Positions 1 through 64,000 of a stretch of 64,000 bases of DNA are shown here, in pieces. Numbering within the stretch: the stretch's first letter is position 1; each line of letters begins with the position of its first letter. Origin of the DNA: Margaritifera margaritifera (taxonomy: Eukaryota > Mollusca > Bivalvia > Unionida > Margaritiferidae); assembly GCA_029931535.1 (NCBI GenBank), contig JAQPZY010000698.1:124001-188000 (forward strand), given 5' to 3'. A program made the position numbers and the translations under genes. The notes under the pieces were generated by a model, which did no database searches, was not told the origin of the DNA, and worked only from the letters and a program-made list of their open reading frames with translations.

Positions 1-245
1 TGCTCTAAAAATAAAGGCGCAGTGTTGGACAAAAGTTTATGTAAGCAAATTTTTTGTAACTCATCCGGTCAAATAAAGGTGAAATACCATATTGTCCAGT
101 TTAGAGGTTCTTAAGAAAGATACAATCGGATGCTAAATTCATAACATTGGATACACTGCAAAGTGTAGCGAGAAATACCTTTATTCGGACTGTACCACAT
201 TGATGCATAGCAATCTTGTTATAGATCTAATCCCTGTGGCAAATA

Positions 246-499
246 ACTGCATAGTTATATGTAGCATCAAATTAGGAATTCACTGCATAATTATATGTAG
301 CATGAAACTAGGAATTCACTGCATAGTTATATTTAGCTTGAAATTAGGAATTCACTGTTATATGTAGCATGAAATTAGGAATTCACTGCATAGTTATATG
401 TAGCATGAAACTAGGAATTCAGCGCATAGTTTTATTTAGCTTGAAATTAGGAATTCACTGCATAGTAATATCTAGCTTGAAATTAGGAATTCACTGCAG
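246..499. repeat. 36-bp minisatellite, about 7 copies
   Basis: About seven imperfect direct copies of a ~36-bp unit containing CATAGTTATATGTAGCATGA and TTAGGAATTCACTG. One copy is shortened. The plus-strand open frame across it (369-626) follows from a unit divisible by three and is not a convincing gene. Confidence 0.85.
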
Positions 500-1766
500 A
501 GTGAGTCAATTTCGTGATCGGTACCTTCGAGTATCCGGTGCACTTCGACAATGGATAATGAACTTGAACGAGTTTAATTATGTACTAACGCTGTTGTACG
601 TAATGGAGTTCAGCGCAAGCAGATAAAATTCCTTATACGTAATTCAATTTCTGCCAGGACGGTTTCCTAGAAGCAGATTTGTATTTTTCTTTGGCAACGC
701 ATTTCATTGATTCAGTTTAATTATCAATTATAGATATATTGACTCAAACCAGTGTTAAACGATAAAATATAATTTCTTTTTGGAGAACCTAAATTGCTAT
801 AAATAGATATTGTGAAACTATTTAATAATAAGTAGCATTTTGATTAATTATTGACATACTATTTGAATAATACTTTAATCCTTTCGGCTTATCTGGTCGT
901 GTAAACTGCAAGAAGATAATTTTGAATTTACGTGTTCTGCAGTGTAAGAACTGAAATAAAGCTGACAGTTTCTAAATATTAGCATTAAACTTCGTCGTTC
1001 TCTCTGATTGAACATAAACTGTCAAAGGTTTTTGCCAATGGTGTACATTATCTGATAATAACCGATAATCGTCTCCAATATTGAATTGATGCTAATTCTT
1101 TGCTTGAAATACCGCACATGATTGTTTTGTATCGGTCAATGAAAGGTTTAACGCTCAAAATAACTTTATTTATGGACGTTAAATAATTTCATGTGCGTGT
1201 GAATTAGCTATGCAAAAATATAAACTGTGACGTGACAAAGTCCGGCATATGTGAATATGATGTTAATTTACTCAAAGAACTGTGTTTGGTACTGTTTTGT
1301 AAAAGGTTTTGAATTATTTTTAACATTTTATAAAATTTGGTGTTGAGTAACCGTTTTTCACTTCTTAATTGAATCCTGAATATAACAAGCTTCCAGTCAA
1401 ACAGTGTGGGGTTTTGGTGACGAGGAAACAAACCTTTAGTTGCGTTACTCTGTGACGACGTGATGACTATTTACATACATTATATTGAGATGTATAATGT
1501 AACATATGACCTTGTGTGCTTTGATCAGCTTATGAATTATGTGAGTATGATTTAACTTGGTTTTTAAAAGCATTTAATAATTCTGGTTGGTAAGAGTTTC
1601 CTCAGCGCCGAAAACCTGAATATTTGCGATTTACTCCTTCATAAAGCAAAAGGAGTTATCAGTGTTCCTAATATATATCGGATGAGTAATAACCACTCGC
1701 CTTCTGAGAGCCGTTTGATGGGCTGCATCAAAGTGGATTCCTCAACCTCTCTCGGACTGGGAAAGA
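500..1766. other. host intergenic DNA, nothing recognised
   Basis: AT-rich sequence with only short open frames lacking recognisable protein motifs. No RNA gene or transposon end was found on reading. Confidence 0.5.
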
Positions 1767-1986
1767 TACCGTATATACACGCGTTTAAACCGAGTCCAAA
1801 TGCAAACAACATAGACCCTGATCTGCCGTCGCATAATGCGCCGCATATCAGGGTCTATGTTGTTTGTTCTACTGATTAGTCCTTGCAAACTGCATAGACC
1901 CAGATCTGCCGGCGCATTATGCGACGGCAGATCTGGGTCTATGCAGTTTGCAGTAGGTTTCGACTTATACGCGAGTATATATGGTA
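1767..1986. mobile_element. palindromic MITE-like element, copy 1
   Basis: The ends are imperfect inverted repeats of TACCGTATATAC(A)CGCG; the right end reads GCGAGTATATATGGTA. Inside are two successive hairpins. The first (about 1805-1866) pairs AACAACATAGACCCTGATCT with its complement; the second (about 1888-1953) pairs CAAACTGCATAGACCCAGAT with its complement. The spacer TTCTACTGATTA separates them. A second copy with the same plan lies at 17777-17986, so this is a dispersed non-autonomous element. The superfamily was not determined. Confidence 0.7.
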
Positions 1987-2054
1987 TATCTTCATGACCA
2001 AAATGATAATATGTTGATGTATGGGCTTGACATAAGGTATTACTGAGGTTTTAG

Positions 2055-2345
2055 TAGTGATCCAGCGAGTGTAGGTCTAGATAGGAGTCTACAACATATT
2101 AGTACGAGTTGAGAAGAAATGATCTCATGAATAGGTCCGGTTATGGTTCCAGAGCCTATTTGAGATCACTGGCAATTGGCACGAATTTAGATAGTCTGAT
2201 CCAACGAGTAAGTCCGACATGTCGGAGCCTAAAGGATCAAGGGAACAAATTTTAGGTACAGATTGCGATCCTGCGAGAAGGTCCGGTCGGTAATGCGTAG
2301 CCTTTAGGTCACTAAGGACTGTCATGCATTTAGCCAGAGTGATCC
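2055..2345. repeat. degenerate ~85-bp tandem repeat
   Basis: Four or so diverged units share GATCC(A)NCGAGNANGTCCG followed by a GCCTNNNGGTCA-like block. Divergence is high, so the unit boundaries are approximate. Confidence 0.5.
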
Positions 2346-2501
2346 CAAGGAATATGTCTATCCAAGATACTGGAACCTAGGAATCACATGCGAATGGTGG
2401 AGGCTTAGATAGATTAGCCCAGTTGTTGTTAACACATTACACAGAGGAAAACTATGCATTGTCATGAATTTCAACTGCATGTAGTACCTATATTGCTTAA
2501 A

Positions 2502-3009
2502 GGTAATTACAAATAGGTACAAATATCTAATCAATTGCCAGGTAATTACAAATAGGTACAAATATCTAATCAATTGCCAGGTAATTACAAATAGGTACAA
2601 ATATCTAATCAATTGCCAGGTAATTACAAATAGGTACAAATATCTAATCAATTGCCAGGTAATTACAAATAGGTACAAATATCTAATCAATTGCCAGGTA
2701 ATTACAAATAGGTACAAATATCTAATCAATTGCCAGGTAATTACAAATAGGTACAAATATCTAATCAATTGCCAGGTAATTACAAATAGGTACAAATATC
2801 TAATCAATTGCCAGGTAATTACAAATAGGTACAAATATCTAATCAATTGCCAGGTAATTACAAATAGGTACAAATATCTAATCAATTGCCAGGTAATTAC
2901 AAATAGGTACAAATATCTAATCAATTGCCAGGTAATTACAAATAGGTACACATATCTAATCAATTGCCAGGTAATTACAAATAGGTACACATATCTAATC
3001 AATTGCCAG
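2502..3009. repeat. 39-bp minisatellite, 13 copies
   Basis: Thirteen head-to-tail copies of a 39-bp unit (GGTAATTACAAATAGGTACA then AATATCTAATCAATTGCCA). Copies are almost identical; the last two carry CACATATC in place of CAAATATC. The unit is 13 codons long, so the minus strand reads as a repeated 13-residue peptide, which is a by-product and not a gene. Confidence 0.95.
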
Positions 3010-4536
<1,527 letters not shown>

Positions 4537-4602
4537 GTACATGTGTACATACTTAGTAAAGTAATGCAGTCCTATTACTTTACTAAGTATGTACACATGT
4601 AC
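4537..4602. repeat. perfect 29-bp inverted repeat with 8-nt loop
   Basis: The left arm 4537-4565 and right arm 4574-4602 are exact reverse complements (arm begins GTACATGTGTACATACTTAG), separated by GCAGTCCT. It could form a long cruciform or hairpin. No surrounding gene explains it. Confidence 0.9.
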
Positions 4603-5157
4603 TTACTTCTTATGTTATGTCAGAAAACGATCCAAATCACGACATATGTAACTTTGAAGGAACAATGGACAAAATATAGAACATTGACCTTTCATCTAAA
4701 GATAAAACCACCTCTTGCAAAATAGCGTCAGCTTGAGCTCTTATAAATATAACCAACGGTTAATAAGGTCTCCGAGCAAATTTCGAGATACTACGCTTAT
4801 AGCAAGCCATTGAGACCAAACAGTGGAAACGCTTCGCGATCTTGTGGCTCGATTACGCGAACATGAGAGAGACAATCAGCCATTTCGCATAAAAAAAATT
4901 AGACCCACATAACGTACACATATTTCGCGTTCTTGAACCTCGAATGCTCAAAATTCGAGACAGCAAAGTAGATATAATCACTTGATTTATCTCGAGTTCA
5001 CAGTTTTTTGCGATCGCGACTCTTTTCCATATCATTGCTGCAATGGCTTGTCATATATGCTTGTTTTGGTGCATAAGTACTCTCCGACAACAAATCCATG
5101 GCGTGTTAAGAACAGACCCATGACTGCGTTAAATGTAAAGTTGAGTCGATCTTTGAA

Positions 5158-5300
5158 TGACTCACGGTACTAATTATATGGAAAAGACTGTGAACCGTTG
5201 TAGAAATGGTAAATAATGAAAAATAATTAGTTTTTTTTTTTTTTTAAAACCCACCTCTTTTGAGAGCTTATCCTGTCTGTAACTGAAAAAAGAGACAAGA
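5158..5300. repeat. dispersed repeat, copy A
   Basis: Shares CTCACGGTACTAATTATAT, GGAACC-like, and GAGAGCTTATCCTNT(C/T)TGTAA blocks with 22795-23105 and 24772-24945. This indicates a family of roughly 150-200 bp dispersed repeats of unknown class. Confidence 0.55.
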
Positions 5301-5360
5301 TTATATTTATGCAATTTTAGTATTTAAAAAAAAAAAATATGTACCCTAGTAGCACGTACA

Positions 5361-5548
5361 ATCCTTATAGCTGAGCACGGCTGACGTCACCAAATCGCAC
5401 GCATAAATTCTTATATCTGAGCATGGCTGACGTCACCAAATTGCACGCATAAATCCTTATATCTGAGCACGGCTGACGTCACCAAATCGCACGCATACAT
5501 CCTTATATCTGAGCACGGCTGACGTCACCAAATTGCACGCATAAATCC
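5361..5548. repeat. 46-bp tandem repeat, 4 copies, each with a CRE palindrome
   Basis: Four copies of a 46-bp unit containing CTTATATCTGAGCACGGC and TGACGTCACCAAATCGCACG. Each unit includes the CREB/ATF consensus TGACGTCA. No gene lies immediately beside it. Confidence 0.85.
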
Positions 5549-5728
5549 TCCCAGAAACGACAAGAGTATGAACCAAATTTCATATATAATAATGAAACAT
5601 GAAAGCAGAAACAGTAGTGTACATCTAATTTCGAGCTAAAATTGTCTAAATCATAGTCAAACACTCATATCACGTGAAGCAAATAAAAAGCGATCCGGAC
5701 CGGACCATGCTGGTTAGTAGGTGTCATC

Positions 5729-5812
5729 ATACATACATACATACATACATACATACATACATACATACATACATACATACATACATACATACATACATAC
5801 ATACATACATAC
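5729..5812. repeat. (CATA)n microsatellite
   Basis: About 20 copies of CATA. Confidence 0.97.
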
Positions 5813-6762
5813 TCTCAACTGCCCAGTACTCCCTTCCTCCTTTATCTTGATCTTGGTCTCAAATGTCAAACAGATTTACCCTTAGTAGCAGTTGGTTGGA
5901 TTAATTTGATGCAAGAACTGTGTTTGCTATAAACTAATTTGCGTGTGAATCACACTGCAATTAGTCTGGTGGATTTAATAGTTTATCTTACTATATAGAA
6001 CTGCTAAATAATGTTGGCTTTGTAGAAGTTCTGAATAGAATCGATCCTAAGACATTTTACACTATATATTTAATGGATTTTTTTCTGAAGTTTCCTGCAA
6101 TAATCAGTACTCAGAGAACACTAATCAGTACTCAGGGAACACTAACCTCCTTTGTACTAAGCTTAATTCTGGTCACATTTCATGTTATTATTGGTGATAA
6201 CCTGGTAAATGAGAAAATGGTAAATTAGTTTCTCATTCTAATAACAGAAGATAATAATATAAGATATGTATATTTTATAAATGTGTCAATAATATTGTGT
6301 CAATAATATAGGTCAGTTATATTCATTATAGTGGGTGAAGTCTTGCCAAAAAAGAAGGGAATGTGATATTAGCAATGTGGAAATAAATAAGTACTCCCTT
6401 AGTAATTACCTATGCAACATAAAGTACATAATAACTCCCTCAGCATCCCATAATATGTTGGCTTCTGTGTACACATGCGCGTTGTATTTTATTAAAATAG
6501 CTAGCCTGGTTCCCTGTTTCGTATCCTTCCACGTTATACTCTGCTATACGAAGCAGGAAACCAGACTATAAAATAGCGTAATTACCGTCGAGTTCCACTA
6601 CATAGTTTCGTATTTTGCACAGGGATTACATTTCTAAAGAACATGTTAGTTTCCACATTTTACCTATGGGATCTTGTGTTGTTTAAAGAAGAGTTTGGGA
6701 ATGTTTATATTGACGTGATTCAGTTGATTTAAGCATGTACTATGTACCTGATGCTGCAGCTA
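5813..6762. other. intergenic DNA with one imperfect palindrome
   Basis: No gene recognised. An imperfect inverted repeat with 19-bp arms (6506-6524 and 6546-6564, two mismatches; arm CTGGTTCCCTGTTTCGTAT) is the only structure seen. Confidence 0.5.
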
Positions 6763-6858
6763 TCTAGGTAGCTATAATAACCACATGAATCGAATCTAGG
6801 TCGGTATAATTACCACATGATTCCATTCTAGGTCGGTATAATTACCACATGATTCGAA
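6763..6858. repeat. ~33-bp direct repeat, 3 copies
   Basis: Three copies of CTAGGT(A/C)G(C/G)TATAAT(A/T)A followed by CCACATGA and TTCGAAT-like sequence. Confidence 0.7.
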
Positions 6859-6971
6859 TGCGAAACTGTGTGCTTAGAGTGAACGCCCCCATTTTAGAAG
6901 CACAAATGTTTACGAAATTTTCCGAATTTTTTTTTATCAAGTTGAGCTGGGAACTATTTCTTCGAATTTCG

Positions 6972-7360
6972 CAAGGAAAGAGGTAAATAAAGTACTTGAA
7001 TCTCCATACAAGTGTACGTGTAGGAAAGAGGTAAATAAAGTACTTGAATCTCCAAACAAGTGTACGTGTAGGAAAGAGGTAAATAAAGTACTTGAATCTC
7101 CATACAAGTGTACATGTAGGAAAGAGGTAAATAAAGTACTTGAATCTCCATTCAAGTGTACGTGTAGGAAAGAGGTAAATAAAGTACTTGAATCTCCATA
7201 CAAGTGTACATGTAGGAAAGAGGTAAATAAACTACTTGAATCTCCATACAAGTGTACATGTAGGAAAGAGGTAAATAAACTACTTGAATCTCCATGCAAG
7301 TGTACATGTAGGAAAGAGGTAAATAAAGTACTTGAATCTCCATACAAGTGTACATGTAGG
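6972..7360. repeat. 48-bp minisatellite, 8 copies
   Basis: Eight copies of a 48-bp unit containing AGGAAAGAGGTAAATAAAGT and ACTTGAATCTCCATACAAGT. Because 48 is divisible by three, all minus-strand frames stay open through it. These open frames are a by-product. Confidence 0.95.
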
Positions 7361-7808
7361 AAAAGTCCTTGCTCAAAACAGGGATAGGAGAAGAATACTA
7401 AATTTCGACTGTTTTTTATGCGCTTTTGCTAGTTCACAAGCTGGATTTAAATGGAAGAAGAACGAGGCGCACTTAAAAGTATGACAAAATAACCTTATAT
7501 ACTGACAGAGAATTTTATTTGGGATCTTATGGGATGGAAAATGTCACAGTTTTTGTGCAGTTTTCACTGCAGAGATTGAACCTCAAGCAGATGACATCTG
7601 TGGCAGAAAGTGAAATTTTGTGAAAACTGTGGAGCGTAATCTTAGTTGTATACGTATTTCATATAATCTAGTTTAATCTGCATACTGTGCTGGATTATGT
7701 ACATAGCAATGCGGTTTTCATTTAGAAAGTCGGAAAGAGTGACTAAAATTTCATATAAATTACGTAAGTCTTTGTATGTATTTGTGTCTGTGTGCATGTG
7801 TGTGTGTG

Positions 7809-7810
<2 letters not shown>

Positions 7811-7870
<60 letters not shown>
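7811..7870. repeat. (GA)n microsatellite
   Basis: About 60 bp of GA dinucleotides, followed by an A-run at about 7912-7936. Confidence 0.95.
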
Positions 7871-7872
<2 letters not shown>

Positions 7873-8149
7873 CTATGATATTTATTGTTCAGAAATGAAA
7901 AGAAAAAGACACAAAAAAAAAAAAAAAAAAAAAAAAAGAAGCAAGAGTTCCTCGAAGAATTGATGCTCCAGTAGACGATTGTAATTTCCAGGAATCAGTA
8001 GTAACTCCGTTTTTCCTGTCCTTTTATTCTTTTTAACTGTTGAGAATCGAAACCATCACATATATTCTTGACAAACTCCAACATATACTACATTCAGTAA
8101 AAAAATATGTTCGTATATGTTTGGGTTAACTTGACATGTTCATGACACA

Positions 8150-8446
8150 ACGGATAGAAGATCATTGAACTGGTCTCAGATTCTGTTAATTATTGCCCAG
8201 AACCTGATATCACGGTTAGAAGAGCATTGAACTGGTCTCAGATTCTGTAAATTAAGGCTTAGAATCTGATATCACGGAAAGAAGAGCATTGAACTGGTCT
8301 CAGATTCTGTTAATTATTGCCCAGAACCTGATATCACGGATAGAAGAGCATTGAACTTGTCTCAGATTCTGTTAAATATTGCCCAGAATCTGATGTCACG
8401 GATAGAAGAGCATTGAACTGGTCTCAGATTCTATTAATTATTGCCC
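8150..8446. repeat. ~62-bp tandem repeat, about 5 copies
   Basis: Five copies of a unit containing GAAGAGCATTGAACTGGTCT, CAGATTCTGTTAATTATTGC and CCAGAACCTGATATCACGG, with point differences. Confidence 0.85.
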
Positions 8447-8779
8447 GTATGTAAAGTTTGGTTTCTGAAGAATCCCAATTGATTGAATTGGTATCATTCA
8501 AGGTATTCTTTAGATATATTGACAAACTGGGTTTGAGAAAAATCCAGTCATACTTGTTTGTAATATCTTGGTCACAAGTGATTTACAGATAAAAACCCGA
8601 GTGAAGTTTGACCTTGAAATCAATGTCAGAGTGCTGACTATGAAGTTGTTTATTGGAATGCAGTTAAATATAAAAGTCCGGTAAAATTCACATATTCGTA
8701 TATGTACTGTGTTTAAAATTTCTATTAGGTAAAAAATGCAAGCAGTGACCTTTGAATTGAAAGTAAGGTCAAGTAGTTG

Positions 8780-9440
8780 TGTTTTTTAAACTCCTTCACA
8801 AAATCGCGGACATGTTGGTGGTCAGATCTACTTCATGTTGATCTAGAACCTATTACATATTACAAGAAGTTTTTTTTTTTAGCGAAAATCCCATGTTAAT
8901 GCCACCATTCACTCCAGAGGAGTAAGTGATAACAAGTTTTTGAGATGGCTTCTATGGTTACCATATTGGAAGTTCAATCGGTACTATTTTCATTCAGAAG
9001 CAGCTACATATTGCTGTAGTTGTTTAGTGAAAAATCCATGTCGATACCAGCATCCATTCAGAAAAAGTTGCCATGAAACGATTTTCAAGATGGCCGTCAA
9101 GGTAGCCATTTTGGAGGTTAGATCAGCATCATTTTAATATAAAACCTATTAATATTTCGGGTCTTTAGATACTCATATAAACACACACAAGGGCAGGCAC
9201 ACACACACAACATGTCGGTACGACCATTCGTTCAAGAGAAGTAGCTATAACGAGATCCGCTGTGACGGCCATTTTTCAGTCACATCTGCACCATTTCATT
9301 TAGGATCACTACAATATATGCAAGAAGTGTTTCAATAAAAACCCTTGTAGATACAACTATCAGCTCAAGAGTGGAAGTAATGACAATATTTTAAAAATGG
9401 CGGCAGTGCTAACTATTATTTTTAAAGGTCAAATCTGCGT
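8780..9440 (-). repeat. degenerate ~145-bp satellite-like repeat, array 1
   Basis: Four to five diverged monomers share, in order, AAGATGGC(C)NNCANGGTA, GCCATNTTGGANGTNAGATC, a CATTT-AGNANC segment, AAAAATCC(C)ATG, ACCANCCATTCA and TAACNAGNTTTT. Read in reverse complement this is the same order as the array at 61470-62760, so both belong to one family in opposite orientation. Monomer 3 contains a small CA-rich insertion near 9180-9210. Confidence 0.65.
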
Positions 9441-10820
9441 AAATCGTTTTGACATCTGAGAAAAAGAATTGTACATATGTGCATTTTTTAAATGTTTTAA
9501 AAAAATGATTTGAAAACTGCGTCACGCAACCGGTACTCGTGAGACCTGTGATAAATATAACCCTCCATCAATAATGAAAGCACTGAACTGCCATACTTAT
9601 TCCCATGTTGCAACGCGCCGACGTGAAGCTCCCAACCAATCACTCCAGTTCAAGGGGGGTGTTTCCAACTAGCTGTTATGGGAATGACGTCACTATTATG
9701 CGAATCACGTCAATGATTAACCAATCGGGAAACACAGATTTACTAGTCACTAGATATTAGCTTACCAATTTTGGTTGGGTACCAGCGAACTATCAGTCCA
9801 TGACTGGATAGATCAATGATGATTTTAACTGGTACCCGGTCGTCTGCCGAGCTCTCTCACTCGTTAGTGTAACTAGTAAGTGAGCGAAAGAGACGGACTG
9901 GTACCAGCTTGATGATGATGTCGCGTGGAAATGACGCATGAGCGGGGGAAGGGGGATGGGGTATTCACTAGCATGTAATTAGAATAGCAGTTATTCTATT
10001 GCAGAGCTTGAATATTCCTTCTGGAATATAGAATACCCCATAGCTATTTATTAATTAGTGAAGCATGTTTTAATATTGAATTTAAAGAAGAATCAGGTGC
10101 CCGACAAGCCGCTAATCAAAAGCACACGTGTGGGTGTTAAATGCCAGTTGACAAGCGCGACATCCAGTCTAGGTAAAGCTTGTATTCATTGAATGATTAT
10201 GTTTTGCTGTCTATATATTTTGTTATTGTTTCTCCTATTACTTATTCTTTATTTCTGCTTTTTTTTTTCTTTCCATGCAGGTTCTTCACCCGTGCCTAAA
10301 CTGTGTCTAACCCACTGAGCAACTGTCAAGTTGACAGATCGATATAAAATATTGTTTTTCTCGTAAAAGATTTAAGTTTAAAAAAAAAAAAAAAAGAAAA
10401 CAAACTTATTTCCTGTTTCTATCTAGACCACCTGTAGAGGAACAAAGTATTGGAAACAGTCCATTTTATTTATTTATTATTGTGATGAGTATCTGACACA
10501 TGATGTCCAACTTAATCTTTATCTCATGTTATTTTCTAGCACAAGATGGATAATTGTTACCTTTCGTTGTTTAAATAATGCAGATTTTAAAACTTAAATC
10601 AAATCTCATGTTATGTAATTAGACGACACGATCTTATCTTAAACCCCACCCATGCATTATCACGTTAATCATATCAACCCCATCAAATTAAATATCTTTT
10701 GTTTAAGTTCAAGTAATAATCTATATAATTAGCATGCAAGTCACCTTTTTGAATGAGCAAGTACCCTCTTCTAATTGGTTCATATCAGTGATGTTGAACA
10801 TACAGTTATGGATAAAATGC

Positions 10821-10824
<4 letters not shown>
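9441..10824. other. intergenic DNA, nothing recognised
   Basis: Contains an imperfect foldback around 9828-9908 (CTGGTACCCGGTCGTCT against AGACGGACTGGTACCAG). No open frame has a recognisable domain. Confidence 0.45.

Positions 10825-10912
<88 letters not shown>
10825..10912. repeat. (TA)n tract, left half, split by the LTR element
   Basis: An uninterrupted TA tract abuts the left LTR. The tract resumes at 17509 on the other side of the element, so the retrotransposon inserted into a TA microsatellite. Confidence 0.9.
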
Positions 10913-10916
<4 letters not shown>

Positions 10917-11662
10917 CGACTCTATGGTCTAAGAAAAATGTAACAGAAAGAAAGTGAAACCAACAAATCATGTAAAAAATCAACAAGCAATTTATTACTA
11001 GATAATTAAAATGAAAAATCAAAAAGTCACTTACAGTAATGTGTTTTGAAATCCTAATAATCCAATAAGAATGATTGTTCTAATCACAAGTCCTAAATAT
11101 AGAATGTTCCGAATTCACGGCTGTGTCCTTGAATGTTATGATGTGCTAATGGTCTCCAAAGTCCTGATGTACTAGAAATCTTGATGTGCTGATGTCAAAA
11201 TGAAGTATTCCAAAATCTCTGAATAAGTTCAGTTAAATTCCAAAATCATTAATTAAAAATCCAAAATCCAAAAGTTTATGAGCACTGTTATAATCCAATG
11301 AATATTTAAAATAATTCCTCTCTTAGAATTTGTAATGAATTTTCACAACTGTAATAGCTCTTTACAAGACTGATGGTAATGTCAAAACTGAATAAATGTC
11401 CACCAAACATGGCATATATAAAGATTGGTCACATGACAGAATGTTCTAGAATATGTGTCATCTTAATGGAATTTTACTTGTAAACAAAATTCAACCTTGA
11501 CCTTCAAATTGAGAAAACATATTGATCAAAACAACCTAATTCAAGGACACTAGTTAAACATGTTTTTCCTGATAACATTAAGATTTAAGCAAATATTAAA
11601 GTGAAGAAACATTTATAATTTCCTAAAATATTTATAATATTATATAAACATCATACATAACA
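10913..11662 (-). repeat. 3' LTR (minus-strand orientation)
   Basis: Begins GTTACGACTCTATGGTCTAA and ends CATCATACATAACA on the plus strand. It matches the other LTR over 750 bp, with differences noticed only in CAACAAGC/CAACGAGC, ATTCCTCTC/ATTCTTCTC and AAGGACAC/AAGGATAC. The outermost base expected from the other LTR (T of TGTTACG) is replaced by the A of the flanking TA tract. Confidence 0.93.
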
Positions 11663-11800
11663 CCTCCACTCATAAAGAAAAAGAAAGATTTATATAATAA
11701 AGCTTTCTTTTGAATATACATCTAATACTACAATAACCAAAAATACATAAGAACATGTTTTATGATACTGGACTTAATTACATCAAGCAATATTACATTT

Positions 11801-12070
11801 CTAGGCACGTGAGAGAGCATCTGCAATCACATTGTCTTTTCCCCTGATGTGTCTAATGTCAATGTTATATTCTTGCAATATCAAACTCCATCTCAACAAT
11901 CTCCGATTTTTATCTTTCATTTTGTTGATGAAAGTAAGGGGATTGTGATCACTGTACACAATAATTGGAGAAAGAGCTGAGGTAACATACACTTCAAAAT
12001 GCTGTAAAGCCAATATCAAAGCCAAACATTCCTTCTCAATTGTGGAATAATTTTTCTGGTGCTTGTTTAG
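11801..12070 (-). CDS. RNase H end of the retrotransposon Pol polyprotein
   Basis: The minus-strand frame includes TIEKECLALILALQHFEVYV, then VYSDHNPLTFI and HIRGKDNVIADALSRA. These are the E, D and D/ADALSR blocks of Ty3/gypsy RNase H. It is out of frame with the RT segment upstream because of a length change in a run of eight T (12071-12078, plus strand). It ends with TAG-type termination at 11801, about 140 bp before the 3' LTR; the purine-rich GAGTGGAGG beside the LTR is a plausible polypurine tract. Confidence 0.85.
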   Translation of the reverse strand, partial: LNKHQKNYSTIEKECLALILALQHFEVYVTSALSPIIVYSDHNPLTFINKMKDKNRRLLRWSLILQEYNIDIRHIRGKDNVIADALSRA

Positions 12071-12765
12071 TTTTTTTTAGAAAAATAACACACAGGGTGA
12101 TCCACACCACTTTTGTCTTCCTGAATCAATACTCCACCAACCCATACATCACTTGCATCAACAGATAACTTAAATGATTGGCTGAAATTTGGTGCAGAAA
12201 GAACTGGTGCATTCTTAAGAATGGCCTTTAACTTGTCAAAAGATTCCTGACACTTGTCAGACCAATAAAATTTGGCTTTCTTACTCAATAAACTTGTCAA
12301 AGGTTCAGCAATTTTGGAAAAATTGGAACAAAATTTCCGATAATATCCAGCCATACCTAGAAATCGCATCAGTTGCTTTTTACAAATTGGAACTTGAAAT
12401 TCAGAGATAGCTTTGACCTTAGCTTCTATAGGTTTAACTTGACCTTGTCCCACAATATGTCCTAAAAATGTGACACAAGCATGGCAAAACTCACTTTTGC
12501 TCAAATTAATTGTCAGATTCGCATCGCTGAGTCGATCAAAGAATTTTCGAATGGTTTCCAAATGATCTTCCCAGGTGTTGTTGTAGATAATGACGTCATC
12601 GATATAAGCGTCACAATTATCAAGACCAAATGTTATCATGTTCATCAGACGTTGAAACGTTGCAGGTGAATTTTTCATTCCAAACGGCATGACTTTATAT
12701 TGATAAAGTCCATCTGGAGTTACAAATGCTGAAATTTCTTTTGCCCTTTCCGTCAATGGAATTTG
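12067..12765 (-). CDS. reverse transcriptase and RNase H start (retrotransposon pol), after a nonsense codon
   Basis: Continues in the same frame as the 12766-16164 frame after a TAG. It carries the RT palm motif YIDDVIIY (about 12590-12612), MPFGMKNSPATFQRLM, FLGMAGYYRKF and the first RNase H aspartate in LSVDASD. The residue at the TAG is usually W or Y in this family (KGYWQ / KGFWQ-type), so TAG probably arose from TGG by one G-to-A change. The segment ends early at a frameshift in an A8/T8 run. Confidence 0.88.
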   Translation of the reverse strand, partial: QIPLTERAKEISAFVTPDGLYQYKVMPFGMKNSPATFQRLMNMITFGLDNCDAYIDDVIIYNNTWEDHLETIRKFFDRLSDANLTINLSKSEFCHACVTFLGHIVGQGQVKPIEAKVKAISEFQVPICKKQLMRFLGMAGYYRKFCSNFSKIAEPLTSLLSKKAKFYWSDKCQESFDKLKAILKNAPVLSAPNFSQSFKLSVDASDVWVGGVLIQEDKSGVDHPVCYFSKKN

Positions 12766-15700
12766 CTAGAATCCTTTTAAAAGGTCGAACTTGGTGACAT
12801 ATTCCGCATTTCCAATTTTATCAATGCAATCGTCCATTCTTGGGATTGGAAATGAATCAGTTTTGGTGACACTGTTGACTTTTCTATAGTCAGTACACAT
12901 ACGGAATGTATTATCTGGCTTAGGAACAAGAATACATGGTGAACTCCAGTTACTTTTACTTGGTTCTATGAAATCATTCTCCAGTAAATACTGAATTTCT
13001 TTCTTCAGATAGTTCTGTTTGAGAGGATTCATCCTATAAGGATGCTGTTTCACAGGCGCAGAATCTACAATGTCAACGTCATGATAAATTTTACTTGTTC
13101 GTGTTGGAACATCAGGAAACAAGTGCTCATAGTCATGTAATAGCTGTTTTAGTTCATTTCTTTCCTGTTGTTGTAGATGTAAAAGTTTCTGGTCTAGGTT
13201 GTTCAATATTTCTGAATTCCGAAGATTGGTTATACCAGAGTCACTATAGTCTGATCGTACTCCATCGTTGATATCTTCACTGTGTGGGACAGGTACAACT
13301 AAATTAACTGAATAATTAGCTGAGCTATCTCTGTCAAAATATACCTTTAACATATTTATATGACAAAGTTGTTTTTGTTTCCGTCTCCCAGGAGTGTTAA
13401 TGATATAATTTAAGTCATTTACTTTCTTTTCAACGGTATAAGGACCATAAAATTTAGCCTGAAGAGGATTCTGAGGTATGGGAAAGAGAGCCAGAACTTT
13501 CTCACCAGGTTTAAAACTCATTTCCTGTGAATTTCTGTCATACCTTAATTTCATTTTTGACTGGGTAGTGTGAAGATTAGTTCTTGCTACTTCACAGGCC
13601 TTTGACAACTTGTATTTGAAATCAGAGACATAATCAAGAAGATTAAGCTTTGAATCTTCATTTGAAAGAAGTTTCTCTTTCAATAATTTCAATGGTCCAC
13701 GGACAGTATGACCAAAAACTAGTTCAAAGGGACTAAAACCCAACGACTCTTGAACTGATTCCCTAACAGCAAACAACAACAAATGAACACCCTCATCCCA
13801 ATCCTTTTCTGTATCAAAGCAATATGATCGAATCATATTCTTCAAAGTTTGATGAAATCTTTCCAAAGCACCTTGACTTTCAGGGTGATAGGCAGAAGAT
13901 TTAAACTGTTGGATGCCTAATTCATGCATAACTTGTTGGAAAATTCCAGACATAAAATTTGACCCTTGATCTGACTGGACAGATTTGGGAAGGCCAACAA
14001 GTGTAAAAAACTTCACCAAAGCTTTCACAATAGTTTTAGTTTTTATATTTCTCAGAGGAATTGCCTCTGGAAATCTTGTAGATGCACACATGATGGTCAA
14101 CAAGTATTGGTTGCCTGACTTGGTTTTAGGTAAAGGACCAACACAGTCTACCATTATTCTACTAAATGGTTCATCAAATGCAGGAATAGGTTGCAGATGA
14201 GCCTTAGGTATCTTCTGATTGGGTTTTCCTACCATTTGACAAGTGTGACAAGATCTGCAGTATTTAGAAACATCACTTTTGAGTTTCGGCCAATAAAAAT
14301 GATTCAAGATCTTGTGATAAGTCTTACGGACTCCTAAATGACCAGCCAAAGGAGTTTCATGGGCTAAATTAAGAATTTCCTGTCGATATGACTTAGGAAC
14401 AACAATTTGATAGCTCACTGACCACTCGTCACCAGCGGGTACATCAGGTGGTCTCCATTTCCTCATAAGGACCCCATTTTTCACAAAGTAACACACTGGA
14501 ACTTGTGTGGCTTCAGTTTCACTAATAGCCCTCTGAAACAAACAAGATATCTCGGGATCTTGCTCCTGTTCAACGACAAGGGATTGTCGTTTGTCATCCT
14601 GATTAGAACAAAGAGAATGAGTTGCCAAAAGAGGATCACTGTGATCAATACCATTTGATTGATCAATACCTGAGGAAAAAGTGACCTCATCAAAAGACTG
14701 ACCAATACATGTGTCAGCTAAAGGAATAATATCCTGATCAACATCACTCTCAAGAGCTCTTTTTGCCATAACTCTAGTAACTGCACAAGCAGGGTACAAA
14801 TCAGGGATTTCAGTTTCGACAGGATCAACTTTCTGATCCAAACAAGGCTTGTCAGTTACAAGTGGATTAACCACAACCTTATCTCCAGCTAGGTCATTGC
14901 CTAGTAATAAATGAACACCCTCTATGGGTAAAGAAGTCACTGCCCCAACAGTCACAGGTCCAGAAACTAAGTCTGATGCCAAATTTACACAATGGAGAGG
15001 AACATTTACAAAGCCGCACTCAACTCCCTGAACAAGAACACTTTCACTTGAAGAAGACTCCTCAGACAAAGGCAAAGTACCTGATAATAAAAGACTCTGA
15101 GAAGCTCCAGTGTCCCTTAATATTTTAATTGGGATAGGTTTGGCAGAATCACCAATAAGTGATATAGAACCTTCTGACATGAATGGTTCATAAGCCTCCA
15201 AAATAGAATCAGACTGGGGTTTGTTTGACCCAACAAATGTATTGCTTTCAATACAAGACCGTGACCTTGACCTCGTAGAAATAAGAGCATTTGGAAAAGC
15301 TCTGTCTTTTCTCTGTTGCTTATTTTTCAACTTGAAGCAATCAGAAATAACGTGCCCTTTCGTTTTACAATAAGTGCACGTAGGAAGAGATAAGGATTTC
15401 TGATCAGTCTTATCAGATGTTTGATTCCTAACAGTTGTGCTGTTGTGAAATTTGGAAGTACTCGAATGAGATTGAAATGGTTTTTTACCAGAAAACTGCT
15501 GAGAGGACGACTTATTGCCAAATGAAATTTTGTGAGTCAAGGAATAATCATCAGCCATACGAGCAGCATTTTCCAAAGTGTCCACATTCTGCTCGTCAAG
15601 ATAGGTTTTAACATCACTATGGATGCACCTCTTGAACTCTTCAATTAATACGAGCTGTCGGAGGTTATCATAACCTTGATAAACTTTCTTGGCTGAGCAC

Positions 15701-16164
15701 CACCTATCAAATAGTTGTTCTTTATCCCTTTCAAATTCGACATGAGTTTGTCCAGTTTCTTTTCTACAATTCCTAAACCTTTGTCGATATGCCTCTGGTA
15801 CTAACTCATAAGCTTTCAAGATGTACTCCTTAACCACATCATAATCAGTGCTTTGTTGTACTGACAGTGAAGTGTAGACTTCACGAGCTTTGCCAATAAG
15901 TACACTTTGTAATAACAAAGTCCAATGCTCTCCGGGCCATTTCAAGTTTTCAGCTATTTTCTCGAAATGAAGAAAGTATTTATCTACTTCTTTTTCCTGA
16001 AAAGGGGGTACTAACCTAATGTATCTAGTAACATCAAAACCTGAACTTGTGTTTAAAGGAGTGGAGTGTGCTCTGTTTGCCAGTTCTAATTCTCTTAATT
16101 TAAATTGCATTTCCCTTTCTTCTCTTTGCATCTGCATTTGTATTTGCCTCTCTTCCTTCTGCAT
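12766..16164 (-). CDS. retrotransposon Gag-protease-integrase-RT polyprotein (interrupted)
   Basis: A frame of about 1,130 codons. In order: a capsid region resembling SCAN-like gag (LVPPFQEKEVDKYFLHFEKI); a CCHC knuckle CTYCKTKGHVISDC (near 15340-15380); the aspartic protease motif RDTGAS (near 15105-15120); an HHCC zinc finger (HETPLAGHLG and CRSCHTCQ, near 14230-14380); a DDE integrase core (IMVDCVGP near 14145, SDQGSN near 13965, GALERF near 13865); a GPY/F module (KFYGPYTV near 13450); then the RT N-terminus (FRMCTDYRKVNS near 12890). It stops at TAG within RT. Integrase precedes RT, as in GMR1-like elements. The true Gag start lies upstream in another frame (16592). Confidence 0.92.
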   Translation of the reverse strand: MQKEERQIQMQMQREEREMQFKLRELELANRAHSTPLNTSSGFDVTRYIRLVPPFQEKEVDKYFLHFEKIAENLKWPGEHWTLLLQSVLIGKAREVYTSLSVQQSTDYDVVKEYILKAYELVPEAYRQRFRNCRKETGQTHVEFERDKEQLFDRWCSAKKVYQGYDNLRQLVLIEEFKRCIHSDVKTYLDEQNVDTLENAARMADDYSLTHKISFGNKSSSQQFSGKKPFQSHSSTSKFHNSTTVRNQTSDKTDQKSLSLPTCTYCKTKGHVISDCFKLKNKQQRKDRAFPNALISTRSRSRSCIESNTFVGSNKPQSDSILEAYEPFMSEGSISLIGDSAKPIPIKILRDTGASQSLLLSGTLPLSEESSSSESVLVQGVECGFVNVPLHCVNLASDLVSGPVTVGAVTSLPIEGVHLLLGNDLAGDKVVVNPLVTDKPCLDQKVDPVETEIPDLYPACAVTRVMAKRALESDVDQDIIPLADTCIGQSFDEVTFSSGIDQSNGIDHSDPLLATHSLCSNQDDKRQSLVVEQEQDPEISCLFQRAISETEATQVPVCYFVKNGVLMRKWRPPDVPAGDEWSVSYQIVVPKSYRQEILNLAHETPLAGHLGVRKTYHKILNHFYWPKLKSDVSKYCRSCHTCQMVGKPNQKIPKAHLQPIPAFDEPFSRIMVDCVGPLPKTKSGNQYLLTIMCASTRFPEAIPLRNIKTKTIVKALVKFFTLVGLPKSVQSDQGSNFMSGIFQQVMHELGIQQFKSSAYHPESQGALERFHQTLKNMIRSYCFDTEKDWDEGVHLLLFAVRESVQESLGFSPFELVFGHTVRGPLKLLKEKLLSNEDSKLNLLDYVSDFKYKLSKACEVARTNLHTTQSKMKLRYDRNSQEMSFKPGEKVLALFPIPQNPLQAKFYGPYTVEKKVNDLNYIINTPGRRKQKQLCHINMLKVYFDRDSSANYSVNLVVPVPHSEDINDGVRSDYSDSGITNLRNSEILNNLDQKLLHLQQQERNELKQLLHDYEHLFPDVPTRTSKIYHDVDIVDSAPVKQHPYRMNPLKQNYLKKEIQYLLENDFIEPSKSNWSSPCILVPKPDNTFRMCTDYRKVNSVTKTDSFPIPRMDDCIDKIGNAEYVTKFDLLKGF

Positions 16165-16592
16165 TTGTATCTGCCTCTCTTCCTTCTCTCTCTCTCCATC
16201 TGCCTCTCTTCTTTCTCTCTCTCCATCTGTATCCGCCTATCTTCTTTCTCTCTCTCCATCTGTATCTGCCTCTCTTCTTTCTCTCTCTCTCTCTCTCTCT
16301 GAATCTGAAGCTTTGCCAACTCTAAATCCATCTGGTTCTTTAACTCTAATTCCCTTAATTTCCTGTCAGAACCAGATACAGGCTTTCTCTTCAAACTTAA
16401 AGCACTATTTTCAAAAATTCCCTTACCTACTAAATACTGAATTAAAATAATCTTTATTTCCTGTTTTGTCAATGATACTTTTGCCTCAGATAGACTGTAT
16501 TTTCTGGCAAGCTCGAGCAACTCATCCTTTCTCATACACTCTAACCCCTCCTGGGTAGGTTTTGAAATGTAATTCTGAACATTAGATGCCAT
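16165..16592 (-). CDS. N-terminal part of retrotransposon Gag, frameshifted from the rest
   Basis: Starts at ATG 16592 (MASNVQNYISKPTQEGLECM). It gives a helical N-terminal region, then a highly charged coiled coil of REREKEERQIQM-type repeats encoded by TCTCTC-rich plus-strand DNA. The same repeat continues in another frame from 16164, so a slip within the CT-rich tract (roughly 16180-16205) separates the two. The open frame continues out of register to 16095. Similarity to other gypsy Gag N-termini was judged only by position. Confidence 0.7.
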
Positions 16593-16732
16593 AGTAAATA
16601 TTTGTTGGTTTCACACAAAAAAATTTCTCTATATAAAATCTTTGCCAAAGACAAAAAAAATTTCCGAGACAAAATCAATATGAATTTCAAAAATAACTTT
16701 AATATCTCTAATATGCTTTAAAGAAAATCAGA

Positions 16733-16753
16733 TCCCGGACGACGAGCCCCCAA
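16733..16753 (-). promoter_or_regulatory. primer-binding site, tRNA-Pro-like with 3-nt insertion
   Basis: Five bases internal to the 5' LTR the minus strand reads TGGGGGCTCGTCGTCCGGGA. The tRNA-Pro primer site of many retroelements is TGGGGGCTCGTCCGGGAT, so this copy matches with an extra GTC. The position and TGG start fit a PBS. Confidence 0.6.
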
Positions 16754-16757
16754 TTTC

Positions 16758-17504
16758 TGTTACGACTCTATGGTCTAAGAAAAATGTAACAGAAAGAAAG
16801 TGAAACCAACAAATCATGTAAAAAATCAACGAGCAATTTATTACTAGATAATTAAAATGAAAAATCAAAAAGTCACTTACAGTAATGTGTTTTGAAATCC
16901 TAATAATCCAATAAGAATGATTGTTCTAATCACAAGTCCTAAATATAGAATGTTCCGAATTCACGGCTGTGTCCTTGAATGTTATGATGTGCTAATGGTC
17001 TCCAAAGTCCTGATGTACTAGAAATCTTGATGTGCTGATGTCAAAATGAAGTATTCCAAAATCTCTGAATAAGTTCAGTTAAATTCCAAAATCATTAATT
17101 AAAAATCCAAAATCCAAAAGTTTATGAGCACTGTTATAATCCAATGAATATTTAAAATAATTCTTCTCTTAGAATTTGTAATGAATTTTCACAACTGTAA
17201 TAGCTCTTTACAAGACTGATGGTAATGTCAAAACTGAATAAATGTCCACCAAACATGGCATATATAAAGATTGGTCACATGACAGAATGTTCTAGAATAT
17301 GTGTCATCTTAATGGAATTTTACTTGTAAACAAAATTCAACCTTGACCTTCAAATTGAGAAAACATATTGATCAAAACAACCTAATTCAAGGATACTAGT
17401 TAAACATGTTTTTCCTGATAACATTAAGATTTAAGCAAATATTAAAGTGAAGAAACATTTATAATTTCCTAAAATATTTATAATATTATATAAACATCAT
17501 ACAT

Positions 17505-17508
<4 letters not shown>
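16758..17508 (-). repeat. 5' LTR (minus-strand orientation)
   Basis: Has TGTTACGACT...CATAACA ends (TG...CA on both strands). About 99.6 percent identical to 10913-11662 by eye. Confidence 0.93.

Positions 17509-17580
<72 letters not shown>
17509..17580. repeat. (TA)n tract, right half
   Basis: Continuation of the TA microsatellite that received the LTR element. Confidence 0.9.
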
Positions 17581-17582
<2 letters not shown>

Positions 17583-17776
17583 CATCTTTTAAGATCTGAT
17601 GTGTCCTGGATCAAAATTCTTACTTTGCTGTCAGTCCATGGGGACATGACTGAGATGTGAAGAAATCAAACAGCATGCACTTCACAAAATGACAAAGTGG
17701 AACACTCTGAGTGTGACAAAAATGGAATACACTTAGTGTGACACAATTTCCACTCAAGAAAGCTTTGGATATTAAT

Positions 17777-17986
17777 TACCGTATATACGCGAGTCTAACT
17801 ACAAACAACATAGACCCTGATCTGCCGTTGCATAATGTGCCAACAGATCAGGGTCTACGTTGTTTGTTCTACTGATTACTCCTAACAAACTGCATATACT
17901 AAGATCTGTCGGCGCTTTATGCCACGGAAGCTCTGAATCTGTGCAGTTTGCTGTTGTATTCGACTTATAAGCGAGTATATACGGTA
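17777..17986. mobile_element. palindromic MITE-like element, copy 2
   Basis: Ends TACCGTATATACGCGAGT and GCGAGTATATACGGTA are inverted repeats. Inside, an AACAACATAGACCCTGATCT hairpin, the spacer TTCTACTGATTA and a second, more decayed CAAACTGCATA hairpin follow, as in 1767-1986. The flanks (ATTAAT / AAAAAA) give no clear target duplication. Confidence 0.7.
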
Positions 17987-18419
17987 AAAAAATGTAAGAC
18001 CCAGGAAACATGGACAACTTCAACATTGCCTAATTTGATGGTTGGGACACCTAGTAGGATCTGTGTGTAATATTCATTGTGACCTGGCCTGGAGATCATG
18101 AAATATAGGAGCCTGAGTTTGAGCTTGAAATTTAGTCTCGGCCAATCACAAAGGACTTTACTTTTGACACGAATTTTTGATGGGCTGAAAGTGAAATTTC
18201 AATCTCTAACTAAAACGCAGAATTTTATGATCTCTGGGCCTGAGCCAATGAGAAAAAGAAATGCTTCTAAAACCCCAAACATTTTTTAAATAATATATCG
18301 TATCAAATTAAATTCCCATCTAGCTTTAAGAGGAATACACTCTGACTGACTCTGTTTCTAGTTAAAAGACCTTTAAATTAGATGGTATGTTTATGTGTGT
18401 ATTGGTGTGTGCGCACGTT
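17987..18419. other. intergenic DNA, nothing recognised
   Basis: No RNA gene or motif-bearing open frame seen. Confidence 0.45.
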
Positions 18420-18542
<123 letters not shown>

Positions 18543-18769
18543 ATATACACGAGACACATATTTGCACTTGGCATCCGCGGTGAAAAATGTTTGGTACATG
18601 TTTACTCGATGAGAGTTTATGCAATATTATTATATTAGATTCACTTTTTTTACTACTCTAAACATATATTTGATAAGTATGATGTAGACTTGTATTGTGT
18701 TTCATTGCGAAGTATAATACACTTTTACATTTTTACACTTATGGGTTAAATTTATCTCAACATTTTTGT

Positions 18770-19730
18770 GAAATCAATAATACCATTGGACAAACTGCGT
18801 GTGTTGATGGAGAGAGTGTGTGTATGTGAAACCAATAATACCATTGGACAAACTGTATGTGTGTTGATGGAGAGAGTGTGTGTATGTGAAACCAATAATA
18901 CTTCATGTGTGTTGATGGAGAGAGTGTGTGTATGTGAAACCAATAATACCATTGGACAAACTGCATGTGTGTTGATGGAGGGAGTGTGTGTATGTAAAAT
19001 CAATAATACCATTGGACAAACTGCATGTGTGTTGATGGAGAGAGTGTGTGTATGTAAAATCAATAATACCATTGGACAAACTGCATGTGTGTTGATGGAG
19101 AGAGTGTGTGTATGTGAAACCAATAATACCATTGGACAAACCGCGTGTGTTGATGGAGAGAGTGTGTGTATGTAAAATCAATAATACCATTGGACAAACT
19201 GCATGTGTGTCAATGGAGAGAGTGTGTGTATGTGAAACCAATAATACTTCATGTGTGTTGATGGAGAGAGTGTGTGTATGTAAAATCAATAATACCATTG
19301 GACAAACTCTATGTGTGTTGATGGAGAGAGTGTGTGTATGTGAAACCAATAATACTTCATGTGTGTTGATGGAGAGAGTGTGTGTATGTGAAACCAATAA
19401 TACCATTGGACAAACTGCATGTGTGTTGATGGAGAGAGTGTGTGTATGTAAAATCAATAATACCATTGGACAAACTGCATGTGTGCTGATGGAGAAAGTG
19501 TGTGTATGTGAAACCAATAATACCATTGGACAAACTGTATGTGTGTTGATGGAGAGAGTGTGTGTATGTAAAATCAATAATACCATTGGACAAACTGTAT
19601 GTGTGTTGATGGAGAGAGTGTGTGTATGTAAAATCAATAATACCATTGGACAAACTGTATGTGTGTTGATGGAGAGAGTGTGTGTATGTGAAACCAATAA
19701 TACCATTGGACAAACTGTATGTACGTTGAC
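18770..19730. repeat. 60-bp minisatellite with 36-bp deletion variants
   Basis: About 16 units of AATAATACCATTGGACAAAC, TGCATGTGTGTTGATGGAGA and GAGTGTGTGTATGTGAAACC. Two unit classes alternate: GTGAAACC and GTAAAATC. Three or four units are shortened (AATAATACTTCATGTGTG), all by the same internal deletion. The long open frames on both strands reflect a unit divisible by three. Confidence 0.95.
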
Positions 19731-19742
19731 GGGGGGGGGGGG

Positions 19743-19790
<48 letters not shown>
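19731..19790. repeat. G-run and (GA)n tract
   Basis: About 15 G followed by GA dinucleotides, abutting the 60-bp minisatellite. Confidence 0.9.
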
Positions 19791-20100
19791 AAGAGACATA
19801 GATATCATAATTAGAAGTAAATGAATTAAATTATCATTATAAATTGAATGCAAAGACTGATATGATGTTCTGCATCTTTCAAATAATAATGGAAGGAGCA
19901 ATTGACATTAACTAATTCATCTTTTTCTCTCCAGATTTGCTCAGAAAGATTATATTTCAAGCACACAATAAAAGTATGAAAAAAAATTGTTATCTTAACA
20001 CAAATATATTGTGTTAAGTATTTTTGACATATACATAGTAGCCATGGCACAAATAAAACATGGACAGAGATTTAGTCAACAGTGTCTCTGTAATATTTTT

Positions 20101-20154
20101 ATATACAACTAGGGGCCAATCAAGGGTATATACAACTAGGGGCCAATCAAGGGT
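20101..20154. repeat. 27-bp perfect direct duplication
   Basis: Two exact copies of ATATACAACTAGGGGCCAAT plus CAAGGGT. Confidence 0.95.
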
Positions 20155-20544
20155 TATTGCAGCAGTTGAATCAGTTTTACATAAGTGGTGCATACAGAAT
20201 TATCACTGCAGTGAATATTTGAAGAAAAACAATTTGTGAACAACTTAAAGTCGCCTACAATCCTTGTTTCTTTCTGAACGTGAATTATAAGATTAGGGAA
20301 TTTTCAGATCTCCTTGATCTGGTATATTTTATGTTTTTGTGTGTGTGTTTGGCCGCTGGGGATTGGGGGGGGGGGGAGGGGGACAACGCATTTTTGTGGG
20401 CTTAAAGTGGGTTCCATGTATTGTAAGTTAGATTCCTGTTGGTGTAGTCAAATCCAAAACACCTTTTATAAACTTTAACAGTATCCCATGTTCACATTTG
20501 TTGAAAACTTTTTTTTAAATGTCTGCTTGTACCGTCATAATCGA

Positions 20545-20666
20545 CAGTCGAATGCACTGGGATAACTCCTGTACTGACAAATCCTCAGTCGAATGCACTG
20601 GGATAACTCCTGTACTGACAAATCCTCAGTCGAATGCACTGGGATAACTCCTGTACTGACAAATCA
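20545..20666. repeat. 41-bp tandem repeat, 3 copies
   Basis: Three copies of CAGTCGAATGCACTGGGATA ACTCCTGTACTGACAAATC, nearly identical. Confidence 0.92.
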
Positions 20667-20752
20667 TCTTTAAAGAAAGAAGTCTGATACCCATCCTCAT
20701 GCCTGTTGATGAACCAATGCCTACATCATCATAGAAGCAGAGCAGAGGAGGG

Positions 20753-20755
<3 letters not shown>

Positions 20756-20837
<82 letters not shown>
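20756..20837. repeat. (CA)n microsatellite
   Basis: About 41 CA dinucleotides. Confidence 0.97.
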
Positions 20838-20839
<2 letters not shown>

Positions 20840-21321
20840 TTGATACTATTCACAAATTTTTTTTTAATTAAATAAAATAAGATGACAGTAACCAGCATTA
20901 AGGCAATAATTACATTATAAAAAGTTATGTAATTTGAACATTAGCTCTACAACAAAGCAGATATACAGTAATTTTAGATGTGATCAAAATTTCATATGTA
21001 ATTAATTACATTTGAAAGTAACCAACACCCAGTTTTACCATATATATATATATATATGTATAAAGTAAAGAAATATCGTTTGTAATATCTTTAAATTCAA
21101 AATAATAACATAAACTTTCTAACGAAAATAAATCGTGCATCCTGCATGGAGTCCTTCATTTCCCACTTCTGCACTTTAAGGAGTATTTATTTATATTGTG
21201 TTTGTTTTAATTTTTGTTGTTGTTGTTTTTTAACGGCACTTTTAATACACTGATGGCTACATTATGCCAAGGAAATGGGAGCTAAATGCTTTTCCCAAGG
21301 ACAGGCTGAGACAAACGACTT

Positions 21322-21395
21322 GGGCTTGACGGGATGTGTATCAAACCTACGACTCTTGGATTACGAGTTCGACACTCTACCAGCTGTGCAAGTGA
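21322..21395 (-). mobile_element. tRNA-derived SINE-like fragment
   Basis: On the minus strand an A-box-like TGGTAGAGTGTCG is followed by CTCGTAATCC (anticodon-loop-like) and a B-box-like AGGTTTGATAC at the spacing of a tRNA gene. The arrangement parallels the copy at 55935-56012. It is too decayed to be a working tRNA. Confidence 0.5.
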
Positions 21396-21564
21396 ACAAA
21401 AAACCAACTTTGCGACCGCGGCTCCCTAGTACGTGTTTGGATCTGACCGAGTCTCCTGTATAGTACGTGCTTGGTTTTGACCGCGGCTCTCTTATAGTAC
21501 GTGCTGGATTTGACCGTAAACCACGTTAAGAATATGAAAACAACTTGATTCATGATTAGCTATT

Positions 21565-21653
21565 ATATTATATTATATTATATTATATTATATTATATTA
21601 TATTATATTATATTATATTATATTATATTATATTATATTATATTATATTATAT
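21565..21653. repeat. (TTATA)n pentanucleotide repeat
   Basis: About 18 copies of TTATA. Confidence 0.95.
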
Positions 21654-22794
21654 AAATGTTCAAGTAACGATTCTAAGGAAACTGGATTCCCCCTCCCAAA
21701 CCTCTACTCCGCGGAGGAAAAAGAACGGATTTTTGGAGGGGGGGGGGGGGGCGCTTCTAAGTAAACAAAGCCAGGTCTTGTCAATATTATGTGTGATTTT
21801 CGCGCGTTAGGTTCATTCTTTGCGCGATTGTGAAAATCATACCTCCCCCAATCGCAAATCCTAAGACAGACCCTGACGAAAGATGATGATAATAGTATTA
21901 GCCTAGCCCCCCCCCCCCCCGGCAGTTTGTACACCCCCGCCCCTCCCCCCCCCCCAGCGATTTTAAAAACAAAAAACTCCAAGCATTTAAAAAATGCAGA
22001 AACTTAGTCATTTCATTCATCAATTTATATTTTCCAAATCACTATCATCTTACTCGCGTTTCAAACCAAAAGTGAGTTCTCAGTGTAAGCAACGAGCCTG
22101 CCTACAATTCTTTTCCGGTTCCTGGAAAAGTTCATTTTCATTGAAGGGGTGAGATTCTTGGACTACACATACATAGAAGTAACAACTGTGTAGTCTGCAT
22201 CTAATATTTGCAATATCTTGTTTTAATACTTCTATACAAATATATTAAGAAAATATTGAGAAAAAAAATTAAACAAAATAAAAAGGGCATTTGGTGTAAT
22301 TCTTATATACACCTGTTCAAAGGGATGTAACTCCCAAAGTTACGGAAATTTACGAATGATTCGGAGCTTATTGAAGAATATGGTGGCCGTGTTAACAAAG
22401 AAACTCTCGATTGGACTGAAACGCGAACAAGATGACAGTTTTAGAGACGCCCTGGCGATAATCAAGTTAGAAATTATAAATTGACGAATTAAATTTTTTT
22501 GCATTGTTTTATATTCTTGGTGCTTTTCGTTTTGAAAATTGCTGGGGGGGGGGGGTAAACTGGGGGTGGGGGGTGGAAGAGATACTATAAATGAATTATA
22601 GCACGTTAAGGCAAGAGTTCATGCATCTATATCTGCGTGTACAGCTGAAAGTTAATCACTTGCTATAATCAACGAATAAATAAATAATTTACTAACGTAC
22701 CTGACATTTTAAACAATTTCTGTGTAAAGATTGTTCCTAAATTTGGCCCATTGTGAATCAATGTGACTATGAACGCAGCGTATTAAACGATAAA
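21654..22794. other. intergenic DNA with G and C runs
   Basis: Holds G-runs (about 21738-21752 and 22542-22555) and C-runs (about 21907-21920 and 21945-21955). No gene recognised. Confidence 0.5.
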
Positions 22795-23105
22795 GCACTC
22801 ACGGTAGTAATTTATATGAAAAAATGGGAACCAGTCTAGAAATGGGAACAAGTCTAGAAATGGGAACCAGTCTAGAAATGTGTGAATATAAAATAGAGTA
22901 TATATGGCAGGGGTGTCAAACCAGACTCATTATTTTTTTATTATTATTTATTATTATTTATATCAAATCTGGCCCGCCATAGCAAATGAGTTTGACACCC
23001 CTGATATATGGGTTTGGAGGGCCATGATCGGTTGACAGTAAAAAGTAAAATTTTAGTTGAAAGAACCATTTGAGAACGTATACTCTTTGTAACTGGAAAA
23101 AATGG
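22795..23105. repeat. dispersed repeat, copy B, split by a MITE
   Basis: Shares CTCACGGTAGTAAT, GGGAACCAGTCTAGAAATG (triplicated here), AAAATAGAGTATATATG and GGTTTGGAGGGCCATGAT with copy C (24772-24945). A 96-bp hAT-type MITE interrupts it at 22908-23003. Confidence 0.65.
22908..23003. mobile_element. hAT-type MITE, 96 bp, with 8-bp target duplication
   Basis: Inverted termini CAGGGGTGTCAAAC... and ...GTTTGACACCCCTG. The perfect 8-bp direct repeat ATATATGG lies at 22900-22907 and 23004-23011. Eight-base duplications and CAG...CTG termini fit hAT. No coding capacity. Confidence 0.88.
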
Positions 23106-24771
23106 AGATTTTGTTTTATTGATGGAATTTCAGTCATTTTACAGACTTGACTTTGGAACACTCATTACTGAAATTAGCACCTGATTCTTTAGGTGCGGAA
23201 TTGAAAACGCATGCTTGACCACCTCCCCCCCCCCCACACACACACACAAGCAGGGGGGATGGGACATATGGTTTTATTCACACAGAAGCTTGAATGAAGG
23301 ATGGAACTATACTGAGAAAAATAGGTTTGATCATGAGCGTTTAGAAATTTAAAGTTATTGAATTGTTAATATCATGGTGTTTCCATAGGTTTCCTATGGG
23401 AGTTAAAATTAGTACCGTCAGTCCTATACAGAAGTGGAGAGGTTTACCGACGCATTCGCACTTATTGATTGTGGCGGACTACCCTCGTTACAAGGTGTCC
23501 GCTTTATTTGGTTGGTTATCGTTATCTAGAGGATGATCGACCTCGGTGTTATTGCCCGGATAGAGTAAATAATAAAATAAATTATGAAATTTATAGATGG
23601 AATAAATGGAGATCTGAGCAGATATATAGAACAGAAAAACACGAGCCCCCGTACATGAAATATAACAATTTAATCAATTACATAAAACAATCTGAGATAA
23701 TACATTACATTAGGAAGATACACTTCTTTTTGAAATAAATCATTTACCGAATTTCAAACACAAATATACTTATATAAATAGCCGATCTGTTTTAAACGAT
23801 AGAATTAGTTCATCATAGAATCGAGTGAACAATCGAAGTCATTGCCCTGCATAAGTGCATAACCTGCTTATCGCTGGTCACTCCAACTTCAATGTGGCTG
23901 TTCTCTTTGTTCTTTCGCTTTTTCCCTGCTCACTCTCTCTATCTCGCCTCTTTCGGCCCTCAAACTTTGTGTGGGTAGGTAGGTAGGTGGATGGAGCTAT
24001 TTCCACTTGTGCTTTCATGACTCGCTCGCTTCTACCGCCAGAATTGTGTCCGTCCACTTTCCAGACATCTGTCCCTTGAATAATTGTTTATACGAGAGAA
24101 TTTCCTCCTATTCTGCTCGGAGTCAAGATATCTCTTTCTCTTGCAGAAAAACTTAGACTGATTAAATTTTGCGATGGGGCATATTAAAAACATGAAATTT
24201 TGTCTGGGAACACACCCCTTATTAGCGTAGCCAATCAGGATTAAACGTATCTACCGCCTTTTATAAATACACGCCAAACGCGGTCAGCATAATCCTCTAG
24301 ATTTGTAAATAACTGATTCTGGAGAATTTCAAAAAGATAATGCAACTTCTACTTGCTTCATATCCAGTCCTGCAAACTCTCAACTTTGATATTTTTGATC
24401 TCTAGACCTCCAAATAACCTTCTCCTTCCAATCTGTCTGACCGTTAAATAAACGAATGCTTAATTAAGAATCAATTTCGCCCCCAACAGGGACATTAAAA
24501 CCATCGCAGTCTAGCGATTTAATACGGTATCTTTCCTCATAAATCTAATTAATTGTTATCTGCGAAACTAAATGTGCTCTATGTTCTCTGCTGTGCTCTA
24601 CCGAATTCATCGACAGAAATTTGCACCCTTACATTAATATTCGATTCATTATTGTACAAAACGTCTATAACAGACAGTGTACAATCAGGGCTTACACGTA
24701 CAATGTAACAAAAGGAGAATAAACTGCCATGATGGTGTTATTTGGTGATATAGTATATAGAGTGCAGGGCT
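23106..24771. other. intergenic DNA, nothing recognised
   Basis: Contains CA and C-rich short tracts near 23225 and a (GTAG)n stretch near 23975. Plus-strand frame 23469-23738 has no recognisable domain. Confidence 0.45.
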
Positions 24772-24945
24772 CACGGTACTAATTATATCGAAGAATGGGA
24801 ACCAGTCTAGAAATGGGTGAACATAAAATAGAGTATATATGAGTTTGGAGGGCAATGATTAGTTGATAATGAAAAGTAAAATTTTTGTAAAAAGAATTTT
24901 TTGAGAGCTTATCCTATTTGTAATTGAAAAAAATAGGCACTCTTA
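24772..24945. repeat. dispersed repeat, copy C
   Basis: The uninterrupted relative of copy B: CTCACGGTACTAATTATATC, GGGAACCAGTCTAGAAATGG, GAGTTTGGAGGGCAATGATT and GAGAGCTTATCCTATTTGTA. Confidence 0.6.
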
Positions 24946-25004
24946 GAAACTCTTGGAATAACTGTGGACATCCACTCTTAGAAACTCTTGGAATACTTGT
25001 GGAC

Positions 25005-25170
25005 CAGGGCCGGATTATCCATTGGGCAAGGTGGGCAACGTGCCCAGGGCCCCCGCGGCTCAAGGGGCCCCGGACCCGGGCTTAAGGGGCCCCCGTATAT
25101 TATCGTATGCTTAGCTATGGGTCCCTATGTTGGCTGTGCCAGGGCCCCCAAAGTCCTTAATTCGGCCCTG
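25005..25170. mobile_element. hAT-type MITE, 166 bp, with 8-bp target duplication
   Basis: Termini CAGGGCCGGATTATCC and TTCGGCCCTG are inverted; the interior is rich in GGGGCCCC runs. The perfect 8-bp direct repeat TTGTGGAC flanks it (24997-25004 and 25171-25178). It interrupts a small tandem array of CACTCTTAGAAACTCTTGG (about 24945-25200). CAGGGCCGG ends are typical of hAT MITEs. Confidence 0.92.
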
Positions 25171-25430
25171 TTGTGGACAGGCACTCTTAGAAACTCTTGG
25201 GTAAATTTTAGTATACTGATAACAGTGTCAATGTTCCTTGGAAGAAGTCCAAGTTCAGTTATAGCTTCAACATATCATGTATGCTTTGGTGGTTACAATA
25301 TAGACTCCGGTCACAATTGTTTTCCCTATATAGTCTCAACATTTGTTTGTCAGTGTTGAACTTTCAATTGTGTCAAAATCCTGATAAATTGTATGTTAAT
25401 CAAAAGTATCATCAAAAATAAACTCATGGT

Positions 25431-25436
25431 GAAGTT
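25431..25436. repeat. Polinton target-site duplication, left
   Basis: GAAGTT, repeated exactly at 46669-46674 outside the other end. Six-base duplications are the Polinton hallmark. Confidence 0.95.
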
Positions 25437-25846
25437 AGTAGTAAGGTGGGGGTAAATAGCCTCAAATGGGGCACTCTGGCCTCATACGGGAGTTTAACAT
25501 TGCTGGGGCACTCTGGCGTCAAAATGGGACCATACGGGAGTTTAACATTGCTGGGGCACTCTGGCGTCATACGGGAGTTTAACATTGCTGGGGCACTCTG
25601 GGGTCAAAATGGGACCATACGGGAGTTTAACATGGTGGGGGCACTATAGGGTCAAGGGGAAATTAACATGGGTGACGTCATTGTTCGTCATTTTGACCCC
25701 AGAGAGACCCAACAATGCTAAAGACATGGTGGGCCTCTCTGGGGTCTAAAATAAAAATGGCGGCAACAGAAAAAAAAGGGGGTAAGCAATCATGGGAATA
25801 GAATTAATCTTTCTTGAAAAAGGGTGGTCCTCATAAGGACCGTTGG
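25437..25846. repeat. Polinton left terminal inverted repeat
   Basis: About 410 bp, the reverse complement of 46260-46668 with one indel (A8 against T7) and one or two substitutions seen. Its outer half holds sub-repeats of CATACGGGAGTTTAACATTG and CTGGGGCACTCTGG. Further in are a CRE palindrome TGACGTCA (25674-25681), a GACCCCAGAGAG / CTCTCTGGGGTC inverted pair and, at the inner edge, a histone-type 3' stem-loop facing outward. Confidence 0.95.
25810..25846 (-). terminator. histone-type 3' stem-loop and downstream element (left TIR)
   Basis: The minus strand reads CCAACGGTCCTTATGAGGAC then CACCC, a short T run and CAAGAAAGA. This gives a 6-bp GGTCCT/AGGACC stem, a 4-nt loop (TATG), an ACCC flank and a sequence identical to the classical sea-urchin histone spacer element bound by U7 snRNA. 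It begins about 14 bases after the stop of the leftward gene 25860-26405. The loop departs from the TYTH consensus at two positions but keeps T at loop positions 1 and 3. Confidence 0.82.
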
Positions 25847-25859
25847 AGGAGGAATATTT

Positions 25860-26405
25860 TTATTTCCCCCAACATTGAGTTAGGAAGCCTGGGAGGTGGA
25901 ACTTGTTTTTCTTCTTCTTCTTCTCCTCCTCCTTCTTCTCAGGTATCCAGTCGGGATGATTCAATTGTCTGAACTTGTTCTGAATTTTCATCCAGTTCAA
26001 GTTCAGACGATTGAATTGTTTTTCTCTTTTTTCCTTAACCCACATTAACTTGATTTTGGCGACCTCCTGTTCCATAATTTTTTTAATAATTGTTTCCACT
26101 CTGAGCAGGGCCGCTTCTTGTCGAGTGAGGATTATGCATTTTAAATTATCATGTAATTTATGGATGCAATCCAAAACTTCTTTAAGAAGTCCTACTCGAC
26201 AAGGTGAAGAGGAGTTCCTACTCTTCTTAACTTCCTCCTCCTTCTTCACTTCTTGAATTAAATTCAAAATCAAGTTAATGTAGGTGAAGTGTTCTATTTC
26301 CCACTTCAGACTGACTTGATACCACCACATCATTTTTTCCCTATAATACTTAACTTCCACCATCCAGTCCCAGGCTTCCTGTAGATTTTTAATGATATCA
26401 ATCAT
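25860..26405 (-). CDS. Polinton edge gene 1, lysine-rich alpha-helical protein
   Basis: 181 residues starting MIDIIKNLQEAWDWMVEVKY. Predicted to be almost wholly helical with many charged residues; the C-terminus holds a K/E-rich tract. I recognise no domain. The start is supported by a TATA box at 26449-26459 (minus strand), about 45-55 bases upstream, and by a conserved promoter block just beyond. The gene is transcribed towards the left end and its stop lies 14 bases from the histone-type stem-loop in the TIR. The opening residues and helical character loosely recall the mirror-image edge gene 45939-46235, but homology is not shown. Function unknown. Confidence 0.75.
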   Translation of the reverse strand: MIDIIKNLQEAWDWMVEVKYYREKMMWWYQVSLKWEIEHFTYINLILNLIQEVKKEEEVKKSRNSSSPCRVGLLKEVLDCIHKLHDNLKCIILTRQEAALLRVETIIKKIMEQEVAKIKLMWVKEKREKQFNRLNLNWMKIQNKFRQLNHPDWIPEKKEEEKKKKKNKFHLPGFLTQCWGK

Positions 26406-26448
26406 TCTTCAGCAATGAAGTGTGAATGGCGTTACTGTGGAAGGCACC

Positions 26449-26483
26449 GCTTTATATTCGAGAAGCGCGGACGTGATGGAAAA
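26449..26483 (-). promoter_or_regulatory. edge-gene promoter: conserved block plus TATA box
   Basis: The minus strand reads TTTTCCATCACGTCCGCGC (26465-26483), then GAATATAAAGC (26449-26459). The same block-then-TATA layout occurs at 44745-44778 and 45863-45894 in front of two other edge genes. Confidence 0.75.
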
Positions 26484-26649
26484 CTTCCCTCTTTTTTTTC
26501 CAAAAAACACACAAACACACTATCTACATTTTTTTTTAAAGGGACATTTTTTAAAAACAAATCAAGACACACAATTACATATTTTTAGTTGGTGTCAAAT
26601 AACCAATCACACAAACTCACCAACATACACACACTCTGATGGCAATGAT

Positions 26650-26697
26650 AATTAATCTTTTCTTGAAAATTGGGTGGCCCTTAGAAGGGCCTTTTTG
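26650..26697 (-). terminator. histone-type 3' stem-loop and downstream element
   Basis: On the minus strand the stem-loop GGCCCTTCTAAGGGCC (26676-26691) matches GGYYYTTYTHARRRCC exactly. It is followed by ACCCA and then TTTTCAAGAAAAGA. It lies about 33 bases after the stop of the small leftward gene 26725-26955. Confidence 0.85.
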
Positions 26698-26724
26698 TTT
26701 GTTTTTTTTTTGTTTTGGTGGGTT

Positions 26725-26955
26725 TTAGCATGTACATCTTCGGCTAGGTCTTCTTTTTCTTCTGCTTCTTCTAATTTCTGGGCCGAAGAAAAGGACTCTC
26801 TTTAAACATCCTTGACGTTCGATGTAGATGCGACTTTTCCATTCGGTGGATTCTGTTAGTTTGGTGGTAGCCCATTAGGCTTTTACATACATGGGGAATG
26901 CTGGATTAAACAGCATTTCCGAGACAATGTTCGATGCTTCCACGCTAACCCACAT
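26725..26955 (-). pseudogene. Polinton edge gene 2, small basic-tailed protein with an in-frame stop
   Basis: ATG at 26955-26953 opens a frame that runs 77 codons to a stop at 26725, with one internal TAA (26877-26875, codon 27). The part after the stop ends in an arginine-rich tail (RRSRRKRRPSRR), which is protein-like and suggests one gene interrupted by a C-to-T change (CAA to TAA). Alternatively a 26-residue peptide is all that is made. A TATA sequence (GTATATATAC, 27021-27030) lies about 65 bases upstream on the minus strand. A histone-type stem-loop follows the distal stop. No family recognised; the gene is too short for most ORF callers. Confidence 0.5.
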
Positions 26956-27020
26956 GATTTTTTTTAGTCTTTATGAGTGGTCATGGAGAAAATCGGTGAA
27001 GCTTTATGAAACCAGCGGTA

Positions 27021-27030
27021 GTATATATAC
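27021..27030 (-). promoter_or_regulatory. TATA box of edge gene 2
   Basis: Palindromic GTATATATAC positioned for leftward transcription of 26725-26955; divergent from the rightward TATA at 27142. Confidence 0.5.
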
Positions 27031-27127
27031 CTTACGATAGGATTGAAATGGATCGAAATCAACTACCAATCCAAAGGTGCGTTACAAGTGGGTCGGGTTT
27101 TCTTCCAATGGGAAGAGAGCGGGGGGG

Positions 27128-27150
27128 TGACGTCATCTCGGGTATAAAGG
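27128..27150 (+). promoter_or_regulatory. CRE palindrome and TATA box of edge gene 3
   Basis: TGACGTCA (27128-27135) is followed by GGTATAAAGG (27141-27150). The ATG lies 46-54 bases downstream, leaving a short leader. The same TGACGTCA occurs in both TIRs. Confidence 0.65.
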
Positions 27151-27195
27151 TATCGTAGCGTTCGTAGGGGTTTATTACTTTTTTCGACAGCCTTC

Positions 27196-27864
27196 ATGGA
27201 GACTGGAAAGACAAGTACTACAACAATGTATTGGAGTGAGCCTTCAATGATTAATGCTGCTGCATTATTGAACTTCCGGCCGGAAGACTTTGATTTAGAT
27301 TTACTAAATCAAGAGTTTGAGAATACTGCTACTACTACTACTACTACTACTGTACCAATGGTGGATGAATTTAAAAAAAGGCAAATGGAAGAGATGGAAA
27401 ATTTTGTAAAAAAGCAACGAGAAGAGGAAGAAATGTTTCTTCTTCTTCAACAACAGCAGAAAGAAGAAGAAGAGAGAAGAAAACAAAGTGAGGAAGAAAT
27501 CAGACAGCAGCAGCAGCAGCAGCAGTTACAAGAGGAGGAGAAGAAGGAAACAGTAAAGGAAGGCATCAGTCTTCAAGAAAAAACTGGAAGTCTGTTAGAA
27601 GAGATATTATATGAGTTAAAATGGATGACCAATGTCTATAAGTATTCTTTATCTCATCAACCACCTAAACGAAAAAGACCATCACGGGCTAAACAACATT
27701 CTTCTAAGCCTTCCAGTGCTAGTGAGATACCACCACCCATGTCACCAATACCACCACCACCACCAGTGACTACCACCATAATCAAAACACCATCAGTAGC
27801 AGCAGCATTAACAGGATATGGATTGGGCCGTGGTAAAGAACTACGGCATTTGAAGTTGATTTGA
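27196..27864 (+). CDS. Polinton edge gene 3, Q/E-rich coiled-coil protein with nuclear-localisation-like motif
   Basis: 222 residues from ATG 27196. An N-terminal region (NFRPEDFDLDLLNQEF) is followed by a threonine run, a long E/Q/K-rich coiled coil (about residues 55-135), a basic PPKRKRPSRAKQ cluster (about 155-166), a proline-rich segment and a short conserved-looking tail TGYGLGRGKELRHLKLI. The composition suggests a nuclear regulatory or DNA-associated protein, but no family is recognised. TATA and CRE lie just upstream; a histone-type stem-loop begins 35 bases after the stop. Confidence 0.8.
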   Translation: METGKTSTTTMYWSEPSMINAAALLNFRPEDFDLDLLNQEFENTATTTTTTTVPMVDEFKKRQMEEMENFVKKQREEEEMFLLLQQQQKEEEERRKQSEEEIRQQQQQQQLQEEEKKETVKEGISLQEKTGSLLEEILYELKWMTNVYKYSLSHQPPKRKRPSRAKQHSSKPSSASEIPPPMSPIPPPPPVTTTIIKTPSVAAALTGYGLGRGKELRHLKLI

Positions 27865-27892
27865 AAGTTTTTGTTTTTGAAAACAAAAGCAA

Positions 27893-27935
27893 CCCAACGG
27901 TCCTTCTAAGGACCACCAGATTTCTAGAAAAGAAA
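27893..27935 (+). terminator. histone-type 3' stem-loop and downstream element
   Basis: CCCAAC then GGTCCTTCTAAGGACC (27899-27914), an exact match to GGYYYTTYTHARRRCC, then ACCAGA and TTTCTAGAAAAGAAA. It sits 35 bases after the stop of 27196-27864. Confidence 0.87.
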
Positions 27936-28154
27936 TCAAATTGCCAAAAATCAAGTTAAAACTTTAAAAAAATCCTATGGTAAAAGTGTGAGTGCGTGCG
28001 TGCGTGCATCTCTACTCTAAAACAAAATAACACAAAACCACTTACTTTTTTTCTCCAGTCTGGTGTATTCATCCATTTTTTTTTTTTACAAAATAATTCA
28101 GCAATATAACATATAACACCAAAAAAAAAAACACACAACAAAAGTTCCTTTGTT

Positions 28155-28820
28155 TCACTCTCTGTCTCTCTTGTGTTTCTTTAATTTCTTCTTCATAGGA
28201 ATCCTAATCGTCACAGGAATAATGTCTTCCATTTTTTCTTCATTCTCACTGTCTTCCATTCTTCTTACTCTCTTCTTACTTTTCTTGATGATATGTTCTT
28301 CTTCTTCTTCTAGGTTTGAAGATCCTTCAGCTTCCTCCCTCTCTTCTTCTTCTTGTTCTTTCTGAGGGCATTCCGAAGACCAATGTCCTGGTCCTTTACA
28401 ATGATAACAGGTATCTTTGGTTTTGTCTCTCTTTTGCTGTTGACGTTGTGGGCATTCTGGAGCCCAATGTCCTTTCTCTTGACAGATATAGCAAGTATCT
28501 TGACTTTTATCTCTCTTTTGTGGACGACGTTGTGGACATTCTGGAGCCCAATGTCCTTTCTCTTGACAGATATAGCAAGTATCTTGACTTTTATCTCTCA
28601 GTGTACTTCCTTCGGTTAAATATTTCCAATCATACTTCTTTTCTTTTCTTTGTTGATGACGTTGTGGACAATAGGAAGCCCAATGTCCTTTCTTTTGGCA
28701 GAGGTAACAAGTATCTTGATTGTTATCTCCAGTGTAGTTGTATCGATATATCCTGTCGTTAATTGACGCATAGTATTCGTCAGGGTTATTCACTGGAATA
28801 GGGCTTCTTGATTTTTTCAT
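28155..28820 (-). CDS. Polinton CCHC zinc-knuckle protein (four knuckles)
   Basis: About 221 residues; the best start is ATG at 28820 (MKKSRSPIPV), since the extra upstream codons begin with TTG. Four CX2CX4HX4C knuckles (CYLCQKKGHWASYC, two of CYICQEKGHWAPEC, CYHCKGPGHWSSEC) occur about 30-45 residues apart. An acidic E-rich stretch and a basic tail (IPMKKKLKKHKRDRE) follow. CCHC knuckles bind single-stranded nucleic acid; a role with the genome or mRNA is inferred. The two middle knuckles are nearly identical, indicating recent repeat expansion. It is divergently transcribed from PolB, with back-to-back TATA sequences between them. No histone-type stem-loop or AATAAA was found downstream. 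Confidence 0.85.
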   Translation of the reverse strand: MKKSRSPIPVNNPDEYYASINDRIYRYNYTGDNNQDTCYLCQKKGHWASYCPQRHQQRKEKKYDWKYLTEGSTLRDKSQDTCYICQEKGHWAPECPQRRPQKRDKSQDTCYICQEKGHWAPECPQRQQQKRDKTKDTCYHCKGPGHWSSECPQKEQEEEEREEAEGSSNLEEEEEHIIKKSKKRVRRMEDSENEEKMEDIIPVTIRIPMKKKLKKHKRDRE

Positions 28821-28880
28821 CTTGACAGTTTGATTTGAAAGTTCAATCACCAAAGACTGATTCTGAAGGTAAGAAGGTCT

Positions 28881-28910
28881 CTATATATACTCTCCTCTCC
28901 CTATATATAG
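28881..28910. promoter_or_regulatory. divergent TATA boxes between the zinc-knuckle gene and PolB
   Basis: CTATATATAC (28881-28890, suited to the leftward gene) and CTATATATAG (28901-28910, suited to PolB) lie 10 bases apart. ATGs are about 60 and 47 bases away respectively. Confidence 0.6.
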
Positions 28911-28956
28911 GTACCTGGGAGGGTGAAACGAAATCAGTTTCAAAGTAAACTTCAAG

Positions 28957-31900
28957 ATGAAAAGATCACGCCCAAACCATGAGAAATCAGAACAACAAGA
29001 AACAAAGAGACCACGGCGGCGATTTTCCGTACCACCTGAAACACCCCTGGCTGAATTACTAGCTCAAGTTCATGCCAGTGACTTTGAAGAAGAGATGAGT
29101 GAGCCTGAAACTTCTACCCAACCCAAAACGAAACCCACCACTACTTCTACCAACACCACCACCAGAACCCCTTACCAAGAAAGGCCTAGTACCTCCTCTT
29201 TGGCTCCTCCTGAAAATTACTATCGGATTCGAGAGACACAAAAAATAACTTCTCGAAAATTTAGAACCACTGCCTACACACATACGGTTCACTTTAAAGA
29301 CTTCAAGTCCGAAGTACCTCCCGAGAAGGCAGCAGGGTTCATTAGCGATTTGTGGGAATCTGTCTTACAGAACTTGAAGCGCCAATGTAGAGCTAAAGAA
29401 GAGGATCGATTGAGACTGTCTATTCATCATGACCATTTGAAGACTCCTGTTTGGATCGAGTTCAGCACCCCGGCAGAATTAACCCCAGACAAAGTCATGT
29501 CCAAAATAGAACATGTACAACAATCCAATGACAAGTTTACCATCACCGATGGAAAGGCGACCCTTTACATGACTCACGTTTCTCCACCTCGAGGGAGCGG
29601 ACGAAGTAGGAAACCGTTATTGGTGGACGATCTTTGTACTACCAAACACAGTGTCGTCCAAATTAACAATACTCATGACCAGATGTGTTTGGCTCGAGCT
29701 ATTGTGGTGGGGCGTACGTATGCTAACAAGAACGAGAGTAAAGAATGGAAAAGAGCCTGGAAGAGCATTCGACAATCGGACAGAGCCAAACAACGAAACG
29801 AGGCAGAACTCCTGTTGCGACAAGCTGAGATCCCTAAAGAGACCGTGTGTGGCATTTCTCAAATGCAGAAACTTCAAGATGTTTTGGCTCCTCACTATAC
29901 TTTGAAAGTACACCCTCAAGAAGTGCGTGGAGCTCTACAGTTTCGATGCCCTGATTTTCCTGAAGGAAAATACATTCATCTTTATCACCATCAAGAACAT
30001 TTTGATACCATTACCAGTATCACAGGATTTTTAGGATACTCTTACTTCTGTGAGAAATGTAACAAAGGGTTTAACAGCCGGGAGCAACACATTCATTGTG
30101 GTCAGAGATGTCGGGGATGTTTAGCAGACCAACCATGCCTTCCTGAACAACACGTTCATTGTGAAACCTGTCGACGTGAATTTGTCAGTCCTACTTGTTA
30201 CCAACAGCATCTCAAGACCCAAGGACGACACCAACAAAAATGTGCTTGCGAGTTATTGAAATTGTGTTCTACGTGTGGACAACTGATTCGTACCAACACT
30301 AACGAGAGACACGTTTGTGCTGACAAGAAAAAATGTTCTATTTGCAAGAAGATTGTCGATTTTGATCATCGATGTTTTATTCAAAAGCACGATAAGATAG
30401 AGAAGAAAGAAATAAAGATGAAGAAGAACAAGAACCAAGTAGATTTCATCTTCTTTGATTTTGAATGCATGCAAGAAACAGGTGATCACATTCCTAATTT
30501 TTGTGTGGCTCATCGGGCTTGTAATCAGTGCATTCAAGAATCGATTCATTTTCACTGTCCTCATTGTAGTCGTATTCCAGGAGGACGTGAAAAAATCTTT
30601 CGTGGGGTGAATACTTTGTCTGAGTTTGCTGAATGGATTTTAGACCCCACCACCCACGACACTTGGAGCGAAGAAGACATTCAACGTTACGGAAGTTGTC
30701 ATCGGTATGCGACCGTCATAGCTCACAATTTTTCGGGATACGATGGACAGTTTTTACTCAATTATTATTTGAACCATGGAACCGAACGCCCTGAAGTCAC
30801 CATGAACGGAAAAAAAACTCATCTACATGAAAGTAGGACAAGTCAAATTTAAAGATTCGATGAGTTATTTGGCCATGCCTTTGAGTCGAATGCCTAAAAC
30901 GTTTGGCATGACAGAAATGGCCAAAGGTTATTTTCCTCACTTTTTCAACACGGAAGCTAATCAACATGCCGTCCTACCTCATTTGCCTGACCTTCGTGAT
31001 TACGACCCCGACGGAATGCGCCCCGAACAGCGAGAAGCCTTTCACACTTGGTACCGCGCTCACCAGACCGATCCCTTTGACTTTCAAGAGGAGATGCTCA
31101 AATATTGCCGATCCGATGTGGATATTTTAAGACGTTGTTGTGGAAAGTTTCGAGAGTTATTTCTCGATCACGGAGAGGTCGATCCTTTGAAAGATGCGTC
31201 CACCCTACCTAAAGCTTGTTCCTTAGTCTACAGGCAAAATTTCATGCCCGAGAACCAAGTAGCCATCATCGACTCCAATACGTCTCTCTTTGCCAGTCGT
31301 CAATATTCGGCCAAAGCTTTACGCTGGCTTCATTACTTGTGTGAAAAAGAAGACACATGGATACAACATGCTAGAAACGGAGGAGGAGAAAAAAAGATTG
31401 GAGGTTATTCCGTGGATGGTTGGGATTTAGAAAACCCGCACATAGTGTACGAGTTTCAGGGTTGTTTGTTTCACGGATGCCCAACCTGTTATCCTAACCG
31501 AGACATGAAAGGTCCTTATTCAGATTCTACCATGGAACAGTTATACGAACAGACTTGCCAACGACGACTCAAGTTAGAAAGTCAAGGATATCAAGTGGTG
31601 GAAATGTGGGAGCACGAATACGATCAACGTTTGAAAACCGATCCTGAATTTAAGACCATCACTCAAAGTCACGACGCGGCCGACATCGAACCTTTGGATT
31701 CACGCCACAGTTTATTTGGAGGACGAACCAATGCCACTCGTTTGTTGTACGACGTGAATGAATCCCAAGGAGAAGAAATCAAATACATCGACGTGTGTTC
31801 TTTGTATCCTTGGGTGTGCAAATATGCTCGTTTTCCCACCGGACACCCTGAAATTTTAACAGAACACATTGACGTGGAACACATTCGTCAATACGAAGGA

Positions 31901-33121
31901 TTGATCAAATGTAAAGTCTTACCTCCTACAAACTTGTTTCATCCCATCTTACCTCACCATTGTCAAGGAAAATTGATGTTTCCTTTATGTCGGACGTGTG
32001 CCGAAACGTGCAACCAAGATCATCCCTGTCGCCACACGAAGGAAGAACGGTCGTTGACAGGAACGTGGGTCAGTGCCGAATTGTTTCGAGCTCTGGATCG
32101 TGGATACCGTTTATTGAACGTATACGAAATTTGGCACTTTCCAACTACAGCCCAATACCAAAAGGACGACGCCACTAATCATCCAGGCATTTTCTCGGGG
32201 TACGTGAACCAATTTCTCAAACTTAAACAAGAAGCTAGTGGTTATCCTTCGTGGTGTCAGACTCCCGAAGACCAAGTTCAATTCAAAGAAGAGTACTTTA
32301 ACGTCGAAGGAATCACTTTAGAAGACGTAGAAAAAAATGAAGGAAAAAGATCGTTTGCTAAAGTGATGTTGAATTGTTTGTGGGGAAAAATGGCCCAACG
32401 TACGATCTTACCCAAAACGGAATACGTGGACGATCCTTATCGTTACTTTGAATTGGTGGACGACAAAAGTATACTAGTTAAACACGTCGAAATCGTCCGT
32501 GAGAATTTGATCTATGTCAATTTCGAAGAAGAACCCAAGTTTGTCAAACCTGACGACTTTAGCAACGTAGTCATTGCCGCTTACGTGACCGCTCATGCTC
32601 GCTTGAAATTGTACGACGAAGCGTTAGAAGTCTTGGGAGATCGCGTCTTGTATTTTGATACTGACAGCTGCATGTACATTCATCGACCCGGTTGCCCCCA
32701 CCCTACCATCCAAGGAGATCGTTTAGGAGCCTGGACAGACGAGCACCCTCAAGATACCATTTTGAGTTTTGCTAGCGGTGGCCCTAAAAATTATGGGTAC
32801 CGATACCGAGACCCTCAAGGTCAACTTCACACCTCCTGTAAAGTCAAAGAGTTGACTCTGAACTATCGAACTAACCAAGTCGTGAACTTTGAGGTTTTAA
32901 AAAATGCTTTACTGTCTGGAAAAGTGAAAGATTTTCAAGTAGCCACGTTAGAACCTCACAAGATTGTACGCCTACCTAATCATCAAATTGTGACTCGACC
33001 TGTTCAAAAACTGTATCGCATCGTGTACCAAAAACGAGTGAGACTTCCAGATCACACCACTTTACCTTACGGACACGCCGATTTGGAGAAGTATAAAAAA
33101 AGGAAACCCTCCTCTTTTTGA
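28957..33121 (+). CDS. polB: Polinton protein-primed-type DNA polymerase B (frameshifted)
   Basis: Replicates the element's linear DNA. The first frame (28957-30852) has a disordered N-terminus, a family-specific N domain, a Cys/His zinc-binding region (about residues 362-450), exonuclease motif I FFDFEC (D501, E503) and motif II HNFSGYD (590-596). The second frame (30827-33121) has exo III YCRSDVD (93-99), the FQGCLFHGCPTC block, polymerase motif A IDVCSLYP (D322), motif B KVMLNCLWG (512-520) and motif C YFDTDS (D611). The join needs a one-base change within the A8 run 30810-30817, where sequence in the second frame continues the protein smoothly. All catalytic motifs are present. The frameshift is either a real lesion or a sequencing error. 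Confidence 0.95.
33091..33100 (+). promoter_or_regulatory. TATA box before BIR gene 1
   Basis: GTATAAAAAA, 42-51 bases before ATG 33142, inside the 3' end of PolB. Similar TATAAAA boxes precede most of the following genes. Confidence 0.5.
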
Positions 33122-33141
33122 AAAAAAAAAACAGAAAAAAG

Positions 33142-33612
33142 ATGTCTTCAACAACATGGGCTTTGCCTGACTATGGTGAGTGTGACAGTCGCTTGAAGAC
33201 GTTCAAAAATTGGCCTAAACACATGCCTGACTATTGTTATTGTCCTCATCGATGGAGCACAAAAAAAAAACAACTTAGGAACAATGGATTACCTACTTCC
33301 TACGCTTTAGCCAGAGCAGGCTTTGTTTACTTTGGACGAGGAACACAAGTTCAGTGTTTTAGTTGTGGTGTCACTATTCGTATGGATTGTAAGAAATCCG
33401 CTCTCCTGGAACATACCAGATGGTCACCAAACTGTGCTTACCTTTCTTTAACGTTTCCACGGATCACATTACAATACTTTTCGGATGGTACAGTCGACAT
33501 TTATAAAAAAGGAACCCCTTCCAAGCCTAACCCTTCATTCTCACTTTCAACGTTAACCAAGAAGCAAGAAGAAGAAAAAAAAAAAGATGAGTCACTACGA
33601 CTTGGAGTGTGA
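33142..33612 (+). CDS. BIR-domain protein 1 (IAP-like)
   Basis: About 156 residues from ATG 33142; the longer frame starts with a non-ATG codon. A single BIR domain: R-x-KTFKNWP near the start, then ALARAGFVYFGRG, VQCFSCG (C72, C75), H91 and C98, the zinc ligands in the order C-x2-C-x15-H-x6-C. No RING finger follows. BIR proteins bind caspases or related partners and restrain apoptosis in animals and their viruses. Here such a role is inferred. The 3' end overlaps the next gene's start by 26 bases. Confidence 0.88.
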   Translation: MSSTTWALPDYGECDSRLKTFKNWPKHMPDYCYCPHRWSTKKKQLRNNGLPTSYALARAGFVYFGRGTQVQCFSCGVTIRMDCKKSALLEHTRWSPNCAYLSLTFPRITLQYFSDGTVDIYKKGTPSKPNPSFSLSTLTKKQEEEKKKDESLRLGV

Positions 33613-34147
33613 TGCAGAACCATGCAATGAAACGGATTCTGTTCGGTTTGGTATTCCCGATTCACACGTTCAAACGGATTCCTTACGTTGTAACATCTTG
33701 GATTCAGGACCCTCTGGAAGTCTCACTCATCGGTCACCCTCTAAAGAGGCAGTACGACCTTTTTGCTTCAGTGGAAATACTAAAGGAACTGGTATTGACG
33801 TTAATGACAACAAGGTGAATGTGGGTCCATATTCGCATATCAGAATACCTAAGAGTTTACTTGGTTATTCCAAGTATGAAAGTCGACTCGAGTCATTCAA
33901 AGACAAGTGGCCAAAATTTCTAGAAGGACCTAAACCGGAAGGTTTAGCTAGATCTGGATTTAAATACACGGGAGAAGGAGATAAAGTTCAATGTTTCAGT
34001 TGTGGTGTGAAACTTCACCATTGGGAGCCTACCGACTCAGCTTACATTGAACATGCCAGATGGTCTCCGCACTGTCACTTCTTACCTTTAGTGGCTTTAG
34101 AACAGTACGGGTACGATGAGCCAGATGCTAAACAAAAGAAGAAGTAA
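33587..34147 (+). CDS. BIR-domain protein 2 (IAP-like)
   Basis: 186 residues. About 80 N-terminal residues of no recognised family precede a BIR domain: SRLESFKDKWPKFL, GLARSGFKYTGEG, VQCFSCG (C136, C139), then H156 and C163. The domain is clearly paralogous to the neighbour's and has a better-conserved BIR core (W after CG-x-K). No RING domain. The start at ATG 33587 overlaps the preceding gene; a TATA-like TTATAAAAAA lies at about 33501-33510. Host-derived acquisition followed by duplication is likely. Confidence 0.88.
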   Translation: MSHYDLECDAEPCNETDSVRFGIPDSHVQTDSLRCNILDSGPSGSLTHRSPSKEAVRPFCFSGNTKGTGIDVNDNKVNVGPYSHIRIPKSLLGYSKYESRLESFKDKWPKFLEGPKPEGLARSGFKYTGEGDKVQCFSCGVKLHHWEPTDSAYIEHARWSPHCHFLPLVALEQYGYDEPDAKQKKK

Positions 34148-34157
34148 AAAAAATTCT

Positions 34158-34766
34158 ATGGCGGAGAAGGAGAATACTTCTTTAGAAGAATACATTACTG
34201 GTTTACCTTTGGAGTTGCGAGAACATATTTTTCAGTATATACCTCCTATCTTAGAAGATCGCATTGGTGGATTACCTTTGAAGTTACGAAAACGGATTTA
34301 CGATGAGTTGGTTCAGATTCAAGTGAAACGTAAACTTCAAGTGATTCCTCGATTTCAATACTATGGCTACTTTCGTCGCATCAGAAATTTGATTCTGAAC
34401 AACGACTATCACCAGTATCGTGAAGAATACAAAAGAGAGTTACTTCTTTCCAAATCGGAAACTTTACCCAAGTACATTTGTGGCATGCCTTTGAATGTGC
34501 GCGAAAAGATTTACCAAGAGTTTGTCAAAATCCAAGTGAAACGTAAACTCAAAGTCATTTCTCGATTTTTACACTATACCCTCTTTCAAGGGCATAGAAG
34601 AATGGTCATGGGAAACGTCTATCGCTACTACTATCCTGAAGGAGACTATCTCAAAAGGTACCAACCTTGGGAGCCTGGCTATAAAAACATGCCACCCAAG
34701 ATACCTACCTTGGTCATCGACCCCTATAAAGAGGCGGCACGTCTGTACTGTTCACGTTACTCGTGA
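34158..34766 (+). CDS. F-box-like repeat protein
   Basis: 202 residues from ATG 34158 (MAEKENTSLEEYITGLPLEL). Three related modules contain GLPLELREHIF, GGLPLKLRKRIYDELVQIQV and CGMPLNVREKIYQEFVKIQV. The last two continue with KRKLxVIxRFxxY, showing internal duplication of about 110 residues. The LPxELRExI pattern is reminiscent of an F-box, which would recruit SCF ubiquitin ligase, but the match is short. Viral F-box/F-box-like adaptors are known from other large DNA viruses. The gene sits between the BIR genes and the possible Bcl-2-like locus. The earlier in-frame start at 34116 would overlap BIR gene 2. Confidence 0.65.
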   Translation: MAEKENTSLEEYITGLPLELREHIFQYIPPILEDRIGGLPLKLRKRIYDELVQIQVKRKLQVIPRFQYYGYFRRIRNLILNNDYHQYREEYKRELLLSKSETLPKYICGMPLNVREKIYQEFVKIQVKRKLKVISRFLHYTLFQGHRRMVMGNVYRYYYPEGDYLKRYQPWEPGYKNMPPKIPTLVIDPYKEAARLYCSRYS

Positions 34767-34850
34767 AACGGATTCCGTGGAAGGAAAGTCAAACATGAGC
34801 CTTGATGCTTTATCGGTACACGCCAAGTGTCTATTATTGGACAGCCTGGC

Positions 34851-34857
34851 TATAAAA
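34851..34857 (+). promoter_or_regulatory. TATAAAA motif before the Bcl-2-like locus
   Basis: GCCTGGCTATAAAA (34844-34857) repeats a sequence at 34673-34686 inside the preceding gene. If used, it would start transcription close to or beyond the ATG at 34866, so its role is uncertain. Confidence 0.35.
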
Positions 34858-34865
34858 GAGTGGGT

Positions 34866-35776
34866 ATGCCTGAACTCTACACACCACTTCTAAAACGGAT
34901 TCCGTGGAAGGAAATCACAGATCATATTCAGACCTTAGAGGATTATGAAAAAGTGATACAAGAACTGTTTCCATTGAATTTTGGACGTTATGTGGTGTGT
35001 GTCTTAGTGACTGCTTATCTTGGAATTCGTTTTCCAGGACATTCATTGTGGAGTATTTTTGAGGACAAGTGTTTGCCTTGGATTCTTTTGGAGGATCCGT
35101 GGTTGTTTTGGACTCAATTGTTGAGTTCCAAAAAACAATATGACCCTGTGTTCTTTTTCGGACTTAGTAGAAGAAGAAGACTATAAAAACTTGATTTTAT
35201 CAGTCCAAGAAAGAAAGATTGTACTTAAAGCGTTGAGAGTGGTGATGAAAATCAGTGACGCACTTCCATGTGAAGAAGACATTCGTCACACTTTATCTGT
35301 GTATAAAACATTTCAAGAAGTGTGTTTTGCTAGTGAGTTACACCAACACCTTTTCTATTGGAAAGATGTACGACCCTGGAGAAACCTTGGTTTCCAATAT
35401 TGGCTACAAGAAGTGGCTCAGTTTGCCAAAGATTTGGCCACTTGTCCATAAGGGTCAAAAAGTGAAAAAATGGGAACCTCCATGGGAAACCCTAAAAGAA
35501 GAAGAAGTACCTGACACCACTGCTGTGGTTCAAATACCTCTTGAGGAACACCACCCTTCTTTACCACCGCCGCTACCGTCAGAGGATTCAAAAACAAAGA
35601 CGAGCAGAAGAATGCCACCAACACCACAAACACTGTCTTTCATGACTAGGACACGAAACTATTGTTGTACATTGACGTGTTTATATGACAGTTTGATTGT
35701 TTCAGTAGGAGCCTTAATTGTGTACCTGATGATTTTACTTTGCTATTTTATCACTCGTTATGTTAATGACTTGTAA
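34866..35776 (+). pseudogene. possible Bcl-2-like, tail-anchored protein, in three frames
   Basis: Three overlapping frames read as one protein interrupted by two shifts: 34866-35186, then 35140-35451, then about 35440-35776. The first part contains ELFPLNFGRYVVCVLVTAYL, which resembles a Bcl-2 BH1 (NWGR) region, and PWILLEDPWLFW, which resembles BH2 (PWIxxxxxW). The last part ends in a hydrophobic helix (SLIVSVGALIVYLMILLCYF) followed by a short polar tail, as in tail-anchored membrane proteins. The spacing between the BH2-like motif and the anchor is much longer than usual, so the assignment is tentative. It could instead be two or three overlapping genes. BIR genes next door make an apoptosis role plausible. 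AATAAA follows at 35818. Confidence 0.4.
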
Positions 35777-35817
35777 AATATGTTATTTGTTGGTTGGTTG
35801 TTTTTTTTTTTTTTTAA

Positions 35818-35823
35818 AATAAA
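35818..35823 (+). terminator. polyadenylation signal
   Basis: AATAAA 42 bases after the last stop of the preceding locus, preceded by a long T run. Shows that interior genes use ordinary polyadenylation. Confidence 0.6.
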
Positions 35824-35837
35824 CGTGTATGAAAATG

Positions 35838-35844
35838 TATAAAA
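35838..35844 (+). promoter_or_regulatory. TATA box before the packaging ATPase
   Basis: TATAAAA, 50 bases before ATG 35888. Confidence 0.5.
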
Positions 35845-35887
35845 TGCCTTGGGTCTTTTGTCTTCTTCTCAAAAATCTTCTTACCTC

Positions 35888-36646
35888 ATGGCTACATCCT
35901 CCTCTTCTGCCTCGTCTACCTCTTCTACTTCCTCTGTGGTCAAAGTGATTGACGAAAAGTTAGATCGTCAAAGTTGGAATGCTTTGTATCTGCGCCATCC
36001 ATTTAACATGTTGATTGCTGGACCCAGTGGTTCAGGGAAAACCGAATTTGTCAAACGATTGATCGAACACAAAACTGATTTGTTTGATCATCCACCTCAA
36101 CGTATCGTGTGGTGTTACAAAGAGTGGCAACCGTCTTACACGTTATTGAAAGAAAGTCAAGGAGAAACCATTTCGTTTGTGGATGGTATTCCTCACGAAG
36201 ACGATGGAATCGTGTCTGACGTGAGTCAAACTCATTTAGTTATTTTTGATGACATGTTAGGAGAAGACGAAGAAGAAATTAAACTTTGGTTTACACGAAA
36301 AGGACACCATCGTAATGCTAGTATTGTCTACATTACACAAAATTTATTTCAACAAAGTAAAGCCCATCGAACCATCAGTTTGAATGCTCATTACGTGGTC
36401 TTGTTTAAGAGCCCCAGAGACAAATCTCAAGTACAAGTGTGAGCCAAACAGTTAGGGGCTCCTTGGCTCAATTATGCGTACGACGATGCCACTCAAACCC
36501 CTCACGAGTATTTACTCATCGACTTAAAACCTACCACTCCTGACTATTTGAGATTTCGTGCCCAATTGTTTCACCCTTGGGGTGAAGAAGGGGGTCCTGT
36601 CATTTACACGTCCCCTTCAGCCCATTTTTTAAAAAAAAAACTATAA
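35888..36646 (+). CDS. A32/FtsK-like packaging ATPase with in-frame TGA
   Basis: Motor thought to package DNA into the capsid. From ATG 35888 the frame gives 252 residues. A serine-rich leader is followed by Walker A GPSGSGKT (45-52), Walker B HLVIFDD (about 117-122) and a sensor-like YITQNLFQQ. A TGA at 36440-36442 (codon 185) interrupts the frame, but protein-like sequence continues in register (AKQLGAPWLNYAYDD, EYLLIDLKP) to TAA at 36646, as expected for the family's C-terminus. A CGA arginine codon changed to TGA is the simplest explanation. The motor core remains upstream of the stop. The longer N-terminal extension to 35849 is less likely because it precedes the expected transcription start. 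Confidence 0.92.
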
Positions 36647-36650
36647 AAAC
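36641..36650 (+). promoter_or_regulatory. TATA box before the 36694 gene
   Basis: CTATAAAAAC at the end of the ATPase frame, 44-53 bases before ATG 36694. Confidence 0.5.
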
Positions 36651-36693
36651 AACCTACTACGCCATTTCTGTCTCACACTCTTTTTGAGAGAAG

Positions 36694-37647
36694 ATGACTT
36701 CCTTTCAATCTCATCCTTCGGCTAAATTGATTCGTGCCTTGTATGGCATCAGTCGTGAAAAAAATGCACAAGTCCGTGCTCATTTGTTAGAAGCGAGTCT
36801 TAAAGAAGTGTTACGATGGTTTACTTTGACAGCACGTCAATTACTACAAGGCATAATTCACATTCCTCATCAAACTCAACGTTTTTTTCAAAAACATAAA
36901 GCGGCATTGTCACAACTGGCTGATCCTAGAATCGATTCACGGACTAAAAAACAAATCATTTTAACTCCTGGTGGAAGTGGTTCTTTAGGAGGGGTTATGA
37001 TTTGTTCCCTTTTGAAATGGGATCCTAATGATACCCAAACCAAAAAACCCAAAACAACTCCTAAAAAGAAGAAGAAGAAAAGTCCAAAGAAGAAAACCAC
37101 CATCAAGAAAAAGAAGAAAGGCAGCCCTCAGAAAAAGAAAATTCGTGCCCAGAAGAAGAAGAAAACCACACCTACCACCACCACTAACACCCGACGTAAA
37201 AGAGGTACTGCAGCCAGGACGCAAACGTACACCCGCAAAACACCACCCTTACCATCACCATCACAGTCCTCAATGATGACGAGGTCTCCTTTTGCGTCCA
37301 CTTCTTCTTTGTCTTCTTCTTCTTCACCCTCTTTTACCATGATGCCTGTCAAACCAGACTTAAGATCCGTGTTTCCTAATCTGATGCAAAAATGGAAACC
37401 TATTTCGAAAGTCACCCCGTCGGGACCGTCGACTTCAGCTGATTTAGCCATGGCAGCAGCCTCCAACAAAGTACCATCCCCTAAAACCAAAGTCCAAGAA
37501 AGAACTGGCATCTTACAAAGTTTAGTGGATTTATCCAAAGATGAATTGAGACGATTTAGTCCATTGAAAACACCTCAACGTCGAGTGAGACCTGTCGTGA
37601 AGTTGGTACGTCGTGCAGACAATCAGTGGAGACGTATTCCAGTATAA
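36694..37647 (+). CDS. Polinton basic virion-type protein A
   Basis: 317 residues. The N-terminal ~105 residues (LLEASLKEVLRWFTLTARQL, then HKAALSQLADPRI and QIILTPGGSGSLGGVMI) share a pattern with 37703-38128: helices, a basic KxK block, then a GG-rich hydrophobic stretch. The middle is extremely lysine-rich (about 115-165), followed by a Ser/Pro-rich linker and a C-terminal basic part (SPLKTPQRRVRPVVKLVRR). The architecture resembles DNA-condensing core proteins of adenovirus-like virions; that role is inferred. Confidence 0.75.
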   Translation: MTSFQSHPSAKLIRALYGISREKNAQVRAHLLEASLKEVLRWFTLTARQLLQGIIHIPHQTQRFFQKHKAALSQLADPRIDSRTKKQIILTPGGSGSLGGVMICSLLKWDPNDTQTKKPKTTPKKKKKKSPKKKTTIKKKKKGSPQKKKIRAQKKKKTTPTTTTNTRRKRGTAARTQTYTRKTPPLPSPSQSSMMTRSPFASTSSLSSSSSPSFTMMPVKPDLRSVFPNLMQKWKPISKVTPSGPSTSADLAMAAASNKVPSPKTKVQERTGILQSLVDLSKDELRRFSPLKTPQRRVRPVVKLVRRADNQWRRIPV

Positions 37648-37649
37648 AA
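37643..37649 (+). promoter_or_regulatory. TATA box before the 37703 gene
   Basis: TATAAAA, 60 bases before ATG 37703, overlapping the stop of the preceding gene. Confidence 0.5.
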
Positions 37650-37702
37650 TAGAAGGGTGAAATGCCAAAGACTTCAGACTTACTTCCTCCTCACCTCTAA
37701 AG

Positions 37703-38128
37703 ATGGCTCCCAAACGTGCACACCACCACCAAAAAAAGAAGAAAAGTAAAACCACCAAAAAAGGACGACTTCCCCCTCGTCTGGCTAAACATTGGGATGT
37801 CTTGTCTGTCTTGACCAAATCCAATCCTCCCATGCGAAAACAACTCATTCAAACAGCTCCTAAAGAAATCATCGATACCGTGTGTGAATGTTGTTTGAAC
37901 GTGTTGAAAGGAACGGTACCTTTGTCCAAGATACAGAAACAAAAATTAGGGAAACATCGGAACGTTCTTCGTCAAATGGTAAAAAAGAAAATACCTCTTC
38001 AACAAAAGAAAAAAATGTTGGTACAACGAGGAGGATTTCTACCTATGTTGATAGGACCGTTGTTAAAAATAGCCGCTCCTTTGTTAGGAACGATTGCTGG
38101 ACCACTTTTAGGAGGGGTCATGCGATAA
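37703..38128 (+). CDS. Polinton small basic virion-type protein B
   Basis: 141 residues. A basic N-terminus (MAPKRAHHHQKKKKSK), a helical core (APKEIIDTVCECCLNVLKG, KQKLGKHRNVLRQMVKKKI) and a glycine-rich hydrophobic C-terminus (QRGGFLPMLIGPLLKIAAPL then LGTIAGPLLGGVMR). The last part resembles amphipathic or membrane-active segments of adenovirus-type minor virion proteins. This pattern is common in animal Polintons. Related in layout to the first third of 36694-37647. Confidence 0.75.
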   Translation: MAPKRAHHHQKKKKSKTTKKGRLPPRLAKHWDVLSVLTKSNPPMRKQLIQTAPKEIIDTVCECCLNVLKGTVPLSKIQKQKLGKHRNVLRQMVKKKIPLQQKKKMLVQRGGFLPMLIGPLLKIAAPLLGTIAGPLLGGVMR

Positions 38129-38212
38129 CCCCCCCCCCCCCAAAAAAAAAAGAAGATAAAAAGGACCACCCTTCTCTGAAAAGACCACACCTTTTTGGTA
38201 CCTTTGGATGAA

Positions 38213-38815
38213 ATGGAAGGACGAAAACTGACTTTAGTACCTTACAAACGATGGATGGAATTTCATCGTTGGAACGAACAACGGATACCTCATTTACCAC
38301 CCAATCCTAATCTTAACGAAATGTCTCAGTTACAACAAGAAATACAATCCCTGATGGAACGCAACGATGTGTCCGAAACAGAAAAATCGCAACGGTACGG
38401 TCAACTTTTACAACGTCTACAACTCTTTCGCCAAAAAGCAGTCGACGAAACAGCTCCACCCACTCTGAGAGATTTTAAGACCCTAATGAAAAGCGAACCT
38501 AAAGTGGCTAAAACAGACACCGGTACAGGGATGACCGTCAAAGAAGAAAAAGAAGAAGAAAAAGAGTTTTTACTAACTCCACCTCTTAAAAAAATAAAAA
38601 AGTTAGCCACACCGGATTGGATGAAAAAGAAGAGGTCTACCCCTTTACCCACAGAAGAGAAAAAGGAAGAAGTGAAGAAAGAAGTCAAAACAGAACCGAT
38701 GACCCCTGTTCAAACTCCCTTTACCCCAGTAGCACGTCGGACACGTAAACAACAACAATCCAAAAAGATACCTCACGAAGAAAAGAGTATTGGAACTTGG
38801 TTAACTTATTCTTGA
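38213..38815 (+). CDS. Polinton conserved hypothetical protein (MEGRKLTLVPY)
   Basis: About 200 residues from ATG 38213, preferred over the non-ATG codon upstream. A hydrophobic/aromatic N-terminus (LTLVPYKRWMEFHRW), a glutamine-rich helical region (about 30-80) and a long charged, low-complexity tail with K/E blocks ending in SIGTWLTYS. I have no function for it. Its place between virion-type genes and integrase suggests a structural or assembly role. A TATA-like GATAAAAAGG lies about 58 bases before the ATG. Confidence 0.7.
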   Translation: MEGRKLTLVPYKRWMEFHRWNEQRIPHLPPNPNLNEMSQLQQEIQSLMERNDVSETEKSQRYGQLLQRLQLFRQKAVDETAPPTLRDFKTLMKSEPKVAKTDTGTGMTVKEEKEEEKEFLLTPPLKKIKKLATPDWMKKKRSTPLPTEEKKEEVKKEVKTEPMTPVQTPFTPVARRTRKQQQSKKIPHEEKSIGTWLTYS

Positions 38816-38855
38816 GGAAATCATCATCATCATCATCGATATCATCATCATCATC

Positions 38856-39974
38856 ATGGAGAAACTGTTAGCTAGCCTTTATTACAATCCTGGCCATGCT
38901 GCTGGTTACGGAGGAGTTCAAAAATTATATCGAGCTGCTAAAAGTAAATTGAAAAGTGTACGTTTGCCCGAAGTACGACGATGGTTACAAGAACAATCGA
39001 CGTACACGTTACACAAACCCATTCGACGTAAATTTTCTAGAAGTACCACTCAAGTGGAAGGGATCGATCATCAATGGCAAGCCGATTTAGCTGACGTCTC
39101 TCATTTAGCCACTTACAATCGTGGTCACAAATATTTGTTTTGTGTCATCGACGTGTTTTCCAAATTTGCTTGGGTCGTGCCTTTGACTTCTAAAAGCAGT
39201 ACCGAATTGGTACGAGCCTTAAAATTGGTCTTGAAACAAAGTGGACGTCAACCTTTACGATGGCAAACTGACAAAGGCACCGAATTTCTAAACCAAGCTT
39301 TTCAAAAAGAATTGAAACAAAGACACAGTCATTTTTTTTACTACCGAAAATCCTGAAACCAAAGCCAGTATCGTGGAACGTTTTCAAAGAACTTTGAAAG
39401 AACGCATGTGGAAATATTTTACACATCAACATACTCTCAAGTACATCGACGTGTTACCTCGTTTGGTCAAAGCGTACAATCAATCGTACCATCGTAGCAT
39501 CGGATGTGCCCCCGAAGAGGTCAGCCCTGAAAACGAAGTGTCTGTGTTTGATAAATTATTTGGTTCACCCCAGACCAAAAAAAAAAGAAGACATCCTTGT
39601 TGGAGTTAAAGACGGGAGATTGGGTTCGCATCGGAAAAACCAAACGTGCTTTTGACAAAGGTTATTTACCTAACTGGACCACCGAATTGTTTCGTGTCAC
39701 TACCCCCGTCCGTAGACGTGATCCTCCCGTCTATAAATTGGAAGACATGCACGGTGAAGTACTCAAAGGAACATTTTACTTGCCTGAGTTACAACGAGTG
39801 ACTAAAAAAGAAGACACCTTGTACGACATCGAAAGCATTCTCGAACAAAGAACACGTAAAGTAGGTAAACGACGAGTAGAAGAAGTCAAAGTACGTTGGA
39901 AAGGATATCCACCTAGTTTTGATTCTTGGATTGCGGCTTCTCAAGTCGTCGACTATAAAAAGAAAAAGAAGTAA
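38856..39974 (+). CDS. Polinton integrase with C-terminal chromodomain (two frameshifts)
   Basis: Inserts the element into host DNA. The three frames are 38856-39356, about 39340-39609 and about 39580-39974. The DDE core shows D77 (WQADLADVSH), D139 (QTDKGTEF) and, after the first shift, E in SIVERF (GAA 39376-39378). The last part holds a target-binding module (LELKTGDWVRIG) and a chromodomain (YDIESILEQR ... VRWKGYPPSFDSW, about 39820-39960). Chromodomains can steer integration to marked chromatin. The shifts fall in T8 (39332-39339) and A10 (39577-39586), both prone to slippage or sequencing error. The three catalytic acids are intact. Confidence 0.93.
39953..39960 (+). promoter_or_regulatory. 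TATA box before the membrane-protein gene
   Basis: CTATAAAA, 31 bases before ATG 39984, inside the integrase 3' end. Confidence 0.5.
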
Positions 39975-39983
39975 ACTCACAAC

Positions 39984-40424
39984 ATGCCATTCAACACAGT
40001 AGCCACCCAGACGACTTCAACGACTCCTTCACAGAGTTCTTCTCTTCAAGAATTACAAAAACAACCACTTTGGGTGTGGTGCGGAGAACGTGTGCCTAAA
40101 AATCAAATCGTCTTTTTCTGCCAAATTTTTGTAGTGTATTGTGTCATCGGAGCAGCTATTGCCAATTTGAGTTTACAACAAGGAGACAAACAATTGTGGA
40201 CCATTTTACTGAGCAGTTGCATCGGTTATCTTTTACCCAGTCCCTCTTTGAAATTTACGACAACGACCGACAACAGTCACCACAACAACGCCAGTCCACC
40301 TTCTTCTTCTTCGTCCAGTTACCACCACCAAAATACAAGTCCTCTTTTGGAACCTTTTGAACATCCTTCTTCTTCTGTCCACTTGAGTGACTCCTCGGAC
40401 ACCAGAACCACTTTGGAACTATGA
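39984..40424 (+). CDS. Polinton small two-helix membrane protein
   Basis: 146 residues. After a Ser/Thr/Gln-rich leader come two hydrophobic helices, IVFFCQIFVVYCVIGAAIAN (about 44-63) and LWTILLSSCIGYLLP (about 72-86), then a Ser/His-rich tail. Likely a membrane protein of the virion or of host membranes; exact role unknown. Its stop overlaps the next ATG (ATGA), suggesting coupled expression with the minor capsid gene. Confidence 0.75.
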   Translation: MPFNTVATQTTSTTPSQSSSLQELQKQPLWVWCGERVPKNQIVFFCQIFVVYCVIGAAIANLSLQQGDKQLWTILLSSCIGYLLPSPSLKFTTTTDNSHHNNASPPSSSSSSYHHQNTSPLLEPFEHPSSSVHLSDSSDTRTTLEL

Positions 40425-41485
40425 ATGACCAATTTTATTTAACGTTACCTAGTGACAGTTCCATGGATGTGTTTCCCAACAACCGCTTATGTTGTTTCAC
40501 GGCCAAATTACCTCAATCCATCCAATTGGATCACGATACTCATTGGGAAGTGAGTTTGGTAGAAATCATTCATCCTACGCAAATCATAAACATCAACAAA
40601 ACTCAAAACACTATGGTTGTACAAATCTTGAACAAAAATATACATGATGAGTTGGTGAATAATGATCCTGAAATCTGCAAAGAAGACCCTGAAATTCCAG
40701 ACATGAAGGGCTCATTCAAAAAGTTAGTACCAGATCCTAAATCTACTCAACCTACTGTCTATTCTCAGATTACCCTGAGAATTCCTACAGGGTATTATTT
40801 TAGTCCTGAACATTTGGTGGACACCATTAGAACCCAGTTTGCACGCCAATTTAACAAAGCCTTATCAACGACCAATAAATGGGTACGAATTGCTTACCAT
40901 GGTTTGTCACGCCGTTTAATCGTCCAATTTTTCAAAGAGAGAGGCCAACTCATTAGTGAGAAAGATAAAGGTTTACCTTTGGAAGAGAGAAGATTCGTCA
41001 GCATTGAATTTTCATCTGGATTGTTTGGTATTTTGGGTGGAAATAAATTGCTTACCGCTGAAGACGATATAGAGTTTGGAACCAATGTAGAATTTGGACA
41101 TAAATTTAAACATCCTATCGAATTGAATGGTGGACTGAATTTAATGTTTGTGTACTCCGATGTGGTGGAGTACTACGTGGTGGGACACACATCCGCTCCG
41201 TTACTGAGAGTCATTCCTTTCAAATTGGATATTGGTGGTGGTAATTCTACTACTACTACTGTGAACGAAGAGGGTGAAACTAGTACCTCTAGTAGTAGTG
41301 GTAATGGTGGCAACACCTTTCACGTTAACCGTGAATTTGTACATCCTCCTTATCTTCCAGTTAGTAAATCGTATTTTGACAGTGTCCAGATTAGTATAAA
41401 AGGAGATTTAGGACAAGATGTGCCATTCATTGACCAAGGAAAAGTCACGGTGAAACTACATTTTCGAAAAAAACTAATTCTCTAA
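40421..41485 (+). CDS. Polinton minor capsid (penton-like) protein
   Basis: 354 residues. Opens with FYLTLPSDSSMDVFPNNRLC and continues with FTAKLPQSIQLDHDTHWEVS and LVEIIHP, the signature start of Polinton penton-like proteins. The predicted fold is a single jelly roll at capsid vertices. A poorly conserved Thr/Ser/Gly loop (about residues 275-295) probably projects outward. The frame is intact. It is followed within 30 bases by the next gene. Confidence 0.9.
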   Translation: MNDQFYLTLPSDSSMDVFPNNRLCCFTAKLPQSIQLDHDTHWEVSLVEIIHPTQIININKTQNTMVVQILNKNIHDELVNNDPEICKEDPEIPDMKGSFKKLVPDPKSTQPTVYSQITLRIPTGYYFSPEHLVDTIRTQFARQFNKALSTTNKWVRIAYHGLSRRLIVQFFKERGQLISEKDKGLPLEERRFVSIEFSSGLFGILGGNKLLTAEDDIEFGTNVEFGHKFKHPIELNGGLNLMFVYSDVVEYYVVGHTSAPLLRVIPFKLDIGGGNSTTTTVNEEGETSTSSSSGNGGNTFHVNREFVHPPYLPVSKSYFDSVQISIKGDLGQDVPFIDQGKVTVKLHFRKKLIL

Positions 41486-41511
41486 CGAATTGTAACTGAC
41501 CCAAAAAAAAA

Positions 41512-41964
41512 ATGTATCCAGTGTACCAAGGAGTGGCTCGACAACGAGGACATGGTTTAGGAGATATGTTAAAATCAGCATTTCGGACGGTAGCTCCTAT
41601 TTTGAAACCGATGGTGACTCGAGGATTTCATGCCTTAAAAGATGCCGCTTTGACACAAGGAAAAGAATTTTTGCAAAATGTCCTCATCGACAAGCAAAAT
41701 CCTAAAGAAGCTTTTATGAGAGCAGGCAAAAATGTGTTGATGACCACTGGTAAAGATCTTTTAGGTCTCCGAGAAAATCCTATAAATACGCTTCACGCTT
41801 CAGGCTCTGGCATTACTTCACAGCAGCAAGGACAAGGTAGAAAGAGACGACGACGACGACATCGAAATCCTTTCAAAGTTCATAAAAGAACACACGGTAG
41901 TACTTCCAGAAAGAATAGGAAAAGAAGAAGAACTGGTAGAGAATTAGACGTATTTGATTATTAA
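41512..41964 (+). CDS. Polinton basic minor virion protein C
   Basis: 150 residues. An N-terminal amphipathic region (GLGDMLKSAFRTVAPILKPM) is followed by helices, a Gly/Gln linker and an arginine-rich C-terminus (GRKRRRRRHRNPFKVHKRTH). Comparable in layout to adenovirus protein VI/X-type precursors: a lytic or scaffolding helix plus a DNA-binding tail. It lies directly between penton and major capsid genes, the usual place for this gene in animal Polintons. Confidence 0.78.
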   Translation: MYPVYQGVARQRGHGLGDMLKSAFRTVAPILKPMVTRGFHALKDAALTQGKEFLQNVLIDKQNPKEAFMRAGKNVLMTTGKDLLGLRENPINTLHASGSGITSQQQGQGRKRRRRRHRNPFKVHKRTHGSTSRKNRKRRRTGRELDVFDY

Positions 41965-41973
41965 ACTGTGAAA

Positions 41974-43338
41974 ATGATGCACCGAGATTCTTGCGAATGT
42001 ACCAAGTCCGAACTAGATCTGTTTTCTATGCCTCCCACCATGATGACGATGCAAGAATCCCAATGGGTGGAATTTCATCCTGTATCGTCTTTGACGGAAT
42101 CAGCTCCTATCGAATTTGAAATCAAAGGACAAACCGAAGATTACATCGATCTGAATAACAGTTACTTGTACCTGAAACTGGTAGTACAAAAAAATGACAA
42201 CAGCCTTCCTGTGGAAAATTCCAGAGTAGCTCCCGTCAATAATTTCTTTCATTCTTTGTTCAGTGGAGTAGATTTGTACTTGAATAACAAACTGATCAGC
42301 AGCAGTTTGGATACTTACCCTTACCGTGCTTATTTGGAAAATCTCTTGTCGTACGGAAAAGATGCCAAGAACACTCATCTGGATGCTTCTGTGGTCTGGA
42401 AACTTGACACTGCGACAAAGTTCGACAATACAGAATTACCTGTAGCAGCGGTAGCGCAGATAGGTGTACAAGGTCAGGCAGGATACGCAGCAGCAGTAGT
42501 AGCAGACCCAAAAAATGTCGGATTTAACGAACGTCGAAAGAAAATCAGGCAAAGTTTAGAACTGATGGATCGTTTGCATTTGGACATGTGGTTGCAAGAC
42601 AAGTATTTGTTGAACGGAGTAGATGTACGCCTGAGACTGAATCGCAGTAGTGGTGCTTTCCATTTGGTAAGTGAAAACAACGAGTGGAAAACCATCATCC
42701 AACAAGCCAAACTTTACGTGTGACGTGTAGAAATCTTACCAAAAGTAGCTAACGACATCAGTCAATCCTTGAGCAGAACCACAGCTAAGTATCCTCTTAG
42801 ACGTGTGGAAGTGAAAACCTTTACTGCAGCCGCTGGACTCAGATCCATAGTCGAAGATCACATCTTCCAAGGACAGCTCCCTAAACGCTTGATCATTGGC
42901 ATGGTCAAAAATTCAGCCTTCAACGGAGTCAACAATCAGAATCCATTCCAGTTTGAACACTTTAACGTCACCAAGATAGATGTCAGTCGAGATGGCAAGA
43001 CCTTGTGTACCAGACCTTTTGAACCTGACTTTGGTGGCCAGAGAAATTACTTACGATCTTACTTGAGCCTGTATGAAGCCACAGGTCAGTTAGGTCGCGA
43101 CACCAGCCACGGCATTTCGTACGACGATTATGCAGGAGGGTATGCCTTGTGGGGTTTTGATTTCACTCCGGACCAAGGCAGCGATGAAGGACATTTCCAC
43201 CCTATAAAATCAGGCCCCCTTCGTGTGGAACTTCAGTTTGGTCAAGCTCTAGACCAGACAGTGAACGTCGTCTTGTATGCAGAATTTGATAACACTCTAG
43301 AGATCAACAGTTTGAGAGAAGTCATTGTAGACTATTAG
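41974..43338 (+). CDS. Polinton major capsid protein with in-frame TGA
   Basis: The frame from ATG 41974 gives 454 codons before the final stop, the usual size for double jelly-roll Polinton capsid proteins. The first half has PIEFEIKGQTEDYIDLNNSY and NNFFHSLFSGVDLYLNN; the second has RSYLSLYEATGQLGRD and YALWGFDFTPDQGSD, both family blocks. Codon 250 is TGA (42721-42723), just after QQAKLYV, where Polinton capsids normally have arginine. The sequence carries on in frame, so a single CGA-to-TGA change is likely. Without read-through only the first jelly roll would be made. Confidence 0.94.
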
Positions 43339-43353
43339 AAGAAAAGAACAAAG

Positions 43354-43935
43354 ATGCAGAACGTAGAACCTATGGAGATAGATGAGGGATTTTGTGAAGT
43401 GATTCAACAGTCACCAACTACCACAAAGGATAATGATGATGATGATAATGACGAAGTCATTCATTCAGTACCTCGAATAGAAGAAGAAGAAGAAAACCAT
43501 TCAGTTCCTGTGTTTACTGGATTTATGGTTTCTCGATGGCCAGAACACGAAAAACAGTTAGTGACCTGTTATGCTCAGGAATTGAGTCCAATCATTAACA
43601 GTCTGATTAAAGAACAATGTTATGGATGTCAAAACGATCATCCCAGTCAGATACAACACGACAAATGTATGATGATGACAGGTGAAGAAAAATTGAATGA
43701 ATATTTGGAAACGGCCTGGTCACAACTCTCAGATGAACACGTGTTGAAACAGTGGTATAAAGTCTTGATGAATTCTTCTTTTCCTCCACTTACTTCTCTG
43801 GAGATCAAACGGATCGAAGGACTCATTCATCAGAGTGCAGAACCTATCCGACGTGAATATTCCTGGAATTACAAGACAGATTCATTCAAGTTTAAAGTCA
43901 GGTGTGCATTGGTGACTCAAAATTTCCATTGTTGA
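43354..43935 (+). CDS. Polinton conserved protein with Cys/His cluster
   Basis: 193 residues. An acidic N-terminal half (about 1-55) precedes a conserved region with CYGCQNDHPSQIQHDKC, a probable metal-binding C-x2-C...H...C cluster, then LEYLETAW-type helices. The motif YGCxxDHPSQxxHDxC recurs in Polintons next to the protease gene. Function unknown. The frame is intact and lies 13 bases before the protease gene. Confidence 0.8.
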   Translation: MQNVEPMEIDEGFCEVIQQSPTTTKDNDDDDNDEVIHSVPRIEEEEENHSVPVFTGFMVSRWPEHEKQLVTCYAQELSPIINSLIKEQCYGCQNDHPSQIQHDKCMMMTGEEKLNEYLETAWSQLSDEHVLKQWYKVLMNSSFPPLTSLEIKRIEGLIHQSAEPIRREYSWNYKTDSFKFKVRCALVTQNFHC

Positions 43936-43948
43936 AGACAAAAAAAAA

Positions 43949-44545
43949 ATGGATACCAGGGAACTTCATTACTTATTGAATCGCAGTTCCTATACTTCTT
44001 CTTGGAATCCTGTGGTATGTGCTAAAGATGAACTACCTCATCGTAAACCAAAAAACGTTCATGCTTATGTCATCAATACTGACGACAGTGATCTACCAGG
44101 AACCCATTGGATTGACGTGTACTTTCCCAACGATCACTGTGTGGAATATTTTGATTCTTATGGATTACCTCCTTTGGAAAAAGACATCATCAAGTTTATG
44201 AGAAGAAATGCCGTCTCGACTCGATTCAATAATGTGAGACTACAAGGATCAGATTCTATGGTGTGTGGACAATATTGTGTTCATTATCTTCATCAACGCA
44301 GTCTTGGATATTCCTTAGAACATTTACTAACTTATTTTGATAGTGACTATGTTAGAAACGATGCTAAAGTACAACAATGGTTTTGTCAACGTTATGGTTA
44401 TCTCTTGTCTTTAGCTCACAATCGTAGTGTACATCAAAATGATGTCGATGTAGAAAGTTTCACATTTACTTTACCTTCCCAACGTTGTCAACCTTGTAAA
44501 TATGTTCCTGTTTTAAAATTTATGGTTGAATGGTTAGTTTTTTAA
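43949..44545 (+). CDS. adenain-like (Ulp1-fold) cysteine protease
   Basis: 198 residues. Catalytic His53 in THWIDVY, acidic residue Asp69 in EYFDSYG, a glutamine upstream of the oxyanion hole and nucleophile Cys106 in MVCGQYCVHYL match the adenovirus-protease layout. In Polintons this enzyme is thought to mature capsid proteins. The frame is intact. It is the last gene of the rightward core block and is followed by AATAAA. Confidence 0.93.
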   Translation: MDTRELHYLLNRSSYTSSWNPVVCAKDELPHRKPKNVHAYVINTDDSDLPGTHWIDVYFPNDHCVEYFDSYGLPPLEKDIIKFMRRNAVSTRFNNVRLQGSDSMVCGQYCVHYLHQRSLGYSLEHLLTYFDSDYVRNDAKVQQWFCQRYGYLLSLAHNRSVHQNDVDVESFTFTLPSQRCQPCKYVPVLKFMVEWLVF

Positions 44546-44566
44546 ATGTTAGAATAGTTCTTGTTG

Positions 44567-44572
44567 AATAAA
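44567..44572 (+). terminator. polyadenylation signal after the protease
   Basis: AATAAA 22 bases after the stop, followed by a GT-rich TTTTGTTGATTGTTG. A conventional 3' end for the core block. Confidence 0.7.
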
Positions 44573-44744
44573 CAATTTTGTTGATTGTTGAAAAAAAAAT
44601 GGTGTTGTGTGGTTTATTTTATTGAATTTGAAAATAATGAATATGTTCTTTCTCTCTCTTTCTATCGATCTAAAAAAAGTTAAACCTTTTTGCCTCTATC
44701 TATGATCTCCCTGTCGATCTGAAAGAAAAAAAAACCTTACCATG
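44573..44744. other. short intergenic stretch in the Polinton
   Basis: T-rich and pyrimidine tracts (CTTTCTCTCTCTTTCTATCG); no gene seen. Confidence 0.5.
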
Positions 44745-44778
44745 TTTTCCATCGCGTCCGCGCGTTAAGCATATAAGG
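44745..44778 (+). promoter_or_regulatory. edge-gene promoter: conserved block plus TATA box
   Basis: TTTTCCATCGCGTCCGCGC (44745-44763) followed by CATATAAGG (44770-44778). It differs at one position from the block at 26465-26483 on the other strand. Confidence 0.8.
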
Positions 44779-44849
44779 CGGTTCACTGGCCAGTGATGTC
44801 ATTCTCGTTGACTCGTCAAGATCTCAACAGTTCCAAGAAGAAAAAGAAG

Positions 44850-45269
44850 ATGGCTGCCACCAAGATTACAAAGCTGAATGAAGCTATGGTGAACATAATG
44901 AGGGTGAAGAATCATTTGATGGAGACCAACCCAGAGAGAAAGACGATGACGTTCATTCAAATGGCTCATGATCTAGTAGAAGAGGTCCTGAGAGAAGAAA
45001 TACTTAGAGAAAGAACAGAATGGGAGGCAGCACAACGACTACAGCAGCAGCAACAAAGACAACAACAGCAGCAACAGCAACAACTTATGCAGCAGCAGCA
45101 GTCCAGCAAACTATTTGACGGCGAAGTCCATTGCAAGATTGACTGCGAGGAATTTGCTTTCTCTTTCACCCGAAAGAGACCTGCCTGTCTGAAAGCGGTA
45201 AGACCTATCGCTAAACGTGGCCGACCTGCTGGAGCTACTGCCACAGCTACATCCACCCTAAGAAGTTAA
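44850..45269 (+). CDS. Polinton edge gene 4, Q-rich coiled-coil protein with AT-hook-like motif
   Basis: 139 residues from ATG 44850 (MAATKITKLNEAMVNIMRVK), chosen because the upstream ATG (44796) lies only about 20 bases from the TATA box, at or before the expected transcription start. A helical N-terminal part, a polyglutamine stretch (about 65-90) and a C-terminal KRGRPAG resembling the AT-hook core that binds AT-rich DNA. Possibly a DNA-binding regulator; not a recognised family. A histone-type stem-loop begins 28 bases after the stop. The TTTTCC...CGTCCGC block upstream is shared with two other edge genes. Confidence 0.75.
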   Translation: MAATKITKLNEAMVNIMRVKNHLMETNPERKTMTFIQMAHDLVEEVLREEILRERTEWEAAQRLQQQQQRQQQQQQQQLMQQQQSSKLFDGEVHCKIDCEEFAFSFTRKRPACLKAVRPIAKRGRPAGATATATSTLRS

Positions 45270-45290
45270 AAAAAAAACATAATTTCTTAA

Positions 45291-45335
45291 CCCCAACGGC
45301 CCTTCTAAGGGCCACCCAATCTCTAGAAAAGATTA
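45291..45335 (+). terminator. histone-type 3' stem-loop and downstream element
   Basis: CCCCAAC then GGCCCTTCTAAGGGCC (45298-45313), an exact match to GGYYYTTYTHARRRCC, then ACCCAA and TCTCTAGAAAAGATT. The 5' flank AAC, the 6-bp stem and the ACCCA flank are all as in animal replication-dependent histone genes. Confidence 0.88.
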
Positions 45336-45339
45336 CTAC

Positions 45340-45716
45340 TCTCAAATATTGCCAATATCTATAGGTGTGTTTTATATGTTTGTATGTTTGTTTGTGATAG
45401 TAAACCCAACAAAAAACCCTTTTCCCCTTGTATATTTGTGGTGTGTGTTGAATATAAAAAAAATGTTAAAAAAAGGGTTGTGTGGTGTGTGAAAGTTTGA
45501 TATAAAAAAATTTAAAAAGTAAAAAAAGGATAGTGTGATGTGTGTAAGTTTGATATTAAAAAAATATTTTTAAAAAAAATGGATGTTATGTTTGTGGAGT
45601 GTGTTTGGTTTATAAAAAAATGGATTGTATGTTTGTGGAGTGTGTTTGGTTTATAAAAAAAAAAAAAAAAAAAAAAATATGGATGGTATGGTGTGTGTTT
45701 GATTTTTATCAAAAGT
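45340..45716. repeat. T/A- and TG-rich degenerate repeats
   Basis: Repeated GTGTGGTGTGTGAAAGTTTGATAT-like and ATGTTTGTGGAGTGTGTTTG (duplicated) units separated by A-runs. No gene. Confidence 0.6.
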
Positions 45717-45817
45717 AGTTTCTTTTAGGTCCGCGCTTTTTAGAGTCAGGGGTCATGGAGTGTAAACTCCGCGAAGCCAAGAATGACGTAGAAAGAATGA
45801 CGTCAGACGCGGGGTAG
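45717..45817 (+). other. possible decayed edge promoter and 20-codon ORF
   Basis: TTTTAGGTCCGCGCTTTTTA (45724-45743) recalls the conserved edge block, without a good TATA box. ATG 45755 opens a 20-codon frame ending TAG at 45817, and a TGACGTCA lies inside it. It may be the remnant of another edge gene or mean nothing. Confidence 0.25.
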
Positions 45818-45862
45818 TGGGGTGATGTTTTTTTTTTTTTGTTTTTTTAGGTGTAAGGGATG

Positions 45863-45894
45863 TTTTCCTTCACGTCCGCACTTCTAGTATATTA
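45863..45894 (+). promoter_or_regulatory. edge-gene promoter: conserved block plus TATA box
   Basis: TTTTCCTTCACGTCCGCAC (45863-45881), then TATATTA (45888-45894), 45 bases before ATG 45939. Confidence 0.75.
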
Positions 45895-45938
45895 AAACAA
45901 CGTCTTCACCGGTTAAGCTATCCAGTTTATTCAAGAGA

Positions 45939-46235
45939 ATGAACAACATAGAAATCATCAGACAAGTTAAAGTGAATTTAGAGGTGGCGTGGCACCTCCT
46001 CCAAGATCTAGAGAAGAAGGAGAAGGAGGAGAGGGAGAAGGAGGAGAGGGAAAGCAAAATTCCCATCAGACCTCATCCAATGATGGAGGATTCCAATAAA
46101 GAAAATTGGAATCCTGAAGCAAACCATCCTCCCTTTGTTTTAAAAAAGGGAAACAGATGCATGAGTGCAGCTACATGGAGGGGGAGCTGCCCTGCATGCA
46201 GGGCAAAGCCAGGGAGGTGCCCACACCTCCTCTAA
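45939..46235 (+). CDS. Polinton edge gene 5, small protein with CxxC tail
   Basis: 98 residues starting MNNIEIIRQVKVNLEVAWHL. A K/E-rich coiled coil (about 25-42) is followed by a polar segment and a tail with CMSAATW and CPAC that might bind metal. Unknown family. The start is supported by a TATA box 45 bases upstream. The stop lies 29 bases before the histone-type stem-loop of the right TIR, mirroring edge gene 1 at the left end. Confidence 0.72.
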   Translation: MNNIEIIRQVKVNLEVAWHLLQDLEKKEKEEREKEERESKIPIRPHPMMEDSNKENWNPEANHPPFVLKKGNRCMSAATWRGSCPACRAKPGRCPHLL

Positions 46236-46256
46236 ATGAACTTTAACCAAACAAAA

Positions 46257-46300
46257 AAACCAACGGTCCTTATGAGGACCACCCTTTTTCAAGAAAGATT
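46257..46300 (+). terminator. histone-type 3' stem-loop and downstream element (right TIR)
   Basis: CCAAC then GGTCCTTATGAGGACC (46265-46280), ACCC, TTTTT and CAAGAAAGA. Identical to the left-TIR copy and pointing out of the element. Confidence 0.82.
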
Positions 46301-46668
46301 AATTCTATTCCCGTGATTGCTTACCCCCTTTTTTTCTGTTGCCGCCATTTTTATTTTAGACCCCAGAGAGGCCCACCATGTCTTTAGCATTGTTGGGTCT
46401 CTCTGGGGTCAAAATGACGAACAATGACGTCACCCATGTTAATTTCCCCTTGACCCTATAGTGCCCCCACCATGTTAAACTCCCGTATGGTCCCATTTTG
46501 ACCCCAGAGTGCCCCAGCAATGTTAAACTCCCGTATGACGCCAGAGTGCCCCAGCAATGTTAAACTCCCGTATGGTCCCATTTTGACGCCAGAGTGCCCC
46601 AGCAATGTTAAACTCCCGTATGAGGCCAGAGTGCCCCATTTGAGGCTATTTACCCCCACCTTACTACT
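46260..46668. repeat. Polinton right terminal inverted repeat
   Basis: About 409 bp, the reverse complement of 25437-25846. The CRE palindrome TGACGTCA and the CGGGAGTTTAACATTG sub-repeats are conserved. Ends ...CCTTACTACT. Confidence 0.95.
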
Positions 46669-46674
46669 GAAGTT
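46669..46674. repeat. Polinton target-site duplication, right
   Basis: GAAGTT, identical to 25431-25436. Confidence 0.95.
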
Positions 46675-47877
46675 CTTGTCATAGGTTAACCGGCATATTT
46701 TTGTTGTTGAGAGCATGAACTTCCAGGCACGCATCAATGCCAGATTACTCACTGTGCACTGTCGCCAAAATACACACAAGACAATCACACCATAATGCTC
46801 AAATTCTAAAGAATAAATAATTTCCTTTAAATCAATACCAAGAATGCCTAAATCTAGGCCGAAGCCGAGGATCACTATCAAAAGAAGAGAAGAAAAACAA
46901 AAATAATCTGAAAACAAATTTAGACGGCAAATTGTTAAAGGGACTCTACTGTTTAAGCGAACGTGACAATCGGAATATTTTCAGCCTTTTCCGTCATATT
47001 AAGAAAGAAACCTCGGGTGCACTCTGCGCCATCGCCGCTAAGTAAGCGCCCCTGCTATCTGGCAATTTACTATCCGATTTTGGATATTATCCCTACGTCG
47101 ACCAGCTCAGATGACACGTCTGTATGTTAAGAGTCACAAAATAGTTCCAAACACTTTGCCACTGTACTTTGATCATTTTCACGACTTGCTAAGGTCAATC
47201 TAATATATGTCTTCATTGTAATTTCATCTAAGTCAGATTCTTCGTAAAAAAAAAAAAAAAAAAGTTTTAAGATGTCTTTTTCTGCAAAACATAAAAGTGA
47301 TCATGCTTACCGGAGCACTTCTGTTGTAAAATCTTCAGTTTCGGAAGCGCGTTGTTTTGCATGTTGTCAACTTCTTCATTTTCGGAGGTAAGTAAATCTT
47401 GCATGTAGTCCGGAATCCCATCATGACTAAATAGAAGTGATCAGTTTTGAAAAACACTGGAACTTTTGAAGTTTGACCTTGGACGTAATTTACTGCCATT
47501 GAGTACTATATTTGGAACAACTTTTGTTCACATATCACAGGTAGCAGGGTCTAGATTCGTAAATTGGCCCCTGCCAAATTTCTTAACTTAGAGCTATCGT
47601 GTGACTTTTGCAGCTATTGTTGTTTAATAATTAAAGATATGGATATATTTGTTAATTAGATGTTTCGGGCTTGTGTTGTTTTTGAAAGTATCGTGAGGCA
47701 TGTACACCTTCACATTATCTAGACAGTGAAATGCCAATAGTCGGCTAGGAAGCAGAGCTAGCCACCCATAGCAGTAGACACGTTGGGCTCAAAGCAAGTT
47801 GAATATCTTAAAAACGGCCTGGATGGGACATATTTTGAACTGCATCAAGCTGTTTAGTACACAGTATTTTCAAAATT
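46675..47877. other. host intergenic DNA, nothing recognised
   Basis: The segment near 46965-47010 (ACAATCGGAATATTTTCAGC) resembles 50727-50770 (ACAATCGGAACATTGTCAAC), a minor dispersed repeat. No gene recognised. Confidence 0.45.
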
Positions 47878-50424
47878 ATCACATAGGAAAGGGCTTGCAT
47901 TATTACATAGGAAAGGGCTTGCATTATCATATAGTAAAGGGCTTGCATTATCACATAGGAAAGGGCTTGCATTATTACATAGGAAAGGGCTTGCATTATT
48001 ACATAGGAAAGAGCTTGCATTATTACATAGGAAAGGGCTTGCATTATTACATAGGAAAGGGCTTGCATTATTACATAGGAAAGGGCTTGCATTATTACAT
48101 AGGAAAGGGCTTGCATTATTACATAGGAAAGGGCTTGCATTATTACATAGGAAAGGACTTGCATTATTACATAGGAAAGGGCTTGTATTATTACATAGGA
48201 AAGGACTTGCATTATCACATAGGAAAGGGCTTGCATTATAACATAGTAAAGAGCTTGCATTATCACATAGAAAAGGGCTTGCATTATTACATAGGAAAGG
48301 GCTTGCATTATCACATAGGAAAGAGCTTGCATTATTACATAGGAAAGGGCTTGCATTATTACATAGGAAAGGACTTGCATTATTACATAGGAAAGGGCTT
48401 CCATTATTACATAGGAAAGGGCTTGCATTATTACATAGGAAAGGGCTTGCATTATCACATAGTAAAGGGCTTGCATTATCACATAGGAAAGGGCTTGCAT
48501 TATCACATAGGAAAGGGTTTGCATTATTACATAGGAAAGATCTTGCATTATCACATAGGAAAGGGCTTGCATTATTACATAGGAAAGGACTTGCATTATT
48601 ACATAGGAAAGGGCTTGCATTATTACATAGGAAAGGGCTTGCATTATTACATAGGAAAGGGCTTGCATTATCACATAGGAAAGGGCTTGCATTATCACAT
48701 AGGAAAGGGCTTGCATTATCACATAGGAAAGGGCTTACATTATCACATAGGAAAAGGCTTGCATTATCACATAGGAAAGGGCTTGCATTATCACATAGGA
48801 AAGGGCTTGCATTATCACATAGGAAAGGGCTTGCATTATCACATAGGAAAGAGCTTGCATTATCACATAGGAAAGGGTTTGCATTATCACATAGGAAAGG
48901 GCTTGCATTATTACATAGGAAAGGGCTTGCATTATTACATAGGAAAGGGCTTGCATTATTACATAGGAAAGGACTTGCATTATTACATAGGAAAGGGCTT
49001 CCATTATTACATAGGAAAGGACTTGCATTATTACATAGGAAAGGGCTTGCATTATTACATAGGAAAGGACTTGTATTATTACATAGGAAAGGACTTGCAT
49101 TATCACATAGGAAAGGGCTTGCATTATAACATAGTAAAGAGCTTGCATTATCACATAGGAAAGGGCTTGCATTATTACATAGGAAAGGACTTGCATTATT
49201 ACATAGGAAAGGGCTTGCATTATCACATAGGAAAGGGCTTGCATTATCACATAGTAAAGGGCTTGCATTATCACATAGGAAAAGGCTTGCATTATCACAT
49301 AGTAAAGGGCTTGCATTATTACATAGTAAAGAGCTTGCATTATTACATAGGAAAGAGCTTGCATTATCACATAGGAAAGGGCTTGCATTATCACATAGGA
49401 AAGAGCTTGCATTATTACATAGGAAAGGGCTTGCATTATCACATAGGAAAGGGCTTGCATTATTACATAGGAAAGGGCTTGCATTATCACATAGGAAAGG
49501 GCTTGCATTATTACATAGGAAAGGGCTTGCATTATAACATAGGAAAGGACTTGCATTATTACATAGGAAAGGGCTTGCATTATAACATAGGAAAGGACTT
49601 GCATTATTACATAGGAAAGGGCTTGCATTATCACATAGGAAAGGGCTTGCATTATAACATAGTAAAGAGCTTGCATTATCACATAGGAAAGGGCTTGCAT
49701 TATTACATAGGAAAGGACTTGCATTATTACATAGGAAAGGGCTTGCATTATTACATAGGAAAGGACTTGCATTATTACATAGGAAAGGGCTTGCATTATC
49801 ACATAGGAAAGAGCTTGCATTATTACATAGGAAAGGGCTTGCATTATTACATAGGAAAGGGCTTGCATTATTACATAGGAAAGGACTTGCATTATCACAT
49901 AGTAAAGGGCTTGCACTATCACATAGGAAAAGGCTTGCATTATCACATAGGAAAGGGCTTGCATTATTATATAGGAAAGGGCTTGCATTATTACATAGGA
50001 AAGGGCTTGCATTATTACATAGGAAAGGGCTTGCATTATCACATAGGAAAGAGCTTGCATTATTACATAGGAAAGGGCTTGCATTATTACATAGGAAAGG
50101 GCTTGCATTATTACATAGGAAAGAGCTTGCATTATTACATAGGAAAGGGCTTGCATTATTACATAGGAAGGGGCTTGCATTATTACATAGGAAAGGGCTT
50201 GCATTATTACATAGGAAAGAGCTTGCATTATTATATAGGAAAGGGCTTGCATTATTACATAGGAAAGGGCTGGCATTATTACATAGGAAAGAGCTTGCAT
50301 TATTACATAGGAAAGGGCTTGCATTATTACATAGGAAAGGGCTTGCATTATTACATAGGAAAGGGCTGGCATTATTACATAGGAAAGAGCTTGCATTATT
50401 ACATAGGAAAGGGCTTGCATTTGC
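47878..50424. repeat. 24-bp minisatellite, about 106 copies
   Basis: About 2.55 kb of GCATTATTACATAGGAAAGG GCTT units. Variable positions are few: ATTACATAG/ATCACATAG/ATAACATAG, GGAAA/GTAAA, GGGCTT/GAGCTT/GGACTT. Blocks with the same order of variants recur (ATAACATAGTAAAGAGCTTG at about 48235, 49132 and 49661), showing higher-order duplication. Because 24 is divisible by three and the unit lacks stops, frames of roughly 890 codons are open on both strands. Confidence 0.97.
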
Positions 50425-50883
50425 ACTGTGAACATCAATGTGTGCCAAAATTGACCTTCGTACATTAAAAATACATATGTAAATTCGGGGCTGGGGTGCA
50501 TAAACGTTTTTTTTGCTTTGAGCTTCCACTGACTTGTCTAGGTAAATGAATAATATTTGTACATTTTAATTTATTAGAGACGTTGAAATATATGAACCGT
50601 TTCCACTTCACTGGTGCACTCGATTTTTTAAAAATGGATTTTTAAACCAGGCAGGTTGATGCGGCATCAAATTTGTGCATAAAATCTGTCCCTTGCATCC
50701 AGAATATGGCAGAGGAAGGAGACAAAGTCACAATCGGAACATTGTCAACCTTTTCTGTCGCAACATAGGTGATCATCAAAATCCATCAAATTTAATGGAA
50801 ATGTCATGTACATCATGTGAAGAAAAAACTGCATTGCTGCAAATGAATAAGTTATTCTCCTGATACTTGCTTATTAAAAAGTG

Positions 50884-50906
50884 GAGAGAGAGAGAGAGAG
50901 AGAGAG
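50884..50906. repeat. (GA)n tract
   Basis: Short GA run next to the 29-bp minisatellite. Confidence 0.85.
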
Positions 50907-50908
50907 AT

Positions 50909-51182
50909 GCATCATGCATGTGTTGCACACCAAGTACTATGTATGCATGTTACACACCAAGTACTATGTATGCATGTGTTGCACACCAAGCACTATGTAT
51001 GCATGTGTTGCACACCAAGTACTATGTATGCATGTGTTGCACACCAAGTACTATGTATGCATGTGTTGCACACCAAGTACTATGTATGCATGTGTTACAC
51101 ACCAAGTAATATGTATGCATGTGTTACACACCAAGTACTATGTATGCATGTGTTACACACCAAGTACAATGTATGCATGTGA
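50909..51182. repeat. 29-bp minisatellite, about 9 copies
   Basis: Units of TGCATGTGTTGCACACCAAG TACTATGTA with few substitutions. The unit is not divisible by three, so the open frames through it cycle phase and are not genes. Confidence 0.93.
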
Positions 51183-52296
51183 TACATTTATTGCAACCAT
51201 TATTTGTCAGAAACATTTTTTTTATTATAGAAGCAAGTTCATATATGTGTGTGGAGAGAGAGAGAGGTGGGTGGGTGGGGACTGGGTGGTGGGAATAGAC
51301 TGGAGCGAAAAGAGTTATTTAGTAAAAGCAAACTAAGGCAATTACTTTTAAAAAATTATTTTCAAAAATAAAATATTAAATTTATTTAAAAAATTTATAT
51401 CATGAAAAAGTAGGGTTGAATAACACAAATCACTCCTGAACACTTTTCTTCAAAGTCTAATTCAATCACTTGACATGAATTTATGGTTACAATGACATAT
51501 GCTGGAAAATTACTGTTTTAAAATGTTATATAAAGTGTCATAAAACAAGTCAAGAAACATAATTATGAGGTATTCTATTTAATGTACAACAATAAATCTG
51601 GGCCAAACGATCCTGTGTGTGTTTGTGTGTGATATCATCTCTCTTATCATCTTCACATTTTTATAACTTAATAGCTTTTAATGTACACTATATATCCTGT
51701 ATTGTGTTGACGTGCCCTTTAAACCTATACTCGTATACAAATATAAATACATACATACATACATACTCCCTTATCAACTTATTTACAGACAAGGTAAGGG
51801 CTAAAAATGCCTTAAACTTGCACGACTGGATAAAACTCCAGATAAACCATCACACTTTAAATGAGAAGTGTACATAAAAATTGCGAGACCAAAAATAATA
51901 AATACGTAGAATTCTTATGATTTCGTGTCCTTTTTCCCCCAATTATACCAAATTCCAATCAAATGACAGCAAGCTTTGAGCCATTAGCTTGCAAGGAAAC
52001 AATATGAGAAGTCTTGATTACACACAATATTAGTAAATGTTCATTTGCTTTGTATTTGACCACAATACTACCCAGACTGAAAATTAATTATGCATAGAGA
52101 AGACTTGTGTGCCAAAAAACTAAGTCGTAATGTTTTTGCAATTTTTGGTCCATGCAACAGTTACTCAATCAAATCTCAGTTCTCAACTTACTGCAATTAT
52201 TTAAGCAAACGTTACAAATAAAACATACATAAAATCGGCAAATTATTTGATGCTACCACTTGGGATCCACTCATCGTGAAAGTCCATAAGTCGCTT
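51183..52296. other. host intergenic DNA, 3' flank of MIOX
   Basis: AT-rich with short GA and CATA tracts. No other gene recognised. No clear AATAAA on the minus strand close to the MIOX stop was found. Confidence 0.5.
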
Positions 52297-53151
52297 TTAC
52301 CACCGTAGCACACCAGGAATGTATTTCTCCGCCAAATTTTGGTAGTACGGTAAAAGCGAGTCTAAATCGGGGATATCCGGGCATTTCGTGTATAGGTCAA
52401 ACTGGTTGAACTCTCTGACCCATTTCATCATATCTATGTCTTTGTTATTGCACAGGTACATGTAGTCGCCACCAGTGTGCCAGGGGTAGAAAGAATGGAA
52501 TCGTATGATGTACAGCGCCTCTTCAGGAAGGTGACAAGTGTTCCCCTTCAGCACCCTGTATAAATATTCATCATGTCCCCAAGACATGATTACATTCTCA
52601 AGTCCGCACTTTTCCTCATAGATGCCCAGTCTCGTATTCAGCTTACCATCTTGCATGTTGGGGTTGTCTTTAAAAAGTTCAGCATCGAAAACGATTTTCT
52701 TCGAGGGAGCGCAACCGACGGGGAATGTATCCCCAACAACAGACCACTGGGGTTCGCCCCAGATAGCCATAACTTTTCCAAGGTCGTGAATGAGTCCCGT
52801 TAATTGTAACCATTCTTTGTCGGGGTGCATTTTCCGGATTCCTTCAGCAGTTTGGTATGCATGCACGACATTAGGTATATCCACATCGGGGTCACTCTCA
52901 TCCAAGAAGGTGTTCAATTTATCGAGTGCTTCTATTATGGTCATTTCGGCATGGTCTAACTTCGCCCATTGTTCTAGCTTTCCTTTAGCGTAGGCCAAAG
53001 TTTGGTTAGTGTGCATTGCCAGATACGTTTTTACCACTCTTTCTGGGACATTATGAATTCTAAAGTCCCTGAAGTTTTCCTTCTCTTTGTGCTCGGGTCT
53101 GTACTCCGATGGGTCATCATGAACGGAAACTGTTTCTGGTGTCGTTGGCAT
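52297..53151 (-). CDS. MIOX: myo-inositol oxygenase
   Basis: Cytosolic non-haem diiron enzyme that cleaves myo-inositol with O2 to D-glucuronate, the first step of inositol breakdown. The frame is 284 codons, about the length of vertebrate MIOX, starts at ATG 53151 and is uninterrupted. Iron ligands are all visible: H in VVHAYQTAEG, HD in LTGLIHDLGK, H in SWGHDEYLY, H in IRFHSFYPWHTG and D in FNQFDLYTKC. The C-terminus (KYIPGVLRW) matches the family end. There are no introns in the coding region, whereas animal MIOX genes are usually split. It may be a retrocopy or a lineage with lost introns. It is intact and has a plausible promoter, so probably functional. Confidence 0.95.
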   Translation of the reverse strand: MPTTPETVSVHDDPSEYRPEHKEKENFRDFRIHNVPERVVKTYLAMHTNQTLAYAKGKLEQWAKLDHAEMTIIEALDKLNTFLDESDPDVDIPNVVHAYQTAEGIRKMHPDKEWLQLTGLIHDLGKVMAIWGEPQWSVVGDTFPVGCAPSKKIVFDAELFKDNPNMQDGKLNTRLGIYEEKCGLENVIMSWGHDEYLYRVLKGNTCHLPEEALYIIRFHSFYPWHTGGDYMYLCNNKDIDMMKWVREFNQFDLYTKCPDIPDLDSLLPYYQNLAEKYIPGVLRW

Positions 53152-53283
53152 AGTTGATGATACTCACTCTTCCCCCTGTCTTTGTTATTGGGATATGATC
53201 TTATTCCCTTCCTTTCTCGTCTCTATGAAACCAACACTTCTTGCTCGGTTCGTTTTTGTATACCGTGGAACATAGCCATAGGG

Positions 53284-53294
53284 GATATTTATAC
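53284..53294 (-). promoter_or_regulatory. putative MIOX TATA box
   Basis: The minus strand reads GTATAAATATC about 135-140 bases before the ATG. The longer distance allows a leader of about 105-110 bases. Confidence 0.45.
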
Positions 53295-53444
53295 TCACTA
53301 GCTACATGCATGCGGGTTAATTCCGGTTCTTACAGGTTCTTGTGTTGAATGTCATACAGCTCGTCTAGCGTAACAAATCAATATATACATATAGACCAAA
53401 CCAACTTGTGATAGTTGAGTTGTTTATGCCCACTGTGGATTTGA

Positions 53445-53720
53445 CTGGTACCGGCCTATATTGGCAAGCAAATATCATAGGCTGGTAACAAAACTCTGTC
53501 TCTCGACTGGTTCGTCAGTGACGTCATTCGCACATCAGTGACGTCATTCTCATAAAGGCTAATTTGCCCGACTTCAGTAATGGGGGCGCTGTACAGATAA
53601 TACATGCTTCTGAGAGAGTGACAGGTGTAAGATGAAGTATTTTGCATTTGCAACATGCACAATGGAGAGAATGTTGGCACACCTCTATGTTACTTTCATG
53701 TACTGTAGCTGAAATTTCTT
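53445..53720. repeat. diverged duplicated segment, copy 1
   Basis: Shares with 55010-55250 an ordered set of blocks: GGCAAGCAAATATCATA, CTCTGTCTC(T/C)CGA, GTCA(G/A)TGAC(G/A)T(C/A)ATTC, and AAAGGCTAATTTG / AACGACTAGTTTG. This is an old segmental or transposon-derived duplication. Confidence 0.5.
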
Positions 53721-54234
53721 TACATATTGTACTTGTGGAAACTGGACATGATCTAAGCACACAGCAGACAAAATGGCCGCTCCAAAGTACTCGAAAAATC
53801 AGCCTGAATTAGTCAAAGTGCACTATTTTCAGCAGTTATTAAAATAGGGAAACGAATTTTGCCAGAGCAGACAATACCAGCCTCTGAAAGTACTATGAAT
53901 GAATTACAAAATACATAAAAAGTAAAAAAAGTTATCGGCTCTTTTTTTATTATTTACCTTTGAAGTCCATGAAGTGAAAATAACCACGCGGAGCTAGTAG
54001 TTTTTTTGAAAGGTGCACATCTTATGTAAGACCAAGCTCTATAACCCAAATTTCACCCATCAATCATACACCAAAATAAAGGGAATTCAAAGTTCTTTTA
54101 ACAATACCTAAGATATACAAGGTCTTTTTTTAATAGCTAGGACAGCCAGTGAGGAAAACCTGGGTAATTCTTTTTCTTTAAAAATCTAACCCTGATGCAA
54201 AGTACGAAACTGGAGAGTGCCACCAATTGGTGAG

Positions 54235-54345
54235 TAGCTTTTCATCCGCGCGGTGCATAATGGGTAAAAAGTACGACATTTATACTTTAAGTGAAATGGC
54301 GGTTGATAGTTATCTGCGATCTTAGGTCTCACCGGATAGTTGTTT
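54235..54345. repeat. fragment related to the duplicated segment
   Basis: GCATAATGGGTAAAAAGTAC, then TGGCGGTTGATAGTTATCTG, resembles GCAGAATGGGTAAAAAAGTT, then TGGAGTTTGATAGCTGTATG at 55195-55262. Confidence 0.45.
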
Positions 54346-55009
54346 TGGTGAATTTTCATCCGACAATGACATATTGCAGAAAAATGAGAATAATTTTACA
54401 TTAAAGATACAAATAAAAACTAACTAATGATTTTTTTTAGAAAGCATACATGTACGATTTTGATTGAGGTATTCAGGTTAATTCCTTATACAGCTGGTGG
54501 CTTTTATACTGAACTGACACTAGCACCAACCCCTCTTTTTTACATTTATTTTTTTACAGCAAGCAAAACTATTTTGAATATTTTCCTGGGACAAGGCGGC
54601 TAAAAGAATCAGTATGGGCTTTATGCATGATTAAAGTTCACTGGTTTTATAACAAATTAGCATACTTCTCATCACCTCTCATCAATCTCGATTTTGAGAT
54701 ATTTACCTCTGTAGCAGACATACGTAAATACTTAAGCCAAGTCGGTTGTTCATTTGCAGCCCAAGTTAAGCATTTGATTTCCAATGCTAGTCTAATTGTG
54801 ACAGACAGTCACCAAACAAGGAACCCATTTTCAAGCCTAACTCAAAGTAAATGTAAATTACAGATTTAGCTTCTGTGTGAATTTATAAACACTAGGTTTA
54901 TGCTAATTAGGTTCACACCTTCTGCCTTAAAAATTAAGGGGGGGGGGGCAAAATACGAAACTATCCAGCAGCAAAAGTGTGACACAGTTGTTAGACAAAG
55001 TCGGGGATG
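54346..55009. other. host intergenic DNA, nothing recognised
   Basis: A short G-run at about 54940. No motif-bearing frame. Confidence 0.45.
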
Positions 55010-55262
55010 CTGGTAACGCCCTAAATTGACAAGCCAATATCATATACCGGTAACTAGTAATACCTCTGTCTCCCGATTGATAAGTCAATGACATAATTCA
55101 CACAATAATGACGTAACTCCTATAACGACTAGTTTGGAAACTCTCTGCTGAATTGCTGTGATCAGTTGGTAGCTTCACATTTGCATTTGTGCTGTGCAGA
55201 ATGGGTAAAAAAGTTCAAAATTTTCATACTATTTTCAAAGATGGAGTTTGATAGCTGTATGT
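55010..55262. repeat. diverged duplicated segment, copy 2
   Basis: Counterpart of 53445-53720 and, in its right part, of 54235-54345. Confidence 0.5.
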
Positions 55263-55934
55263 GGTCACACGAAAGCCGAACGTGTGAAGCAGTTGTCAAC
55301 TTGGGTATTAGGTGTTGGGCAAAAAATTGGAAAACCGCAACTTTTTTGTAATTCCAGGTTGATGTGCCCTTTTATTTAGAAATTGCATGGCATTATCGAT
55401 TGTGAAATGAAAGCGGAATTACAATGTTACGTTGTGTGAACTAAAGTCACATTTAGAAGTATTTATCTTGGCACTCACAACTTGTGCTTGGTGTATTTAT
55501 TATTTTAGTGCTGAAATTTAAGGATCTTCGCCATTGCTGTGCATTTCTCGTGGGTTATACCTGTCAAACATCGCAAATAAAGTGCACAGTTTGGGTATCT
55601 TAATAATTAAGTAAGATTGTTATATATCACATCTAAATTTACGTATATATCAAGCTGTCAAACTAGAAATGAATCTTGGGAAATAATGTTGTTTGATGGA
55701 TTGTGATCATCTTGTATTTTCCGAATTTGAGAGTAAACATTAGGTTCACTAAAAGAAACACACTTCAAGTATAATTGAGAACTGTAATGCACGAGTGTAA
55801 GTTACATTAAAAAGAAATATATTCTTATTTGTTGGATTTAATGGATTTAATGGCACATTCAACACAGTATTGGCTATATCATGTACAGGAATTGGAAGCG
55901 AAGTAACTTTATCAAAGGCACACAGAAGCATTCA
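55263..55934. other. host intergenic DNA, nothing recognised
   Basis: AT-rich, no recognisable gene or transposon end. Confidence 0.45.
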
Positions 55935-56012
55935 ACCTGGGCTGGCCTAGGCCGGTATCGAACCTGCAAGTATTGGATTACGAGCCCGATGCTGTACCAT
56001 CTGAACAACCTA
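55935..56012 (-). mobile_element. tRNA-derived SINE-like fragment
   Basis: The minus strand has the A-box-like ATGGTACAGCATCGG, then CTCGTAATCC and a full B-box GGTTCGATACC at tRNA spacing. The loop would give a CGT (threonine) anticodon, but the acceptor and anticodon stems pair poorly, so it is not a working tRNA. Related to 21322-21395. Confidence 0.55.
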
Positions 56013-56605
56013 AAACTCTCCAAAAATAAATGAAAGCATGGGCAGCATCTATGTGTAATCGTTTGCCATTCATAGTCTATTCCAGAACTATATATATATA
56101 TACATACACACACACACACACAAACAATTATGTTCTCCGTATAATAAGCAAGTATTTACATATATTTTCCTATCTGTGATTATTCATATAAAATTTTGCT
56201 ATTCCGACAACAGCGCAAAATAGGCATGAAGTTTACGCATTTTAGGACCGTTTTTCGACTGTTTCTTATTCATTTTGTCTCTATTTAACTCTTGCTTGTA
56301 GATTCCACCTGTCAATCAAACATAAACATAATCTTTCTTAATTGGCTTATCTACACGCGATTAGTTATTAGTAATTTACCTTAAAAGCTGGTCCGTATTT
56401 AACGTGCAAAAACTTCTGGTACAGCGTGTGTCAGACGTGTGTTTGAATGCATGAACATAGTCTATGTCTGGACGATAAATATAAAGTTGTTCTTTGTTGT
56501 TTTGTTTTTTGGATGATATTAAAGAAGGAAAAACTTGGGACCAAATAAACATTTCGATCTTGAGGGGATTTCGGTATACTGAGGGTTCCGTTTTGAGGGG
56601 TTTCA

Positions 56606-56608
<3 letters not shown>

Positions 56609-56660
<52 letters not shown>
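56609..56660. repeat. (CA)n microsatellite
   Basis: About 26 CA dinucleotides. Confidence 0.96.
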
Positions 56661-56667
<7 letters not shown>

Positions 56668-57490
56668 GCTTTACACGGTGAGAAATTAGCAGCAGTTGAT
56701 CATGCTAAATACCTGACATCAGTCACGACTTATACTGGGTCTGCCCTATCTCAAGAATAACAATCAGCGCCAATAAAACTTAAAATTGTCGGCTTTCTCC
56801 GAAGAAACATCAAAACCAAACATGAACGAATACATTAAACTGCTTATGAAGTCCTGGTTAGACTGCAACTTTAATACGACTACACTGCCTATATGGAGCC
56901 CCAAACACAAATTTAAACGTGAAAAAAAAAAGAAAAAAAAAAAAATTTAGAGTAGCTGCATGGGTCCAAACTAGTCGCAAACTGCTAGTGTAATTAATAC
57001 GCAAAACAAATTAGGTTAGCAATCCCTTCAAGACTGATGCTCAACTGGTCATGTTGTACAAAATCGTACACAAACTCGTGGATATTCCCTTACAACCTTA
57101 TATAAGACAAGCGACCAGAATGACCAGACACATGCACCCTCTTTCATAAATTCAGACAACGGCCAGTTACTAAAAACATTCCTGTTCGCTCATGCCCAAT
57201 AAACATTAAAACAGACTTGGACAAAATATCGCTGTCTTGTCTAAAATATCTTCAAATCAGCAGTTCGCGCACTGTATCATTTTTACCCTTAAAAAGCCCC
57301 CATTGTTTTGTTTTTATTCTGGACTTTTTTTTCTTCAGTAATTATTAACGTTTAACAATATCATGCTCTTGCCTTCATCATTTGGCTTTTTACTGTGTGT
57401 TCTCTTACTAATAAGTACAAACACACAACTGCATATAATCCATGAGAGAGGGTGCTGCAGTATAGATAGATAGATAGATAGACAGATAGG
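56668..57490 (+). pseudogene. degenerate 3' end of a non-LTR retrotransposon (RT C-terminus)
   Basis: In shifting frames the plus strand reads LHGEKLAAVDHAKYL, VGFLRRNIKT, a tyrosine-like YTAYMEPQTQ block, then VVQNRTQTRG-type and TRMTRHMH segments. These are the ordered blocks of the C-terminal region of CR1/L2-like LINE ORF2. Many stops and indels, plus an A-rich insertion near 56920-56945. It ends in a short (ATAG)n tail near 57464-57490, as many LINE 3' ends do. Confidence 0.65.
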
Positions 57491-58898
57491 AATAAGGAAG
57501 TTCATTCACGATTCAGCTGCGTGGATAAATATTAGGGAATAAGCCTAGGGGAGATAATTCTAAAACAAATGAGCGAAATCGGTAAAAGACTCAACGAGTG
57601 AATTCTCCTGATTCTGTTTGTGACGCCTTGCGCCAGAGAAACAGACTATTATCTTAGTGAAGCTGGAGAGTGATACAGTATTACAACCATTATTATCGAA
57701 CAGTTATGATCTGAATTTACCACGTGACGAAATCATGATGTTAAGGTGGTAATGATGGATACAATCTGAGACTGTTCCTGATACGATTTATATTTGACTC
57801 AGATTTATAAATGTAACAATAGTCAAAGGTCAATGATAATGATGATCGAAAGTCAACACTGTGCACTTTAAACACTGCTAAGATATAAGACTAGTTTTAC
57901 TGCGTTTTGTTTCATAGCTTTTATTTAAACTACATTCATTTTTTGGCAATAATAAATTAAATCAGTGAATGAAAACAGCGTATCTTCTTTCTTTGTTTTT
58001 GTTTTGTTTTTATTCGTTTTTTTTTTCTTCCCGTTTTTTAATTTTAATCCAAAATTGATTGGTTGTTTTTCTTTCATTCTCGTAAATGAATTCATTAATC
58101 AAAATTAATTGATTAACTATTTTTTTTTTATTATCTTTGTATCTATAATTTCAGACTTAAAAAAATTCTGATAGCTCGATTCCCGGGGCCCGTTTAAATC
58201 TAGATTGGACCCCTCTCGTATTCTAAGTGAGTTGCCAGTCGGGCCTGTTCCAAAAAAGTGTTATCTAATTTGCATAAAAGAAACCTTAAGCCCGTCAAAG
58301 AGATTGGTAAATTATTAATGCTCAGCTCCATGCTGGGGCTCCATCTGTAGGTCACAGCAACTTATGAAGATCACCTACATAATTGTATCGAAAGCTACAA
58401 AAATTGAAGCACTTGACCTATGACTAGGGATCAATACTATTTCTAATCTCCGTATTTCATTGGTACTCACTCATGAATAATAATAAGCTGTCCCTTGCTC
58501 ACACTGACTTGATAAGGCATTGCTGGTGAAATATATCAGTCCCTATGCGATTGTTTAACAATAAAACTAAGCTAGGAGATTAGCGACATATATCCCTCCC
58601 CACCCCAAAGGAACTGAGATTATTACACTGTACTTAACATCCATTTAGTTCAAAAGAGTTGGTAGTCGCTGATTTTACTGATACGAAGTGAATGTTTTCT
58701 GTAATTGTGACGCATCCACAGTGCTATCATACTAACTTGAAGCTGTTTTTACTTACTGATATTTTAAAAAAAACAAAAAAAAAAACTAAAAATAAAACTA
58801 AAAAAATAAACTAGGTCAATGCCTTTCCTACTTCATTTCTATTTTCAACTTTGCTCGAGAAACATGGAACTTTTTGCAGCATTGAGAAAACTAAATTG
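57491..58898. other. host intergenic DNA, nothing recognised
   Basis: T-rich and A-rich runs (about 57980-58140 and 58760-58810). No gene recognised. Confidence 0.45.
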
Positions 58899-59016
58899 CT
58901 CCAAGGCCCCTGAATACTTATCCCTACATACAGATCCTGATGAAATACATACTGTACATCGACCTGAATACTTATTCTTACATACAGATCCTGATGAAAT
59001 ACAGACTGTACATTGA
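58899..59016. repeat. ~55-bp direct duplication
   Basis: Two copies of CTGAATACTTATCCCTACAT ACAGATCCTGATGAAATAC with TGTACATCGACCT/TGTACATTGACCT. Confidence 0.85.
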
Positions 59017-59034
59017 CCTGATTGCATGCAGTTA

Positions 59035-59194
59035 GAAATTGCAAAAGCAGAGTTGTATGCCACAATTATTCAGAATTTACCACCTAGGCATGCAGAAATT
59101 GTAAAATTATTGGAAACCTCGTTTGCTGTGAGCCTCTTTTCAGCAGAATGTGAACGAGGGTTCAGTACAAATATTCACAAGTATAAGGGACCGA
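59035..59194 (+). pseudogene. hAT-transposase-type C-terminal remnant
   Basis: The plus strand reads AELYATIIQNLPPRHAEIVK, then LLETSFAVSLFSAECERGFS. The SxAECERGFS motif is characteristic of the C-terminal dimerisation region of hAT transposases and ZNF862-like derived proteins. Only about 50 codons remain. Confidence 0.65.
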
Positions 59195-59209
59195 CTATTT
59201 AATTTTTCT

Positions 59210-59645
59210 GGACAGTGTGGGTGTGTCAAAATGACAGTAAAAATGTTTTTTTCGGGCAAGTGTATTATAAGTCAGGGAAAGTCATTTTTTTAAAAGAGAC
59301 TTGCCCTGGACCTGTGTCTGAAATTTTTTTTGAGCACTGAAGCAATTGGACAATGGTTGACATCAGGACCTGCAGGGAAACATTGCTTTATGTGAACTAT
59401 TTTGAGAGGTGAATAAACACAAGAGTTAATTTAATATGACTTTTGTTTATTTCTTTTCATATTTAAAGTAAAGCAATTTCAACGGTGTGTCAGAATAATA
59501 GTAAAGAAATAGGGCCATATCGGGCACATGTAATAGGAGTCGGAGGCAGTCGAATTTTAGTCAGGGCGTATGACTTTTATATAGGTCAATTGTACTGGGT
59601 TTGTGTCTGAATTTTTTTTTTTTATCTTTCAGTACTGAAGTTACT
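59210..59645. repeat. diverged direct duplication, unit ~270 bp
   Basis: 59210-59345 and 59480-59645 share GGTGTGTCA(A/G)AAT, a GGGCA(A/C)(G/A)TGTA block, GTCAGGG and TGTGTCTGAATTTTTTTT, followed by ACTGAAG. Confidence 0.5.
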
Positions 59646-59907
59646 ATAAACAATAAAATCTTTAATTTCAACGTAAAATGACATTTACTGAAAGCAATAC
59701 TACAATTTCTGTAAAATATTACACATGTTTTATTTTCAGGGTGCCACCATGGCTCTGTGGCTAGCGTGACGCAATCAACTGCTGTTGGTAAGACATATTA
59801 CTGTCATTGCCTGGGCAACATATAGCCTTTTACGCTTTAATGTACCCTTAAATCTTAAACAAAGAAACAAAAGTAAACAGCTAGAATATCTGATTTGTAT
59901 TTACTGG

Positions 59908-59912
59908 GATAA

Positions 59913-59955
<43 letters not shown>

Positions 59956-59958
59956 ATA
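59908..59958. repeat. (TAAA)n microsatellite
   Basis: About 12 copies of AAAT. Confidence 0.95.
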
Positions 59959-61268
59959 TGCCACAATATTTGATTTAAGTGATGATTTAAACAAAAATGA
60001 TCAACATGTAGTTTACGATCTAATATCAGTCTGAACTTATATCATTTATTGGAGGTTTGATCCGTTCGAAACTACCAGTTAAGCGCTATCTAAAATCGAG
60101 CGACCATTAAAAAGTAGGTTAATTAATTGTTTAGTGGTGCATCGATCTGTTATAGCGGAGAACTACTTTCTACAGACAGTTAGCCGCCAAAATATTGGGA
60201 CTACTCCCCTCGCACGCTTAAATCAGATAATTTTAGTCGAATATTCTCTGTTTATAACTGAATCGGTTTGTGCTATGTCACCCATTTCGTACACCACACT
60301 TGACTCTTTCGATCGGATGTTTTTACTCATCAGAAACTGTTCAATAGAGATGAGCAATACACTTTCAACTTAAATTGTGCACGCGATGTTATTTCAATTA
60401 AAATGCAGTCACATTATGTTGCAAATTGGTTTCACACTACATTTTTGAGAATTATATATATCTTAGGCAGTACTTCCATGATTGGATCACTACAAGGACA
60501 CTACGCAAAGGAACAGTTTAAATTATCTTCAAATCTTTTGGAAAATACTATACTTGTTTAGCAGTCACTAAATTTAGCTCTTTCTGAGCATGCAGGCGCA
60601 TGTCTGAAGTCTGTTTCAGCGCCACACCCTTGATCCCATATTCCTAATTATAGTAACCTTGGAAAAACCTATTAGCAACACAAATTCGTCTTTTCGAGAA
60701 CTCCTGTAAAATGTGACACGACCATACACAACGATTTCAGTTCCGCTTTCGAGGTAAGGCATAAGTACATGTCGCACTGTACCGATTCTGATACATGTTT
60801 TAGGCAAAATGAAACGTTGGAATAAGTAAATATGTATGGTGTATGGCTATGGCTACAAATCAGGAATTTAGATGCACTCTCAACTAATTTAATTTAGAGT
60901 GAATTTAGGGTTACCCTAAATTCAAATATATGTCACACTGAAATAATCTAAGGTGGCCGTAAATTCGAATAAGTCAAACATAGTTTCAGACTAAAATAAT
61001 GTTCATTACCATGAATTAATTTTGGGTGACCGTACATTCTTGACTGTCGACCCTTCACCATATATATGTGTGGTGTTTTTACTTCCTTAGTTTAATCCAC
61101 AGCCGCCTAGTTTCCGTTTGAAGTTTCAGTACTTGTATTTCTTGATAATTGTACTGTTTTTCGATAATTGTACTGTGTTTGTATAATTTTGTTGTTGGAT
61201 AATTGTACTTGTTTTTTTTAAATACTTTTTTATACTTCTGGCTACCAACAGCAAGAGTTGACTGCTCT

Positions 61269-61275
<7 letters not shown>
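59959..61275. other. host intergenic DNA, nothing recognised
   Basis: Small palindrome GAATTTAGGGTTACCCTAAA TTC near 60901-60923. A plus-strand frame at 60134-60373 has no recognised domain. Confidence 0.45.

Positions 61276-61335
<60 letters not shown>
61276..61335. repeat. (GA)n microsatellite
   Basis: About 30 GA dinucleotides. Confidence 0.96.
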
Positions 61336-61338
<3 letters not shown>

Positions 61339-61469
61339 TATGTATGTGTAAAACTCCTTAAAATACAAAGTCAGATTTTTAGTTTTACTGGTCATAGACT
61401 AGAAGAGCTTACGTGATGACCTGTTTTCCATCGTCTGTCGTCCTTCGTTTTCGTCCGTGGTCCGACGTC

Positions 61470-62760
61470 CGTCCGTCTGTTAGCTCAAGTTTGCTATCGC
61501 TACTCTTCCTAAACTACTTGGAGCATTGCCATGAAACTTAACACACATTTATCCCAGGGTCTAGTTGGTCCTAGATGAAAATGGTCCTGCTCAGACATCC
61601 AATATGGCCGCCACGGCAGCCACCTTGAAAATAATGTTATCGCTACTCCTGATGAATGGATAATCATATCAACATGGGCTTTTCACTAAACGACTTCTTA
61701 TGATGTTTAGTTAGTCCTAAATGAAAATTTGACAATCTGACGTCCAATATGACCACCATAGCGGCCAGCTGGAAAATCTTGTTATCACTACTCTTGAAAG
61801 GATGGTCATATCAACATGGAATTGTCACTGAAAGACGTCTTATGATGTCAGGTTGGTCCTAAATGAAAATGGTGTTGATCTGATATCTAAAATTTTGTTA
61901 TCACTACTCCTCCTGAACGGAAAGTCATATCAGCATGAGGTTTTCACCAAAAGACTTCTTATGACGTTTAGTTGGTCCAGAATGAACATGGCGTCCCTCC
62001 TGCCCCGACCACATCGGCCATCTTGATAATCTTGTTATCGCTGCTTCCCCTGAATGGATGGTCATATCAACATGGGGTTTTTCACTAAAGGCTTCTTCAG
62101 GTGGATATTTGGTCCTAAATGAAAATGGTGCCTATCCAACATCCAATATGACCACGACACATCTTGAAAATCTTGTCATTGCTTCCCCTCCTGAACGGAA
62201 TGTCATATCATTATGGGGTTCTCACCAGAAGACTTCTTATGGTTTCTAGTTGGTCTTAAAGAAAAAATTGTGCCGATCTGATATCCAGAATCTTGAGTGT
62301 TGAAAATCTTATCGCTACTCTCTGAGATGGAAAGTCATATCAGTATTGGGTGTTCGCCAGAAGACTTCTTATGGTGTCTAGTTGGTACTAAATGAAAATG
62401 GTGACGATCTGAAATTCAGTATGACAACCATAGCAGCCATCTTGAAAATCTTGCTATTGCTACTCCTTCTAAACGGAAAGTCATGTCGATATGGGGTTTT
62501 CACCAGAGGACTAATTATGATATCTAATTGGTCCTGAATGAAATTGGTGCCAATCTGATCTCAAATATAGCTGCCACAATGAAAATATTGAAAATTTTGT
62601 CACAAATTCTCCTGAATGGAGGGTCATATCAGCATCGGGCTTCACCAAAAGTCTTTTAATGGTGTCTAGTTTGCCCCGAATATAAATGGTGCCGATCTTA
62701 CATTCAGTATGGCCGCTACAATGGCTCATTTGAAAACCTTGTAGCTCACGAATATCAGAG
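61470..62760 (+). repeat. degenerate ~145-bp satellite-like repeat, array 2
   Basis: Eight to nine monomers with the order TTGAAAATCTTGTTATCGCT, ACTCCTCCTGAATGGA, GTCATATCAACATGGGGTTT, TCACTAAAAGACTTCTTATG, AGTTGGTCCTAAATGAAAAT, GGTGCCGATCTGACATCCA and ATATGGCCGCCAT. Individual monomers are 10-30 percent diverged, with internal gaps. The same family lies inverted at 8780-9440. Confidence 0.82.
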
Positions 62761-63864
62761 ATGGGTTTAACACTTAGTAGTTAAAAAGGAGAAGTTGTCT
62801 TCTCTTGAATTATGGGAGATTCTTTTCGTACAGTAGATCGTAAGCACCCCCCTTTCTTTTTTTATATAAATCGTATACTTGTTAGAAGAGAAAGAACTTG
62901 TCAGATGGACTATCATGAGTGGACCCATCCTAGGGCAAAAAAGGTTGCCTCCATTCGTCTCTACTGACAACATGCTAGAGGGTGCATCGTGCCTAGTCTA
63001 CATCCTTGGGCCCGTAGAGCGAGAGAGAGAGAGTGAGTGGCGGGGGGGGGGGGGGGGGCGGGGAAAAAATGCACTTATGTTCTTACATTTTATTAGTTTT
63101 AACACAAAGGAGTGCTCAGAATGAAACCGAAAACAATATCACACTCAAAAGTAAAATTGATCTGTTGTAATTAAAAATTAAAATTTCATTTTACAGTATC
63201 TTTAGAAAACACAGTTGATGTTGCCAAGAGCAGTTTACATATTCAAAAGCCAATTACTTCTAAATTTAATGCAATCTAAAAAGCATCCGCTTCTTATTCT
63301 GTGCGTTCATTTTTCTATCCATCCAATGTATAATCAACAGGACGGTCCTGCAATTTATTCTTCATACATTCAATAAGACTGATGAATCTTAATCAAATAT
63401 ATCCATTACCTTTTTTTTTCCTTTCTATTATGGCCTGGAGATCATAAAGCTGCCAATGTCATTTACATTAATGACATTTCTAGCGTACCAGCTTGTTCTT
63501 CTCTCTCGGTCTGCTTTTCTCTCCATCCTTGGGTCCAAAGTAGAATCACCATGCAGGTCCTAAAAGATTTCCACAAGACTGAGTAATTTCGGTCATTTCT
63601 ATCCATTAATGTTTATGTTTCCATGTTGACAAAAAGAAGGTTGAGCTGTGTCTACTGTAGAGGGCGGTCAAACGAGTTCTGTAACTTTTTCTTGAACTTT
63701 AAAACCCTTTGCCATTTGTACTTGGTTACGTAATTGCATCAAGTAATACACGCGCAGCAATGATGTTAAACATCAGAAATGTTAAAGTTCTCCTGTCATC
63801 ATAATAAATGCATTTTAAACATTGTTTTAATAAATGTGCTGTAGATTAAACTAGACATGCCGAT
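62761..63864. other. host intergenic DNA, nothing recognised
   Basis: Contains a GA then G-rich run (about 63020-63062). No gene recognised. Confidence 0.45.
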
Positions 63865-63869
63865 ATATA

Positions 63870-64000
63870 CAGTGGCGGTTCGAGGGGGGTCGGGGAGAGG
63901 AATTGGCGCCGGGCGAGGGGGGGGGGGGCGCAGTCGGAAACTTTTTTTTTGCAGGTGTAAACCGAGGCTTAGATTTGGGGGTGGGGTGGGATAGAGGTTT
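63870..64000 (+). mobile_element. possible truncated MITE end at the window edge
   Basis: CAGTGGCGGTTCGAGGGGGG resembles CAGTGGCGGATCCAGG-type transposon termini, followed by G-rich sequence up to the window end. The other end is not in view. Confidence 0.3.

Follow-up and report, generated by a model that had tools for sequence, protein, structure and literature searches.

In a Polinton/adintovirus element lying within a 64-kb stretch of Margaritifera margaritifera DNA (the window), the small genes at the edges probably end like animal replication-dependent histone genes and would be processed by the host's SLBP/U7 machinery. The histone-type stem-loops that a preliminary description had reported behind five small genes are confirmed as real: all five lie where they had been placed, and all are matched by the Rfam Histone3 family (RF00032), the covariance search named beforehand as a refuting test having returned significant matches. 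The interpretation given to them is likewise supported. Direct observation covers the signals and the strand and spacing in which they occur, genes without a histone match, and the recurrence of the signal on one contig of a distant Polinton. Judging from these features, host SLBP and U7 most likely produce non-polyadenylated messages from non-histone edge genes, and a coupling of these messages to S phase seems to us slightly favoured.

The element is, by its sequence, a Polinton/adintovirus. It is bounded by a 6-bp target-site duplication, GAAGTT (25431-25436 and 46669-46674), and by terminal inverted repeats of about 410 bp that are 99-100% identical (left, 25437-25846, with arms 25437-25781 at 100% and 25771-25846 at 99%; right, 46260-46668). 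On the plus strand, its core carries a type B DNA polymerase (30827-33121; PF03175, 1.7e-32), two BIR (inhibitor-of-apoptosis) ORFs (33142-33612 and 33587-34147), an A32-like packaging ATPase (35888-36442; PF04665, 1.2e-8) and a retroviral-type (rve) integrase region (38856-39947; PF00665, 7.2e-13), the latter also matched by tblastn to contig L005, which is discussed below. Relatives of the polymerase are found in adintoviruses and oyster, among them the PolB-C of a Rhodactis coral adintovirus (45%). The integrase is damaged, its ORF stopping at 39356 while homology continues to 39947, and so is a putative major capsid region of two ORFs (41974-43338, plus strand; tblastn 1.5e-56 to L005 ORF 4113-5399), which has no Pfam match and whose name rests on the similarity to the L005 ORF and on position. 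Altogether, regions of the element resemble L005 ORFs that we take to be major capsid and protease, all without Pfam matches, while an L005 ORF presumed to be minor capsid had no tblastn match in the window. With Polinton/Maverick and adintovirus elements it has in common this set of polymerase, integrase and ATPase as well as the terminal repeats and the 6-bp target duplication; what sets it apart from those described in the publications listed is the histone-type 3' ends of its edge genes.

Five edge genes, here called E1 to E5, precede the stem-loops. On the left, E1 (25860-26405, minus strand) encodes a basic protein of 181 aa (pI 9.5) with no Pfam match at E <= 1; its single-sequence structure model is all-helical, of low confidence (pLDDT 58.5) and too poor for a structure search. 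E2 (26725-26955, minus) survives as remains only, with 26 aa, an in-frame stop and then 49 open residues with an arginine-rich end. E3 (27196-27864, plus; 222 aa) is divergent from E2. On the right lie E4 (44796-45269, plus; 157 aa, pI 10.0), for whose protein 31 candidates included no homologue at E <= 0.01, and E5 (45939-46235, plus; 98 aa). The pairs E2 and E1, and E4 and E5, are each arranged in tandem; E1 and E5 both point outward, with their ends inside the terminal repeat. E3 faces the core and converges with a zinc-knuckle (CCHC) edge gene (28155-28820, minus; zf-CCHC, 1.2e-25), behind which no RF00032 match was found. Where the preliminary description had two sites on the left and three spread between the ends, three are on the left and two on the right, and the gene ahead of 26696 (minus), E2, has no intact reading frame of more than 34 aa.

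In agreement with that description, which has no histone among the neighbouring genes, none of 20 element ORFs has a Pfam histone match, and E1, E3, E4 and E5 have none at E <= 1, the E2 pieces being outside this set. Hidden histone genes were rejected on this result. Homology among the E3, E4 and E5 proteins was not accepted, the BLAST likeness being of low complexity. We also note the short motifs IxCxE and RGRP in E4 and KEN in E5, which are too short to rely on.

An Rfam search of the whole window matched RF00032 to all five stem-loop sites at 29.3-42.2 bits, with E-values of 4.2e-9 to 2.7e-4 (computed for 64 kb, both strands and 4227 families), and gave no other match to this family up to E = 10; the gathering score of 34 is reached by two of the five sites and missed by three. 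The E2 stem-loop (GGCCCT-TCTA-AGGGCC, 26676-26691, minus) scores 42.2 bits (match 26651-26696), the E3 stem-loop (GGTCCT-TCTA-AGGACC, 27899-27914, plus) 33.7 bits (27894-27939) and the E4 stem-loop (GGCCCT-TCTA-AGGGCC, 45298-45313, plus) 37.1 bits (45293-45338). The E1 stem-loop (GGTCCT-TATG-AGGACC, 25826-25841, minus; match 25802-25846) and the E5 stem-loop (46265-46280, plus; match 46260-46304) score 29.3 bits each. Since these outermost two are one sequence inside the terminal inverted repeats, where the first base of the Histone3 match marks the repeat's inner edge, the five sites amount to four distinct ones, one of them behind the broken frame of E2. An exact-pairing stem-loop pattern occurs five times in the element, and neither the 42.8 kb of the window beyond the element nor any of 1000 dinucleotide shuffles of the element contains it. 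All five stem-loops share the strand of the reading frame preceding them, and from E1 to E5 the stems begin 18, 33, 34, 28 and 29 nt after the stop, within the range of about 14-35 bases previously given. The 3' flank of the stem, described before as ACC(C)A, is indeed ACCA or ACCCA, but ACCCT also occurs.

The downstream element said to lie a few bases beyond each stem was likewise recovered. The purine-rich word AGAAA(A)GA starts 11, 12, 11, 11 and 11 nt past the stem at the five sites (four of four distinct), while only 229 of 42384 background positions (0.54%) have it 5-14 nt downstream. The putative U7-bound elements are CAAGAAAGA at E1 (25808-25816, minus) and again at E5 (46290-46298, plus), CAAGAAAAGA at E2 (26656-26665, minus) and CTAGAAAAGA at both E3 (27924-27933, plus) and E4 (45323-45332, plus). 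For comparison, a passage of PMC7026596 gives AAAGAG as the purine core of the mouse HDE, with cleavage 4-5 nt past the stem. Within 250 nt past the stop, on the gene strand, none of the five edge genes has AATAAA or ATTAAA, except for one AATAAA overlapping the E1 stop; E4 has an ATTAAA 286 bases beyond its stop. Behind the core array, an AATAAA (44567-44572, plus) lies 22 bases beyond the last ORF (43949-44545).

Upstream, E1, E4 and E5 have in common the promoter word TTTTCCWTCRCGTCCGCRC plus a TATA-like word; the former lies at 44745-44763 (plus) ahead of E4, where the TATA-like word follows, at 45863-45881 (plus) ahead of E5 and at 26465-26483 (minus) ahead of E1. These three thus have the features of genes that are short, apparently intronless, TATA-driven and stem-loop-ended. 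The element is not enriched in the CRE word TGACGTCA, with 4 copies against 8 in the 42.8 kb of flanking DNA.

The same signal recurs on contig L005, whose polymerase is 37% identical to that of the element in the best segment. The RF00032 match there (35.8 bits) lies 28 nt past the stop of a C2H2 zinc-finger ORF of 89 aa, and AAAGAG lies 15 nt past the stem; an AATAAA follows about 70 nt past the stem-loop. This one contig comes from a bacterial bin, and the zinc-finger gene on it may belong to a host. Conservation in related elements, on which the preliminary description had staked its reading, thus holds for this distant contig but not for seven of the eight related-polymerase contigs scanned (pieces of 3.6-16.3 kb, four from one bin), which lack an RF00032 match. 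Given the AATAAA motifs at the E1 stop and past the L005 stem-loop, and the ATTAAA past E4, poly(A) ends may also form.

In an alignment of the five element sites with that of L005, mean column identity is 76%, U occupies loop bases 1 and 3 in all six, and 36 of 36 cells are paired. The compensatory stem changes that had been proposed as a check are present at the third pair, which changes on both sides from C-G to U-A; covariation is limited to this single pair, and a score at least as high as the one observed was reached by 27 of 500 shuffles. The E1 and E5 3' ends, folded alone, surpass shuffles by a small margin only (z -1.5 and -1.7, with 13 and 12 of 200 shuffles as good). A model built from the six sites scores them at 59-68 bits and nothing else above 22.3 bits in 26 sources, a result that indicates separation only, because these six sites were its training set.

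Could the sites be explained otherwise? That they are chance hairpins is next to impossible and is refuted by the shuffles: core stem-loop patterns do arise by chance in very large collections, with 21 loci (L001 and L014-L033) over six viral contig pattern scans, but none of these has an RF00032 match (L001 up to E 0.1, the remaining 20 judged at the gathering score alone). The same count led us to reject the idea that the signal is common across viruses at large. In the viral contig collection, relatives of the polymerase were absent with a single-protein query and numbered three, all distant, with an alignment query. Very improbable, too, is that the hairpins serve as a DNA or other signal, in replication, packaging or integration, with an incidental likeness to histone ends. 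Two of the five sites do sit where the terminal repeats end on their inner side, as this would have it, yet three lie outside the repeats, and all five stand behind a stop codon in the sense direction and have the purine element at a constant distance, none of which a DNA hairpin needs.

A host histone gene end may instead have been captured once, copied inside the element and then fallen out of use, which we consider unlikely. The sites are alike, and since E1, E4 and E5 also share a promoter word, duplication of a cassette within the element is likely; moreover, the element copy is partly damaged. On the other hand, the 20 ORFs hold no Pfam histone match, the signal is also found on a distant Polinton-type contig, and pairing, loop U's, strand, spacing and downstream element have all been kept despite edge proteins that are alike only in low-complexity parts. 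Somewhat less unlikely, though still doubtful, is that histone-type processing acts as a compact 3' end or terminator for tandem, outward genes and has no cell-cycle meaning. The tandem arrangement of E2/E1 and E4/E5, the outward course of E1 and E5 into the terminal repeat and the coincidence of the repeat's inner edge with the start of the Histone3 match all fit this, as does a statement in a passage of PMC7026596 that strong U7 pairing allows SLBP-independent cleavage. An AATAAA would be equally short, however, and one follows the core array, and the core-facing E3, convergent with the CCHC gene, has a stem-loop as well.

We favour histone-type processing of the edge messages by the host. 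The stem-loop would be bound by host SLBP, the purine-rich element behind it would pair with the host U7 snRNP, and cleavage would fall some five bases past the stem and leave the message without a poly(A) tail. The core gene array ends in the conventional way, an AATAAA following its last gene. The probable benefit is that edge messages would be stable and translated while SLBP is present, i.e. in S phase, which would supply nucleotides and replication factors to a virus-like element copying its own DNA. The signal, being compact, may also keep apart tandem genes that face outward near the genome ends.

A 3' end of this kind is commonly taught to be the mark of a histone gene. The histone-type 3' ends of the element share with metazoan replication-dependent histone 3' ends the 6-bp GGYYYU/ARRRCC stem, the UNUN loop, the ACC flank, the purine element 11-12 nt past the stem and the nearby stop, and the edge genes, like metazoan histone genes, are short and have TATA-like words; unlike them, they have no histone match and reside in a virus-like transposon. 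None of the publications among the matches listed describes such ends on Polinton/adintovirus edge genes. A section of PMC12220804 on non-coding RNAs in polinton-like viruses and virophages counts six histone 3'UTR stem-loops, none in cryptophyte viruses, and leaves the count undiscussed there; the elements of that study are probably mainly protist. Adomaviruses and tailtomaviruses, one of which has genes resembling adintovirus virion genes, offer in their 'Histoid' a further case of animal DNA viruses borrowing from the histone world, as a part of PMC11071296 reports. There the protein is histone-like, whereas in our element the mRNA end is histone-like and the proteins are not; the terms stem-loop, stem loop and hairpin do not occur in the main text of PMC11071296.

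In summary, our analysis suggests a wider proposal, to which we give an even chance: that in a lineage of animal Polinton/adintovirus elements the host's histone 3'-end system forms an expression class of its own, in which edge (probably early) genes are non-polyadenylated and S-phase-coupled and core genes polyadenylated, and which is shared by elements with polymerases about 37% identical and hence old. It predicts RF00032 matches behind the edge genes of every animal Polinton. If true, edge genes would be missed in poly(A)-selected RNA libraries, and the histone 3'-end pathway would prove open to borrowing, with several genes of a single mobile element carrying the full signal although they are not histone genes. 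Virus-like elements would thereby be linked directly to S phase, and a selfish element would have a sensor of host DNA replication built into it.

The preliminary description had placed, from sequence alone, a histone-type mRNA 3' stem-loop behind each of five edge genes of a Polinton-type element. These genes are here called E1 and E2 (minus strand) and E3 (plus strand), at the left end of the element, and E4 and E5 (plus strand), at its right end. Scanning the window with the Rfam Histone3 covariance model (RF00032) gave matches at exactly these five places, all within the element, and, with hits admitted to E = 10, none elsewhere in the window. Of the five, two attain the 34-bit gathering score, a third lies at 33.7 and the pair in the terminal repeats at 29.3. 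A strict pattern, in which the stem must pair exactly, the first and third loop bases must be U and the stem end must read CCAC, is found five times in the element, and neither in the remaining 42.8 kb nor in 1000 dinucleotide shuffles. Every stem-loop lies on the coding strand of the preceding frame, 18, 33, 34, 28 and 29 nt past the stop for E1 to E5. The downstream element reported behind the stems is likewise present: AGAAAGA or AGAAAAGA begins 11, 12, 11, 11 and 11 nt past the stem (E1–E5), against a background of 229 of 42384 element positions (0.54%) with that word 5–14 nt downstream. In sea urchins and molluscs, the purine element that pairs with U7 takes the form CAAGAAAGA. In mouse, the purine core is AAAGAG and the U7 snRNP cleaves 4–5 nt past the stem (PMC7026596). 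The six-pair stem is predicted in all six post-stop folds (the five sites and that of L005, a contig with a related polymerase); the margin over shuffles is clear for E2, E3, E4 and L005 (z from −2.8 to −5.9) and weak for the two terminal-repeat sites, E1 (z −1.5) and E5 (z −1.7).

The element spans 25437–46668 (21,232 bp) with both ends present, a 6-bp duplication (GAAGTT) on either side and terminal inverted repeats of ~410 bp that are 99–100% identical. Its plus-strand core encodes a type B DNA polymerase, two BIR ORFs, an A32-like ATPase and an rve integrase; the polymerase relatives with a name, among 120 listed out of 1250, include proteins from oyster, coral and other animals as well as PolB-C of Rhodactis coral adintovirus. 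The BIR (inhibitor-of-apoptosis) domains lie one in each of two overlapping ORFs adjoining the polymerase (33142–34147). Since integrase homology extends past the end of the integrase ORF, the putative capsid is divided between two ORFs and E2 has an in-frame stop, this copy is not intact. E1 (pI 9.5) and E4 (pI 10.0) encode basic proteins, that of E3 is acidic and that of E5 small; a Pfam search of these four proteins gave no convincing match, and no E4 homologues were found at E ≤ 0.01. A further edge gene, with four CCHC zinc knuckles (28155–28820, minus strand), has no histone-type stem-loop behind it.

The five sites amount to four distinct sequences, because the outermost two lie within the terminal repeats and are copies of each other. 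The Histone3 match there begins at the very base (25846 and 46260) that forms the inner edge of the repeat. Furthermore, E1, E4 and E5 have in common the promoter word TTTTCCWTCRCGTCCGCRC and a TATA-like word, so that gene cassettes may have multiplied within the element. Across the five sites and L005 all 36 stem cells are paired. One of the six stem pairs differs on both sides, C-G to U-A, in three of six sequences (two being repeat copies); 27 of 500 shuffles equal this covariation, and the signal is thus weak.

Relatives were sought in prokaryote-species assemblies, where nine contigs carry related polymerases; eight (L005–L012) were run against Rfam. Recurrence of the arrangement was found in one of them: L005 matches RF00032 at 8335–8380 (35.8 bits), the stem-loop beginning 28 nt past the stop codon of a C2H2 zinc-finger ORF of 89 aa, with AAAGAG 15 nt past the stem. 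The other seven lack a match, which says little because they are fragments of 3.6–16.3 kb, four from one bin. L005, assigned to a Bacteroidia bin, also carries an rve integrase, a TATA-binding-protein gene and ORFs taken for capsid and protease; its zinc-finger gene might be a gene of the host rather than part of the element. The TATA-binding protein, an unusual viral transcription factor, is encoded at L005:7189–7695 (minus strand; TBP 1.2e-27), with a relative at L009:11595–12113 (27% identity); both contigs have Polinton-type genes.

As a control, six core stem-loop pattern scans of ~2.9 million viral contigs gave 21 loci, 12 of which, from two scans, have a stem with a mismatch or wobble. 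None matched RF00032, with a cut-off of E = 0.1 for L001 and the gathering score for the remaining 20, and the flanks inspected by eye showed no AGAAA(A)GA 5–14 nt behind the stem. One of these contigs, L033, holds three Twister-P5 ribozymes (1422–1481, 2756–2814 and 4409–4472, minus strand; spacing ~1.3 and 1.65 kb). Apart from a count of six histone 3'UTR stem-loops in polinton-like viruses and virophages (PMC12220804), nothing among the matches listed in open-licence literature described Polinton genes with histone-type 3' ends; for adomaviruses and tailtomaviruses, one paper describes histone-like proteins, not stem-loops (PMC11071296).

The window flanks hold an apparently intronless, full-length inositol oxygenase gene (52297–53151, minus strand) that is 92% identical to a Potamilus streckersoni gene over its full length, the 119 other matches listed of 7923 having at most 75% identity; the most likely host is therefore a unionid freshwater mussel or a near relative of one. 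Two long hairpins (1805–1864 and 17798–17869), whose arms have the stretch TAGACCCTGATCTG in common, gave weak miRNA-family matches below family cut-offs and are probably a short inverted-repeat transposon. A minisatellite with the 24-base unit cattattacataggaaagggcttg occupies about 47880–50470; it was read directly to 48500, and we infer the rest from an 881-codon ORF spanning 47823–50468. A retrotransposon-like integrase polyprotein lies at 12769–16164 (minus strand; SCAN domain match 2.8e-11).

The edge genes may be early genes. The element has four copies of the CRE word TGACGTCA, which is characteristic of early promoters in adenoviruses, all of them in edge regions (25673, 27128, 45798 and 46425), and L005 has three just before the zinc-finger gene (7874, 7889 and 7952) and one more at 6182; since the flanks carry eight copies too, enrichment is not clear and the word is a weak hint. 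AATAAA stands at 44567, 22 bases beyond the last ORF of the core array, and again inside the core, while the edge genes end with the SLBP/U7 signal. In the 250 nt past the stop of each of these five genes, its strand holds neither AATAAA nor ATTAAA, except for an AATAAA overlapping the E1 stop. As judged from these sequences, host SLBP and U7 snRNP would process the edge messages, leaving them without poly(A), and the abundance and translation of these messages would track SLBP and, therefore, S phase.
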